NCBI GenBank assembly: GCA_964017185.1
Contig: OZ024880.1
Span: 39,460,329-39,524,328 of the forward strand
Source of the DNA: Rugalucina vietnamica
Lineage: Eukaryota > Mollusca > Bivalvia > Lucinida > Lucinidae
Direction of reading: 5' to 3'
Length of the DNA: 64,000 nucleotides
Position 1 is the first letter of the stretch, and every line of letters starts with the position of its first letter. Position numbers and translations under genes: made by a program. The notes under the pieces are model-generated. The model made no database searches, was not told where the DNA came from, and saw nothing but the letters and a program-made list of their open reading frames with translations. Shown in pieces: positions 1 to 64,000 of this stretch.

Positions 1-296
1 GACTTAATCAATGCTTAGATGACAATATTCATCACCATTACGGCTCTAGAAAAGAGACTGCACACAAAACATTCAACCACCCCTCCACAAAAACGTAGCA
101 AAATGATTTTTCAACGTGCTCCGTAAACGCCGATACACCATCATATAAATCTCCATAACTTTTGCAATTTGTAAGCGATTGAACTAATATTTGCACAGAT
201 TGCTCAGTACTAATGTAGTTTAAAAGCATGAACATATCCTTAAATTTCAATGAAACTATTCACGAAATATCAGACATCTTTATGATTTCCCGGGAC

Positions 297-760
297 AGAC
301 CTCGTACATGCATATTACCATTCTAGTCAAACAAGTTTATTGGTATATATCTCAGGTCTCAGGTGAGCGTTTACAGGACCATTGGTCCTCTGGTTAGCTC
401 ACCTGAGCCGAAGGCTCACAAGGGTGAGCATGCTCTGGCGTCCGTCCTTCGTCCATAATTTCAAAGATCTCTGAAACCGCTTGGCCAATCAAAGCCAAAC
501 TTCATGTGGAGCATCCTTAAGAAGGGGAATGAAAGTTTATATAAATGGTCCAGGTCACATGACCAAGATGGCCGCCATGCCCATATATGTTAAAAACAAT
601 AAAAAAATCTTCTCTGGAACCGGTGGACCGAATTCAACAAAATTTGGTGTGTAGCATTGGGGACTCTGGCCCATCGTAGTTTATATAAATCATGACCTTG
701 GGTTGACCTTGACCTATTTTATTTCAAATCAAGGTCAATTTTGGTTACATAGGCTTGAAA
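297..760 (-). repeat. Bivalve-type interspersed repeat with hairpin end (copy 1)
   Basis: Contains GCTCACCTGAGCCGAAGGCT near 400 and the typical run from AAGCCAAACTTCATGTGGAG to ACATGACCAAGATGGCCGCC. It is the inverse orientation of the longer copy at 16872-18325. Confidence 0.75.
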
Positions 761-2504
761 AAAAAAAATGAAAACATTGAATTTTTCAGGACGTTTTGTA
801 GACTCTGACCTGAAAGTTGGTAGATACAGACATGTTGAGGTAAGGAAGTGTTGTGAGTATTAAAGATCAAGGTCATTTCTTGACCTTGGCCAAAGGTCAT
901 ATACAAATTAAATGTAAAACTTAATTTTCTCAGTAACCGCTCGACCAATCAAAGCCAAAGAATCTGTGACATTCTTGGGGGTTTTATGCCCCGTTTTCAA
1001 AATACCATAACAATGTCTCAAAGGCTCTGGTGGTGGTATTTCATGATTAGGGCAAAAGTCCAATGTATTCTGAACCTATTACTATTAAAAGTTTTGACTA
1101 TTTCCTCCAAATAGTGTAAAAAAGGCGATTTTAGCGGGGGTGGGGGTCAAAAATTCATATGTGAGAAAAATTTAATTTTTCGCTTTTCCTTGCTTGTAGT
1201 CCTTTAATTCCACTATTGTATCATATTTTGTGCATGCAACACTGTGTAAAGTGCGATAAACATGCATAATGCCATTGAAATGAAATTGAAATATTACGAC
1301 GTCAACATTTTGGGTACAAACCTTTAGCAGTTACCTGTATAATATTATTGTCTAAGTACTACCAAACATACAAGATACTGTTACCTCATGAGAAAACCTG
1401 CTATCTGTTATATGCAAGACCATATACCCAGATCAGCGATGACCAGCCAGCTACTCAGAATTGTGTCATAAATGAACAAAACTTCAATCCATCTTCTATG
1501 TCTTGCACAGCTTGATTAGAGTTCGATCTTAACCAAAAACATTTTCTCAAGACACGGCCCATTGTGACAAAATTGGTCACACTGAGCAACCTTGCATGAA
1601 TATTTATTTACCTGTATAAACCTGTTACAACACGGCCTTCAAAGTATTTATTTTTCTGATTCGCTTTAATGTCCCTTTCAAGATTATTTCAGCTCGTATG
1701 AGATTGACCAATCAGTAAATGGACGAAAACATGAGAACCCAGAGAAAAAACTCCAGGCACACCCGCAAACAGAACTTGGTTTGTCTTACATGTGTCTCGT
1801 TTCAGTATAATGGTTGTGTCGAAGTGTTTATAATCATAAAAGTTATTTTTGATTCGATTAGATTATGGCCGAGCATCCTTTAATAGGAACAGTTTTTCAA
1901 TCATTTTGGGATTGAGCAACATATTACTTCTTGTACCAAGTACTCAAGAGGGGGGAAGTATAGTGTGTCTCAGGCACAGCACGGCTCCCCACGATTGGAT
2001 CAAACCAAGGGCCTCTATTTAGATTCACTTTCATTAAAGAACTGAAAGATTCTTGTTTTGATGCCTAACGTTATATAATTAGCAAATGCAGTTTTTTGAG
2101 AATGAATGGAAAATTGAGTAAACACCCTTAAAGTTGGTGATTTGAAACTTAACGCCGCTGTATTGTACCAATGACAAAGACATTTTACGTTCCCATGGTA
2201 CTGGCTAATACCTAGACAGTGGTGGCATCGTACCGACCTGACTGAAAAGTTGTTGATTTGGAAGTTAATACATTTTTAAAAAACAAATAGGAAAACAGTC
2301 CAACAATGTTACTGTTTGTGGTCACTGTGGTGCAAGAGGTTATTGGCCGTGTAAACAAGTGGACAATATTAGTATAGAATGATTACAAAAGTTTGTTCCA
2401 CAGAATGTACAGTACCCTCATTTTCTGGGGAATGAAACATAAAAAGTGGTGATAAATCAAACAGATTGGGGTTAATTTTGGAAACAAATGTATATATCCA
2501 TTTT

Positions 2505-3360
2505 TATGCTCCCAACTTCGAAGAAGTTGAGGGGGCATATTGGTTTGGGTCTGTCCGTGCAGTGCAGTGAGTGAGTGCGTGCAGTCAGTCAGTCAGTCTG
2601 TGATGCGTGAGCACTCGGTCAGGAACCGTTAGAGCTAGGATCTTGAAATTTGGTATGTAGTTTGTATATGAAAATTAAGAGGATCCGTATTTTTTCTTTC
2701 AGGTAAATTCAAGGGGCTAGGGGCCAATTCTGTGAGAGTTATTTCCCTTTTTAATTCTTGATAAAGTGAATAGATAGTGGATACCTTGTGTGCGAAACTC
2801 CTCCTACAGTTTTATTCCGATTCTCTTGAAACTTTACAGATGTTGTGACCATGCTTTGAAGATATGCATGTGGTTTGGATATAATCCTCAGATTAACTTT
2901 TGTCATTTTTTTTGCAATTTGAACTTAGCCATTTTTTGGGCATTTTGACAATGAAAGTGAATGGGCATTGGGTACCTTGTGTGCGCAACTCCTCCTACAG
3001 TTTCATTCCAATTCATTTAAAACTTTACATGTATTATGGGCATGGTCTGAAGATATGCATGTGGTTTGGATATAATCCTTGGATTATTTTTTGTCATTTT
3101 TTTCACAGTTTGAACTTAGTCATTTTTTTCGGGCATTTTAGTGGATGGATAGAGGGTAACTTGTGTGCGCAACTCCTCCTACAATTTAATACCGATACTT
3201 TTGAAATTTTGCAGACATTGTGACCATGCTTTGAAGATATGCATGTGGTTGGGATATACTCCTCAGATTAATTTTTGTCACTTTTTTACAATTTGAACTT
3301 AGTCATTTTTTGGACATTTTTACATCTTGAAAGTGGCTTACCAGTTGGGGGCATAGTGTT
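2505..3360 (+). repeat. Interspersed repeat with three ~190-bp internal units
   Basis: Starts ATGCTCCCAACTTCGAAGAA and ends near GTTGGGGGCATAGTG. Inside, the unit CTTGTGTGCGMAACTCCTCC..GAAGATATGCATGTGGTT recurs about every 190 bp from 2785, 2970 and 3160. Not coding: the open frame over 2900-3223 follows the repeat. Confidence 0.75.
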
Positions 3361-3489
3361 TCATAAACACATTTTCTAGTTGTACTTTATATATGGCTTA
3401 CAACTTAACTGCTGTTTTGTTTTCTTTTTAATTTTAAGTAAAAACACTTTCACATACTTGGGCTCTACTACTGAGATAACATTTTGGGC

Positions 3490-3603
3490 TGTAGGGTACT
3501 GTCTCACCCCCCCCCCCCCCCCCCGAGTCCCAGAATGCCATTCACATATATTATGTATAATATGACGACAATACATTCATATGCAAAGGGATTTCTTGGG
3601 ACT

Positions 3604-3641
<38 letters not shown>

Positions 3642-3654
3642 ACAGTCCCCTACA
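3490..3654. mobile_element. Short inverted-repeat element containing C18 and G36 runs
   Basis: Ends are TGTAGGGTACTGTCTC and the inverse of TGTAGGGGACTGTTCC. C18 at 3507-3524 and G36 at 3605-3640 are followed and preceded by inverse GAGTCCCA/TGGGACTC. A hairpin with G-tract against C-tract is possible. Run lengths are likely unreliable. Confidence 0.7.
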
Positions 3655-3875
3655 AATACTTTTCTATTTTTCTATATGTTTAATACAAAATATGTCCATT
3701 TTAACCCAAAAATAAAGCAGTACTTCTTTAGAAACAAGAACCTCAATCCAATATCATAAACTATGGACTACCAGCAAACATGCAAACATTTGACCAACAT
3801 TTATTTTCATCAAACTCTGAGGCAGCTATACATTATGGCACCCATTACCACCGTCAGAGGTCCTTTTATATGTAG

Positions 3876-4030
3876 TATCCTTGGGATGGGGGAATGAAAG
3901 TTTATATAAAGAGTCAAGGTCACATGACCAAGATGGCCGCCATGGCTGTAAATAGCAAAAACCTTTAAGCGAAGCTGATCTGCGTCTGTTTTTGCATATG
4001 CAGATTGTTGGTTTTCTCATGAGGCGGCTC
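3876..4030. repeat. Fragment of hairpin-family repeat fused to half of a 235-bp MITE
   Basis: 3876-3960 carries ACATGACCAAGATGGCCGCC as in 297-760. It is followed at 3966-4030 by the 3' half of the MITE family, ending CATGAGGCGGCTC. Confidence 0.75.
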
Positions 4031-4439
4031 ATTTGATCTTTAAATTTTTATCATACATGTGATACCTCCCTCATCATCAGGGAGACTCCAGGAAATGAGT
4101 GGTAAAATTGGTAATATTCTTCTAAAATGTACCACTTTTTAAACAGAAATTTCAATTCTCCCTGAAATGAATCGGGGAATTTTCCTATATATATTTAAAA
4201 AAAAAAAAAAAATCTAGAAATGAATGGAAGAAAAATCTCTCTGATATCATCACATGTGAGAGAGGTCGCCCTAAAACACTGTACCAGGTTACTTTACCGG
4301 TAAAAAGGAATTTAAATGAAGTATGTAAGAAAAAGAATCCATCATTGGCGTTCAGTGGAGAAAGGAAAATCCCAACCCTCGGGTCCACCGTTCTAGTGGG
4401 AAACTTGGCGAGCCTCGTTTCACACCTGCGTGCATGTTC

Positions 4440-4745
4440 CATTTTAACACTGGTTGTATAGGACGTGACATAACTTTGGCGTTACGCGCACACGTCACGG
4501 TCAGAAATGTTCTATTTCAAAATGGCGGACGCGATTGGGGTGTTTTTTAAACATGAATATTATGAAAATCAAGCTTCGCCACATTAAGGTATGCAAGAAA
4601 AATAATCTATCATGTGTGCAAGCTATGGATAGACAAATCTGTCCCTCAGGTTACAGACCGGCATCACTCGGCCAGCCTTGTTATGCCAAAGTGACCCAAT
4701 AGACAGATTTGTCTATCCATCCCCTGACACTTGTGTATTACAACC
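4440..4745. repeat. Palindromic element, family D copy 1
   Basis: Flank with GGTTGTATAGGACGTGACAT, then arms ATGGATAGACAAATCTGTCC (4623-4645) and inverse (about 4700-4722). Homologous in inverse orientation to 21300-21620. Confidence 0.8.
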
Positions 4746-5002
4746 GGAGGACCTGCTGTCTGGGTTACAATTTTAAATTCTGGCCCCTCTCTTCTTACTT
4801 TGCATATGTGATAAAAACAGGATATCATATAAAATGCAACACACAGTGTACATGAAATGTTTTTTTTTTATTCATTTATATTCACTTAATGTTTCACTAC
4901 ACCAGCGTGAAACGTTATGGAACAAATTCTTATCTATATATATACAATTAGTTTCAACATTATATAAATAATTTACATGTTCACCTTTCTTTGGAAATAA
5001 GT

Positions 5003-5236
5003 GAACCATGTCATGAGAAAACAGGATTTTGCCTGTGCGAAAACAGAGACGCGGATCAGCTGTGCAGTAACTGCACAGCTGATCAGCGCCTTTGCTTTCG
5101 CTACAGGATAGTACAATTCCTCTTCTTCCTAAATCCTAAATTTCAAGCTTCTAACCATCTTCTGTGGCTGCACAGGCAAGTTTGTGTCAGAGACCTGGTC
5201 GGAAACCCCAAAGACCGGTTTTCTTGCGTTGCGGCT
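5003..5236. mobile_element. 235-bp MITE (family A) copy 1
   Basis: Decayed TIR GAACCATGTCATGAGAAAAC to GTTTTCTTGCGTTGCGGCTC, with an internal palindrome CAGCTGTGCAGTAACTGCAC around 5067. Confidence 0.85.
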
Positions 5237-6381
5237 CAATTTGTAGAGCAGCCTCCATTTTCAAACTTTGCCATATTTAGCAACAATAAGGCCAAAAAAT
5301 AGACCATTAGAGAAACAAAACATAAGATTATGCAGTGATGGGAAACAATTCAAAATTAAAGTGAACATCTTGTGCAAATTTGTTGCCCATTTCATTGGCA
5401 AGAAAAATTTTCCTTTGAAATAAACTTCATCACTTTTCAACCTTGTTTTAGGCCAATATGATTTTACTCTTTGGTTTTTGCTGATACAGAATATTACAAA
5501 AACTAATGTTCATCAATAGCGTGGAAAAACTTGTCACCAATACAGGCAAAATTTTACAGAAACTGTAAACCAACTCATTTTAGCGAGAAATTTCTTGAGG
5601 AAGAAGATTCACAAAAAAGAAAATTGCCACAAAATGTCCATTTTGACACATTGCATTCATATGCCAGTTTTTCGGCATGTGAAAATAAATTGCTGCAAAA
5701 TAATGCATGGAAACAATATATCAACAAAATTTAATAGCCACAAAAATAAAAGGGTTACAGTATGTTTCCAAAAGTAGATGACACAATGCGTGAAAATGAA
5801 TGCATAAAATTTGTCATGCAATACTTGTCTTAGGCATAAGCTTTTATTTTGGCATTATTTATTGGTCTAAGACCAAAACATACACATACATGTATCTATA
5901 AATAAGCTACAAACTACATACGGCTCAACATATACAATTTATTGCACAGTTTGTGACTTAGTATGATGAACTATGATTTAGTATCAGGCATTCAAGTTCA
6001 ACAATCATCCAACAAATTATTCACTTCTATATTTAGCGGGAAAACCCCAGATCTATTTTGGAAAAACCCAGATCTATTTATCAGGTTTACATACATTCAA
6101 AATGGCAATTTTACAAACAAAATTCACAAACTTTTGCATTCATACCAAATTTTAATGAGTGTAAGGTTACAGGAAACAAAGTCTACGTTAACTATCATTT
6201 CTTCATGCAGCTTAATACTGTATTGTGTTCTCAAAATATTTTGCATGTATTATAATGTACCAGTCCACAATTCATCAATTCTTCATGCTGGGACCGGGCC
6301 ATCAATCCCTGGGTATTAATTACAGTAGAGAGTTACTGTGCCAAGCTCAAAGACAATCCCAGCATAAGAAGAGTTTCATTT

Positions 6382-6577
6382 GAGCTGCATATTGCCTATG
6401 CGAAAACAAAGGCGCAGATCAGCTGTGCAGTAACTGCACAGCTGATCAGCACCTTTGTTTTCGCTACTCCGATAGTACAATCCTTCCTCTATTTCAATCC
6501 AAGCTTCTAGCCAATTGGTCAATTTGTGTCAGACCTGGTCAGAGACCACGAAGACTGTTTTTCTACAGTCATGGCTC
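6382..6577. mobile_element. 235-bp MITE (family A) copy 2
   Basis: Shortened copy with internal palindrome at about 6418-6448. Flanked by ATTT on both sides, read as a 4-bp target duplication. Confidence 0.82.
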
Positions 6578-6775
6578 ATTTGTAGTCTAACTCACTGCCA
6601 CCAGGGGTCACTCCCAATGTCCACAAATGACGTCAAACACAAACTTTGTTTCCTGCCAATAAATATTATGCTTACATATCAAATATATGAAATACAAATT
6701 GGATTTCAGCAGATATTTTGTCAAGATAATCACAGATCAGTGTGTTACCATTTTCTTCCTAGTCAGTACCTATAT

Positions 6776-7010
6776 GAGCCCTGTCATGAGGAAACCAGAG
6801 TTTTGCTTATGCAAAAACAAAGGTACAGATCAGATGTGCAGTAACTGAACAGCTGATCAGGGACTTTGTTTTCCTTACTCGCATAGTACAACTCCTCTTC
6901 TTCCTAAATCCGAAATTCCAAGCTTCTAGCTATTTTCCGTGACTTTACAGGCCGGTTTGTGTCAGACTTGGTCGGAAACACTGAAAACCATTTTTCTCGC
7001 ATTGCGGCTC
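6776..7010. mobile_element. 235-bp MITE (family A) copy 3
   Basis: GAGCCCTGTCATGAGGAAAC to TTTCTCGCATTGCGGCTC, with central palindrome near 6840-6860. Confidence 0.85.
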
Positions 7011-7110
7011 ATCATCTATTCCAATTTAAGGGGCATCTACGTTTTTCAATGAATTCCTCGAAGTAAACAGAATGGCCCCAGATTGCTTGACGCATTCTGC
7101 CACAGAAAAT

Positions 7111-7483
7111 GAGCTGTCCCATGAGAAAACAAACAATCTGGGTTTCCAACAAGGCACCAAGGTTATAAATCTTTTTTTCATGCTCAGCTCAGCTGAGACT
7201 ATAATTTTATCCTGCTTATAAATGTTAAAATGCCAACAATTGTTGGCATTTTAACATTTATCAGCAGGATAAATTACTGTCTTAAGGGATTTATGCCAAA
7301 ATTTTCAACTGATTTTGGCTTTTTTCAGTATTTATGAGCTATTAAAATTTTATGCTCAGCTGAGTTGAGCATGAAAAAAATTTTATAACTTCAGGACCAG
7401 GTCTGCCAAGAACTGACCCGTACAGTCTCAAAGCAGGACAGAAGCATGAAATGCAGATTGGTGGTTTTCTAATACAACGGCTC
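7111..7483. mobile_element. Family A MITE ends with a different palindromic core (family B)
   Basis: Outer ends match family A (GAGCTGTCCCATGAGAAAAC ... GGTTTTCTAATACAACGGCTC), flanked by AAAT twice. The core is replaced by another palindrome: TTCATGCTCAGCTCAGCTGA to its inverse near 7345-7370, centred on CCAACAATTGTTGG at 7233. Similar core sequence is present at 52235-52720. Confidence 0.8.
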
Positions 7484-7567
7484 AAATAGCTTGGTACATC
7501 AGAAATCTACTAATGTGCATTACAAATCTCTTTGAAAGCTAGTAATGGTCATTAAGCATTACAAAAT

Positions 7568-7802
7568 GAGCCGCGACGCGAGAAAACCGGTCTTCGGGGT
7601 TTCCGACCAGGTCCGACACAAACCGGCCTGTACAAGCTCAGAAAAGAGCTAGAAGCTTGAAATTTCGGATTTAAGTAGAAGAGGAATTGTACTATCCGAG
7701 TAGCGAAAACAAAGGCGCTGATCAGCTTCGCGGTTACCGCGAAGCTGATCTGCGCCTTTGTTTTCGCCTAGGCAAAAATCCGGTTTTCTCACGATGCGGC
7801 TC
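7568..7802. mobile_element. 235-bp MITE (family A) copy 4, well preserved
   Basis: 235 bp, GAGCCGCGACGCGAGAAAAC to TTCTCACGATGCGGCTC, AAAT on both sides. Central perfect palindrome GATCAGCTTCGCGGTTACCG at about 7717-7752. Confidence 0.9.
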
Positions 7803-7984
7803 AAATTTAGTAATATACATTGCAGTTCACAAACCTATTGATGCACATCATGCATGATTTATGCACATCGTGCATGATAAATCTACGACACAATGCAAAA
7901 TTATACATCCTTATATGCACAGCATACATGTATTTTGTGTCGGTTTAAATGTCATATCTTTGGCTCTTGTAGCATACAATAAAT

Positions 7985-8207
7985 CAGCCGCGTCATGAGA
8001 AAACCAGATTTTCGCCTATGCGAAAACATAGGCGCAGATCAGCTTCGCAGTTACTGTAGCCTTTGCTTTTGCTACATGGATAGTACAATCTCTACTCTTG
8101 TTAAATCCATAATTTCAAGCTTCTAGCCTGCTTCTGTGACTGTACAGGTCAGTTTGTGTTAGACCTGGTCCGAAACCCCAAAGACTTGTTTTCTCGCGTC
8201 ATGGCTC
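7985..8207. mobile_element. 235-bp MITE (family A) copy 5
   Basis: CAGCCGCGTCATGAGAAAAC to TTTTCTCGCGTCATGGCTC. The central palindrome is partly deleted. Confidence 0.85.
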
Positions 8208-8218
8208 ATATCATTGTA

Positions 8219-8402
8219 CAGTTCAACCTCATTATAATGCACCTCCCTATAGTGTGGTTTTTAATATACTGCTGCCAAATGGCTCCCATATTTATTATTT
8301 TGCTATATGTCTATTTTAAATAGCCTTATTATTAGATGGTTCACTTGCAACACAATCTGTTTCCATGGATATGAAATACAGCATTATATTAAGGTTGGCT
8401 TG
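8219..8402. mobile_element. TA-flanked Tc1/mariner-like MITE, decayed copy
   Basis: Starts TA-CAGTTCAACCTCATTATAAT and ends with the imperfect inverse ATTAAGGTTGGCTTG-TA. Same family as 33423-33609. Confidence 0.7.
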
Positions 8403-8914
8403 TACATATTTCATGTCATGGTAACTGTTGAACACATTATGAATGACATATAGTCTGAGAACACAACATCCTAGACTCGTTACAATAAATAGTACCCTGT
8501 TATAGTGTGTAAGATATTATGCTTAAAACATTTTTGAGTCACTAAATTATAGCAACTATGCATAGGCTGTAACTACTGTCCTTCCAATCATAAACTAGAT
8601 TTTTCACATTATTTCATTGTTTTACAATGCCATCAGTGGTCATGGAATACACAAGTTTCTTCTATCCTTGACATTATATCACACAACCTGAAGAAAGAAG
8701 GAAAAAAATTCAATACATGGTAGAAACGTATATCATGTGATATTTCACTGGGTTGTATAGCATAATATTACTTTGTGCCGTTTTGATTTTTTTGTGACTT
8801 CAACTATCCCATGAAGCTTTGTGATCTTGATGGTAGACAGCATAATGTCATATGGAAGGTAATGTTCGTAGTAAATATCCACCTAAGAGTCAAATGTTTG
8901 GCAGAATTTCTGCA

Positions 8915-9116
8915 CGGTGGCATAGTGGTAGAGCGTCGGACTCCGAATCCAGAGGTCCTGGGTTCGATCCCCACAAGCGTCACCTTGTTGTGTCCTTGAG
9001 CAAGGCACATTAACTCCCTACAGTACTGGTTAAACCCAGGAAGCGTTGGCTCCGTCCCGACATGACTGAAAAATTGTTGACTGGGACGTTAAACCTCAAC
9101 ACAAACAAACAAACAA
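8915..9116 (+). mobile_element. tRNA-derived SINE, complete, with 12-bp target duplication
   Basis: tRNA-like head with A box (GGCATAGTGGTAGAGCGTCG) and B box GGTTCGATCCC at about 8962. A body follows ending in GACTGGGACGTTAAACCTCA and an (AAAC)n tail. AGAATTTCTGCA at 8903-8914 is repeated exactly at 9117-9128, a perfect target-site duplication, so this insertion is young. It is not a functional tRNA gene. Confidence 0.95.
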
Positions 9117-9232
9117 AGAATTTCTGCAATGGCCGAGCTGAATGACTGGCAGTTTCAACTGCCTTTATCCCACTTAAATTTGGAGTTAGAAGCGAAATAC
9201 ATCTGACTGGCCAGCATTTGTCAAGTAATAAA

Positions 9233-9483
9233 TCACTGTTGTGAGGTCAGTGCCCTGCCCCTATGATTTACATCTCTCATTGGCTGCTTTATCCATGCCC
9301 TCTTACTTACGTCTTCTCTCATTGGCTGGTTCATCAGCTGTGGCAGGAAACTAGAGTACTGTCCCTTGGAAGCACCAGGTGGTGGGGGCATAGCACGGTT
9401 CAGTGAGGAGACCCGCTGGGGGACCATAGGACTCCTAGGTACATCTGTACTTATCACAGGTTTGCTATATGGCATGTCATAGA
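9233..9483 (-). CDS. robo: Robo exon 25: proline-containing tail, last visible exon
   Basis: Enters in phase 1 after ATTCCAG. Encodes VYDMPYSKPVISTDVPRSP, then SLNRAMPPPPGASKGQYSS and FLPQLMNQPMREDV. If unspliced, the frame stops at TGA 9233-9235. If the GTAAGT at 9305-9310 is used, the exon ends at 9311 in phase 0 and the gene continues below 9.3 kb. About 40 bp around this donor are repeated just downstream with a decayed GTAAAT. That is the pattern seen at real exon edges in this gene and favours splicing. MPPPPG may be a proline-rich binding motif. Confidence 0.85.
9235..9325 (-). repeat. ~40-bp tandem duplication of exon 25 donor region
   Basis: On the minus strand, CAGCCAATGAGAGA recurs 42 bp apart, followed by GTAAGTAAGAGGGC in the first copy and GTAAATCATAGGGG in the second. 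It marks another exon-end duplication. Confidence 0.75.
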
Positions 9484-9852
9484 CTGGAATGAAGATTTCA
9501 AGATTAAAAGTTATGGAGAATACATATTTTTTACAGTGAAACTACATGTATGCCAGTGCAGGGCATATTTTGCTGAGCAGAAACGCAGACAACGATTGTA
9601 GGAAGAATGTCCAGCAAATATGATAACCCGATAGGATACTGAACTGTTTACAAAGGTATAAAAGTCTGTTAGTCCATCTATCCCAATATGAAGAAATACT
9701 AAAACTGCTACAGCTACGTAACTTTGTGAATTATACATTATCATTTTCATCAGAGACATCTGATTACCATCATGATTAATTCAATTTCTTGTTTTACATC
9801 CCCCTCAACAGATACGGTCACAATCATGATTGACAATGAGCATCATTCTCAC

Positions 9853-9930
9853 CTCCAGAACTGGAATTATCTTTACTGTTTGGCTGTTCTTCACTGGGTT
9901 CTTTCAGAGTATTCCCCCTTGATGGTTTTC
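9853..9930 (-). CDS. robo: Robo exon 24: C-terminal tail
   Basis: 78-nt exon, phase 1 to 1, encoding GKPSRGNTLKEPSEEQPNSK and DNSSSG. Acceptor TATTCCAG, donor GTGAGA. Polar and low-complexity. Accepted on splice sites and phase fit between exons 23 and 25. Confidence 0.8.
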
Positions 9931-9965
9931 CTGGAATAGAGATCAGGGTAAGCCATCAAATATAT

Positions 9966-10183
9966 GAGCCCCATCATAAGAAGTCCAGATTTTTGCCTGT
10001 GCCAAAACCAAGGTGCAGATCAGCTGTGATCAGTGCCTTTAACTTGCTACACAGATAGTACAATTCCTCCTCTACTTATACCCAAAATTTCAAGATTATA
10101 ACTCTTCTTCTGTGTGGGTATAGGCCCGTTTGTGTCAGACCTGGTCAGAAATCCTGAAGACCGGTTTTATCGCATCGCGGCTC
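9966..10183. mobile_element. 235-bp MITE (family A) copy 6
   Basis: GAGCCCCATCATAAGAAGTC to TTTATCGCATCGCGGCTC. ATAT on both sides. Lies in the intron between exons 23 and 24. Confidence 0.85.
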
Positions 10184-10414
10184 ATATTATTCAAACACCA
10201 CCAAAGAGCACATTCAGTTTTACTCATTTCATAAAAGAAAGTTAAAGTTAGTTTGTAAGTAAGGTACAGATTATGTTAGTAATATACAGATATAACATCT
10301 ATTCAAAACATAGAAAATGCTCTAATGTGACTGGGTCTTGTGCATTTATAAGTATTTTATATTTTTATTTAAAAAAAAAAAAAAACAACAACAGATATTC
10401 ATAAAATACCAAGG

Positions 10415-10480
10415 TAGAGATGGTTCTGTCCCAACATGACTTAAAAATTGTTGACTAGGACGTTAAGCAATAATCATAAC
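10415..10480 (+). repeat. SINE 3' fragment
   Basis: Matches the SINE end (TCCCAACATGACTTAAAAATTG..GGACGTTAA). Truncated, no tRNA-like head. Confidence 0.65.
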
Positions 10481-10555
10481 TAAACATTATGCCGAGGTAA
10501 TTAAATATTTCTGACGAAATATTCATGAATACAAGGCGAAACTCTACAAAACAAA

Positions 10556-12316
10556 CCTTGTTCTGCTAACTGTTTCTTTCTCTCTGACTTTGGATAAGGT
10601 TTATGTACCATGTCTAGAGAGCCATAGTTACTATCTGTACCTACCTTGTTCTGCTAACTGTTTCTTTCTCTCTGACTTGGGGTAAGGTTTATGTACCATG
10701 TCTATGGAGCCATAGTTACTATCTGTACCTACCTTGTTCTGCCAGCTGTTTCTTTCTCTTTGACTTGGGGTAAGGTTTATGTACCATGTCTATGGAGCCA
10801 TAGTTACTATCTGTACCTACCTTGTTCTGCTAACTGTTTCTTTCTCTCTGACTTGGGGTAAGGTTTATGTACCATGTCTATGGAGCCATAGTTACTATCT
10901 GTACCTACCTTGTTCTGCTAACTGTTTCTTTCTCTTTGACTTGGGGTAAGGTTTATGTACCATGTCTAGAGAGCCATAGTTACTATCTGTTCCTACCTTG
11001 TTCTGCTAACTGTTTCTTTCTCTCTGACTTGGGGTAAGGTTTATGTATCCTGTCTAGAGAGCCATAGTTACTATCTGTACCTACCTTGTTCTGCCAGCTG
11101 TTTCTTTCTCTCTGACTTGGGGTAAGGTTTATGTACCATGTCAATAGAGCCATAGTTACTATCTGTACCTACCTTGTTCTGCCAGCTGTTTCTTTCTCTC
11201 TGACTTGGGGTAAGGTTTATGTACCATGTCAATAGAGCCATAGTTACCATCTGTACCTACCTTGTTCTGCCAGCTGTTTCTTTCTCTCTGACTTGGGATA
11301 AGGTTTATGTACCATGTCTATGGAGCAATAGTTACTATCTGTACCTACCTTGTTCTGCTAACTGTTTCTTTCTCTCTGACTTGGGATAAGGTTTATGTAC
11401 CATGTCTAGAGAGCCATAGTTACTATCTGTACCTACCTTGTTCTGCCAGCTGTTTCTTTCTCTCTGACTTGGGGAAAGGTTTATGTACCATGTCTATGGA
11501 GCCATAGTTACTATCTGTACCTACCTTGTTCTGCCAACTGTTTCTTTCTCTCTGACTTGGGGTAAGGTTTATGTACCATGTCTATAGAGCCATAGTTACT
11601 ATCTGTACCTACCTTGTTCTGCTAACTGTTTCTTTCTCTCTGACTTGGGGTAAGGTTTATGTACCATGTCAATAGAGCCATAGTTACTATCTGTACCTAC
11701 CTTGTTCTGCTAACTGTTTCTTTCTCTCTGACTTGGGGTAAGGTTTATGTACCATGTCTAGAGAGCCATAGTTACTATCTGTACCTACCTTGTTCTGCCA
11801 GCTGTTTCTTTCTCTTTGACTTGGGGTAAGGTTTATGTACCATGTCTAGAGAGCCATAGTTACTATCTGTACCTACCTTGTTCTGCTAACTGTTTCTTTC
11901 TCTCTGACTTGGGGTAAGGTTTATGTACCATGTCAATAGAGCCGTAGTTACTATCTGTACCCACCTTGTTCTGCCAACTGTTTCTTTCTCTCTGACTTGG
12001 GGTAAGGTTTATGTACCATGTCAATAGAGCCGTAGTTACTATCTGTACCTACCTTGTTCTGCCAGCTGTTTCTTTCTCTCTGACTTTGGATAAGGTTTAT
12101 GTACCATGTCTATAGAGCCGTAGTTACTATCTGTACCTACCTTGTTCTGCCAGCTGTTTCTTTCTCTCTGACTTGGGGTAAGGTTTATGTACCATGTCTA
12201 TAGAGCCATAGTTACTATCTGTACCTACCTTGTTCTGCCAGCTGTTTCTTTCTCTCTGACTTGGGGTAAGGTTTATGTACCATGTCTATGGAGCCGTAGT
12301 TACTATCTGTACTGTA
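10556..12316 (-). repeat. 88-bp x ~20 tandem array of exon 23 3' end plus donor
   Basis: About twenty units spaced 88 bp (for example ACCTTG at 10555, 10643, 10731). Each is the last 78 nt of exon 23 (26 codons, SNYGSIDMVHKPYPKSERKK...) plus a 10-nt spacer, GTAGGTACAG. That spacer is a consensus donor running straight into an AG. A 10-nt intron cannot be spliced by the normal spliceosome, and reading through the spacer gives TAG. The last copy has a different donor context (GTTTGT). Copies differ at a few positions (GCTAAC/GCCAGC, CTATGG/CTAGAG/CAATAG). Confidence 0.95.
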
Positions 12317-12363
12317 GCCAGGGCTAACAGGACGGGCAGGCCGACGATGACGCTTCTCTTTTT
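12229..12363 (-). CDS. robo: Robo exon 23: C-terminal tail, at head of 88-bp array
   Basis: Phase 1 to 1. Encodes KKEKRHRRPARPVSPGYSTD, then SNYGSIDMVHKPYPKSERKKQLAEQG. Acceptor TTATTCAG (12364-12371), donor GTAGGT (12223-12228). Its last 78 nt are the founder of a tandem array running down to 10556. Only this copy has the true acceptor and 5' part. Confidence 0.9.
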
Positions 12364-12585
12364 CTGAATAAAAAATAAACAATTTTTATTCACCGACACT
12401 TGGATCAAAATGTATAAATGCGACTTCTCTGGATAAATAAGCCAATATTATATAGAAGCATCTTCACTACACCTACTGAATATTCTTCAAGCAACACTAT
12501 AATTGCTTTAGTCTATCACACAATTCTGAATCATAGAAAATAATGTTTGCTCCCACATAAACCTACAACAAAAACTGTGACTTAC

Positions 12586-12759
12586 TGGCTTTATTATTGA
12601 GATCACAGACTGTAGTACCAACAACCGTCAGACCTGACATTTCTGCCGCCTTGGCCACGGCACTGGCAAAATCTTCCTCATTCAGAAATGCCCCATCCCC
12701 CGAGCTTGCCCCACTAGAGTGGACACTACTGCTGTCTGAATTGCACTGGTCGGTATTGC
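12586..12759 (-). CDS. robo: Robo exon 22: conserved C-terminal tail segment
   Basis: Phase 1 to 1. Encodes GNTDQCNSDSSSVHSSGASS, then FLNEEDFASAVAKAAEMSGLTVVG and TTVCDLNNKA. The acidic EEDFA..VA.AAE..GL stretch is probably a short helical conserved region of Robo tails; I recognise it only loosely. Acceptor TTTCTAG, donor GTAAGT. Confidence 0.88.
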
Positions 12760-12826
12760 CTAGAAATAAAGCGGATAATGTAAGGCATTTGTTTTTTTCT
12801 TCAGTACCTGCATTTACCGTATTCGT

Positions 12827-13166
12827 TCTAATAAGCGCACAGGGCGCTTAACTTTTCAAAATAATCTTAAGTTATGGTAACAAAATATCGTTCTAATAAG
12901 CGCACACTACGAACAAAAAACACATTGAGTCATAAAATAGACATGGTAAAATAAACAATGATGATGCCACTTAAGTGTTCCACTCGTTTTAAAATAGTGT
13001 TTGACCATATAAGATTAAGTTTTAATGAGGTAAATACAGTATTTTTGTCTAAAATGTGTAAAATACCAATATGCTAGACGAAAAGCGTGCGCTTATGCAA
13101 GTGGTTTTCGGTGACGTCCAGGGTGTGCGCTTATTGGAGCATGTGCGGTAATTAGAACGAATACGG
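12827..13166. mobile_element. TA-flanked MITE, 340 bp
   Basis: TIR CCGTATTCGTTCTAATAAGC at the left and its inverse (TTAGAACGAATACGG) at the right, flanked by TA on both sides. Intron between exons 21 and 22. Confidence 0.85.
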
Positions 13167-13334
13167 TATGTATCAAAGTTATCTCTTAGCATTTGATCAT
13201 AGTATCTGTTAATTATGAGTAAATAACACTTTGTTTCATTAAGGCAGTCTGACTGTACCCCAATGAGACATCAGGGATAGATCCAGGTTTTGAGAAAGGG
13301 GGTTCATATTTGATTTTACACATTTTTTCTCAAA

Positions 13335-13425
13335 TTTATTTGTTTGTTTGTTTGTTCGAATTGATGCTTAATGTCCTAGTCAACAGCTATGGTCATGTAG
13401 GGATGTTGCCGCCATTTTATGGGAC
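13335..13425 (-). repeat. SINE 3' fragment with (AAAC)n tail
   Basis: TTTGTTTGTTTGTTTGTTCG tail then CTTAATGTCCTAGTCAACAG, the SINE 3' end in inverse orientation. Confidence 0.65.
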
Positions 13426-13446
13426 TTGTACCCAAATTAGGACATC

Positions 13447-13570
13447 ATGACATCTAAAATGTGCTCCAGATATAACCACCCAAGTAAGCCAATAAGGCTT
13501 ATATGTATTGACATCCAAAATGTGCTCCAGATATAACCACCCAAGTAAGCCAATAAGGCTTATATGTATG
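13447..13570. repeat. ~62-bp tandem duplication
   Basis: ACATCYAAAATGTGCTCCAG..AATAAGGCTTATATGTAT is present twice in a row with almost no difference, indicating a recent duplication. Confidence 0.85.
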
Positions 13571-13869
13571 GTCGGTTTGACTTGAACAATTTTTCCTGGT
13601 CAGACTCAGACGTGAGCGGTTAACCAGTAATCAGATGGTTTGTCCGTTGCATATAAGCTTTTCCTGAAGGCAAACAGCCCATCAATTTCTTTAGGCCCTA
13701 ATGAACGGGGGCCCTTATTCCCACCCGACCACCCTTACTAAAAATTTATCATGAAAATGAAATAATTCTGTCTCGGAGAAGGCTGGGGTTGTGCCAATGC
13801 CTTCTAAATCCACCATTGCTGTCAGTGTTAAAAGTCATCCATCAGTATAAAATCCAACAGTGTAATTAC

Positions 13870-13976
13870 CATCTCTCTGGTCAGCTGGATTTTCTAGATC
13901 TGAATCAGCAGCATAGTCAGCTCCCTCCGATGTGGGGGACTCTCCCCGATGATACACCTTGGAAGACAGGCCAGGT
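13870..13976 (-). CDS. robo: Robo exon 21: cytoplasmic tail
   Basis: Phase 2 to 1. Encodes RPGLSSKVYHRGESPTSEGA and DYAADSDLENPADQRDG. Acceptor GTTACAG, donor GTAATT. Acidic and Ser-rich. Phase 2 entry fits only the phase 2 exit of exon 20. Confidence 0.87.
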
Positions 13977-14265
13977 CTGTAACAGATTTTAATGTTATTT
14001 TGACACCATATAAAATGGGCTCTTCTTGCTTTCTTGATCTTAGAAGATTAATTTTTTTTTTGTATCAGAATACAAAATCTCTAAGGTTGTATTGTTTATG
14101 TTGTACAGTTTTGCATGGAAGCCAAATGGTTATCAACCAGGTAAGCTTTAAACCAACCTGCTCTCCTATAGACCTTATTATGTGCAGGCTCAGCAGGATT
14201 TTGTTGCCACATGAGCGTTTAGCCAGCTTTCTCACGGGACAAGTCATTTACATTTTTTTAAAGAG

Positions 14266-14415
14266 AGTAGTGGCCTAGTGGATAACATCTCGAGACATAA
14301 GGATTGGGAGTCAGGGGTCGGATCCCCACTGGCACCCATTTATATGTTCTTGAGCAAGTTCAAGCCCTGGAAGTGGTGGCTCCATTTTCACAGGACTTGA
14401 AAAATTGTTTACAGG
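14266..14415 (+). mobile_element. SINE copy, diverged
   Basis: AGTAGTGGCCTAGTGGATAAC head, GGGTCGGATCCCC B-box region and ACTTGAAAAATTGTTTAC body end. Short relative to the complete copy at 8915-9116. Confidence 0.65.
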
Positions 14416-14482
14416 TACAGCAAACCAAATAACACACAAGCACATTTTCAGTTGAAACTGTAATTAAAGGATACAAACTCAC

Positions 14483-15419
14483 CTGTCAGGGTAAAGAGAA
14501 TTATTAACACACTCTGGGGCCAGATTGGGCAGTGAGGACTGACACGCCCTGTCCATACACACTCCATCTTCCTCTAACCCCATCCCCGAATCATGTTCAC
14601 AATGTCTGCAGGGTGGGGCAGGGCCCGGGCCCCACTCATTCTCACCAATAAATCTATAGTCTGGATTAGGAGTCCATTTAGGCTCCCCGCCTGATCTATA
14701 ATCTTTTTCACTATTTGTTATTCTATAGTCTTTATCACTATTTGATGGTATATAATTTTTATCACTCTGTGTTATAACGTCTCTTTCAGTTTGTGGTGTA
14801 ATCCTATAGGATTGAAAACATGGTAAATTGCCTTCATTATCACTGTGGGAACTATGTGAAGATCTATTGAGATTCACAGGTCCTTTCTGGGAAGCACTAT
14901 AATTTATATTAGGGGTTATTCTAGGGGGCTGGGAATACTGGTAGTTAGGGGTCCCTCTAGGGGACTGCACATGACTACAGTTTTGTATATTTCTATTATT
15001 CAAGTTTTGTAACATTATAGTCCTAGGAGACTGTGCCTGTTGCACCACATAAGGATTTTGAGGATAAACTCCCTGTATTACAGTGGGGTCAAAGTATTTC
15101 TCGGAGTTACAATGTGGACACTCATTGTCTGAATACACAGGCATATTCCATCCCGACACGGGAGTCTGTGTATGTGGATTAGGACAAGAACACGCAGACA
15201 CTTGAGAGAATGAAACTGGAGACATTGGTGTCTGTGGACTTTGTGTTGCATCATGGGTAGTACCTCTCACTTCCTGGTAAGAGGGTGGCTCCCCACACTC
15301 ACTGGGAGGGGGGTGTTCAGGGGGCGGGGGAAGAAATTCTGATAAATTCACTGGTTTATTCTGTACACTCTTTTTAAGGTTGTGTTTCTTTCTCTGTTTG
15401 ATCAGTAAACCATTTTCAT
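14483..15419 (-). CDS. robo: Robo exon 20: large tail exon with CC2 (LPPPP)
   Basis: 937-nt exon, phase 1 to 2. Opens DENGLLIKQRKKHNLKKS (basic), then VNLSEFLPPPPEHPPPSE, the CC2 motif that recruits Ena/VASP EVH1 domains in known Robos. It continues with a low-complexity region rich in Ser, Asn, Pro and Tyr: three QSPR/PPR-T-P type repeats, three 9-residue repeats around SDKDYR, CRHCEHDSG and DRACQSSLPNLAPE. Acceptor CTTTTCAG, donor GTGAGT. No catalytic domain, as expected for Robo. A GTG at 15349-15351 is an internal Val codon, not a start. Confidence 0.95.
14675..14780 (-). repeat. 27-nt x 3 coding repeat (SDKDYR-type) in exon 20
   Basis: Three direct 27-nt units encode SDKNYIPSN, SDKDYRITN and SEKDYRSGG. 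Each has a Tyr after an acidic/Lys segment. A further looser unit, NPDYRFIGE, follows. The repeat may be a set of tyrosine phosphorylation or docking sites, but that is inference. Confidence 0.8.
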
Positions 15420-15718
15420 CTGAAAAGGAATGAAAAATATTTCATGCAGAGAAGTTCCAATATAATGATGAGAAAATCTAAAAATTTCATAACTGACATT
15501 CAACTTTAGTTCTTTGGGGCTTTTTAATGCTCCTCCTCAATGTTATTGCAGACTTACTATGAACGTGTATGCTGAATACAAAATGATCTATAACATATGA
15601 CTTGTCCATGGCCAAATCAACTCTACAATAGACCCGCCTCGACTTAACAACCGCAATCAAAGAGTATTGAGTTAGGTGACATCTGCCACTATCCAAGGAA
15701 ATATCTTGTACCAATTAC

Positions 15719-15778
15719 CTGTTGTATGACTACAGTCACTCACTGGGCTTTGCATACTGTCACTGTGGTTGTGAAGAT
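15719..15778 (-). CDS. robo: Robo exon 19: cytoplasmic tail microexon
   Basis: 60-nt exon, phase 1 to 1, encoding DLHNHSDSMQSPVSDCSHTTG. Acceptor TTTTTTAG, donor GTAATT. Being a symmetric 20-codon exon it could be skipped without a frameshift, so it is a natural candidate for alternative splicing. Confidence 0.8.
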
Positions 15779-15794
15779 CTAAAAAATAAAATTC

Positions 15795-16105
15795 AAAAAT
15801 AAGTCAAAGTACCGATACATAACCTCTATATCAACTTGTATGTCGAGGAACTGATATTTTAAAGTACTATGTTACAGTATATCAACTTGTATGTCAAGAA
15901 ACTGATATTTTAAAGTACTATGTTACAGTATTGGTTATTTAAAGTACTGATACGTCGAAAGTATTGACATTCAGAGTACTGATTTTTCAAAGTACTGATA
16001 TTTCAAGTACCGTATTGATATTTCACAGAACTAATACTAATATGCCTAAGTACTGATTTGTCAAAGTACTAACATATTGAAGTAATGCTATGTCGGAACC
16101 ACTGC
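15795..16105. repeat. Degenerate AGTACTGAT minisatellite
   Basis: Irregular repeats of TCAAAGTACTGATATTTCA type, including a ~55-bp duplication (TATCAACTTGTATGTC..GTTACAGTAT). Intronic, no coding capacity. Confidence 0.7.
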
Positions 16106-16317
16106 ACTGTCAAATAACAATATTCATGTAAATATGTAAAAATGTGACAGAGTGCTTATTATTAGTGAAATTAAAATAATGTTACAGAGTTTTCCTTGTG
16201 TCCGTCATACTTAGTTGGTTAAGGTTAACAATCCGCTCATCTGTATTATACAACAATATTGAAAATTCACGCTTTCTAAGTAGTATATAATGTAACCCCT
16301 TAAATTTGCCAACCTAC

Positions 16318-16438
16318 CATTTTCAGTACGACTATTGTTAGAGTCTGTGCTGTGTTCTGGTTTATGATAACTGTCCCCTGACCCCTCACTGTGTTGGATA
16401 TAGCCCTGGTTGATTGGTCGAAACATGTGGTCTAGCCC
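16318..16438 (-). CDS. robo: Robo exon 18: cytoplasmic tail
   Basis: Phase 0 to 1. Encodes GLDHMFRPINQGYIQHSEGS, GDSYHKPEHSTDSN and NSRTENG. Acceptor ATACAG, donor GTAGGT. Polar and Ser/Asn/His-rich; no domain. Accepted because phase 0 follows exon 17 exactly and phase 1 leads to exon 19. Confidence 0.85.
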
Positions 16439-16486
16439 CTGTATATATTAAACAAAATATGTTTATCACAGTCTAAACTTCATTAT

Positions 16487-16721
16487 GAGCCGCGTCATGA
16501 GAAAACCGGATTTTTGCCTAGGCGAAAACAAAGGCGCAGATCAGCTTCGCGGTAACCGCGAAGCTGATCAGCGCCTTTGTTTTCGCTACTCGGATAGTAC
16601 AATTCCTCTTCTTTCTAAATCCAAAATTTCAAGCTTCTAGCTCTTTTCTGAGCTTGTACAGGCCGGTTTGTGTCGGACCTGGTCGGAAACCCCGAAGACC
16701 GGTTTTCTCGCGTCGCGGCTC
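16487..16721. mobile_element. 235-bp MITE (family A) copy 7, best preserved
   Basis: GAGCCGCGTCATGAGAAAAC to TTTTCTCGCGTCGCGGCTC, TTAT on both sides. The central palindrome CAGCTTCGCGGTAACCGCGA and both GCGCCTTTGTTTTCG-type inner repeats are intact. Confidence 0.92.
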
Positions 16722-16871
16722 TTATTGTTCTACTGTATAGTTTAAGTAGCTATATTACCAAAGCTTTTAAAATTGCACGATTAGACGTCTAAATTAAAAC
16801 ATATACATGTAACTGCTTCAGACGTAATTTACTTTTGTTTTAAAAATTCCAATTACAAGAGATAAACATAA

Positions 16872-18325
16872 CCAGAGGACCAATGGTCCTGTAAACGCTC
16901 ACCTGAGACCTGAGATACCAATAAACTTATTTGACTAGAATGGTAATATACATGTATATAACCCCAGGGCAGGGTCAGAGCAACCTCTGGAGTCATTTTT
17001 TTTTTAAATCATAAAAATTCAGTCCATTTGCCAATTTACTGCAAGTTTAGTCCTTCAAATGACATTGTAACAATTATCATAAAATAGGTCAAGGTCATCC
17101 AAGGGTCATGATTTATATAAACTTTGTAGAGCTCCACTGCCTGATGCTTCATGCCAAGTTTCAAAATCATAGGCCATCTGGTTCTGGAAGAGAAGATTCT
17201 TATATGTTTTTTGCTAATTATAGCCATGGCAGCCATCTTGGTCATGTGACCTGGACCATTTAATATAAACTTATTTTCCCTCTTCCTAAGGATGCTCCAC
17301 ATGAAGTTTGGCTTTGATTGGCCAAACGGTTTCAGAGGATTATGGAAATATACATGTATATAGCCCCGGGGAAGGGGCAGACAACCCCCAGGGGCCAAAA
17401 TTTTTCCATAAACATTAATTTTCTGTCTAATTGCCTATTCCCAGTAAGTTTTACCCATTTAATAGCATTTTACCATTTTTCCCCATTCAAATGCATTGGC
17501 GACCCAAGTTGACCTTGCCGTAAAATAGGCCAAGGTCATCGCAGGGTCATGATTTATATAAACTTTGTAAAGCTTCTTTCTGTGATGCTTCATGCCAAGT
17601 TTCAAAATCATAGGCCTTCTGGTTCTGGAGATGAAGATTTTTAAAGGTTTTTGCTATTTATAGCCATGGCGGCCATCTTGGTCATGTGACCTTGACCATT
17701 TATATAAACTTTCATTCCCCCTTCCCATGGATGCTCCATATGAAGTTTGGCTTTGATTGGCCTAGCGGTTTCAGAGAAGAAGATGTTTGAATATTATGGT
17801 CATATACATGTATATGGCCCCGGGGCAGGGGCAGACAATCCCCCAGGGGCTAAAATTTTCCATTAACATTAATCTTCTGTCCATTTGCCTATTCCCAGTA
17901 AGTTTTACCCATTAAATAGCATTTTACCATTTTTTCCCATTCAAATGCATTGGCGACCTAAGTTGACCTTGCCGTAAAATAGGTCAAGGTCATCCTAGGG
18001 TCATGATTTATATAAACTATGATGGGCCCGCGTCCCCAATGCTACATACCAAGTTTCGTGGAAATCGGCCCACTGGTTCTGGAGAAGAAGATTTTTAAAG
18101 GTTTTTGCTATTTATAGCCATGGCGGCCATCTTGGTCACGTGACCATTTATATAAACTTTCGTTCCCCCTTCCTAAGGATGCTCCACATGAAGTTTGGCT
18201 TTGATTGGCCAAGCAGTTTCAGAGGAGAAGATCTTTGAAATTGTGAACGACGGACAACGGACGGACGGATGCCGGAGCATGGGTATACTATAAGCTCACC
18301 TGTGAGCCTTCGGCTCAGGTGAGCT
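16872..18325 (+). repeat. Hairpin-ended interspersed repeat with ~3 internal 400-460-bp units
   Basis: Units beginning near ATATACATGTATATGGCCCC recur at about 16947, 17348 and 17804, each with CATGGCGGCCATCTTGGTCA. The 3' end is the hairpin GAGCCTTCGGCTCAGGTGAG. Layout (tandem core plus terminal hairpin) recalls bivalve pearl-type / Helentron-associated elements; that assignment is inference. Confidence 0.75.
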
Positions 18326-18405
18326 AAAAACTTGTTTCATGTAACAGCCCTACAATAATCCAGCATGCCTCTGGGTCCGCTTCACTCCCCCAAATGAAAA
18401 CCTAC

Positions 18406-18535
18406 CCTTTGTCTCATGAGATTCTGTTGTTGTTGTTGTATGACAGTGGTGGTAGCGTAAGGAGCCACAGGGTCGACCTGGTAGAACGTCTTCAAATCAG
18501 GATACCCCAAACTACTGCCACCTTGTACAAGTTAT
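18406..18535 (-). pseudogene. Partial CC1 exon copy (relic) with frameshift
   Basis: Same orientation as exon 17 and very similar to its 3' part: VDPVAPYATTTVI, a five-Gln run, NLMRQR and the GTAGGT donor. Upstream, a one-base deletion after the LYKVA-like codons shifts the frame and gives TGA, and no acceptor is seen because the similarity breaks at 18535. It lies just outside the left arm of the foldback element (18566-20893). Confidence 0.88.
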
Positions 18536-18565
18536 CTCACCAACCCCACCCTCACCCCAATACAC

Positions 18566-20893
18566 GGGTGGTAAAGTTTGGAACGACCTCCAAAAAGAGG
18601 TAGTGAATTTCTGTTCCAATCGCACATCCGGGAACTCGTGAGGTTGGTCCAAAGGCTAGAAACGGATAAACAAAGGTAGGTGTCGGTGGTTCTTTTGACT
18701 TTTTTCTAAGTTTCTAGTGAAAAATGGATAATTATGGCAATGCTATGTAGTGTAAAGATGACTTCTCGATGCATACGGCCCAAAACTGCGATTGAAACCG
18801 AAATAATTTCCGCTGGGTCGTTTTTAAAAGGTCGAACACGATGTTGAATTTCACAGCAGTTTGTCAACAACTGACACCTTTTTGCAAAATGTGTGGTTTT
18901 CAAAAAGAATACAGCCCCAGTACGCTCGCCCTGGGAAAACGAGCACTCTGTATTACATATCCTGTTAAAAATGGCCACGGGGCGCATTTTTTAAACAAAT
19001 GATTGAGAAAATTCCAGTAGAGGTCGTTGCAATAAGTTGGAGATTGTTCCAATTTGAATGAGATTGTTCCCAGTGCTCTCCTGTTTTATACAATGAAATT
19101 AATATCTGTGTTATCAGATCAGCCAAACTCAGACAAAAATGATGGCGTTTGAAATATTGTAATATTTTGGGGTTTGAAAGCGATTCTCCTGATAGCTTGC
19201 TAATGACCGTTAGTAAGCGGTTTGTGGCTTGTGATTTAAACTTGAATTGTTCTTTGCAGATCTTCAGATAGTTTCTTATTCCTACTTTTATGTGTAAACC
19301 GATTTTCATGTCTTGTTGCTCTTTTTAAGAATTTTGGAATGCAAAAGGATTGTGACACGATCATATTTTTCTTGATGTATTTCAGGAAATGGTGATTTTG
19401 AAAAAAGTGTCAGAAAACTATTGCAAAGACAGTACATGCGATTCTTGCTTTGTCGGGTTTTCGTGTCGTAAATTGTTTCACTCTTACTGTTGTTAAATAT
19501 ACTAAACAAAAGTGAAATGGCTACACATACACTCCAACAAAAGCCCATCTGAAATATACCAAAATTCAATTCAAGGGACCCAAGCGTAGAGTTTAAGAAA
19601 CATGAATGAATCATTTTCATAACGCATCATCTCGATGTGAGATGTCTAGTAAAATAAAATAAAACAAATAAAAATAAGAAGTACCAAACAGGGGTGTAGT
19701 CTACAATTTCATTTCTATATAAGAAAACACTGCAAACAATTTCATATACATTGTAATTTGGAACGATATTGCATCAAATATTCAATCAGTCCAAGTGGAC
19801 TATGAAAGGCTACGAGTTTGATCCCCGGCTGGGATATGGTCGGGTATGACTGGCACAGCTGGCAAGCCAGCGAGCTGAAATTAGCTGAAATTGAGGACCC
19901 AGGCCAGATGATTTTTTTTATTCTATTATGTACTTTGTCAATGAGGACTGAGAAGGAGCAATTGTAACACAGAAAAGTATTTGTATTAAACAAAATTATA
20001 TTATCAAAAATTTGCTTTTATTGACTATTTTGCTGTGTTTTTTCACAACACGAATGTAAAAAAGGCAAAAATGGACAATTAAAACACAGAAAAAAGTCAC
20101 TATAAGCAAAATTTGATAAATCTTGTTTCATACAAATACTTTTCTATGTAGCATAAATGCTACATATCAATCGTCATTGGCAAATTATACAATAGAACTA
20201 TAAAATTCTGGATCGTCAATTTAAGCCTATGCGGCTTGCCAGCTTTACCCGATCCGGGATATGCCTGCCATGTTGGTGACACAATGTTCATCCGGATTCA
20301 ATAAATGTCAACCGCCCATTTTTGTCTGAGTTTGGCTGGTCTGATATCACAGATATTAATTTCATTGTATAAAATAGGAGAGCACTGGGAACGATCTCAT
20401 TCAAATTGGAACAAGCTCCAACTTATTGGAACGACCTCTACTGGAATTTTCTCAATCATTTGTTTAAATAATGCGCCCCGTTGCCATTTTTAACAAGATA
20501 TGTAATGCAGAGTGCTCGTTTCCCCAGGGCGAGCGTACCGGGGCTGTATTCTTCGTGGAAAACCCCAAATTTTGCAAAAAGGTGTCAGTTGTTGACAAAC
20601 TGTTGTGAAAAAGCAACATCGTGTTCGACCTTTTAAAAACGACCCAGCGGAAATTATTTCGGTTTCAACCGCAGCTTTGGGCCCTATGCATCGAGAAGTC
20701 ATCTTTACACGACATAGCATTGCCATAATTATCCATTTTTCGCTAGAAACTTAGAAAAAATAAAAAGAAACAGCGACACCTACCTTTGTTTATCCGTTTC
20801 TAGCCTTTGGACCAACCTCGCGAGTTCCCGGATGTGCAATTGGAACAGAAATTCACTACCTCTTTTTGGAGGTCGTTCCAAACTTTACCACCC
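18566..20893. mobile_element. Foldback-type element with ~582-bp inverted arms
   Basis: Left arm 18566-19147 and right arm 20313-20893 are near-complete inverted copies beginning GGGTGGTAAAGTTTGGAACG. The roughly 1.16-kb spacer between them has no recognisable transposase. Arms differ by scattered substitutions and small indels, so the element is not brand new. I see no clear target duplication. It sits in the Robo intron after exon 17, with a CC1 exon relic on its left and the true CC1 exon 17 bp beyond its right end. Open frames in the arms have no family match. Confidence 0.88.
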
Positions 20894-20909
20894 ATGCATT
20901 AGAACCTAC

Positions 20910-21112
20910 CCTTTGTTTCATGAGATTCTGTTGTTGTTGTTGTTGTATGACACTCGTGGTGGCGTATGGAGCCACAGGGTCGACCTGGTAGAACGTTTTC
21001 ACATCAGGATACCCCACGCTCCCCGCCACCTTGTACAAATTCTCTCCCTTCATTTCCTGTTCTTTCTTCTGCTGTGGCAACAAAACTCGGAATTCTGCTG
21101 GTACATCAAGAT
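20910..21112 (-). CDS. robo: Robo exon 17: cytoplasmic motif CC1
   Basis: Phase 1 to 0. Encodes DLDVPAEFRVLLPQQKKEQE, then GYPDVKTFYQVDPVAPYATT with SVI, a six-Gln run and NLMKQR. PYATT is the Robo CC1 tyrosine motif, a phosphorylation site in known Robos. Donor GTAGGT, acceptor TTTACAG. The 5' end is tandemly copied at 21130-21186 (a stop follows). A 3' partial copy lies at 18406-18535, beyond a foldback element. Confidence 0.93.
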
Positions 21113-21129
21113 CTGTAAATAGACATTAT

Positions 21130-21186
21130 GTTGAATCTGCTGTGGCAACAAAACTCAGAACTCTGTTGGCAGGTCAAGATCTATAT
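21130..21186 (-). pseudogene. Tandem copy of CC1 exon acceptor and 5' end
   Basis: About 68-bp direct duplication of the exon 17 start (21061-21112) with its acceptor. In the matching frame it reads DLDLPTEF and then TGA, so it cannot serve as a coding start of the exon. Confidence 0.85.
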
Positions 21187-21299
21187 ACATTGTGTTGAGT
21201 GACAGTCTTTCAATGCTTAAGTTGTAACAAAACATCACATAGAAAATACAACAGCATTGGCAGTATAATTGTCAGTCACGTTCTTGACTTCTCGGCTAT

Positions 21300-21620
21300 C
21301 ATGCAATAATATAAGAATCTTACATGAGTGTCAGGTATGGATAGACAAATCTGTCCTGAGGGTCACATTTTGGCATCACGAGGCTCGCCTCGTGATGCCA
21401 AACTGTGACCCGAGGGACAGATTTGTCTATCCATACCTGACACGCATGATGGATTCTTTTTCTTGCACGCCTTAATGTGACGAAGCTTGATTTTAATACT
21501 ATTTACCTAGAAATATGCTACAATAGCGGCATCCGCCATTTTGAATTACGTTTTGACGTCATCGTGACGTGTGCATTTAGCGACAAAATTACGTGACGTC
21601 CTATACAACCAATGTTAAAA
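21300..21620. repeat. Palindromic element, family D copy 2
   Basis: Arms GGTATGGATAGACAAATCTG (21336-) and inverse ending near 21440, centred on CGAGGCTCGCCTCG (about 21390). A flank follows ending GACGTCCTATACAACCAATG. Inverse-orientation relative of 4440-4745. Confidence 0.85.
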
Positions 21621-22727
21621 AAGAACACTCAAACGCAGGGTGCGACCGGGGTGAGATAACGAGGGTGGGATAAGAATTTTTCACATGGGGTAAAACGTTG
21701 GATTTCTCTATCTGGTGTGCAAGAAAGAGCTATCTTGGCTTTCATTACCATGAAGTCAATCACTGGGAGTGTGTCTTTATACCACAAATGTTTAATATTG
21801 ATTCAATAAGTCAACATCAAAACATGTCAATTTGTAGGACAGCACTGACAGATCTTTCCATATTTACAAGCCTTGGCCATTAACTGTTTAGCAAAATCTT
21901 GATTCAGTTGATTGCCATGTCTATCATTGGCTTCCATACCTTTTTAGGGTGCATCTGATATATGGGGGACCAGTTATGATAACAAATCATATATTTACAC
22001 TAACAGCCTCTCTAATTACATTTTCTGGTGTTATAGATAAGTTGTCAATCAAATGTAACACAACATATTACTGGATGTGATATATGGTCTAGACTCCTTG
22101 GCAATTTAGTTGAGACTAAATTATGACCAAAAACAATAAATGACAAGTGTGTACAGATAAGACTATGATCAGTTCGGAAACATGTTAAGTCTGACCTTAA
22201 AATCTGGCCACATCAAAAACATATGCTTCTTAGTTATTTTAACTGTCAAGTCAAAAGCACATGCTTGACTGCTCAGACCAACAAATTTCCAAAGACTGAT
22301 TTCAGTCTACATATATGGCCCTGAGTGTTTGAGCTTTGGCTGATTTCTCAAGACAGGAGGCTTTTAGTGTTTATTACATTTTCAAATGTTTTGGTCGACT
22401 TGTCTGACCAGTGCTAATGGAAACTCTTTCATCATTTTATTTCCAGTCCAACTGTAGGAAACTAAACAGACTTATTACTGTCCATTTACCATTTAGTGGT
22501 GCTTCAGTGACCATATAGATCTACTTCAGAAATTGTAGGCGTGTGTAAATGTCCAAAAATTGGTCATTTGTATCAAAAGGTTTGACTGAAATGCATCAAA
22601 TTAACAGAGTACACAGTCAAGACTCGAATAATCCTGCTCCCAAACAGTCAAGACTCCAATAATCCTGCTCCTGAAGAGCTTATTTTGACCTTGTTTTCCT
22701 GTCCCACAAAACTTTAAAACAACTCAC
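21621..22727. other. Intron sequence without recognised features
   Basis: AT-rich. Only a ~30-bp direct repeat (CAGTCAAGACTCSAATAATC) at 22615-22675 was noticed. Confidence 0.5.
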
Positions 22728-22814
22728 CATTGTTACAATGTATATTATGGTCCTTGGTCCCATACTGGGGTGGATACATCTTATTTCTGATGGTGTCATC
22801 CTTGTGAAGGGGTA
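22728..22814 (-). CDS. robo: Robo exon 16: proximal cytoplasmic tail
   Basis: Phase 1 to 1, 87 nt. Encodes VPLHKDDTIRNKMYPPQYGT and KDHNIHCNNG. Acceptor TTTTCAG, donor GTGAGT. Assigned by splice sites and phase fit between the membrane exon and the CC1 exon; no domain is recognised. Confidence 0.84.
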
Positions 22815-23026
22815 CTGAAAATACCGGCAACAATTTGAAGAGTATGGGAATGCTCAGAATCAATTAGCATAGGGAATAATATGAAAAATACATGTACATT
22901 AAAAATCATTCTTAAAGGAATATGTTTGACCGTTTATCTTTGAACCAAAATTTGCTGTAATTCTAACAGTGTATATGATAAAACAATGATTGCAATATCC
23001 TTTTAAGAATAAAACAAGCCCCCTAC

Positions 23027-23188
23027 CTCCAGAATAATATCTTTTCTCTTTCATTTTCTTCTTATTTTTCCTCCGTTTACACAACCAGACGGTCAGTATA
23101 CACAGTATCAACCACAACATGCCCCCCACCGTCCCAATCAACACTCCGATAAACCATGGCTTCTTCATTAATTCCGATGGTTCTGATT
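23027..23188 (-). CDS. robo: Robo exon 15: transmembrane helix and stop-transfer
   Basis: Phase 1 to 1. Encodes ESEPSELMKKPWFIG, then the hydrophobic VLIGTVGGMLWLILCILTVW, then the very basic CKRRKNKKKMKEKRYYSGG stop-transfer stretch. This sets the topology with N-terminus outside. Acceptor TTTCCCAG at 23189-23196, donor GTAGGG. Tandem copies of its 5' part lie upstream to about 23610, two of them with the same acceptor. Confidence 0.94.
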
Positions 23189-23610
23189 CTGGGAAAAATA
23201 AAGATACATTATCAGTATACACAGTATCAACAACGAAATGGCCCCCACAGTCCCAATCAGCACTCCGACAAACCACGGCTTCTTCATTAACTCTGATGGT
23301 TTTGATTCTGGGAAAAATAAAGATACATTGTCAGTATACATAGTATCAACCACAACATGCCCCCACTGTCCCAATCAGCACTCCGATAAACCACGGCTTA
23401 TTCATTAACTCTGATGGTTCTGATTCTGGGAAAGATAAAGATACATTGTCAGTATACATAGTATCAACCACAACATGCCACCCACAGTCCCAATCAAGAC
23501 TCCCATAAATCAAATGCCTCTTGCTTTGATTCTGGGAAATATAGAGATACATTGTCAGTATGCACAGCATCATTCACAATGTGCCTTCCACCCTCCCAAT
23601 CACACTACTA
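23189..23610 (-). repeat. Tandem copies of membrane exon 5' part, ~119-bp unit
   Basis: Acceptor-like CTGGGAAA (plus strand) recurs at 23189, 23308, 23426 and 23532, giving units of 119, 118 and 106 bp plus a decayed fifth fragment. Each unit holds polypyrimidine tract, AG and the part of the exon that encodes the membrane helix, but no donor. Copy 2 (exon start 23307) encodes PWFVGVLIGTVGA with LLILCILIMYLYFS and then stops at 23168. Copy 3 (exon start 23425) stops inside the helix. Confidence 0.93.
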
Positions 23611-23731
23611 TTTAGCGTGATATGTTGATTGTGATTGTGATTTCGTCATTTCCTGGTCATTGCTTACTTTTGCCAATTTAAATATTGTAGTAAACATTCA
23701 TTGGATGGTGGTAGTTAAGACCAAACCTTAC

Positions 23732-23797
23732 CAGGTTCAGCAAGTTGTTTTGTTGTTGACTCAAAGCTGTCATCATCTGATACTGATACCTTGTCAC
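23732..23797 (-). CDS. robo: Robo exon 14: juxtamembrane stalk
   Basis: Small phase 1 to 1 exon (66 nt) encoding GDKVSVSDDDSFESTTKQLA with EPG. It is acidic and Ser/Thr-rich, fitting an extracellular stalk before the membrane helix. Acceptor TTTCCAG, donor GTAAGG. It is called from its splice sites, phase fit and position; there is no domain match. Confidence 0.82.
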
Positions 23798-23976
23798 CTG
23801 GAAATAGACAGAATATTTTGTTGATTAGCGAAATAAACATGAATCTATTAAAAAACTTAAGGATGTCAACAGATAAAAACTGGAAAACAAACAATGTGAT
23901 TGCTCTTACACATTCAATGTACAAAAACAAGGTGGGTAAAGGATAAGCATTCCTATTCCACATAAATATGTTTATA

Positions 23977-24172
23977 TTGAGGTTTAATGTCCCAGTCAAC
24001 AATTCTTCAATGATGTCGGGATGGAACCAATGCTTCATGGGTGGTATTAACCAGTACTTTGAGGAGTTAATGTGCCTTGCTCAAGGACAAAACAGGGTGC
24101 CACCATTGGGGGCCCAGGACCTCTAGAATTGGAATCTGATGCTCTACCACTATGCCACAGCACTCACCCTAC
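23977..24172 (-). mobile_element. SINE copy, diverged
   Basis: Inverse of the 8915-9116 element: GAGGTTTAATGTCCCAGTCA at one end and GATGCTCTACCACTATGCCA (A-box inverse) at the other. Confidence 0.8.
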
Positions 24173-24380
24173 ACAAATCTGGCAGCCACATTTATCATGC
24201 ATCCAAGAAACTTCTCATGGTTCCAGCTTCATGATAGACAAACATTACTGATGTTCTATCACTCCTGTCAGACATGTTACATTAGCTAAAGACTTCTATT
24301 TCATTTGAAATATGATAGAGAATTAATTACAAAGCCCCCAATATAGATGTGTTTATGTTTATTGTTATCCCTGGGGTATC

Positions 24381-25092
24381 TTGTCCAGACAGACAGATGA
24401 GCTCAAGTTTTATTGTGAAGATGGTGCCAAATATCAATGTGATAAATGTGGAAACTTGTACCAAACGTGTACCAAACTTGTACCAGACAGACAGATAGAT
24501 TAGAAGCTCAGTTTTATTGTGGAGATGGTGCCAAATATCAATGTGATAAATGTAGAAACTTGTACCAAACGTGTACCAAATTTGTACCGGCCAGACAGAT
24601 AGATTAGAAGCTCAGTTTTATTGTGGAGATGGTGCCAAATATCAATGTGATAAATGTAGAAACTTGTACCAAACGTGTACCAAACTTGTACCAGACAGAC
24701 AGATAGATTAGAAGCTCAGTTTTATTGTGGAGATGGTGCCAAATATCAATGTGATAAATGTAGAAACTTGTACCAAACGTGTACCAAATTTGTACCGGCC
24801 AGACAGATAGATTAGAAGCTCAGTTTTATTGTGGAGATGGTGCCAAATATCAATGTGATAAATGTGGAAACTTGTACCAAACGTGTACCAAATTTGTACC
24901 GGCCAGACAGATAGATTAGAAGCTCAGTTTTATTGTGGAGATGGTGCCAAATATCAATGTGATAAATGTAGAAACTTGTACCAAACGTGTACCAAATTTG
25001 TACCGGCCAGACAGATACATTAGAAGCTCAGTTTTATTGTGGAGACGGTGCCAAATATCAATGTGATACATGTGGAAACTTGTACCACACAT
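24381..25092. repeat. 104-bp x ~7 intronic tandem array
   Basis: Unit with CAGACAGATAGATTAGAAGC and TTGTACCAAACGTGTACCAA. Copies start near 24385, 24483, 24587 and every 104 bp. Near-identical units, no splice sites, not coding. Lies in the 5.5-kb intron between exons 13 and 14. Confidence 0.9.
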
Positions 25093-25339
25093 AATCCTCT
25101 AGAATACCAAAAGATGGGCAAACTTATTAAGGTTTTGTTTCAGGGGCTGGTCCAGGATTTCTGGAAGGGGGGTTCAAATTAATAAAGAGGGGGTTCGTTC
25201 ACCTGATCTTTCATAAATTTCCCCATGAAACTGAAATAATTTGGTCCCAGAGGGGGGGGTTCAAGCAAACCATCCGAACCCCCTCTAAATCCGCCACTGT
25301 GTTAATAATGCGCCTAACAACAGATTCTATACTGTAAGT

Positions 25340-25545
25340 TTGATTTTTGGTTATGCCCAACATCCCTGTCATCAATTTTTCAATCATGTCACGTCACGAT
25401 TTACTGTGAGTAAACTTGTACATGTACTGAAAAGCCTAAAATATCTTGCTCAATGTCACTGCTCTGCTCATGTAGGTATCAAACCCAGAACTTCTTGCTC
25501 CAGAGTCCAGAACTCTACTACAAGATCACCAGCTTCCCTGTCAGG
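25340..25545 (-). mobile_element. SINE copy, strongly decayed
   Basis: TCATCAATTTTTCAATCATG, CTTGCTCAATGTCACTG and AGGTATCAAACCCAGAAC (B-box inverse) follow SINE order. Heavily mutated. Confidence 0.6.
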
Positions 25546-25566
25546 TTTAAATGTTTTCCGATAAAT

Positions 25567-25800
25567 GAGCCGCCCCGTGGGAAAACCAACAATCTGCATA
25601 GGCGAAAACAAAGACGCAGATCAGCTTCGCGGTAACCGCGAAGCTGATCAGCGCCTTTGTTTTCGCTACACGGATAGTACAATTCCTCTTCTACTTAAAT
25701 CCGAAATTTCCAGCTTCTAGCCCTTAACTGTGATAGTACAGGTTGGTTTGTGTCAGACCTGTTCGGAAACCACATTGTTGGTTTTCCCACGAGGCGGCTC
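25567..25800. mobile_element. 235-bp MITE (family A) copy 8
   Basis: 234 bp, GAGCCGCCCCGTGGGAAAAC to GTTTTCCCACGAGGCGGCTC, AAAT on both sides. Represents the GTGGG/CACGAGG TIR subtype. Confidence 0.92.
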
Positions 25801-26077
25801 AAATGTAATGTAATATTCTAAACCCCTTTACCATCTGTCATATGAGTTCATTATGCCATCATGGTATTGTGTAGGTTTCCCATTTGGATAAATCATTTAT
25901 AACATAATGCATTATCTAAACAAAACATCCCCATTGTTTCCATAAAATTTATAGTCTTAAGTGTTTTTTATTTCTTGTTTTGTATGAAAGCAAAGCTATT
26001 ACTATGAATGTCCTTTATAATATTTTAATGCAAAATCACATTAAATATACCAATACTAGAAATATGTTCATGAATTT

Positions 26078-26277
26078 GAGTCTGCTCATAAGAAAACCAA
26101 CAATGTGGTTTTCGACACAAACCAGGCTGTACAGCCACAGAAGAGAGCTAGAAGCTTGAAATTTCGGATTCAAGAAGAAGAGGGATTGTACTTTCCAAGA
26201 AGCGAAAACAAAGGCGCTGCTGATCTGTGTCTTAGTTTTCGCCTATACACATTGTTGGTTTTCTCATGAGGTGGCTC
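26078..26277. mobile_element. 235-bp MITE (family A) copy 9, shortened
   Basis: GAGTCTGCTCATAAGAAAAC to GTTTTCTCATGAGGTGGCTC, ATTT on both sides. Internal palindrome half lost. Confidence 0.85.
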
Positions 26278-27100
26278 ATTTATCAGGATTTGTTACACAA
26301 CAAACATATTACATGTACAATGAATTTGACAGCTAAATATGTGATACGGCCAAATTTAATTTGATTTCTATATCTCGAGAGGCCATTAAGTTATTGATAA
26401 TAAAAAATTTTACCCAACAAAACACATAATCACTGTGGAAGTATAAATGTCAGGGGAACAAAACTAAGAAATGAAATATTGGTTCCAATAATGGTAATGC
26501 CATATATCTGGTCAGTCCATGAAACAAACAATGCCTTGATTTGCACAGATTATAGTAATGGGGTTTGCTTAGAAAGATTTCAACTTGAGAATATAAAGTT
26601 TGAACAAATTTGCTATGAATATGCCTAAATGGCAAAATTTCTATGAGCTTGACTGGGCAGATTTTTCTTGTAACTTTTTCCTTAGCCTAAGAAAGTATCC
26701 TAACAACACAGATGTCAGAAATCTCTATTCAGAAATTCATTTTAGTGGGTGAGCTTCATTGCACTATTCAAAGCAATGATTTAAATTTCTCAAAACCAAA
26801 TCCCAACAGGATTGAAACTTTAATGTGTCTGTAAAACCTGTTAGATTAAATTTGTTAGATACAATTAATTGTGAAATCTCCTGTCACAAATCTTCCATAT
26901 TTGCTGTAACTTAGAACGCTTTTTCTATATTCTGATCAATAAAATCTCTTGCACCGATGCTTTTACTTAAGCGAAGTGAAAAGTATCTTTTATCTTTACC
27001 ATTTTAAAATATGGATTCCATTTCAAATGAAATATTCCCTATGCAGAATCTGCAGAATTTCTCAATTATGATCTGACTGATTAAACTTTGGAATCAATAC

Positions 27101-27329
27101 TTAACTCATTTACGCCTGGCATCCCTTTTATGGGACATAGACAAACAGCATAGCCCCAGATGTGACGCCGCAGAACGCGGCGTCCCATCTGGGGCTATTC
27201 TGTTTGCTTGGAGGAATTTCATTGAAAAATGAGATAAAAATTAAAAATCACTCCTAACACCCCTAAAAATGAAAGTGGACTCATCCAATTGATAAAGATG
27301 GGAAAATCCATTCATCAAATATGGGTTAA
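27101..27329. mobile_element. MITE family E copy 1 (GACGCCGC..GCGGCGTC core)
   Basis: About 229 bp from TTAACTCATTTACGCCTGGC to AAATATGGGTTAA, with a GC-rich hairpin CCCCAGATGTGACGCCGCAG..CTGGGG. Second copy at 57888-58115. Confidence 0.8.
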
Positions 27330-27901
27330 AATCTGCTGATGCCAAAACATGCATTTCAGTATGAAACGGGGAAAAAATATCAAAAGGTTTGTTTCTCTAC
27401 AAGACATTACTAACAACTATCAGGAACCTAATTTTCTTGTTTTAAGGACCAATGTTTTGTATAGATTAAAGGAACATTCTTACTTAAGAACTCATTTTCC
27501 ATGTGCTGCAACTGACGTGCTCTTATGACACAACAATAATTTCCCGTTAATTACGCATGCTCTACAGATAAGAGATGACCCTCTAACTAATGTCAACAAA
27601 TGATTAACGACCTAATCACAATTTTCATATTAAAAACGGAAATTTTCATTTTGCCAAGCCATCATTAATTGCTTTGTGGGATAAAAGCATATGGAAATGC
27701 ACAAGTTATTAGTGCAACAGAGACAGAATAGGAAATGCTGTCAGACGGTTGTCTGTCTAGGATGATAGAAGTTATTAGAAATGATTAATTTTACAAATAA
27801 AAAAGATTTTTATCAGAGACTTTGTTGTGCTCTAATATATGAGCATGGGCAAAACTATCTTTCGATCCATGTGGTGGTTCATGAAAATGCAGATTACATT
27901 T

Positions 27902-28134
27902 GAGCCGCTGCATGGAAAAATCAACAATCTGCATAGGCAAAAACAAAGGCGCAGATCAGCTTCGCAGTAACTGCGAAGCTCATCAGCGCCTTTGTTTTTG
28001 CTCCATAGATAGTGCAATAACTCTTCTTCTTAATCCAAAATTTCCAGCCTCTAACCATCTTCTGTGACTGTACAGCCTGGTTTGTGTCGGACCTGGTCGG
28101 GACCCAAATTGTTGGTTTTCTCATGCACAGGCTC
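27902..28134. mobile_element. 235-bp MITE (family A) copy 10
   Basis: GAGCCGCTGCATGGAAAAAT to GGTTTTCTCATGCACAGGCTC, ATTT on both sides, central palindrome near 27957-27982. Confidence 0.88.
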
Positions 28135-28818
28135 ATTTTTAATCTTCCAAATCTAAACCATCAAGATATGTGGTTTGTTATCATATGAGCAGAACGATTT
28201 CATGTGAGACGGCTCCTATGATTGATGATACAAAATAATTAAGAAAAGTAATTTATCCTTGAAATGTAATCAGTAGTTTGAAAAATGAGGCTGAATGTCT
28301 GAAGTAATTGTTTGTGGTTACTTTGGATGATTTTTTGAAAACACTGCTTTTGTATCTGTAAGATTCAGGAAAAATAGAAGCACAAACCCTGACAAGTCCT
28401 GTGTGTGAAATTGCTTTACATTGGAATTCTCTATTGTAAATATCAGTAACCAAGCCTCAAAATCAGAATCTATAAAAGCCATTCTATGGATATGGGTGTC
28501 AATTGAGGCTATCAGGTTTTGTAATAGCATGATGTGGGTGTGCCAATATGACAAAATCAGAAATAACTTGTCAGACTCCTAGTCTCATAGCATGATCATG
28601 GTGTATAATTAGTAACGTCTAGGACATTATATCATAAAGACTGAAATGTTGTATGAAATATACTTCACACAACATGACGTACGAGTGTCAAAATGACAAA
28701 ATCAGAGACAACATGGTGGAATCAAGTCTCAGGGGATTATAACATGATCATGATATATGCCTGTGACTTCTTTCTTTCTTTACTATCTGTATTAACTACC
28801 AGTTAAGGGACACCAAGA

Positions 28819-29104
28819 TGAAATCTTGTAGAGTGTAGGATGTTTATTTTCTTCTGATCTTCTTGAGCACATAATATAAACATGTACAGTTCATTGGTTG
28901 AGGAAATCATTTACACATCTCCTTTTCTGTACATATTCTTGTTTCATGAGAATTCTGCATTATGAAACCCTAGTAATGCAGAATTCTCATGTGCAGAAAA
29001 GGAGATGTGTAAATGATTTCCTCAACCAATGAACTGTAAATGTATACATGTGCTCAAGAAGATCAGAAGAAAATAAACATCCTGCACTCCACAAGATTTT
29101 ATCT
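28819..29104. repeat. ~285-bp near-complete palindrome
   Basis: Left arm from AAATCTTGTAGAGTGTAGGA to GAATTCTGCATTA, right arm its inverse ending ACTCCACAAGATTTTATCTC. The centre is about 28965, and arms differ by few bases plus a small loop near 28935. No coding. Lies 180 bp beyond exon 13. Confidence 0.9.
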
Positions 29105-29283
29105 CCACGACATGAATCAATATCAGAATACAGAGAGTGCCAGTTATAGCTTTTCTTTAGCACTTAATTTTTAACCCTAGCAGACCTATGCATGTTCATG
29201 GTGCATCAAATACTTAAAAAATACTTTATCAAAATTATAGACTATGAAAAAATTCTTTTGAACCCCACGTTACAAAACCTTAC

Positions 29284-29449
29284 CAATGATATAGACTTTG
29301 CTCCATTTGCCGTGACCCTGACTAGTGACTGCTGCTAGCTGTATACGATATTTCTGGTCAGCGTCTAACTTGTTCACCGTGACACTGGTAGCACCAGGTT
29401 TGGTCATCATGCTGCAGTTGTGTGTCTCATCCTCACTCAGACAACGAAG
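29284..29449 (-). CDS. robo: Robo exon 13: FN3-3, second half
   Basis: Phase 0 to 1. Encodes LRCLSEDETHNCSMMTKPGA, then VNKLDADQKYRIQLAAVTSQGHGKWS and KVYIIG. The DQKYRIQLAAVT strand is the FN3 F strand with its Tyr. Donor GTAAGG, acceptor TTTTCAG. The intron after it is 5.5 kb and holds the 104-bp array. Confidence 0.92.
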
Positions 29450-29741
29450 CTGAAAAATAAATGAATATTCATAAAGCCTATAGGAAGAAGAATGACTTAT
29501 ACAAGGAATCACCTAACATGTTCCATTAAGAATGTCCACTTGAAATTTTGGCTCTAAAACATGAAAAGTTCTACAAAGTCTACACAATATCAGTTTGTGA
29601 TAGGTGTGATGTAAAGGATACCTCAGTCAATTATAACAACGAGAAAGCATACAACAGTATTCTGACCAAATTGATAACATTCTCACTCAAACGAAACTGG
29701 TTATTTGATATTCAATGTCAACAAATCTACATCATGTTTAC

Positions 29742-29857
29742 CTGATATCCTTCAATCTCCACATCTTTACTGGGTACCAGTGGTGGAGACCACAGAATTG
29801 TGAGACTTGTAGAGCTATCTTTATGTATCACAATGTTGGCAGGCTCTCGAACCACAA
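29742..29857 (-). CDS. robo: Robo exon 12: FN3-3, first half
   Basis: Phase 1 to 0. Encodes VVVREPANIVIHKDSSTSLTI with LWSPPLVPS and KDVEIEGYQ. The LWSPP..P....I.GYQ pattern is the typical FN3 start. Acceptor TTTTCAG, donor GTAAAC. Confidence 0.91.
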
Positions 29858-30097
29858 CTGAAAATATAAAATATTTCTGAACATATCTACACACTGAAGT
29901 GATCATTGGTAAATCTTCAGATATTTCAAAGCTCTTTGTAGAACATATATAAAATTTTGTTTTGTTTCTTTAAAATGTTGAGACATTTCACCACAAAACA
30001 TTTGATTGGCCTAGTCTTTTTTTATATGTCTTCAAAAATCCCCTCCCAAACTAATGATTCATGATCCCCCAGGGTGGCAGTTTATCAATATAATTAC

Positions 30098-30332
30098 CAT
30101 TTTCCTCGGTCTGTACTTTGATTGGGCTCGAACATTTTGACTGCACGTCCCTGCTGTAAGCCAGCACACAGACCTCATACCAGTTGTATGGGCTCAGCTC
30201 CGTTATCATGTGTGACGTCACCTTGTCGGCGATGGGCAGTTGATACGACATGCCGTACTGGAGACGTCGTATATCTGTTATGTGACGGTAGTGAATTATG
30301 TAACCCTCCACAATATCTTGGCCTTTTAGAAG
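30098..30332 (-). CDS. robo: Robo exon 11: FN3-2, second half
   Basis: Phase 0 to 1. Encodes LLKGQDIVEGYIIHYRHI, then HMITELSPYNWYEVCVLAYS and SSPIKVQTEENG. The GYIIHYR strand and P.NWYEV match FN3 strands C and F. Acceptor TTACAG, donor GTAATT. The opposite-strand open frame here is a shadow. Confidence 0.92.
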
Positions 30333-31758
30333 CTGTAAGACAGAAATAAAGAATACATTAGATACCTGGTGATAAGACTGTCTCTATTAAATCATGACAA
30401 GACATTGTGCCGATCTGTTTTTGTCATTTCTAGATATAGCCTGTTGAAAGGACGTCATTCATCCAGGCAATTATACATAAAATTGGTTCCAACTTCCTTA
30501 AAATACTTTTTTTTCATGTTGTTTCCTATATTTCTACCACTGGAATAGTTTGTTTGCATGTTTTGTCCCCATTGCGATTTCAATAACTTTCAAAACAGGG
30601 AAGACATAAAACACGGCTTGAAGACAGTTTAGCATGTTTAATGTCCCTGCATTATGATGAATGTAACTGAAAATGACTCAGTATTGTGTCAGGGCTGTAT
30701 TACAATATTTTGTTCAATAAAATTTTCTGCCATACAGGAAATAAACATTAGTTATGGACAAAGAGAGCCATAACATGAGAAAACGGCATCAAGGCATCCA
30801 ATCAATATTTGCTTTTGTATGATTTCTGTAAATGGTTGACAACAACATACTTTCTTGTACAAAGATCTGAATTTGAATGCAGCTGCATAAATGTAACTTG
30901 ATTCTAAAATACATCATGTCTTTACAGATCTGTCAATTCTTACTTCATTTTATGGTCCAATTATGAAAAATCTGGACATTAACCTCACCTTGGGAATCAT
31001 GTATAATACCATACAATACAGTTTATGATTTATATTTCTGCCTTTATCTTAGATTTTATTGTTAATATGATCATGTTTGCATATTTTTCGCATTATAGTG
31101 TGATGTATTGACGTTTTAAGGCAGATTGCTGCAAGTATTAGGTTTCTTGCATGTTTTTTAATGATTTCAGTATTATTATAAAACCTCATTAAAGACTGGA
31201 ATTATGAGGATAGAAAAAAAAATCATGTTTTCAAGTACCACTTTTCAGGTTTGAAAAAACACTAAGTCTTGCATTTTCCAAAAAGCTAATACTTGCTTTG
31301 AAGGACCAATTTAAGTCCTTTTATTGCTACGTGAGCCGCCATTTTAGCATTCAACAGGTCTGTTAGAGATTTCTTACCAAAATCCTGTTTCAAATGCGTA
31401 TTTTGGCTTAAAATGCCAAAAAGTCATTGCACACTAATAATTTTATGATTCAATTTTCACCAGACGCTCACTGATAATTTTCCAATTCAATTTTCGGCAG
31501 ATGCCATTTTGGACGTATAGCGTGAAGGCGATAAAGGTTTTACAAAGATAACCGTGAGCAAAAATGGAGGGAAAAAATCGAAGTCAGATCGGGCTACCAA
31601 ATGCGCCTACAGTGGCACAAAGCAAGTTAAAGGTTAACTGGAAAACTACCCAGGACCTCTAAATTAAGAGTCCAACATTCCACCACCACCAGGCCACCAC
31701 ACTCCCATTAATAAGGATAGATGAGTTTACTGCAATAAACAATTTACTATATCAAGCC
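30333..31758. other. Intron 10/11 sequence; only a SINE relic
   Basis: AT-rich. The stretch 31630-31705 resembles a decayed SINE tRNA-like head in inverse orientation (CCAGGACCTCTAAATTAAGA..CCACCACACTCCC). Nothing else seen. Confidence 0.5.
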
Positions 31759-31764
31759 ACCTAC

Positions 31765-31886
31765 CTTCCAAGTAACAGAGATAGCAGTAGAATTGACAGA
31801 CTTGGCAATCACAATATCTACCACATTGCCCTCCAATCTTTGTTCTAGTTCAGTCTTAGGAATATTAGACCTTGCAGGATGTGACC
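31765..31886 (-). CDS. robo: Robo exon 10: FN3-2, first half
   Basis: Phase 1 to 0. Encodes SHPARSNIPKTELEQRLEGN, then VVDIVIAKSVNSTAISVTWK. It aligns with the start of Robo FN3-2, where a Q.EL.G.VV...N pattern precedes the core Trp. Donor GTAGGT (31759-31764); nearest acceptor GTTACAG (31887-31893). Only this copy ends in a real donor. Eight further copies of the acceptor-side unit lie upstream to about 32925, so the true 5' boundary of the transcribed exon may be any of several array acceptors. Confidence 0.88.
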
Positions 31887-32925
31887 CTGTAACTGTAAAT
31901 ATAACAGAGATAGCAGTAGAATTGACTGACTTGGCCATCACAATATCTACCACATTGCCCTCCAATCTTTGTTCTAGTTCAGTCTTAGGAATATTAGACC
32001 TCGCAGTATGTGACCCTGTAACTGTAAATATAACAGAGATAGGAGTAGAATTGACTGACTTGGCCATCATAATATCTACCACATTGCCCTCCAATCTTTG
32101 TTCTAGTTCAGTCTTAGGAATATTAGACCTTGCAGGATGTGACCCTGTCACTGTAAATATAACAGAGATAGCAGTAAAATTGACTGACTTGGCCATCACA
32201 ATATCTACCAAATTGCCCTCCAATCTATGTTCTAGTTCAGTCTTAGGAATATTAGACCTTGCAGGATGTACCCCTGTAACTGTAAATATAACAGAGATAG
32301 CAGTAGAATTGACTGACTTGCCCATAACAATATCTACCACATTGCCCTCCAATCTTTGTTCTAGTTCAGTCTTAGGAATATTAGACCTTACAGGATGTGC
32401 CCCTGTAACTGTAAATATAACAGAGATAGCAGTAGAATTGACTGACTTGCCCATAACAATATCTACCACATTGCCCTCCAATCTTTGTTCTAGTTCAGTC
32501 TTAGGAATATTAGACCTTACAGGATGTGCCCCTGTAACTGCAAATATAACAGAGATAGCAGTAAAATTGACTGACTTGGCCATCACAATATCTACCACAT
32601 TGCCCTCCAATCTATGTTCTAGTTCAGTCTTAGGAATATTAGACCTTGCAGGATGTACCCCTGTAACTGTAAATATAACAGAGATAGCAGTAGAATTGAC
32701 TGACTTGCCCATAACAATATCTACCACATTGCCCTCCAATCTTTGTTCTAGTTCAGTCTTAGGAATATTAGACCTTACAGGATGTGCCCCTGTAACTGTA
32801 AATATAACAGAGATAGCAGTAGAATTGACTGACTTGCCCATAACAATATCTACCACATTGCCCTCCAATCTTTGTTCTAGTTCAGTCTTAGAATATTAGA
32901 CCTTGCAGGATGTGACCCTGTCATT
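31766..32925 (-). repeat. 129-bp x 9 in-frame tandem array of FN3-2 exon
   Basis: Nine units with acceptor junctions at 31886 and every 129 bp to 32918, the last shifted to 32917 by a 1-bp deletion. Each unit holds a TTTACAGTTACAG acceptor-like site plus the exon, but the donor occurs only in the copy nearest 31765. The unit is 43 codons without stops in the receptor frame. One frame on the opposite strand is also open over about 1.1 kb. Seven extra copies stay in frame. The outermost copy has lost one base in the run before its Pro-Lys codons and would stop early. Each copy carries an N-S-T glycosylation sequon. Confidence 0.95.
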
Positions 32926-33143
32926 GTAAAACATTGAAAATGAAATGAGCACCCCAGTCGTAACTCATATTGCAAATAAAATAACTTCCATTGCAAATAA
33001 ACATCAGAAATCCTATTTTTTTCCCTAGACAGTTATAAATATTCTGATAATTGAAAATTCAAAGACCAATTATAGGGATCAAACATGCCTTTTCATGCAT
33101 TAACATTTGAGGAAGTTGTTTGAACCTGAGGCCACCAATTTAC

Positions 33144-33294
33144 CTGCTGTCCTAACTTTATTGGAGACCAGACTTGGTAGCCCCACCCCGTTGGAGTTTC
33201 GGGCTCGAACCAGGAACAGGTAGGTTGTGTTGGGTTTCAGACCATCCACTGTATAACTCTCACGCTTCACAGAGTCACTGGCAACCACCCAGCC
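33144..33294 (-). CDS. robo: Robo exon 9: FN3-1, second half
   Basis: Phase 0 to 1. Encodes GWVVASDSVKRESYTVDGLKP, then NTTYLFLVRARNSNGVGLPS with the conserved FN3 Tyr, and SNKVRTAG. Acceptor TTTTCAG, donor GTAAAT. The split G codon joins in frame to any of the FN3-2 array acceptors downstream. Confidence 0.93.
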
Positions 33295-33422
33295 CTGAAA
33301 ATAAATTGTAGAAACATTGGTAGTTCAGATGCATTTGTGTAACCTTATAGACCATGGACTCATGATCAAGTGAGCTTCCCATTAATCGCCCAAATAGTCT
33401 AAAGAATCGTATGTAACATGTA

Positions 33423-33609
33423 CAGGTCAACCTCATTATAACGCTATCTTTGGGGTCCATGGAAACAGACCGTGTTATAAGTGAACCGTGTTATAATGAG
33501 GTTATTTACAATAGACATATAGCAAAATAATTAATTTGGGAGCCATGACATGGCCGTGTTATATTGAAAACCGCACTATAGTGAGGCGTGTTATAATGAG
33601 GTTGAACTG
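33423..33609. mobile_element. TA-flanked Tc1/mariner-like MITE, 187 bp
   Basis: TIR CAGGTCAACCTCATTATAAC to GTTATAATGAGGTTGAACTG, TA on both sides. Non-autonomous. Confidence 0.9.
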
Positions 33610-33827
33610 TATTGCCTTTGTGACCTAGACAAGTAGGCCAAAATCTTTTCTGACTCTTTTATTTTATACAATGTTGCTGTCACATATAAATTGATAATAT
33701 ACATGTAGCTTTTAAAGCATCTTATACTTTACTTTTGTAAGAAATCATCATTACTTAACCAGATTTCAAAAACATACTTTACCAATAACTGTAAAAAAAC
33801 AACAACAATAATTATCTTGATTTGTTT

Positions 33828-33990
33828 GTATTAAGGTTTAGTATCCAAGTCAACAATTTTTCAATCATGTCTAGACAGATCAAGCACTTGCTGGGTATAA
33901 ACCAGTATTAAGGGTTCGTACTTGCATCTTGCTCAAGGACACATCCCAGCGCCAGTGAGGTTCAGACCCAGGACCACTCGATTCAAAGAC
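33828..33990 (-). mobile_element. SINE copy, diverged
   Basis: TTAGTATCCAAGTCAACAATTTTTC, CTTGCTCAAGGACACATCCC and GTTCAGACCCAGGACCACTC follow the inverse SINE order; head truncated. Confidence 0.7.
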
Positions 33991-34035
33991 TGACAACAAC
34001 GAGGTCACCGATAATTTTTGAAAGCACCAACTTAC

Positions 34036-34220
34036 CTCTGTAGTTTTATAACCAAAGTACTCCACTTGGAATGCAAACACAGACGATGCCCCAACCTGAG
34101 TCCCCGGGGCCCAGGACAGATGGACAGAGGTGTCAGTCACCTGGCTGACCAACGGTTTAGTGGGTGGGTCTGGTAGGCTGGCTAGGGAGGGGGTACTTGA
34201 GAACTTCTGACCTTTATCAA
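34036..34220 (-). CDS. robo: Robo exon 8: FN3-1, first half
   Basis: Phase 1 to 0. A short linker (VDKGQKFSSTPSLASL) leads into PDPPTKPLVSQVTDTSVHLSW, an FN3 opening with the core Trp, and FAFQVEYFGYKTTE. Donor GTAAGT. The acceptor is preceded by a run of T (A-run at 34225-34240 on the plus strand) acting as polypyrimidine tract. Confidence 0.92.
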
Positions 34221-34434
34221 CTGTTAAAAAAAAAAAAAAACAACAAATTCCCCATTAAAAAGTACCACAAAATCATGGCTTCATAATTGGCATTTAAAAC
34301 ATGTTTTATGAAGCAACATAAGAAAATCTTTATTTTACAATCACCACATCTTTAATTTTACAATCGCCAAATTCAAGTTTACCTCTTCTTGTCTTAGCAA
34401 TCATTTTCATAACATTCCAAGGTAGACGACTCAC

Positions 34435-34524
34435 CTTCAACTTTGAGATAAGAGTCCCAGGTTGTTTCCCCTGCCTCACTAACAGCTTTACATGTGTAGA
34501 TGCCTGTGTCAGATATCTTCAAAT
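34435..34524 (-). CDS. robo: Robo exon 7: Ig5, C-terminal part
   Basis: Phase 1 to 1, 90 nt. Encodes DLKISDTGIYTCKAVSEAGE with the second Ig5 Cys, then TTWDSYLKVEG. Acceptor TTTTCAG, donor GTGAGT. It completes the fifth Ig domain. Confidence 0.92.
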
Positions 34525-34700
34525 CTGAAAATGAGATATCACAAATAGAGATATCTGAAAATCGGAAAAAGAGATCATGAATAACAAAGAAGAAACTTTA
34601 CAAGAAATCTTAATTTGTAAGTAATTATTTTCTAAAAAATAGTGAAATGAAATTCATCCAACAAATGTAGCAGATATCAATATTTTTTAATTAGATCTAC

Positions 34701-34922
34701 CTGATATCTGTAGCGTCCCTGAGTCCAGTTTGGTCAGTCTGGTATCTGTCATCAACAACGGCCTCCCATTCCTGTACCATCTGACGAGTGGGTCGGGCTC
34801 CCCCTCGGCCTGACACTGCAGCAGCGCCACCCCGTCAACTGGCAGGGTCTGGTTGTGCGGGCCTATCTTGATGATGGGAGGGGGTCGAGGGTCATGGGCT
34901 GGAAGACCAAAATCACCATCAG
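34701..34922 (-). CDS. robo: Robo exon 6: Ig5, most of domain
   Basis: Phase 1 to 1. Encodes DPRPPPIIKIGPHNQTLPVDG, then VALLQCQAEGEPDPLVRWYRNGRPLL and LDSGTLQIS. This matches the Robo Ig5 signature RPPP.I..GP.NQT..VDG. The acceptor chosen is TTTCAG at 34923-34928. A nearby CTTCCAG ending at 34905 is an alternative but would drop a few residues and break the phase. Confidence 0.93.
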
Positions 34923-34989
34923 CTGAAAGTTGAGCAATGAATGATGTGATGGTTAATGTGCTGTTAGTCAGAAGCAAAAACAGAAAGCA

Positions 34990-35920
34990 AAGGACAGTGT
35001 TCGCCAAAGTTTGTGAGACCTTGCAGGACACTCGGTCAGACAGAGTCGGATTTTCTGTCTGACCGAGCCAGTTTCTGTCTGACCGGAAAAATTGGCGATG
35101 TTCCTAAATCGCGTTCTCGACCCTTGAGTTGGGTCAAGATCTGAAAGGCATGGAAAACATTATCAAATTTAAGACCCTTTTAGCAATATACTATTGATAA
35201 AAAAGATGAATGGCATAGGTACAAGTTGAATGGGTCTTTTTTGATTTCATTTTTCTCATTTGGTCTCTCATTTCTCCTATTCCGAGTCATTAAGACAGTC
35301 TCAGTTTATTTGGAAGGCAACACTGGCTCAGTCCTAAGACACTGTTTGTTTGGCATTGCCCTGACCAAGGATCTCACGTAAGGGGTCTTTCGGTCGCCGT
35401 TTTTATTGTGTTTTACGCTTTTGTCAAAAGTTAAAACTTGTCAGATTACCTTGCAAATCATAAGATTTTAAGCTTAAAATCAAGAAAGACTAGCGGTTGT
35501 CATGCCCAATATCGATGTTTGTTCGCATGAATATCAATCATTGTCCGAAAGCAAGTAGCTCATGCGCTCTGGCCGAAAGCCTTTCCATGATTTATAAAAA
35601 ACATAAAAAATCTCTGCCGATATCGGCAAAGCTATGAGCTGTCAAACTCAATGATGATGCGCGCGCAGATGGTCGCTCCGCCTGCTCGCTTTTGATTGGT
35701 TGTCTAAATATATTCGGTCTGGTTCACAATATTTTACTTCGATAGATCGCATATATTTTGCGACATTGAAGACCAGTCAAAATAAAACCGAATCGAAAAA
35801 AATGAACCAAAACGGTCAGTTTCGGGACGTTACGCTCCAAATAAATTCCGGGCCATTTCGACCAAAAAATGGCGTCGGTCACAGTGTCCTGCGTTCAGAA
35901 ATTATTCGCCGGCCCAGGGC
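34990..35920. other. Possible inverted-repeat element upstream of exon 6
   Basis: GCAGGACACTCGGTCAGAC near 35023 and an inverse-like GTGACAGTGTCCTGCGTTC near 35878 could be imperfect ends. The inside includes TCTGTCTGACCGAGCCAG repeats. No transposase recognised. Confidence 0.3.
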
Positions 35921-36009
35921 ATTTTTTATCGGTCATGTCCGGCGGTCCGACGAGATTTGGCAAAGACTGAAAGGAAGAAATCAAACTGAAAATACATTAT
36001 TTGTAACTT

Positions 36010-36330
36010 AAAAAGATTGGAACTATTTTGAGGAAGATGTCTCGTCATCAGCAGGAAATCTGACTAACTGGCATGAACATAAACATGCATTCTTGAAAAG
36101 GATGCATTAGCTGAAAATGGAAAGAAAGAGCCTGCAATTACTTCATCAGGAAAACATGACCAAGAAATGTATACCCCCTCAAACCCCACTTTTATATAGA
36201 ATATCAGGGGTTTGATCCAAAACATACATTGTGGGTACTCGTTAGAACCGCCTTGGTACTCACAATGTGAGTTTTGAGTGAAAATATTTAAAAAAAAATC
36301 AAAATTTTTCAAATGAAATTTTCAATATTT
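36010..36330 (-). repeat. Interspersed repeat family C
   Basis: CATCAGGAAAACATGACCAA, CCCCTCAAACCCCACTTTTA and CATTGTGGGTACTCGTTAGA are shared, in inverse or same order, with 41040-41140 and 42715-42880. Confidence 0.6.
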
Positions 36331-36650
36331 GCTTCTGAAAATTGCATGGGCGTGTTTTCGAAATGTAAAAGGCTTTTTTTTTTCTTTTTTTTTTTCTAAA
36401 AATCCTCCCATTTTCTTTTGTCTGGAGAACTACTTTACTTACTTAAGTACAGACAGCTAATTGAAATCAATTAAAATCTTCTTGCAAACTATTTGAGCTT
36501 ACACATGGCCACAGACAATCAAATTTTAGCAGACTGAAAAAATTGATGTAGCAAATTGAGCTAAACAAAAGACTAGATTTCAATGTGTGAGTGAAAGGCA
36601 AACCATGTGAAAAGTACAGGCTGAGGAGTGTCTTCATTTGAATACAATTT

Positions 36651-36885
36651 AAGCCTGTGCATGAGAAAACCAACAATTTGGGTTTCCGACCAGGTCCGAC
36701 ACAAACCAGGCTGTACAGTCACAGAAGATGGCTAGAAGCTTGAAATTTCGGATTTAAGAAGAAGAGAAATTGTACTATCCGTGTAGCAAAAACAAAGGCG
36801 CTGATCAGCTTCGCAGTTACTGCGAAGCTGATCTGCGCCTTTGTTTTCGCATAGGCAAAAATCCGGTTTTCTCACAATGCGGCTC
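36651..36885. mobile_element. 235-bp MITE (family A) copy 11
   Basis: 235 bp, AAGCCTGTGCATGAGAAAAC to GGTTTTCTCACAATGCGGCTC, ATTT on both sides, intact central palindrome. Confidence 0.9.
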
Positions 36886-37243
36886 ATTTAATAGTGGCTT
36901 TTTGTTTGTTTTCTGACATGCAGTGGCTTTCAGAGTGCAAGAAAGAAAAAAATGAAACTAAGCACATATGTTAATCTCATTTTGAAAACAGTTGTAAATG
37001 CTTTTCTAATTTTCTTTTCATCTCATGTAACATCTGAGCTGCCGAGCTAGGAAATAATTTTCTTCCAGTTACACAATTACACAAAGGAATCTAATTAACC
37101 AAGTTATTAAATAACCTAATTGTTTTAGATGGAGTTATCATTGGCTTGTTAAGTTGGTATCTTTCGTTTGAAGAATGAACATATAGCTTTGACTGTGGTA
37201 CTCCCACAGCCTTCCCTATTATTCTACATGCATATGAGGCTAA

Positions 37244-38002
37244 AGTCCAATTCGCATGCGCCAAAAATACACACGTGTAAATATACTCCGGTGTGCAAAT
37301 TTTACTCGGGGTAAGTAAATGGCGCATGCGAACGCAAATACACACCGGAGTATATTTACATATGGGTAAATTAACTCCTGGGTCTGACCAGATGCAAATT
37401 TTATTTTTACAAATACACACGTGTAAATTTACTATTATGTCCCATGCGAACGCAAAGTAAAATTTACCCATGAGTATTTTTATTTCAAGTCAATATTCTG
37501 CTTTTAGATAACAAATTTTCACTTTTTTTTTGTTCCTAACTGATCATATGACAGTTGCTGAAACTGTGGACATTGTTGCTAAATAAGAGTTTATTGCCAT
37601 TCATCACATTTTAGATCATATGGAGTGCAAACAGCCACACTATTTCTTCATCATTCTTGGTTAGGGTTCTTGGGGCATTTTAACAGTAATTCCTTGTAAA
37701 AGGATGAAAAAAGGGAACTGTATAACTGCTAAGGTTATGCCTGACCATTACATGACTCCCCTCTGCTGCCAAAGTCTACATGAACACCTTGAAGCAGCCT
37801 CTTCTTGTTTTGCAAATACAGAAAACTTAAATGAACAGGTTTTAATCCAGAGATGATAAATTTACCTACAAAAATACTCCTGGCGATAAAAACCATGCGA
37901 ACGCAATTTAAATTTACTCTCAGGTTGATTTGCACACCGGAGTATAAATACACACCGGAGTATATTTACACGCGTGTATTTTTGGCGCATGCGAATTGGA
38001 CT
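37244..38002. mobile_element. PIF/Harbinger-like MITE, 759 bp, TAA target site
   Basis: TIR about 50 bp: AGTCCAATTCGCATGCGCCA at the left and its inverse at the right, flanked by TAA (37241-37243 and 38003-38005). Internal copies of ACACCGGAGTATATTTACA and CATGCGAACGCAAA. No transposase; the open frame at 37091-37471 is repeat sequence. A truncated relative is at 60262-60458. Confidence 0.88.
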
Positions 38003-38545
38003 TAAGAGTTAACAACAAAATTTTACATTTCTCAAAAACTATGATATTGAGACAAGAGTCCCAAGGGTCATTTTAGAGTCCTAGTGTCCTGAGAGTCATT
38101 TTAACATTCTGATATAGCTTAACATGATGCTTTTTTTTCTGAATTTTGCATGACTGTCTGATGTGAATTGAAATATTCCTTTGTAAACCTGCTCTGGCAG
38201 ACAGATAAACAGAATCCAAATGGTCAGAATGGCAACAATCTAGCTTTATAACACCAATGGTATGTCTGAGGGTATAATGGCCAATTATTGTTACCAAGTC
38301 ATACAAACACTTCACCATATTAGCTTTAGCTTACAGAAAACCTGCCTTTCTTTATCATGCCAGACACAACCCCCACCCCCCAGAAAATGGCTGAGCTACA
38401 TGAACTGGCTAGAAAGATAATCGGATATACATGTATCTTGTTGTCAAGGCAAAACATACTACAATAACAACTAGATGAGGATTTCTTTGCAATAAATACA
38501 TCAGCTGTATTCATTTCTGCCCAAAGCATGCTTTCTCAAATGTAT

Positions 38546-38780
38546 GAGCCGCCCCATGGGAAAAACCAACAATCTCCATATGCGAAAACAAAGGCACAGA
38601 TCAGCTTCGCAGTTACTGCGAAGCTGATCAGTGCCTTTGTTTTCGCAACATGGATAGTACAATTCCTCCACTTTCTAAATGCAAAATTTCCAGCCTCTAG
38701 CCATCTTCTGAGACTGTACAGGCCGGTTTGTGTCATACCTGTTAGGAAACCACATTGTTGGTTTTCCCACGAGGCGGCTC
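38546..38780. mobile_element. 235-bp MITE (family A) copy 12
   Basis: GAGCCGCCCCATGGGAAAAA to GGTTTTCCCACGAGGCGGCTC, GTAT/GTAA flanks. Confidence 0.9.
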
Positions 38781-41020
38781 GTAATGATGTAGACTTCTAG
38801 AGATGATAGCATTCATCTGGACATGCTTATAAACATCTTACACCAATTTAGAAAATGTTTACACAAAGCTTATTCTTATATCCTACCCCTTATAATAATA
38901 TCCTATTATCCATTAGGGAAGAATATTACCTGAAGTGTTGCTATTTGACTGTGGCATTTCGTGAAACAATTATCAATAATTATCATATTATCCTAGACCT
39001 AACACTCTTTCTACATTATTTATAATTCAATAATGTAGTTTTGAAATGTTTCTTTGAGTTTAAAAAGCCATTTTGTTTGAACAGAAGCATGTTTTGAGAG
39101 TGCATTAGTACATTGAAAATATCTCTTCTTGAAGAAGTGTTTTTCATGCTTTCTGAAATGAGAAAATAACAATCTTGTGGATTCTAATAGCAGCAATAAT
39201 TGTTGCTGTTGTTTTTTTTCTAAAGGGTCTTTGCTTCTTCTGACAAAAACACTGTCAAAGGATTCACAGTTTTGGCCTTTATGTGCCTTCACAGTTCTAC
39301 AAAAGTTCATTTTTATCGGTATCCATTTCACTTAGAAGAGGAACTGCAGATCCTCAGCAAGCTTAACTGCAACTATGTTTTTTTTGTGTTTTTTATAAAA
39401 TGTTGAAAGATGTAATTTATCAAATTTAAAACAAAGGGCACAAAGGGAGCCATGATTCAAAATTCAATTTTGCTGATGAAGCGATTGGGAGCTTAATACT
39501 TTCAATAAAATCAACCTTAATGAATTCCGCCTAATCGCCTAATCCGCATAGAACCCAAGACCACTATATGCTAATTTTTCACAGATTTAATTAAGAATGA
39601 TTTCTTAAACTTTATAAGCCTCTTGATATTGTCATTATAATAGCCAAATAATAAAGACAAGCGTGAAACAACAAGAGATGCCATGGGTTTCAGAGAGAAT
39701 ATTAAAGATTATCAAATATTTGCAGATTTCATCGAAATTAGATTTTTGATGAGGAGACAAAATTTAGTGGGCCAATCATGGAAAAATTGCACTTGAGGGT
39801 GAGCGTTTTTTATCCAAATCTAGGGACATATTTTTTGCTGTGCATATCATTTGATCATACACAACATAGTTTTTAATACATGAGCTACTGCCACAAAAAA
39901 TGTTCAATGTTAGGATACAATAAGGTCTTAGCAAGAAGAAGTCATTTTGTTGTGTGGTTATGTCTCAAAAGACAGTCTCTTTTTTTTTTCCTAATTTTGA
40001 CAAGTTTCAAGTTATTTATCACTTTTTATTCAATTACATTTTTTCTATCACTGACAGTTATGGAAACATCTTGGCTTTCTAGGGAATCGGTTGGTTTGAT
40101 AATGGTTTCTGATAGCTCTAAAAATGTTTTTTGTTCTTATTATCCCCATCAAGTTTAAATGCTATTATGCCTGTGCTTAAAGGCCTTCTTTTCAGTTCTT
40201 TACTTTTTAGCAGTCCAATTCCTACTACAAACTCTGAAACAGTAATAAAATTCAGACAAATATTTTACATAAAACAAAAAAAAGCTACATATGACTCCTC
40301 AAGTACCAGACTATTACAGAAAAGTAATTTATTCTTCATAAATATTGCTCAAAGGACCACAATGTCAACCTCTTAGAACAGTTTAATGTCTTCATAAGTG
40401 TTATAAAATATTACCCCATTATGTTTTATAGTCATATGCAATCTAGTACCACTTATTCAAAGTGGAAGGACCAAATAAATCATGATTTTTTTTTTTACTA
40501 CTTTTTTTGTCCCACATTATGTTTCCTACTTGTTACCAGTGATAAATAATTTTACTGCAATGTAAGCAGACATGTTACAAATTATAAATTAAGTATTCGT
40601 CCCAGGGCGACAAAACACTTCCTGTGTGGCTGCATTAAAGTGAGGGCAATGGGCTTTTAATTGATAGAAAAACTGCTACTGTTAGCAGAAAACATGTCAG
40701 TAAAAAAAAAAAAAAAATAATAATGAAAGGAAGTGTATTTTACTTATATGTGTTTAGAAAGCAACATTGTGATAAAACCAGAATGCTATTAATAAAATAA
40801 CATTTTTTTTGTTTTTGCATTATAATGATTGGGTCGGCTTCATGTTGCCAGGTCTGTCGGGTCACTGATGAGGCTTTAGTAGTGAAAGTGTTGAACAGGC
40901 CATCCCTTTTCTCTTTTATATTTTCCCTGCTCTTGAAAGAACTAATTTTTTTTCTTTTGTTCAGTCAATTATCTACTAGAATGAATTCTACCAATTTTGA
41001 CGATTGTCAGGATCCAACAA
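38781..41020. other. Intron sequence without recognised features
   Basis: AT-rich DNA in the 9.1-kb intron between exons 5 and 6. Only mononucleotide runs and short AT repeats were seen. Confidence 0.5.
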
Positions 41021-41140
41021 AGAACCGCCAAAAAAAAAAAAGAAAAATATTATACTCCTGCATACTCCAGTTTTACTATATGAAAGTGGGGTTTAAGGGG
41101 GCATTCATTGCACGGGCATGTTTTCCTGATGCTTGAGATA
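41020..41140 (+). repeat. Interspersed repeat family C fragment
   Basis: TTTTACTATATGAAAGTGGG..GCATGTTTTCCTGATG matches the inverse of 36125-36200. Confidence 0.55.
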
Positions 41141-41819
41141 ACATGAATTTACAAAGATTTCAGACCTGTAAGGACTTTTTGAACATCAAAAACAATGCTA
41201 GAAAACAGTCACATGTGAAAATACAGAGGTTCTGCAAAACTACTTTTATAAGGAGTACAGTGTTAAACGGACCAAGCTGTATAGTTTTGGCATGTTTTAC
41301 AAAAGATCTGTTATTTCTGACGTACTGTGAAATGTATCTGTAGCAGCGTTAATTATAGACTAGCTACTAGTCTGATAAATAAGTTTTTGCCTTTTTTTGT
41401 AAATCTAAATTTTCTTTTCTTGAAAGGTAAAGCACGAAATATTTTCTGATGTACATATCTGGGCTAGATTTATCAGACTAGTATTCTCCGAAAATGCTCT
41501 GAGAGGAATTTCTGCTGTGATTGACATTTATTAGCCTCATATCTGATAACAGCCCCAACTCCAATTTGTTTATTTATCTGAGTTTTAATGGTCTACAGGT
41601 GATGCCATGCAGCTCAAAGAGGAAAACCACAGAAGTTTTTTTCTTCAGTTTACCCAGCAATTAGCAGCATTAATATTTACATGAATTCAAGTGAAGTGTC
41701 AGGATGTAGGAGCCAAAGACGTATTGATATAAGAAAACAAAATCAAGCTTATTTCTTACATAACAAAATTGATATTTGTTTAAACATGTTTTAATCAAAA
41801 TAAAGATGCAAATATATCT

Positions 41820-41949
41820 GAGCCTTCGCATGAGAAAAACAACTGTCTGGGTTTCCCACCAGGTCCGACACAAACCAGCCTGTAAGGTAGCTGATCTGCG
41901 CCTTTGGTTTCGCATAATGTAGGTTGTTGGTTTTCTGATGCAGTGGCTC
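41820..41949. mobile_element. 235-bp MITE (family A) copy 13, internal deletion
   Basis: 130 bp, both TIRs kept (GAGCCTTCGCATGAGAAAAA ... GCAGTGGCTC), ATCT on both sides, central part deleted. Confidence 0.85.
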
Positions 41950-42582
41950 ATCTATGAACTTTTTATCACAAAAGCTGCACAGAAAATACAGATCTAGCTT
42001 TTGAAGAAAAATATGTTCATTTGTTCCAGTCTTTGCTGCTATCAGTTGCAGCATAAACAATTGGCCATAAATTCTTATCTCTGATCAGCAACTAGCAGGT
42101 TGTTCTGACAGTAATTGGTGGGATCAGATTACTCCAGAATTACCCCGTCAGAAGTGGAAGGGGAATATTTTGCTTGGGACTAGGCGTTAAAATCGAGACA
42201 GAGGAGAAGACCCATATTATGTCCATATGATATACGTTTTATATAAAAAGATTTTTACTTTTGTAAATTTGTCATTTTAACGCCTAGTGGCTAGGCTACG
42301 TTAATTACTGAACATGTGGAAAAACTATTTATATCTATAGCTTCTGTCACTCATCTTTTCTTGCACCCTTTTCTCAAATTAACTATCCATTCTTTAAAGA
42401 AAAGTATACATTACACATGCAAACAAAACCTTGCCGATTAGCAAATGACTTGGAATAAGACAAAAATACTGCTATAACATGGGTTTTTTTTTAAAAAAAG
42501 GTGTACCTTTTGAAACAAAACAATAATTGTTTTTCAAGTTGCATTGCTGTACATATGAACATAATTTTACCACTTAAGTTTA

Positions 42583-42583
<1 letters not shown>

Positions 42584-42639
<56 letters not shown>
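42584..42639. repeat. A56 homopolymer
   Basis: Uninterrupted 56-A run. The Phe-rich open frame on the minus strand is an artefact of it. Length may be a sequencing estimate. Confidence 0.95.
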
Positions 42640-42641
<2 letters not shown>

Positions 42642-42714
42642 GAAAATTTTCTGAAGCTGTAAAAAGTTGAACATTTTAGTTGAAATTTTTTAATATTTTT
42701 CTTGTTTTTGGTCA

Positions 42715-42880
42715 AAACATTGATTGTGGGTACACATTAGAACCATCTCACCTAAGCAGTTCTAAGGAGTACCCACAATCTGTTTTGGATCAAAAATAAG
42801 AAATCATGCCCCAGTTTACTATATAAAATGGGTTGTAATGGGGTATTCATTAGACAGACATGTTTTCTTAAATCGTCAAA
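42715..42880 (+). repeat. Interspersed repeat family C fragment with small hairpin
   Basis: GATTGTGGGTACACATTAGA and the inverse GTACCCACAATC 50 bp on; GTTTACTATATAAAATGGGT as in the other C copies. Confidence 0.6.
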
Positions 42881-43365
42881 GTTACCCTTGAAATGCATTT
42901 TCATCAAAAATCTGTCTTTGAATCATTACCCTGCATTTATATTCTGATTCAGAATCAATGATGATCAACATATCAGCACAATACTAAAACTGCAAAAAAT
43001 AAATGCCAAAAAACTAATTTGCAAATGCAAAAAATAAAGGAGAAAAAAAGCAATTTGATTTCAAGTCATGCTAGGAAGGGTGAAGAAAGCTGTTAGGTGA
43101 TAATAGCTTAAGTTAATAGAATTTCTGTTATGTGAAGATGAGCAAAAACTAATGTGATGACAGGATGATATCAAAAATAATGACTGCCAGAATTAAAAAG
43201 CAATTATATCTTATTGCTTTTCCAATAATTCCTTCCTAATTCCATCAGTACCAAACCTTTGACTTGAGTAATATGCAAATTGTGGTGCAATAGCTTCATA
43301 AATGGCATATTTGAATCTGCATTTGATGATTAACTGCAAATCTTACTCATTTGAAGAACACATTT

Positions 43366-43599
43366 GAGCCGCCTCATGGGAAAACCAACAATCTGCATAG
43401 GCGAAAACAAAGACGCAGATCAGCTTCGCGGTAACCGCGAAGCTGATCAGCGCCTTTGTTTTCGCTACTCGGATAGTACAATTCTTCTTCTACATAAATC
43501 CGAAATTTCAAGCTTCTAGCTCTTTTCTGTGCTTGAACAGGCCGGTTTGTGTCGGACCTGTTCGGAAACCACATTGTTGGTTTTCACACGAGGCGGCTC
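43366..43599. mobile_element. 235-bp MITE (family A) copy 14
   Basis: GAGCCGCCTCATGGGAAAAC to GGTTTTCACACGAGGCGGCTC, ATTT on both sides, perfect central palindrome. Confidence 0.92.
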
Positions 43600-43677
43600 A
43601 TTTCTCTAAAAGGAGCAAGAGAAAGGATTCTGACACAGAATTTAACTGCACAAGCTAAGAAGTATAGAAATATCCAA

Positions 43678-43835
43678 GGCGGATTTTCGCCTATTTAGAA
43701 ACAAAGGCGCGTGCAGTAACTGCACGCTGATCAGCGCCTTTGTTTTCACTACACGTATAGTACAATCCCTCCTTTTCTTAAATCCGAAATTCCAAGCTTC
43801 TAGCCTATTTTTCAGACTGTACAGGTCGGTTTGTG
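43678..43835. mobile_element. 235-bp MITE (family A) copy 15, both ends missing
   Basis: Internal segment only (CGGATTTTCGCCTATTTAGA ... ACAGGTCGGTTTGTG), about 160 bp upstream of the exon 5 donor side. Confidence 0.75.
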
Positions 43836-44001
43836 TAGCAAAACTAGCCTTAAATGACCATATTTGGGGTCCAACAATGATCTGTATTATGTTATAAAAT
43901 CTTGTTGTATTGAAACATGTTATGAAGGAGTCCAGGTGTATAAACAGATGCTTATGATTATAAGCCTGTGCTAGAAAACCATATATCTTCATTTTACTAA
44001 C

Positions 44002-44161
44002 CTCTGACTTCAACTGTAGCAGAAGCGGATGCCTGTCCCCGTATGTTGAGAGCCTCACACTTGTAAACACCAGCGTCGTCATATGTGACGTCAGAGATAC
44101 GAAATGTGCCGTCCTCGGAGACAGAGGAACGTCCCTCATCACGATTAGGGAACATCAAACT
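44002..44161 (-). CDS. robo: Robo exon 5: Ig4, second half
   Basis: Phase 0 to 1. Encodes SLMFPNRDEGRSSVSEDGTF, then RISDVTYDDAGVYKCEALN with the second Ig4 Cys, and ASASATVEVRG. The donor is GTTAGT (43996-44001), weaker than the others; the acceptor is ATTACAG. A decayed copy of the 5' half of this exon with its own acceptor-like AG lies immediately upstream at 44186-44267. Confidence 0.93.
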
Positions 44162-44185
44162 CTGTAATACATAACATGGGAATTC

Positions 44186-44273
44186 TATAAGTGATGTTAG
44201 AGATACCGAATGTACCGTCCCCACAGACGGAGTAAAGCCCCTCATTACATTTAGGAAACATCAAACTCTGAAA
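44186..44273 (-). pseudogene. Decayed tandem copy of Robo exon 5 acceptor and 5' half
   Basis: Sequence similar to 44080-44161 repeated 106 bp upstream. It starts after TTTCAG at 44268 and encodes SLMFPKCNEGLYSVCGDGTF in the matching frame. The 106-bp offset is not a multiple of three, so use of this acceptor would run into a stop shortly inside true exon 5. It is one of the exon-boundary duplications found across this gene. Confidence 0.85.
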
Positions 44274-45624
44274 CACATTGCACCAACATCTATGAAAACT
44301 ATAGATGCATCACAAACATTGTAAGATCAGCATACAACTAGCCACATTTTACTAAGGCATGTGGCACTCCCAATACCTTCCATTTAACTACTTTAGCATT
44401 TATGAACGACTGGCTGGTTTGAATTGTTTGGAAATCAGAATTATCAACCAAACTGTCCTTGGGGCCTTAATATTTTTTCTAGGCGGAATAATTCATTAGA
44501 TATCAATTAATGGAAAAGAAACTGTCCTATCAATTAATTGATAAGGGGTTTTTCGGTATTAGTATAAGAAGCTCTATTTGGAAGCGGAAAAAAAGGCTCA
44601 ATACGGGGTGCTGGAAATTATCTAAAGCTAGTTCTTCTTGAGTTTGTAGCGAATTGTTTAATTACAGCTTGTTGATATATCACGTAAACATATTTGAATG
44701 ATTTTTCTTTGTTCTTAACAGTTTTCTTGTATATTTTCTTGTTTATTTACTTGTCAATTTTACTTATGTACTTGTTCTGTCTATTTTCATGGTCAATCTG
44801 TTTTCCCTGTATGGGGCCTCTATTTGCCTCTCCACAGCCTAAAACAAAATGTCTGCCATTAATTTTTAACTGAATCAATTAGAAATATTTTTTTGTTTTA
44901 TTAGTTACTGGATATCAGTTTTGTCAAATCAGAGGATAGGGAGAAGGATTAATGTGCTTAGTTTTTCTAACAATAGTTCTTATTAATGAGATTTATTTTG
45001 CTTCATGTAAATCATTGACTCATAGACTGTGACTGTATAAGCTGACCTACTTTTCATCAATAACTTGACAAAGGAATTTCTACTAGGTAAAGTCACTTGC
45101 ATGGTTTGTCAGATGTATAATATCTTGATATATTTATTATGAAGTTTTTCTTTGTTTACCATTGCTGCTTTATCTGAATCTGAATAGTTTACTGGTGAGA
45201 CGCCAAATGACAATATTTCACCAGGGTTTAAGTTTTAAGACTTTCATATACCGGTAGGTACCGTAGATTATCAAATCCACCATTTTCTAGATTGATGTTT
45301 ACCTTACGTGAAAAAAGAAAAGATTAAAGAAATGTGAGTTTAAAACTGTATCCCTCTTTCTATTTATAAATGATTGTCAATGCAGAGAACTGTTGAATAT
45401 TTGGAAATAAAATTGTGGGATATTTCATGATTTTTAGGTCACCAGGTGACTAGATTTCTTGCAAAAAAGTATTCTGTCTGTATATAAAAGTACAAGCTTT
45501 TCAAAAAGCTTGTCAAAAAAAGCTTGTCATCAGAATCAATAGTTTACTTGTGAAACTTTAAATTGACTGACAATACCACACCAGGGGGATGAGGCTTGAC
45601 CGGTCGGGATTAGTCCTGAGCTCT

Positions 45625-46108
45625 TATTGTGAAATAAGGCCACTTCCAACAGCCTCCCTGTTGGGCTAGCTCTTTAGCGACATGGTTAGAGTGGTCGCTT
45701 GTCACGCAAGAGATCGCGGTTCGATCCCGGGTAGGGACATGGTCTCTTTCTCCTAAAATAATTCATTGGCGACGAGAAAATTTGGACAGAAGAGGTCTGG
45801 CAAGCCATTAAGTTGGTGGTAGTGGCGGATGCAGGAGCGAGGCTTATAGCCAGCTCTGTGTGTGGAATTCTGTGAGCATAGCTCTCAAGTTATTAATTCT
45901 ACTTCTCTACATGTCGACGGGTAGTACTCGGCGACTGCCAAGACCTCAAAGATAAAGTGGGGAGGAATATTGTGAAATAAGGCCACTTCCAACAGCCTCG
46001 CCGTTGGGCTAGCTCTTTAGCGACATGGTTAGAGTGGTCGCTTGTCACGCAAGAGATCGCGGTTCGATCCCGGGTAGGGACATGGTCTCTTTCTCCAAAA
46101 ATACTTCA
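45625..46108 (+). mobile_element. TRIM-like mini LTR retrotransposon with tRNA-like LTRs
   Basis: Two 141-bp direct repeats (45625-45765 and 45968-46108) start TATTGTGAAATAAGG and end ACTTCA/AATTCA. They flank a 202-bp interior. CTCT lies on both sides (45621-45624, 46109-46112), fitting a 4-bp target duplication. Right after the left repeat comes TTGGCGACGAGAAAATTTGG, placed as a primer-binding site. Right before the second comes AAAGTGGGGAGG, a polypurine tract. No coding capacity, so mobilised in trans if at all. The repeats contain a tRNA-like sequence. Lies in the 12.8-kb Robo intron. Alternative: two tRNA-SINEs duplicated with the DNA between. Confidence 0.82.
45663..45738 (+). promoter_or_regulatory. 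tRNA-Asp-like Pol III promoter unit inside LTR
   Basis: TTTAGCGACATGGTTAGAGT (A-box region) and GGTTCGATCCC (B box, 45718-45728, exact consensus), with GCTTGTCACGCAAGAG between. That arm resembles the tRNA-Asp anticodon arm with GTC. Stems pair only partly, so a working tRNA is unlikely. The same unit is repeated at about 46006-46081 in the second LTR. Confidence 0.75.
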
Positions 46109-46112
46109 CTCT

Positions 46113-48315
46113 CACCATGCTCACAAGAAAAGTAAATGTAGACACTGATACACAATCATCATCTGCAGGGATTATTCTGGCATTCAGTTGCGTCTCCTGA
46201 AGTTGCGCAGCACATGGACAGCACATGTCGAATTTTTTAATGTGTGAAAGTTTACACATTGTTTGTTTCATGTATTAACATTTTGTCGACAAACTTCATT
46301 ATATAAATCAAAATGTAAAATAAGATAGACTGAACAGAACAGACTGTAAAAGTTTAAAAGTAAAACATACATGCCTTTCAATTTGTTTACCTAGTGTATT
46401 GCATTTTCCTATTTATTTATTCATTGGGCTGCTCTATTTATAATATCTTGTCAGTCAAGCAAAAAGAGGATTATTTGTTTTATTAAGAATGAGCTTCTCT
46501 TCTAATCCATACAGTCAAAAAATGCCTAGGTGCACAACTCCAGGGACAGCATGGCTTTAAAAACGGGTACAGGGTCCAACTGAATTGGGAATTTTTGATC
46601 GGTCAATGTCTGAAATTGGGAATTTTTTAATTGGTTGAGGAAACAAATTGAGAAATTTGACATCCTCTTGAAATCTCAGGGCCATCGCAGCGTTCTACAA
46701 AGTGGTCTAGTGAAAACAAGATCAAGTGCCTTAGGGACGAGGGGAGGGGGGGAGTAAGAGAGTGGGGTTTCCCCTTCTCGTAAGGGGGATTCGGCCGATC
46801 TCTCCCGAGAAATAAATTTTTATTTATTGATGCTTCTAAACGCATTCTGTATGTATCTTTGTCTTTGAATTAAACTAGTTTTTGTTGACAAAAATGACCG
46901 ATATTCAAATATAATATGAAAAAATAAAGAAGAGCTAAAATACTGATATGAATTTTCATATTTTTGGGGTTTCCAGAAAAATTGCCCCACTCATTGGGAC
47001 CATGAGAAATAGATAGGCTGCTCGTGCCTCCAAGCAAAGCCTGTTATCAGCTGCCCGACCATCTGGTCACTACTTATACAGCTAAGCTCAGTGGTCTGAG
47101 TATGCCTATGAAACGTGATTAAGTCAAATTCGTTATTATATTCAAAGCACATTTCGGATGTCAGGCATGTTGATTAGAAGTCCCATAAAAAGGAAGAAAT
47201 ATCATGTCATGATCATAGCTGTTGACTGGGACGTAAAGCGTCAAATCAAACAAATTTTCCAGTAAAGGACTAGGGCATTTAACTCCTGATTTTGGTCTCA
47301 GATTTGGTTAAAAATTAAATTTTGGAATTTAGGTGAGAAAACTATTCCTTAAAACAGTCATATGTCTCCTGTATTAAAAACAAGAACAAATACTGCATTT
47401 ATCCTACAAGCATTGCCATGGCAAGCCCCAGAAGAACCATAATATAGAGCACATTTTGCACTTTTTGGTCAACTTTTGACAATTTCTGAACACATAAGTG
47501 CCAGCCCACACGACCAACAAAATGATACTTAGCAACCAATATCTCTGGATGATACTTCATAATTATTTCATAATAAGACATTTTTATTCGCATGGGCTGG
47601 AAGTTGAAAATGATATTGAAAAAAGGACCCAAAATTGTAAACAAAATGGTATGTATATATGCTTTTCGGAGCATTGCCATGGCAACATGTGTAATTTGAA
47701 TGTGATAGTTCTGCTAGAATTTATAAGCAAGGACCTATATACTTCTCTCCTCAAAGTTGCAAAATTCAATTTTTTACCAAAGCATGAGGCCGAAATCAGG
47801 CCTTAAATTCCCTAGGCCTTTGAACAATTATTTTATGGATATTTTTGTGGGAACATTGTTTGTTTTAGATTTCGGTATATTTTTGGGTTATGTGACAAAA
47901 AAGGAATATATATATATTTTAGGTTTTAACTACAATATTTGACCCTCTATGAATCTCATGAGGCGGTGGCACAACAATTTTATTACGACTATGATATATC
48001 GCTTAGCTGAACATAACTCTTTACAAATGACGAATCTAACAGTCTGTTTAGACGGGTTCGAACCAGGTCTGATCTATATTGGACCGGTCCAAGTTAGTCT
48101 GGAATAAATCTATCTTGCTGTTTACATTGAATTATTTAGATCGGAACAAATGACTCACAATATTCAGCGCACTAGATATAAGCTGTTAGAAAGAACCTAT
48201 TTTAATACATGTATGACTTGCATATCTCGTATACTAAATCAAAGTATGTCGCGGGAAAACGCTCAGTTTTTCGATTATTTAAGCTGTGCATTCTAAACTA
48301 TAGACAAGAACTCCG
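46113..48315. other. Intron sequence, few features
   Basis: A SINE 3' relic at 47205-47255 (GCTGTTGACTGGGACGTAAA). Otherwise no recognised feature. Open frames near 47.4-47.9 kb lack any family match. Confidence 0.5.
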
Positions 48316-49475
48316 CGGAGGTCGATATCGCACCTGCATCGGGCAAAGTCAACAGACCGTGAAATATAGTTCAAGGGCACCAGGTCAAGGTGCGTGCTTG
48401 AAGGGCATGTCAAGGACAATTACTATTCAAGGTTTCAGACACGCAGCTATCTCTGATGTCGAGAAAACCAAACTTCGACAAAAAATTTTCAAAGTCAGTG
48501 GACCGTGAAATATAGGTCAAGGGCACTGGGTTGAGGTACTGGCTTGAAGGGTATGTCAAGGACAATTACTATGCAAGGTTTCAGACTTGCAGCTATCTCT
48601 GATGTTGAGAAAACCAAACTTCGACGTAAAAATTATCAAAGTCAGTGGACCGTGAAATATAGGTCAAGGGCACCGGGTTAAGGTGCGTGCTTGAAGGGTA
48701 TATCAAAGACAATTACTATGCAAGGTTTCAGACTCGCAGCTATCTCTGATGTCGAGAAAACCAAACTTCGACATAAAAATTTTCAAAGTCAGTGGACCGT
48801 GAAATATAAGTCAAGAGCACCGGGTTAAGGTGCGTGCTTGAAGGGTATGTCAAGTACAATTACTATGCAAGGTTTCAGACTCGCAGCTATCTCTGATGTC
48901 GAGAAACGTAATGTTGACAAAACTTCGACGTAAAAATTTTCAAAGTCAGTGGACCGTGAAATATAGGTCAAAGCCACCGGGTTAAGGTGCGTGCTTGAAG
49001 GGTATGTCAGGGACAATTACTATGCAAGGTTTCAGACTGGTAGCTATCTCTGATGTTGAGAAAACCAAACTTCGACGTAAAAATTTTCAAAGTCAGTGGA
49101 CCGTGAAATATAGGTCAAGGGCACCGGGTTAAGGTGCGTGCTTGAAGGGTATGTCAAGGACAATTACTATGCAAGGTTTCAGACTCGCAGCTATCTCTGA
49201 TGTCGAGAAACGTAATGTTGACAAAACTTCGACGTAAAAATTTTCAAAGTCAGTGGACCGTGAAATATAGGTCAAAGCCACAGGGTTAAGGTGCATGCTT
49301 GAAGGGTATGTCAGGGACAATTACTATGCAAGGTTTCAGACTCGCAGCTATCTCTGATGTCGAGAAAACCAAACTTCGACGTAAATGTTGACGGACGTAC
49401 GGACGGACGAACGGACGGACGGAAATTTGGACTCCTATATCGCACCCTGCTATAAGCAGGTGCGATAACAAATAA
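48316..49475 (+). repeat. 147/157-bp x 7 tandem array with hairpin end
   Basis: GACCGTGAAATATAGGTCAA recurs at 48355, 48501, 48648, 48795, 48952, 49099 and 49256. Two spacings are 157 bp because of a 10-bp insertion (CGTAATGTTGACAAAACTTC). It ends in GACGGACG-type repeats and the hairpin GCACCCTGCTATAAGCAGGTGC; the left end also has TATCGCACCTGCATC. A tandem core with terminal hairpin is typical of bivalve pearl-like / Helentron-derived elements (inference). Confidence 0.9.
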
Positions 49476-50500
49476 CCGTAGGTGCATGAAATAAACATGA
49501 CTGTCTGTAAACAGTTTAATATAATTTGATTAATTCCATTGCAAGTATTTTGCAAGATCTTTCTCCAATTATATTTTTATGGTACCGGCGTACGTCAGTC
49601 GGAAAAAATGTGTGAAACTGGACTTTTGCGGGAAAATCTGAGTAAATACACAACCTACATTTGGCACAGTTTCATTACTCAGAAATTTTGTGCAAATTTC
49701 CAGATTGTCTAAAATCAATATTGATTCTAAGTTGGACCGAACCAAAGCGTTTAGACGGAATATTTGTACCGAACCAGGATCAGAACATGATTTGGACCGG
49801 ACCAGGTCCTAGGTTATGTACCGGGCCAAGTTGGACCGTTCCAAAATTTTGGAGCGAACCAAATGTGTTCGTCTAAACACTTGGACCGAACCAGGTCCGG
49901 TCCTGGTTCAGAGCAAATTCGTCGTGTAAACAGCATATAATTAACAAGGTGTCGTTTCAATGATAGTACTGTTTTTACACAATTTGTGATTCCTTAAGGC
50001 TAAGCTGTTTATTTTTATACCTTTGCCTCGATGACACGAGGGTCAAGTGTTGATAATGACAATAAGATGAGATTCGTATAATGATGCCATTAAGCGGTGT
50101 TCAGAAAATACCATGCTTGGCCAAATAAGTGGTCCGGGCGCTGGCTGGACCTGTCGCATCGACGATAACCTTGATTCTATTTTATTACCGGTGTCAGAAG
50201 ATAAACAGACTTTGTTTTAATTTTCTAAAGCTGCGTCAAAGCATCTATTGGAAAGGTGGAACTGACTTGTAAAACACAGTCAGTGTGAAAACGCCTAAGC
50301 ATGAAAAAAAAAAAAAAAAAAAATACGCATTAAATGGGCACCAGTAATTTTTCTTCATGTTTAGGCCTTTCACATATTGGCCATTAATCAATAACATAGG
50401 AACCATCAGTATCATATTTCACACCACTTGTTAAAATTAAGTGCTTCATGATGCATAGCGTTTACATTTGTAGAAATACTGATTCTGACAGATGTTTTCA
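49476..50500. other. Intron sequence with short inverted repeat pieces
   Basis: 48050-48130 (ACGGGTTCGAACCAGGTCTG) and 49860-49930 (GACCGAACCAGGTCCGGTCC) look like ends of a larger inverted-repeat element that the 147-bp array may have entered. Otherwise unremarkable. Confidence 0.4.
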
Positions 50501-50505
50501 GGGGA

Positions 50506-50697
50506 GCCTGGTGGACTGGTAGGGCATCAGACCCAAATTAAAGGGTCATGGGTTCAATACCCACTTGGATAGCCTTGCTGTGTCCTTGAGCAAGACACAG
50601 TAACTCCCTAGAGTACTGGTTAATACCCAGGAAGTGAAAGCTCTATCCCAACATAACTGAAAATTTGTTGAGTGGGATGTACAAACCTCAATACACC
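50506..50697 (+). mobile_element. SINE copy
   Basis: GGAGCCTGGTGGACTGGTAG head, GGGTTCAATACCC B-box region, TGTCCTTGAGCAAGACACAG body, ending before a C run at 50697. Confidence 0.8.
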
Positions 50698-50726
50698 CCC
50701 CCCCCCCCCCATGTACAATTACATAT

Positions 50727-50945
50727 GAGCCACGTCAAGAGAAAACCAGGTTTTTGTCTATGCGAAAACAAAAGCAGATCAGCTCTGCAGTAACTGCACA
50801 GCTGATCAGCATCTTTGTTTTAGTACAATTCCGTTTCTACTTATAGCAAAACTTCAAGCCTCAAGCCTGCTTCTGTGACTGTACAGGCTGATCAGTGTCA
50901 GACCTGGTCGGAAACCCCAAAGACAGGTTTTCGCTTGATGCGGCT
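50727..50945. mobile_element. 235-bp MITE (family A) copy 16
   Basis: GAGCCACGTCAAGAGAAAAC to GGTTTTCGCTTGATGCGGCTG. Central palindrome CAGCTCTGCAGTAACTGCAC imperfect. Confidence 0.85.
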
Positions 50946-51510
50946 GATAGGTATTTTGTTCGCTGTGTCATGTTGCTGGTATTTTCTGGTGTGTAGGTTG
51001 TGCTAGAACAGAGGGGTATTATAAACAGAGTATGAAGGAAAAGGCGTAATATCTTCAGGGTGCTTATAACCAACAGCTAGATGCAGAGAAAGCCAAACAA
51101 TTGGTACCGGTAGGTTTAGAAGTCATTAGCTTTCAAAATGAATGTTTTCTGTATCTCCGGGAGCATGGTTGCAAAGTGATAGAAAGTTGTGTTGGACTCC
51201 AGATAGAGAAGTCGGGGATTTAAGTTCAAGTTAATACATATAGCCAGTCTTCGCGAAATCTTTTTATTAGCTGCATGACAGCTGTCTGGCAGACTGCATT
51301 TTGTTGCTGGACAAAACCCAATTTTGGCAGATCTATATGTTATCATTGTGATTATGATAATTTTTGTTGGACTGTTGTCTGACAGAATAAAATATTTTGT
51401 CAGTCAGAATGAAATTTCGCTGGTTTTGACCAACAGACCGGCACTTTTCGTGAAGACTGCATAGCTTTTGATTTTGACTCCAAATTTTCAGTAAAGCCCC
51501 ATAGAAAGTA

Positions 51511-51646
51511 CAGGTCAACCATGTAGTATATTTCTGTCTTTGGGGTCCATAGTCACAGACAATAAGTGAAAGCTTGTTATATTGACATGTTACATGTATA
51601 TTGAAAACTACATTATAGTGAGGCACTTTATAATGAGGTTTACCTG
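51511..51646. mobile_element. TA-flanked mariner-like MITE, shortened
   Basis: CAGGTCAACCATGTAGTATA to ATAATGAGGTTTACCTG. Relative of 33423-33609 with internal deletion. Confidence 0.7.
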
Positions 51647-51759
51647 TGGAGCAAAAATCCAACATTTAATAACAGGCCTTAGTTTTAGTCAAAGGTCTTA
51701 TGTGAATCCTAGTGAGAAGTCACTGAGTTATGTCGTGTAGCACATTGATTTCAAGTAAT

Positions 51760-51855
51760 TCCATAGAGAACTGGTTAGATACCCAGGAAATGATGGCTTT
51801 GTTTCAGCAGTTATGAGTTAACATGCTTGGATGTTTAACAGTAATACAAACAAAC
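51760..51855 (+). repeat. SINE 3' fragment
   Basis: GAACTGGTTAGATACCCAGG..TTTAACAGTAATACAAACAA, a decayed SINE 3' half. Confidence 0.55.
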
Positions 51856-52201
51856 TATTAAGACTTCGGTCAACCAGGGCATCTGCCCAGTCTGTTCTGA
51901 ACTATGCTGTTTGAGTAAGGGCATTAGTTTCATCATGTTGGCATTAAAAAACTTATCAGATTGTCAGAATCTCTTTAAATTGTTTCCTGCTTAATCCATC
52001 AGACCATGCAATACCAGTGATTGATTTAATCAAAGCATTGTCTCTATTTTAGGAGGGTGGTGCCTCCAAAACAGCTCAGCAACAGTCCCAACAGGCATCC
52101 CTTGTGGCTTGGCACAACCGACGTTTACAGACCACATACTTATTACGCAGATCTCAATCTCGTAGAATTACTCGGGGTTTAACCAGCTCAAGGTAAGAAA
52201 T

Positions 52202-52890
52202 GAGCCATCATGGGAGAAAACTGGCCTCAAGGGTAAAACACTTTTTTCCATGCTCAGCTCAGCTGAAGCTAAAACTTATAATGCTCATAAATATAAAAAT
52301 ACAATAAAGGAAATGTTTATGGGCAGGATAAATTACTAGTTGTTGAGTACTGAACCTGAATTTTCCACTAATTTCTACTATTTCAGCATTTATGAGCAGT
52401 TGACATTTCATGCTCAGCTGATCTTGAAAAAAGTTTTATAACCTCAGGGCCTGGTCTTAAGTGTTCTGGACAAGGCCTTGAGGTTATAAAGCTTTTTTTG
52501 GTGCTCAACTCAGCTGAGACAAAAAATTTATACAGCTCTTAAATGTTACCTTTACCATTTTAGCATTTATACGCAGGATAAATTCTAGTTTTTTTTTTGT
52601 TGTCGTTTTTAAGATAAAGATACCAACTGCTTTGGCTACACTTTTAATTTAGGAGTTCCTAAAATTTCAAGATTACTGACTGTATTGAGCATGAAAAAGT
52701 TTTTTAACCATGTGGCCTGGTCCTACACAAACCTGTCTATACAGTTACAAGAGAAAGCCAACAGCTCGAAATTTCAGATTTAACTAAATAATAATAGGGA
52801 TTATACTATCATTGAAGCTAAAACAAAGGCAGTGATCAGCTGTGCAGTTACTGAACAGCTGATCGGCTTCTTTGTTTTAGCATATTATGA
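52202..52890. mobile_element. Composite of MITE families A and B
   Basis: Begins like family A (GAGCCATCATGGGAGAAAAC). Then two family B palindromic cores (about 52235-52440 and 52485-52710), then family A sequence with the CAGCTGTGCAGTTACTGAAC palindrome near 52838. Looks like repeated nesting. Confidence 0.7.
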
Positions 52891-52899
52891 GAAGTTCTG

Positions 52900-53595
52900 G
52901 GTTTCTCTTGGCACAGCTGAAATAGATGTAAATGAAAATAATGTCTTTTTTGATGGTTTTGACCCTTATGGTTTGGAAATAATTTGTTTCATTTTTTCTG
53001 TTTTTGTGAAAAACAACAACAACCAAAAATAAAATTTATCAATACCAGTAGAAAATCTTTGGATTTGGAAATCAAGGGCCCTTAATGCACTTCCTTGTCA
53101 ATTTTATCATATCAGAAAATAAATACCAAGGTCATACTTCCTACATAAGAACAGTCTATACTGAAACATTGCTTTTGAAAATCTAGTTGTAGCTATTGTT
53201 GCATGTAATCATCGTCTGACATTAAAGAAATCTGGGCTTTGACTAGGCTTATTTTATATTCAATTTTTCAGTTCCACATAAAAGATCTGTAGTATCCACC
53301 ACTGAGGCCTTTTTGTCCTGGAGCTGATAGCACCGGATGGAAATAATGGGACTGGGAGACAAAATATAGTGGAGGAAAAAAGACATTACAATAATTCAGG
53401 TTTCAAGGCCTAGCTGTATACTTGTATATCAGAGCTAAACTATATGTGTTGTAAATTACCTTTGAATACACATAAGGAGCATTAAGCTCAACATTGCAAA
53501 AACATGGGACACTCATTTTACAGCCCCTTTCACTCAAGCTTGCCATTTGTGCGTTTAGGTTTATCAAGTTTGTATGTTAATCAGGTAACTTTATT
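52900..53595. other. Intron sequence without recognised features
   Basis: AT-rich and unremarkable. Confidence 0.45.
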
Positions 53596-53745
53596 TTAGC
53601 TCACCTGAGCTTTTCGGCTTACAAGGTGAGCTTATAGTATAGGCATGATCCGGCGTTGGCGTCTGTCGGCGTCCACAATTTCAAAGATCTTCTCTGAAAC
53701 GGATTGGCCGATCAAGTTGAAATTCTATGTGGAGCCTCCACATAA
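53596..53745 (+). repeat. Hairpin-family repeat, 5' fragment
   Basis: TTAGCTCACCTGAGCTTTTCGGC..ACAAGGTGAGCTTATAGTAT, then CACAATTTCAAAGATCTTCT; same family as 297-760. Confidence 0.7.
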
Positions 53746-54189
53746 ATTGTTTGGTTAAAGCACATTTTTATTTCCAAATTCTTTGCACAACATATACAAT
53801 GCATATTAAGAACACACATTTGAAATAAGATAGGGACAAAAGCAGAATTTTATCAATTTTAGCAGGTAAGTATCAGTATCAGTCTACATGGCCAAAATTC
53901 CACATGGACCGATAAAAATTACACTTGAGTTTGCTGTTTTGAAGGTCATTTAGTTTGAAACTCACTCAAATCAGCTGATCAATCAATCTAGATGTCCTTG
54001 TGGATAACATGAGAAGAAACTAAGATCTTCACAACTCATGGTCTTTTTGCATAATGTAAATGGTAAATGGCAAACTTGAGTGAAAGGGGTTGTATTTATG
54101 ATAGATGGCAACTAATCATGATGATAAGAGTTGCGTCGAGTGAATTGCCGTCTTATTTTAAGTGAATTGCCGTCTTATTTTAAACTTGT

Positions 54190-55790
54190 GTTGTTATACC
54201 GATGGGAATATAGTTTTCGCTTTTCTGTTCGTCTGTTTGTTTCTTCGTTCGTAATTCCAGAACGTTTGTAGTTTGGGTTACAGTTTCTCTGGTGGTTTAT
54301 ATCTCATGAACCAATGATCAGAAACCATTCATATTTGGACCATAGGTACACTATAGGGTTTGCTTTGTTTCCATGAGTTAGGACTCCAGGGTCCATGCCC
54401 AGGGGTGGGGCTAGAGGTCAAAATCTAGGTCACCTTTAATTTTGGTCAAAGTTTTGGTTAAAGTTTCTCTGGTGGTGTATACTTTATGAGCTAACTGTCA
54501 GAAATCATTCATATTTGGACTTAAGGTACCCTATAAGGTTTGCTTTGTTTCAAGGAGTTCGGACCCGAGGGTCGATGCCCATGGATGGGGCTAGAGTTCA
54601 AAATCTAGGTCATCTTAAAAATGTGCTTTTTACATAGTGTTTTTCTTCTGTAAGTTATATCTTAACAAATACTCATAGGAAGATATTCCTATTTAGATCA
54701 TAGATGCCCTGTAGGGTTGAATTACCGTTAGTATTCTATTAAACGCCCATACTCTAATAAATGCCCATCCCCCTATTTTGATGCCCCAAATGGCCATTTT
54801 ATCTGCAAGTTTTGGAATTCCAGGAACCTCTAATTAACGTTCACTTTGGAAATATTTGGGAAAATCCTACATGTACAGTGTATATTATTAAGCAGTAAAT
54901 TTCTAACTGCGCTTAAACCATATAAATAAAAAAAAAAACAAGTCATTTTTTCTCTTGTAGTCCGAATAAATGGCAATTATAAATTCAGACAACTTATACC
55001 ACAAAATCAACTTACCATCCTTTACCTGAAAATCGATAGACAGACAATTTGTTTCCAGGCGAAAAAAACATGCTATTTAGGACCACCAATGATTTCAAAT
55101 CCTTTATATGAATGCTTGGATGTTGCCAAACAGTGTAGCCTCCAATAAACGCCCATCCCCTTCTATAGAAAGTGCATTGTTTATGATAAATGCACGGGCA
55201 TTAAATAGAATGTTAAGGTATATTCCATGGCATCAAACAATAGGGGTGGGGCTGGAGGTCAAAATCTAGGACACATTTATATAATACAATAGTTACCAAG
55301 ATTAATAGTCTGTAGGTTTATATCTTGACAACCATGTGACAGAAAGCATTCCTGCATACACCATAAGTGCCACATAAGGGTTAGACCCAACCCTAGGGTT
55401 CATGCATTGTGGGGGGGGGGGGAGATCTATGAGGTCAAGATCTAGGACATTTTTTTTTTAAGAATGACTATCCTATTTTCATTTCAATCTAGGACTGAGG
55501 ACCTGACCCACAAAGTCCGTGCTTATGTCTTAGATTGGGTATACATGTCAGCTCTGTATACCACTCTAAAAATATCTGTCATTCTAAAACTACACTCCCC
55601 CATCTTTATACGTAAAGTCCTTTACAGTGCTTATTTCTAAATTGTACTTGATAAGGGAAGGCACTGTCTTTCATTAGGGATTTGAGGTTCAATTTCAGGC
55701 GTGAACATGTGCAGGGTTGTTTTGATAGGGAGGGAAGCTTGGTGGCTACCAGCCAGGGGTATACATGCCTCTCAAGGCACTTTTTCTAGT
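54190..55790 (+). repeat. Long interspersed repeat with internal ~200-bp units
   Basis: Starts GTTATACCGATGGGAATATA. Units with CAGAAAYCATTCATATTTGG and GGGGTGGGGCTAGAGGTCAAA recur near 54310, 54500, 54680 and 55330; one unit is interrupted by the MITE at 54725-55218. Ends near CAAGGCACTTTTTCTAG. Confidence 0.7.
54725..55218. mobile_element. TA-flanked MITE, 494 bp, nested in a repeat
   Basis: Left end CCGTTAGTATTCTATTAAAC and right end the inverse of CCTTAACATTCTATTTAATG, with TA on both sides. Inner CAATAAACGCCCATCCCC motifs. It inserted into 54190-55790. Confidence 0.8.
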
Positions 55791-55799
55791 TTTATTTAG

Positions 55800-56914
55800 A
55801 AAATAGTTCATCTTCTGAATGTAACTATATATGCATTGTTGTCTGACTCTGTATGAAAACTGGAATTACAAGCGTTAAGTCGGTTAAAAAGCTCATCAGA
55901 GCTTATGTTGTACTGTTGTGATACTTGCCGACTCAAAATAAATCTTACCTTATCTTATCTTATCTTAAGCTCAACATTGAAAAAAAAATCATGAGAGACT
56001 CATTTTATTGATACAAAGTAGATAGATATGAGCTGTGTCAAGTGAAATATCATCATCAGGATTTCAATAAAAGTTGAAAATTTTACAACAATGTGTCAGA
56101 TACGAATACTAGTCACTTTAACTTCTGTATGAAAGGTTTCACAGCTGTTGAGTGTTATTATTTATGATGCAGCTCATATGAAAGAAGTCGGTTTATATGT
56201 TAAGTTTTCAACAATTAATATGCATTATGAAATGTTTCTTATTATGCAATCATTAACTGTCTTTGAAACTGTGTAAATTCTATTAGTGAATATCATGGAA
56301 GACTAATTTCTCTGAAAATTGAAGAAGCAGTATGAGCTGCATGATGAAATGATAGAACCAACACAAAAATACAAATATCAAATTGGGAAAAGTCACACAG
56401 AATGCTAAAACCTTGTTGTTTGCATTTAAGAACAGAAATGACATCACATGCACATATACTGATAAAAAAAAACTATCCTGCAAATTTTCTTTTCATATAT
56501 GTATACAAAAATGCTAACATTCTCATCATGCAGCACATATGAAATAATAATAACTCTTAACCTCAAAACTGTTCTTCAAGGATTCTAACCAGCCTGTGAT
56601 GACACAAAAGATGGTCAGGTTTGAAAAATGAAAATTTAGAATTTAAAAAACATATTTACAAAACTGCAAATCATTGTGTTGCTCAAAATACTCTCAGGGG
56701 TAATTTCTGGACCATTGGTCCTCTGATTGACATGAGTACTTGTCAATTTCAGTTAAATAGATAAGCAGTGACTCTTCGAACTATCATGTGCTCATAACAT
56801 TAAATTAGAACAAAATACATAATTTAGTTTTCATTTATACCATCCTAACCCCACCGCCTATTTTTATACATGTGTAAACATGTTAAAGCTTTTCTTGTTC
56901 ATTCTGTAGGTAAT
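55800..56914. other. Intron sequence upstream of nothing recognised; adjoins exon 4 donor
   Basis: AT-rich; TCTTATCTTATCTTATC microsatellite near 55950. No other feature. Confidence 0.45.
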
Positions 56915-56920
56915 ATTTAC

Positions 56921-57045
56921 CTCTTGTGATTCTTTGCTCCAGAACACGGTGGGTGGGGGATTTCCTGACACGACACACTGTAACGTCACTGTACGTCCCA
57001 CAGCAACCAACTGATCACTAGGACGGATCACGAATGATGGAGAGG
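56921..57045 (-). CDS. robo: Robo exon 4: Ig4, first half
   Basis: Phase 1 to 0. Encodes PSFVIRPSDQLVAVGRTVTLQC, then GNPPPTVFWSKESQE. It is close to the conserved Robo Ig4 opening (PSF..RP.DQ.VA.GRTVT). Acceptor TTTTCAG, donor GTAAAT. It is followed by the largest intron of the window (12.8 kb). Confidence 0.94.
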
Positions 57046-57387
57046 CTGAAAATATAAAGATAGCAATCACAGCATTTACGAAGAAAGAGCTGATCCTAAC
57101 CCAACATGTAACTACAGGAGCACAGTAATAGTGACCTTCAAAACTAGGTCAAGGCTGAAAAAGTTTTTGATTCAAACCCAGTTATACCTATGACAAGAAT
57201 TTGGCTATATTCAGAAGAATATTTCAAAAGCCAGGATAGCCTGTTATTCACTTTAGTTGACATGAATGTATAAAACTGGACTTGAAATTTAGGTCAAGGT
57301 CACCACATCATGTTATAATTAGTCAGGGAAGTTACCAGTTTTAGCAAGTAGACATGCAAGCCAAGCAAACCAATCAACATAACTTAC

Positions 57388-57515
57388 AGAAGACAGTGAG
57401 CCTGGCCGTGGCCTGTGTAGACCCTGCAGCATTCTCAGCTGTGCAGATATAGGTTCCCTCATCCCCTGGTTCCACACTCTCGATCCTCAGGGTGTGGTCA
57501 GACATGATACGAGCC
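57388..57515 (-). CDS. robo: Robo exon 3: Ig3, second half
   Basis: Phase 2 to 1. Encodes the end of Ig3: SDHTLRIESVEPGDEGTYIC with the second Cys, then AENAAGSTQATARLTVF. Acceptor TTTTCAG, donor GTAAGT. The domain completes cleanly with exon 2 when joined in phase. Confidence 0.94.
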
Positions 57516-57887
57516 CTGAAAATATACAAGAAAAGATGGTCCCAAAAGTTGAACTGGAAGCCTTCTTTGCCATGCTTCATTTTCCATGCTCACCATCGTC
57601 AGCTTAGTAAGATATGTTGTGAACCCTGAAGGGGTCCATAAGTTACTCTAGAAATCCCAGCCCCTAAGGTTAACTATGATCCATTGTCAAGCCTGGAAAT
57701 GGATTTAAATATAAATATAATGCGAAACTATGGAGGATATTGTCATGGTACCCACTTGCCAACCTGAACCCCGTCTATCTGAGACCCTCTCAGTTCATGG
57801 GCTCATTTGATGTAGGGTGAATAAAAGTATGTAGAGACCAAGTTCTTATAGGAAGCAACAGTTCTTATTATAAAGCCTGTTTCTGAG

Positions 57888-58115
57888 TTAACTCATTTAA
57901 GCCTGGCATCCCTTTTATGGGACATAGGCAAACAGAATAGCCCTAGATGTGACGCCGCAGAACGCGGCGTCCCATCTGGGGCTATCCTGTTTGCTTAGAG
58001 AATTTTCATTGAAAAATTGAATAAAATTTAAAAATCACTCCTGACGCCCCTAAAAATGAAAGTGGACTCACACTAATGATAATGGTGAGAAAATCCATTC
58101 GTCAAATATGGGTTA
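57888..58115. mobile_element. MITE family E copy 2
   Basis: TTAACTCATTTAAGCCTGGC to AAATATGGGTTAA with GACGCCGCAGAACGCGGCGTC hairpin. About 228 bp; same as 27101-27329. Confidence 0.82.
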
Positions 58116-59415
58116 AGCTCTTACACAATGACACATCATCAATCATAAACCATCATAACAACTGTGACTAAGCTACTTGAGCTGCTGTCAAGAGTCTCTT
58201 CACCTAAATCTCAAAGACTTCCAGGGACAGGAAATAAATTTTACAGAATTAACAGGAGGTTGGGCGTGTAAAGACTGAGATCAGTCTGGATATGTTGTCA
58301 GTGACTAAGCTACTTGAGCTGCTGTCAAGAGGCTCTTCACACAGATCTCTTTGAAAACTTCCTGAAATCTATATAGGATGCCAATTCTGTGACAACTGGG
58401 CCTAACAAAGACTCTGATCAGTTACTTCACCATAACTATGTTACTGGAGTTGATTTTGTCAAGGTCTAGTCAGGACTCTGATCAGTCACTGTCAAAGAAA
58501 ACTTTCTGGAAATTATCTGAGATGCCAAGGCTGTGACTTTGAAGACCAGGAATCATTCTTCACCCTCATTGGTAGGCATGCTAACAACAGTCATGAGTCT
58601 GATCACCAAGACATTGAGCAACATTAAATGATCTGTGAAGACGCTAGGACGCTGTTCAAGCCCAGGATCAAGGGCCACATTCTTTCCTCATTCAAGAAGC
58701 TCTTGAGACACTAAGATAGCTAAATACTTGACTAATTACTAGAGGAGGCCAGCATCAAAGTGATATACCAGCCAACATAAGCATCTTTGTGTGAACCATC
58801 AGCTCATTGTTACAATAAGAAGATTCTACATTCCTATATGAAGTTAATTTATTTTCTTTCTGTAAATGACTACTGACAGACAAAAGTCATAACAGAATCC
58901 TTTTCCTAGAATACGAATATAGCAAGAAATTTGTATGAGAATGCTGAAGGTAATGGTTCCAGACTTTTGAATCAAGTAGAACAAAGACTTGAGAACATTT
59001 TTATAAGGCCGATGATAGTTCCATAAAACTTGTGTTCTGATAGACCAGTGTTTAGCCAATTCGGCAGTACCACAAAGTATCTCCAATAAGGTTCATTTCT
59101 CAATTTCATTTTAAAAACATACCAAAGGCCAAAAGTCTAGGCCATTAACAAACAGAAGATAGATACATGTCAAAACTTTTCACTACTGATATAAACACTA
59201 TCCAGACATCAAAACCTCAAAATATAAACTAAACTGTAATGCCCTGCAAACAAATCTTTCATCCAATATGCCAGAAAATATAAAGGTAAAATGGCCACTG
59301 AATGCCAACTTATCATTGTACTGTAAATATTTGGTGCTGCTATGCCAAAATGTCTTGAAAATCATTTTAGTTTCCATCCCAGATGCTATGAGCAACAACC
59401 CCACCCGTCCCAAAC
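58116..59415. other. Intron 2/3 remainder
   Basis: Contains a diverged direct repeat (CTAAGCTACTTGAGCTGCTGTCAAGAG at 58168 and 58303). Otherwise nothing seen. Confidence 0.45.
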
Positions 59416-59421
59416 ACTTAC

Positions 59422-59560
59422 CTTCCAAAACTGACTGCCCCATCTTCTTTGCTCCACTGAACTTTGATGGGCGGGTCCCCCATGACATCACAGTAAAACT
59501 CGACTGTCTTTCCTTCTTCTGTTGTCACGTCTTTAGGAAGTTTTTGGAACTTTGGAACAT
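59422..59560 (-). CDS. robo: Robo exon 2: Ig3, first half
   Basis: Phase 1 to 2. Encodes VPKFQKLPKDVTTEEGKTVEFYCDVMGDPPIKVQWSKEDG in short: the first strand set of Ig3 with the Cys in FYCDV and core Trp in VQWSK. The donor is GTAAGT (59416-59421) and the acceptor TTGTAG. Known Robos also split Ig3 across exons. Confidence 0.94.
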
Positions 59561-59591
59561 CTACAACAGACAATAGTGAATTTACATGTAT

Positions 59592-59796
59592 GTGTGTGTG
59601 TTGAGGCTTAACGTCCCAGTCAACAATTTTTCAGTCATGTCGGGACAGAGCCAACGCTTCCTGGGTTTAACCAGTACTGTAGGGAGTTAATGTGTCTTGC
59701 TCAAGGACACAACACGCTGACGCCTGTGGGGATTGAACCCAGGACCTCTCGATTAGGAGCCTGACGCTCTACCACTACCCCACCGCGCTCCCTGAA
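59592..59796 (-). mobile_element. tRNA-derived SINE, near complete, 10-bp target duplication
   Basis: Inverse of the 8915-9116 SINE, including GACGCTCTACCACTACCCC (A-box inverse) and GGGATTGAACCCAGGACCTC. TTACATGTAT at 59582-59591 recurs at 59797-59806. Its tail end lies 32 bp upstream of the exon 2 acceptor side (exon start 59560). Confidence 0.9.
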
Positions 59797-60261
59797 TTAC
59801 ATGTATAAGTGAAATACTATGTGTGCATACTATTTTGACATCTGTGTACTCTATTATTTTCAGATTTTACACCTATATATTCATGACACCCTGCTTTTTA
59901 GGAACAAAAAATGAGCTAATTAGAGTTATTGAGCAGTGTTTATCGTTTGTAATTTTCACCTTGAATATGGAAATACATTAACATACACCTCTAGAGACAC
60001 ATTGCTGTGTTTCAAACATCTGTAACATGGTTTTGTGACCAATATTTAAGTTGCGAGTAAACCCAAAAGATTTAGAGTAAATTCTTGTTGTATTTTTGGA
60101 ATCATGAATATTAAAACAATCCAGCATCTGTCAAGGTCTTTGGCTCTTCAAGGTGTTTGAATATTTTCACACATTATCAACTATATATTTCTCCTTGGAT
60201 TAATGTGCTTGATTTCTTCAAGTCAGTCTTTCTTATTTGATTCTCCTCTACTGACAAAGTC

Positions 60262-60458
60262 CTATAAAAACACCTTGAAGCAGCCTCTACTTGTTTTGCA
60301 AATACAGAAAACTTAAATGAACAGGTTTTAATCCAGAAATGATTTATTTACATACAAAAATACTCCTGGTACTTACAGGGTTGATTTGCATGCCGGAGTA
60401 TATTTACAGACTGGAGTATATTTACACGCATGTATTTTTTGCGCATGCAAATTGGACT
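60262..60458. mobile_element. Truncated Harbinger-like MITE (right half)
   Basis: ACCTTGAAGCAGCCTCTACTTG to GCGCATGCAAATTGGACT-TTA matches 37779-38002. The left half is missing. Abuts the Ig2 array at 60461. Confidence 0.82.
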
Positions 60459-60460
60459 TT

Positions 60461-60823
60461 AGTCAGTTTCTCTTCGGCGGTGTTACAGACAATAGATCAG
60501 AATGTCCTTACCAAGAACTCATTACTCAGTTTCTCTCCGGCGGTGTTACAAACAATATACCAGAGTGATCCTAGAACTCTGAGCTGAGCAGGACTACAGT
60601 TTCTCTCCAGCAGTGTTACAAACAATATACCAGAGTGATATTAGTACCCTTACCAAGAACTCTGAGCTGAGCAGGACTATTCACTTTCTCTTCGGCAGTG
60701 TTCTATACAATATGCCAGTGTGATATTAGTACCCTTACCAAGAACTCTGAGCTGAGCAGGACTACTCAGTTTCTCTCCCGCAGTGTTCCAAACAATATGC
60801 CAGTGTGATATTAGTACCCTTAC
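60461..60823 (-). repeat. Tandem array of Ig2 exon 3' end plus splice donor, ~84-85 bp unit
   Basis: About four to five copies of a unit containing the end of exon 1 (encoding roughly LSSPAQLRVL) and the following intron start. Copies of the GAACTCTGAG core lie at 60574, 60658, 60742 and 60827, spaced 84-85 bp. Several copies keep a GTAAGG donor. The unit is not a multiple of three, and reading through the first donor meets a stop, so extra copies would not lengthen the protein usefully. The far end abuts a truncated Harbinger-like MITE ending at 60458. Confidence 0.88.
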
Positions 60824-61102
60824 CGAGAACTCTGAGTTGAGCAGGACTACTCAGTTTCTCTCCAGCCGTGTTGATAGCTTGACAAGAGTATTCTCCAACA
60901 TCACCCTTAATGACCGACGTTATCACCAGGTCCCCGTCGTCCTGAATCTGGATCCGTTTGTCCGGCTGTACGGACTTCCCGTCCTTCCTCCAGATGACCT
61001 TGGGCTCGGGTTTACCCCTTGGGGGCCGACAGTGGAGGACGGTGGTCTGACCCGCAGCTGTGGTGGTGTCCATTGGTTCTTGGCGAAAATCATCACGCAA
61101 AA
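60824..61102 (-). CDS. robo: Robo exon 1 (in window): Ig2 domain
   Basis: Whole Ig2 domain in one exon (phase 1 to 1). It opens with LRDDFRQEP, the diagnostic start of Robo Ig2, then PPRGKPEPKVIWRKDG with the core Trp, and DVGEYSCQAINTAGE with the second Cys. The acceptor is TTTCAG at 61103-61108 and the donor is GTAAGG at 60818-60823. In known Robos Ig1-Ig2 form the Slit-binding region. The 3' end and donor are repeated downstream as a tandem array (60461-60823). Reading through the donor gives a stop about 20 codons later. Confidence 0.95.
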
Positions 61103-61108
61103 CTGAAA

Positions 61109-62092
61109 TCAGAATGACAAAAAATTATCTAGTTATATAGCATGGTAAAACTGGATTTGCGAATTAGGACAGCCAATGGATATATGCTTAATGATGTCTT
61201 AATCTTTTTCTTCAAAGAATTCAATGCACATTAAAATTCTTTAGTAAATGATCCTAACTGTGTTTTCAATTTAAAATGAAAAAGATACAGTTAAATGAGC
61301 CTGATAATATTTCAAAAACAGTTAACTTCATCTGAAATGATGCCATTTTTTATCTATCTCCCAGATGGAAATCTTTCTGTGCTGTCATGCTTCATTTTCA
61401 AAAATAAACTTTCAATTAAAACTGTAGTTTGTTTCCCTTACATCTGCTCCCCAATATCATTTAGCACTTGCATAATTTTATACTTAATTTCTGCTAACTT
61501 GGTTGACAGCTGTCCAAGATTGCAGATTCAGACAGACACAGGATTTTTTTCTCTCAAATCTAATCATGCAAATAGACAGCAGCAAAATATTTAGAGTCCA
61601 GTCTGATAAATGTTTAATGTCTGCTACAGTTTTCACCAAATTTACAAGTAAAATTTAGAGCTTCACGTCCAGTATTGTAAGACAAGGCTACTTTTTCTTT
61701 CTACAGTTGAGAATCCTGCAAATCTATTTTAATTTATTAAATCACTGAAAGCTTCAATAATATTGTTGTAACTATTATATAACCCTAACTAAGAGCTTTG
61801 TCTTAAATAATGAAGCCATCCCATTATTATGGGTGGTATTTCACTTTAGAATAATTCTGAAATTAATTATAAGCAGGATGAAAACTAATAATTAACTAAA
61901 ATCATTTTCCTGTTCAGTTTAAAAACTGCGACCAGCATCCTGTAGAGCCAGCATGGGAGCCTTGTTACACAAAATCCTGTTTTAGCTTTTCCACCAGAAT
62001 TTAACTTTGAAAATTTAAGTAAGAATTCAGCCATGCCGGGAAGGAGTCACAGCTTCTACAGTCTTAACCTGTACTACTGGGTCAATATGACT
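61109..62092. other. Intron sequence 5' of Ig2 exon
   Basis: AT-rich. No Ig1 exon was recognised between 61109 and 64000. Confidence 0.5.
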
Positions 62093-62310
62093 GAGCCTGT
62101 GCATGAGAAAACCAGCAATTTGGGTTTCCGACCAACACAAACCAGGCTGTACACTGACAGCATAAATCTAGATGCTTGAAACTTTGGATACAGGTAGAAG
62201 AGGAGTAGTACTATCCGTATGGCAAAAACAAAGGCGCTGATCAGCTGTGCAGTTACTGCACAGCTGATCTGTGTCTTTGTTTTGGCATATGCAAATCGTT
62301 AGTTTTCTCT
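62093..62310. mobile_element. 235-bp MITE (family A) copy 17, right end lost
   Basis: GAGCCTGTGCATGAGAAAAC start, intact central palindrome CAGCTGTGCAGTTACTGCAC, right end interrupted at about 62310 by a SINE fragment. Confidence 0.85.
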
Positions 62311-62402
62311 GTGTCTTCCTCAAGGACACAACACAGCACATGTGTGGTTCAAACCCAGAACCTCTCGATTCAGAGTTTGCGGCTCTTCCAACTCGTCGCC
62401 GC
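62311..62402 (-). repeat. SINE 5' fragment
   Basis: TCCTCAAGGACACAACACAG, GTTCAAACCCAGAACCTCTC (B-box inverse) and GCGGCTCTTCCAACTCGTCGC. Lies at the end of the preceding MITE. Confidence 0.65.
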
Positions 62403-62503
62403 ATTCAATCAATGTGGATGTTTGTAAAACCAAAGACATGCTTTTTTTGTGATGCAGAAAAAATCATTAGAGTTGGGAAATTATCAGAGCATCAGCTGAA
62501 AAT

Positions 62504-62737
62504 GAGCCGCCTCGTGGGAAAACCAACAATGTGGTTTCCGACCAGGTCTGACACAAACCGACCTGTACAGTCACAGAAAAGAGCTAGAAGCTTGAAATTT
62601 CGTATTTAAGTAGAAGAGGAACTGTACTATCCGAGTAGTGAAAACAAAGACGCAGATCAGCTTCGCGGTTACCGCGAAGCTGATCTGCGTCTTTGTTTTC
62701 GCATATGCAGATTGTTGGTTTTCCCATGAGGCGGCTC
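62504..62737. mobile_element. 235-bp MITE (family A) copy 18
   Basis: 234 bp, GAGCCGCCTCGTGGGAAAAC to GGTTTTCCCATGAGGCGGCTC, AAAT on both sides, perfect central palindrome. Confidence 0.92.
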
Positions 62738-62884
62738 AAATGTGTTTCCAGAAGAATATTGTGACATTTCTCTCAAGTTGACGACGACCTAATTTAGAAC
62801 GGAATCCAGAATCAATTTTCAGATTGATTACAGTTGCTGATGCTATGTCATGACTTCAACAGGTTTCCTGGGTTGACAATAATT

Positions 62885-63117
62885 GAGCCGCCGCATGCGA
62901 AAACCAACAATTTGCATAGGCGAAAACAAAGGTGCAGATCAGCTTCGCAGTAACTGCGAAGCTGATCAGCGCCTTTGTTTTCGCTACACGGATAGTACAA
63001 TTCCTCTTCTTTCTAAATCCAAGATTTCCCGCCTCTAACCATTTTCTGTGACTGCACAGGCTGGTTTGTGTAGGACCTGGTCGGAACCCAAATTGTTGGT
63101 TTTCTCATGCACAGGCT
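62885..63117. mobile_element. 235-bp MITE (family A) copy 19
   Basis: GAGCCGCCGCATGCGAAAAC to GGTTTTCTCATGCACAGGCT, central palindrome intact, AATT/AAAT flanks. Confidence 0.88.
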
Positions 63118-63185
63118 AAATTATTTTCCAGCAATGGATTCTGTGAGGACAATAGTGTTAAAGCAGCTCTAACTAGTATAGAATT

Positions 63186-63362
63186 TTGGTTTAACAACCC
63201 AGTCAACAATTTTTCAGTCATATTTGGACAGAGTCACCTTTCCCTGTTATTAACCAGTACTTTGGGTGATCAAATGTGTTTTGCTCAAGGATACAAACCC
63301 AGCACCAGTAGGATTTGAACCTTCAACCTCTCCATTGGGAGTCTGACTCACTAGCCAACTTG
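63186..63362 (-). mobile_element. SINE copy, diverged
   Basis: GGTTTAACAACCCAGTCAACAATTT, TTGCTCAAGGATACAAACCC and GGATTTGAACCTTCAACCTC, in inverse SINE order. Confidence 0.7.
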
Positions 63363-64000
63363 TAAAGATGTATATTTGCTGTACTACAGTGTACAGAGCG
63401 TTTTAAAGGCACCGCAATGTACTTCACACAGACATCAAATGCAACTTTGAAAGGCAATCATGCAATAGAACTCGCAAAATTATTCATATGAACATTCACA
63501 ATAGCTTGCCAAATACAGCAGTTCAGTCACACTTGCAAAGCCGCAGATATGCACATATTATTACTGATAATTACGATAATATTTGCATTTTTCTCTTGAT
63601 CTTTAGTCACACCCTAACACCAGACAGGCACCACCAGACATTGGGGCCAATTTTCTAATTATCTACATCAATGCACATTGCCCATGATAAAGAACAGCTG
63701 TAGAATATGATATAATTATGACTATTTCATATTTCATAATTTGCATAACACATTAGTGAGAAATTGAGAATATGACAATTTTCACAACTTTTGAGCTGGG
63801 CCATATTGCCATCAAAGGATAACAAGTTGTAAAGAGGTTTCTATGCTGGTGTTAAATTCAGGTAGTCTTATACCACTTTGTCACACTTTTACTCTGGTCA
63901 TAAAAATGTAGGAACTTCAGTATGACAAAGTATTACAGATAGACATCACAAAAAGAATTGTCTCAGTCTGTAGATACATGCCTATACTGGGCGTTAATTT
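63363..64000. other. Intron sequence to window edge
   Basis: AT-rich, no feature seen. The Robo 5' exons (signal peptide, Ig1) should lie further on. Confidence 0.5.

Follow-up and report, generated by a model that had tools for sequence, protein, structure and literature searches.

Why should tandem repeats, each with its own unit, lie over the edges of several exons of a single gene? The question is raised by a stretch of 64,000 nucleotides from the bivalve Rugalucina vietnamica (hereafter the window), the minus strand of which carries most of a gene for Robo, an axon-guidance receptor.

The Robo gene and its repeat-bearing exon edges

The exon model was set by hand, guided by tblastn with nine homologues (alignments are listed for three of them), and comprises 25 exons, from E1 at 61102-60824 to E25 at 9483-9311. 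All 23 exons from E1 to E23 have AG and GT borders, and their phases were also checked; the positions of E24 and E25 were judged visually. No Ig1 exon was found within the window. The joined frame of 1476 codons contains no stop, and its protein matches that of Ruditapes at 857 of 1409 aligned residues. The five best named relatives are all bivalves (Ruditapes, Potamilus, Mercenaria, Mya and Dreissena). This single-copy coding sequence has no added peptide at the edges of E1, E5, E10, E15 or E23. Exonic bases account for 4427 of the 51792 bases of the gene span (8.5%), in line with the figure of less than 10% in an earlier note on this DNA. An Rfam scan of the window gave no matches.

We used three repeat detectors, namely TRF, self-blastn and an ungapped offset scan with a score cut-off of 17. 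The offset scan gave no matches at scores of at least 14 in three block-shuffled control sequences. Six strong head-to-tail direct repeats lie over exon edges, two at donors (E1 and E23) and four at acceptors (E5, E10, E15 and E17) (Table 1). TRF lists four of them (E1, E10, E15 and E23), and those of E5 and E17 come from self-blastn and the offset scan. In all six, the unit spans the exon-intron boundary together with its splice signal; the cases of E7 and E25 are weak. A single copy of each array is in register with its exon; the others run into the intron. The exonic share of the unit ranges from 0.58 to 0.95, above half in all six arrays, which a plain model of duplication of any segment lying over an edge does not predict.

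The unit lengths of the six agree with those given earlier, including the 88 bp called by TRF, and one of the six is divisible by three. The unit sequence differs from locus to locus in self-blastn, and no exon-overlapping match links two different arrays at an E value of 0.01. Together with the copy alignments, this supports the proposal of the earlier note that these are independent local duplications with different units and a common placement. That note had named seven exons; six stand, and the seventh, E25, carries a weak repeat.

Table 1. Exons and repeats of the Robo gene, with positions in the window
Feature	Positions	Strand	Evidence
E1, first Robo exon in the window (Ig2)	60824..61102	-	tblastn model, border check, joined frame
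85-bp array over E1 (Ig2) donor	60459..60872	-	TRF, self-blastn, offset scan
E5 (Ig4, second half)	44002..44161	-	tblastn model, border check, joined frame
106-bp two-copy duplication over E5 acceptor	44081..44278	-	self-blastn, offset scan
Marginal 38-bp pair at E7 acceptor	34511..34575	-	offset scan, score 17 (the cut-off)
E10 (second FN3 domain, first part); acceptor 31892 or 31886	31765..31892	-	
129-bp x 9 array over E10 acceptor	31773..32930	-	TRF, ORF list, copy alignment
E15 (transmembrane exon)	23027..23188	-	tblastn model, border check, joined frame
119-bp array over E15 acceptor	23092..23606	-	TRF, self-blastn
E17	20910..21112	-	tblastn model, border check, joined frame
68-bp two-copy duplication over E17 acceptor	21068..21198	-	self-blastn, offset scan
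E17 donor edge (137 exon + 7 intron bases), matching 18399-18538	20903..21046	-	
Direct copy of E17 donor edge, 88% identical	18399..18538	-	edge-targeted blastn look
E23	12229..12363	-	tblastn model, border check, joined frame
88-bp x 20 array over E23 donor	10555..12312	-	TRF, copy alignment, site scoring
Weak repeat of about 42 bp at supposed E25 donor	9273..9328	-	below offset-scan cut-off

The E25 repeat consists of a 14-bp exact core and a few further bases and is absent from the offset-scan list at score 17. The last residues of the relatives suggest that E25 ends at a GAC^GTAAGT donor (the caret marks the exon edge). Alternatively, the exon may continue past this putative donor as far as a stop codon (ORF 9233-9541), in which case the repeat would contain no splice edge.

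The direct copy of the E17 donor edge was kept out of the placement statistics because the search that found it was centred on edges. About 2.3 kb separate it from E17, and this interval contains an inverted repeat with arms of about 600 bp that are 94% identical (18559-19155 and 20305-20900). The right arm starts some 10 bp below the E17 donor, and the outer end of either arm is adjoined by a direct copy of the end of exon E17. The edge copy may have arisen by template switching, or from a duplication that an inserted element then divided.

Placement of the arrays relative to exon edges

The excess of arrays at exon edges is modest, and its significance varies with the footprint that is shuffled. 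When each array was represented by one unit, 6 of 13 arrays of the main set were at edges versus 1.16 expected (P = 0.0003), and the inclusion of weaker matches gave 7 of 18 versus 1.63 (P = 0.0004). Removal of dispersed repeats and extra copies, with three edges in masked sequence shifted to the nearest kept base, gave 6 of 14 versus 1.93 (P = 0.006), or 6 of 13 (P = 0.002) without a partly dispersed 454-bp array. On this masked span, arrays of at least 0.89 identity gave 4 of 10 versus 1.21 (P = 0.022). The TRF arrays alone, on the full span, gave 4 of 11 versus 1.03 (P = 0.012). With a two-unit footprint, P was 0.008-0.084. Shuffling of the full array lengths yielded no significant enrichment, with 6 of 13 arrays at edges versus 3.19 expected in the main set (P = 0.06), 7 of 18 versus 3.89 with the weaker matches (P = 0.06) and 4 of 11 versus 2.93 for TRF alone (P = 0.33). 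We consider the unit to be the fairer footprint, since an array expands once its unit has been fixed; all these P values are optimistic, as the gene was flagged for showing the pattern.

The arrays might overlap edges by chance, in a gene rich in both tandem repeats and exons. Long arrays readily do so: placed at random, that of E23 would touch an edge 51% of the time and that of E10 42% of the time, and about eight other arrays of the gene are clear of edges. The full-length and two-unit nulls also leave room for this explanation. The unit footprint, in contrast, argues against it in the main sets and, less strongly, for TRF alone and at the higher identity, and we find chance overlap unlikely. 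The judgement of the earlier note that chance placement is unlikely thus holds for single units (P = 0.0003-0.006), is weaker for two and is lost at full length.

The same note had recognized only two comparable minisatellites clear of exons, a count that the offset scan raises to about eight. They are found at 13448 (61 bp), 15827 (51 bp), 16940 (454 bp), 22613 (31 bp), 24406 (104 bp), 48344 (147 bp), 54270 (180 bp) and 45625 (offset 343, 141 bp aligned), and the scan gave further, weaker edge-clear repeats beyond these eight. TRF describes the 104-bp minisatellite as 6.8 copies at 24385-25087 with 96% matches and an inner 11-bp repeat, AAACTTGTACC. The array of units of about 454 bp spans 16940-18242, and 63% of it is covered by similarity elsewhere in the window (e.g. 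394-722); hence, it is part of a dispersed family.

Other repeats are present in the window. Many copies of a dispersed repeat of about 240 bp, which is probably a short transposable element, occur in both orientations (5011-5245, 7557-7806, 16481-16728, 25560-25810, 36640-36890, 43357-43606, 62499-62746 and others). An in-frame 27-bp repeat (peptides like SDKDYRI and SEKDYRS) lies within coding exon E20 at 14695-14766, and TRF reported homopolymers of 36 G at 3605-3640 and 56 A at 42584-42639.

Alternatively, exon edges of this lineage could be genuine hot spots where tandem duplications arise, for example through breaks or template switching tied to transcription, nucleosome borders or splicing. 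The one-unit excess of the main set is consistent with this idea, as are the lean of the units to the exon side and the four of six arrays of at least three units that lie at edges (0.77 expected, P = 0.003). The E17 donor copy beside the inverted arms could likewise reflect template switching. However, the two-copy duplications, which are closest to the initial events, are at edges in two of seven cases versus 0.84 expected (P = 0.19), the full-length shuffle gives no significant excess, and the data come from a single gene picked for its pattern. We therefore regard hot spots as quite unlikely; on the sequence evidence, a mechanism aimed at exon edges would not be needed.

Spare splice sites and variation among the copies

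Splice sites were scored with matrices built from the gene's other 24 exons, with a listing threshold of 2. By manual count, 35 of the 37 spare copies retain GT or AG; the exceptions are one copy of E1 and the fourth copy of E15, which is partial and decayed. We considered selection on the spare sites and rejected it, as we estimate that copies so similar would mostly have kept these dinucleotides anyway. The E1 array consists of the true edge and four spare copies, three of which have TTG^GTAAGG intact, and CCCAG^AATC is intact in three spare copies of E15. The two copies of E5 are 79% identical, and the spare one retains TTTCAG^AG. Those of E17 are 82% identical; the spare acceptor has its AG and scores below the listing threshold.

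The E10 unit comprises about 15 intron and 114 exon bases (9 and 120 if the first AG is used) and ends 8 bases before the donor, which is outside it. Thus, use of a spare acceptor would only lengthen the exon, in frame. This raises the possibility that spare sites serve to produce alternative Robo isoforms, above all through the insertion of 43-residue in-frame units into the second FN3 domain. Seven of the eight spare E10 acceptors score 10.9-12.3, similar to the true first AG (12.3), and the one farthest upstream scores 3.2. The frame is open across all nine copies (382 aa), with a unit of 129 = 3 x 43. However, 4 of the 16 variants among the copies are synonymous (the first 44 bases of copy 1 being excluded from the count), as compared with a random expectation of 25%. 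This variation looks neutral, and we rejected coding use of the E10 copies on that ground. A random change would create a stop in about 2.6% of cases, so that 16 variable sites would be expected to leave the frame open in any event, and the plus strand over the array is open as well (386 aa). None of the other five units is divisible by three, E10 has a single length in four aligned relatives, and added units would be expected to disrupt the FN3 fold. Isoform production from the spare sites is hence very unlikely. As a possible sign of mirages in relatives, 54 of 120 listed Robo proteins were scanned for internal repeats, which revealed no exon-edge tandem repeat among the matches listed (at most the three best for each protein); nearly all were Ig-domain similarities, with one short 15-residue-spaced repeat (P0045).

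The E23 unit is made up of 84 exon bases and 4 intron bases (GTAG). Its spare donors are 18 AAG^GT(A/G)GG sites and one AAG^GTTTGT, and 16 of these 19 score equal to the true donor (11.4). The AAG^GTTTGT site ends the last copy and scores 3.5, and the other copies mostly have AAG^GTAGGT, at 11.4. The weak site may be the original donor, so that the duplication would have improved it. Seven of 14 variants among the E23 copies are synonymous versus 19% expected (P ~0.01; three sites outside whole codons were set aside), and so are six of the seven changes common to at least four copies. Because synonymous variants are over-represented, the E23 copies are not simply neutral. This excess, which is weak at 14 sites, would most likely come from spare copies exchanging sequence with the working edge, which is under selection.

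The copies of the arrays have variants shared in mosaic fashion. This bears on whether copies were collapsed or expanded in the assembly. Assemblies can miscount the copies of near-identical arrays, and our comparison covered the assembled sequence. Nevertheless, the copies differ by these mosaic variants, and an artefact would not give pairs as divergent as those of E5 and E17. We thus consider an assembly artefact extremely improbable.

Origin of the arrays and comparison with known systems

The pattern seemed new to the author of the earlier note, yet it matches the mirages described in amphioxus (PMC3087553, PMC3902484). In PMC3087553, mirages are tandem duplications of exon-intron boundaries with their own unit at each locus, found in Adh3 and in the globin genes BflGb9 and BflGb6, the last with haplotypes of 6 and 3 units. 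The original Adh work is referenced there as Canestro et al. 2002. Globin RT-PCR and Adh3 data suggest that regular splicing is undisturbed, and the authors of that paper proposed that mirages can be seeds of new introns. Mirages of TnC and PGBD5 were added later (PMC3902484). A word search of the literature, mostly open access in scope, found no bivalve case.

We think it likely that the Robo arrays are mirage-type minisatellites, i.e. tolerated tandem duplications carrying a splice site, followed by growth through unequal exchange. A 68-129 bp segment with an exon end and its splice site would have been duplicated head to tail, probably by replication slippage or end joining. The outermost copy would stay attached to the exon body and continue as the exon edge. 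The remaining copies would land in the intron and be spliced out, leaving the protein unaltered, as the conserved joined frame suggests. The nine-copy E10 and 20-copy E23 arrays would then have grown by unequal exchange or conversion, to which their mosaic variants point, while E5, E17 and the distant copies of E1 and E15 would have decayed. The open frame, the in-register copies, the retention of most spare sites, the neutral E10 variants, the single unit divisible by three, the mosaics and the like anatomy of the amphioxus mirages all count for such tolerated duplications. The exon-heavy units and the synonymous excess at E23 count against them. The excess at edges would most likely stem from the purging of wholly exon-internal duplications and from the longer recognizability of exon-anchored pairs, since one partner is under purifying selection. 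A mild real bias to duplicating exonic sequence possibly contributes.

A stronger proposal would be that exon edges of this lineage are genuine hot spots, that its genes continually carry spare sites open to recruitment into longer exons, and that the E10 array, with its seven strong in-frame spare acceptors, is in transition to a variable-length receptor; we see little likelihood of this. If mirages are this dense in bivalves, they are not a lancelet peculiarity. The gene offers a natural test of splice choice among near-equal sites, with the E23 donor and 18 spares and the E10 acceptor and seven spares, and also lets changes in intron and exon length be studied. Gene-prediction programs might also annotate false exons at the spare edges.

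Among other known systems, intron gain by tandem duplication of AGGT segments, with the potato RdRp case as an example (PMC4974935), similarly involves a duplication carrying splice signals. In contrast, the bivalve copies lengthen an existing intron, and the single-copy model needs no new one. Intragenic minisatellite expansion that can alter gene structure is common to our arrays and to the internal tandem repeats of human segmental-duplication genes (PMC2812944), although the headings of that article's outline do not mention exon edges. The likeness to the amphioxus mirages, as far as these are described in the text at hand, extends to tandem direct repeats with a unit over the exon-intron boundary, splice signals in many copies, involvement of both 5' and 3' boundaries, units that differ by locus, an outer copy that is the authentic exon edge, and copies that evolve in concert. 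Undisturbed splicing and length polymorphism are on record for amphioxus, whereas the bivalve arrays are known from the sequence of one haplotype. The host differs, and so does the density, with six strong cases in one gene versus the single mirage described for each globin gene and the two described for PGBD5. Judged by their sequence, the Robo arrays are a real mirage-type set in another phylum, dense in one gene.
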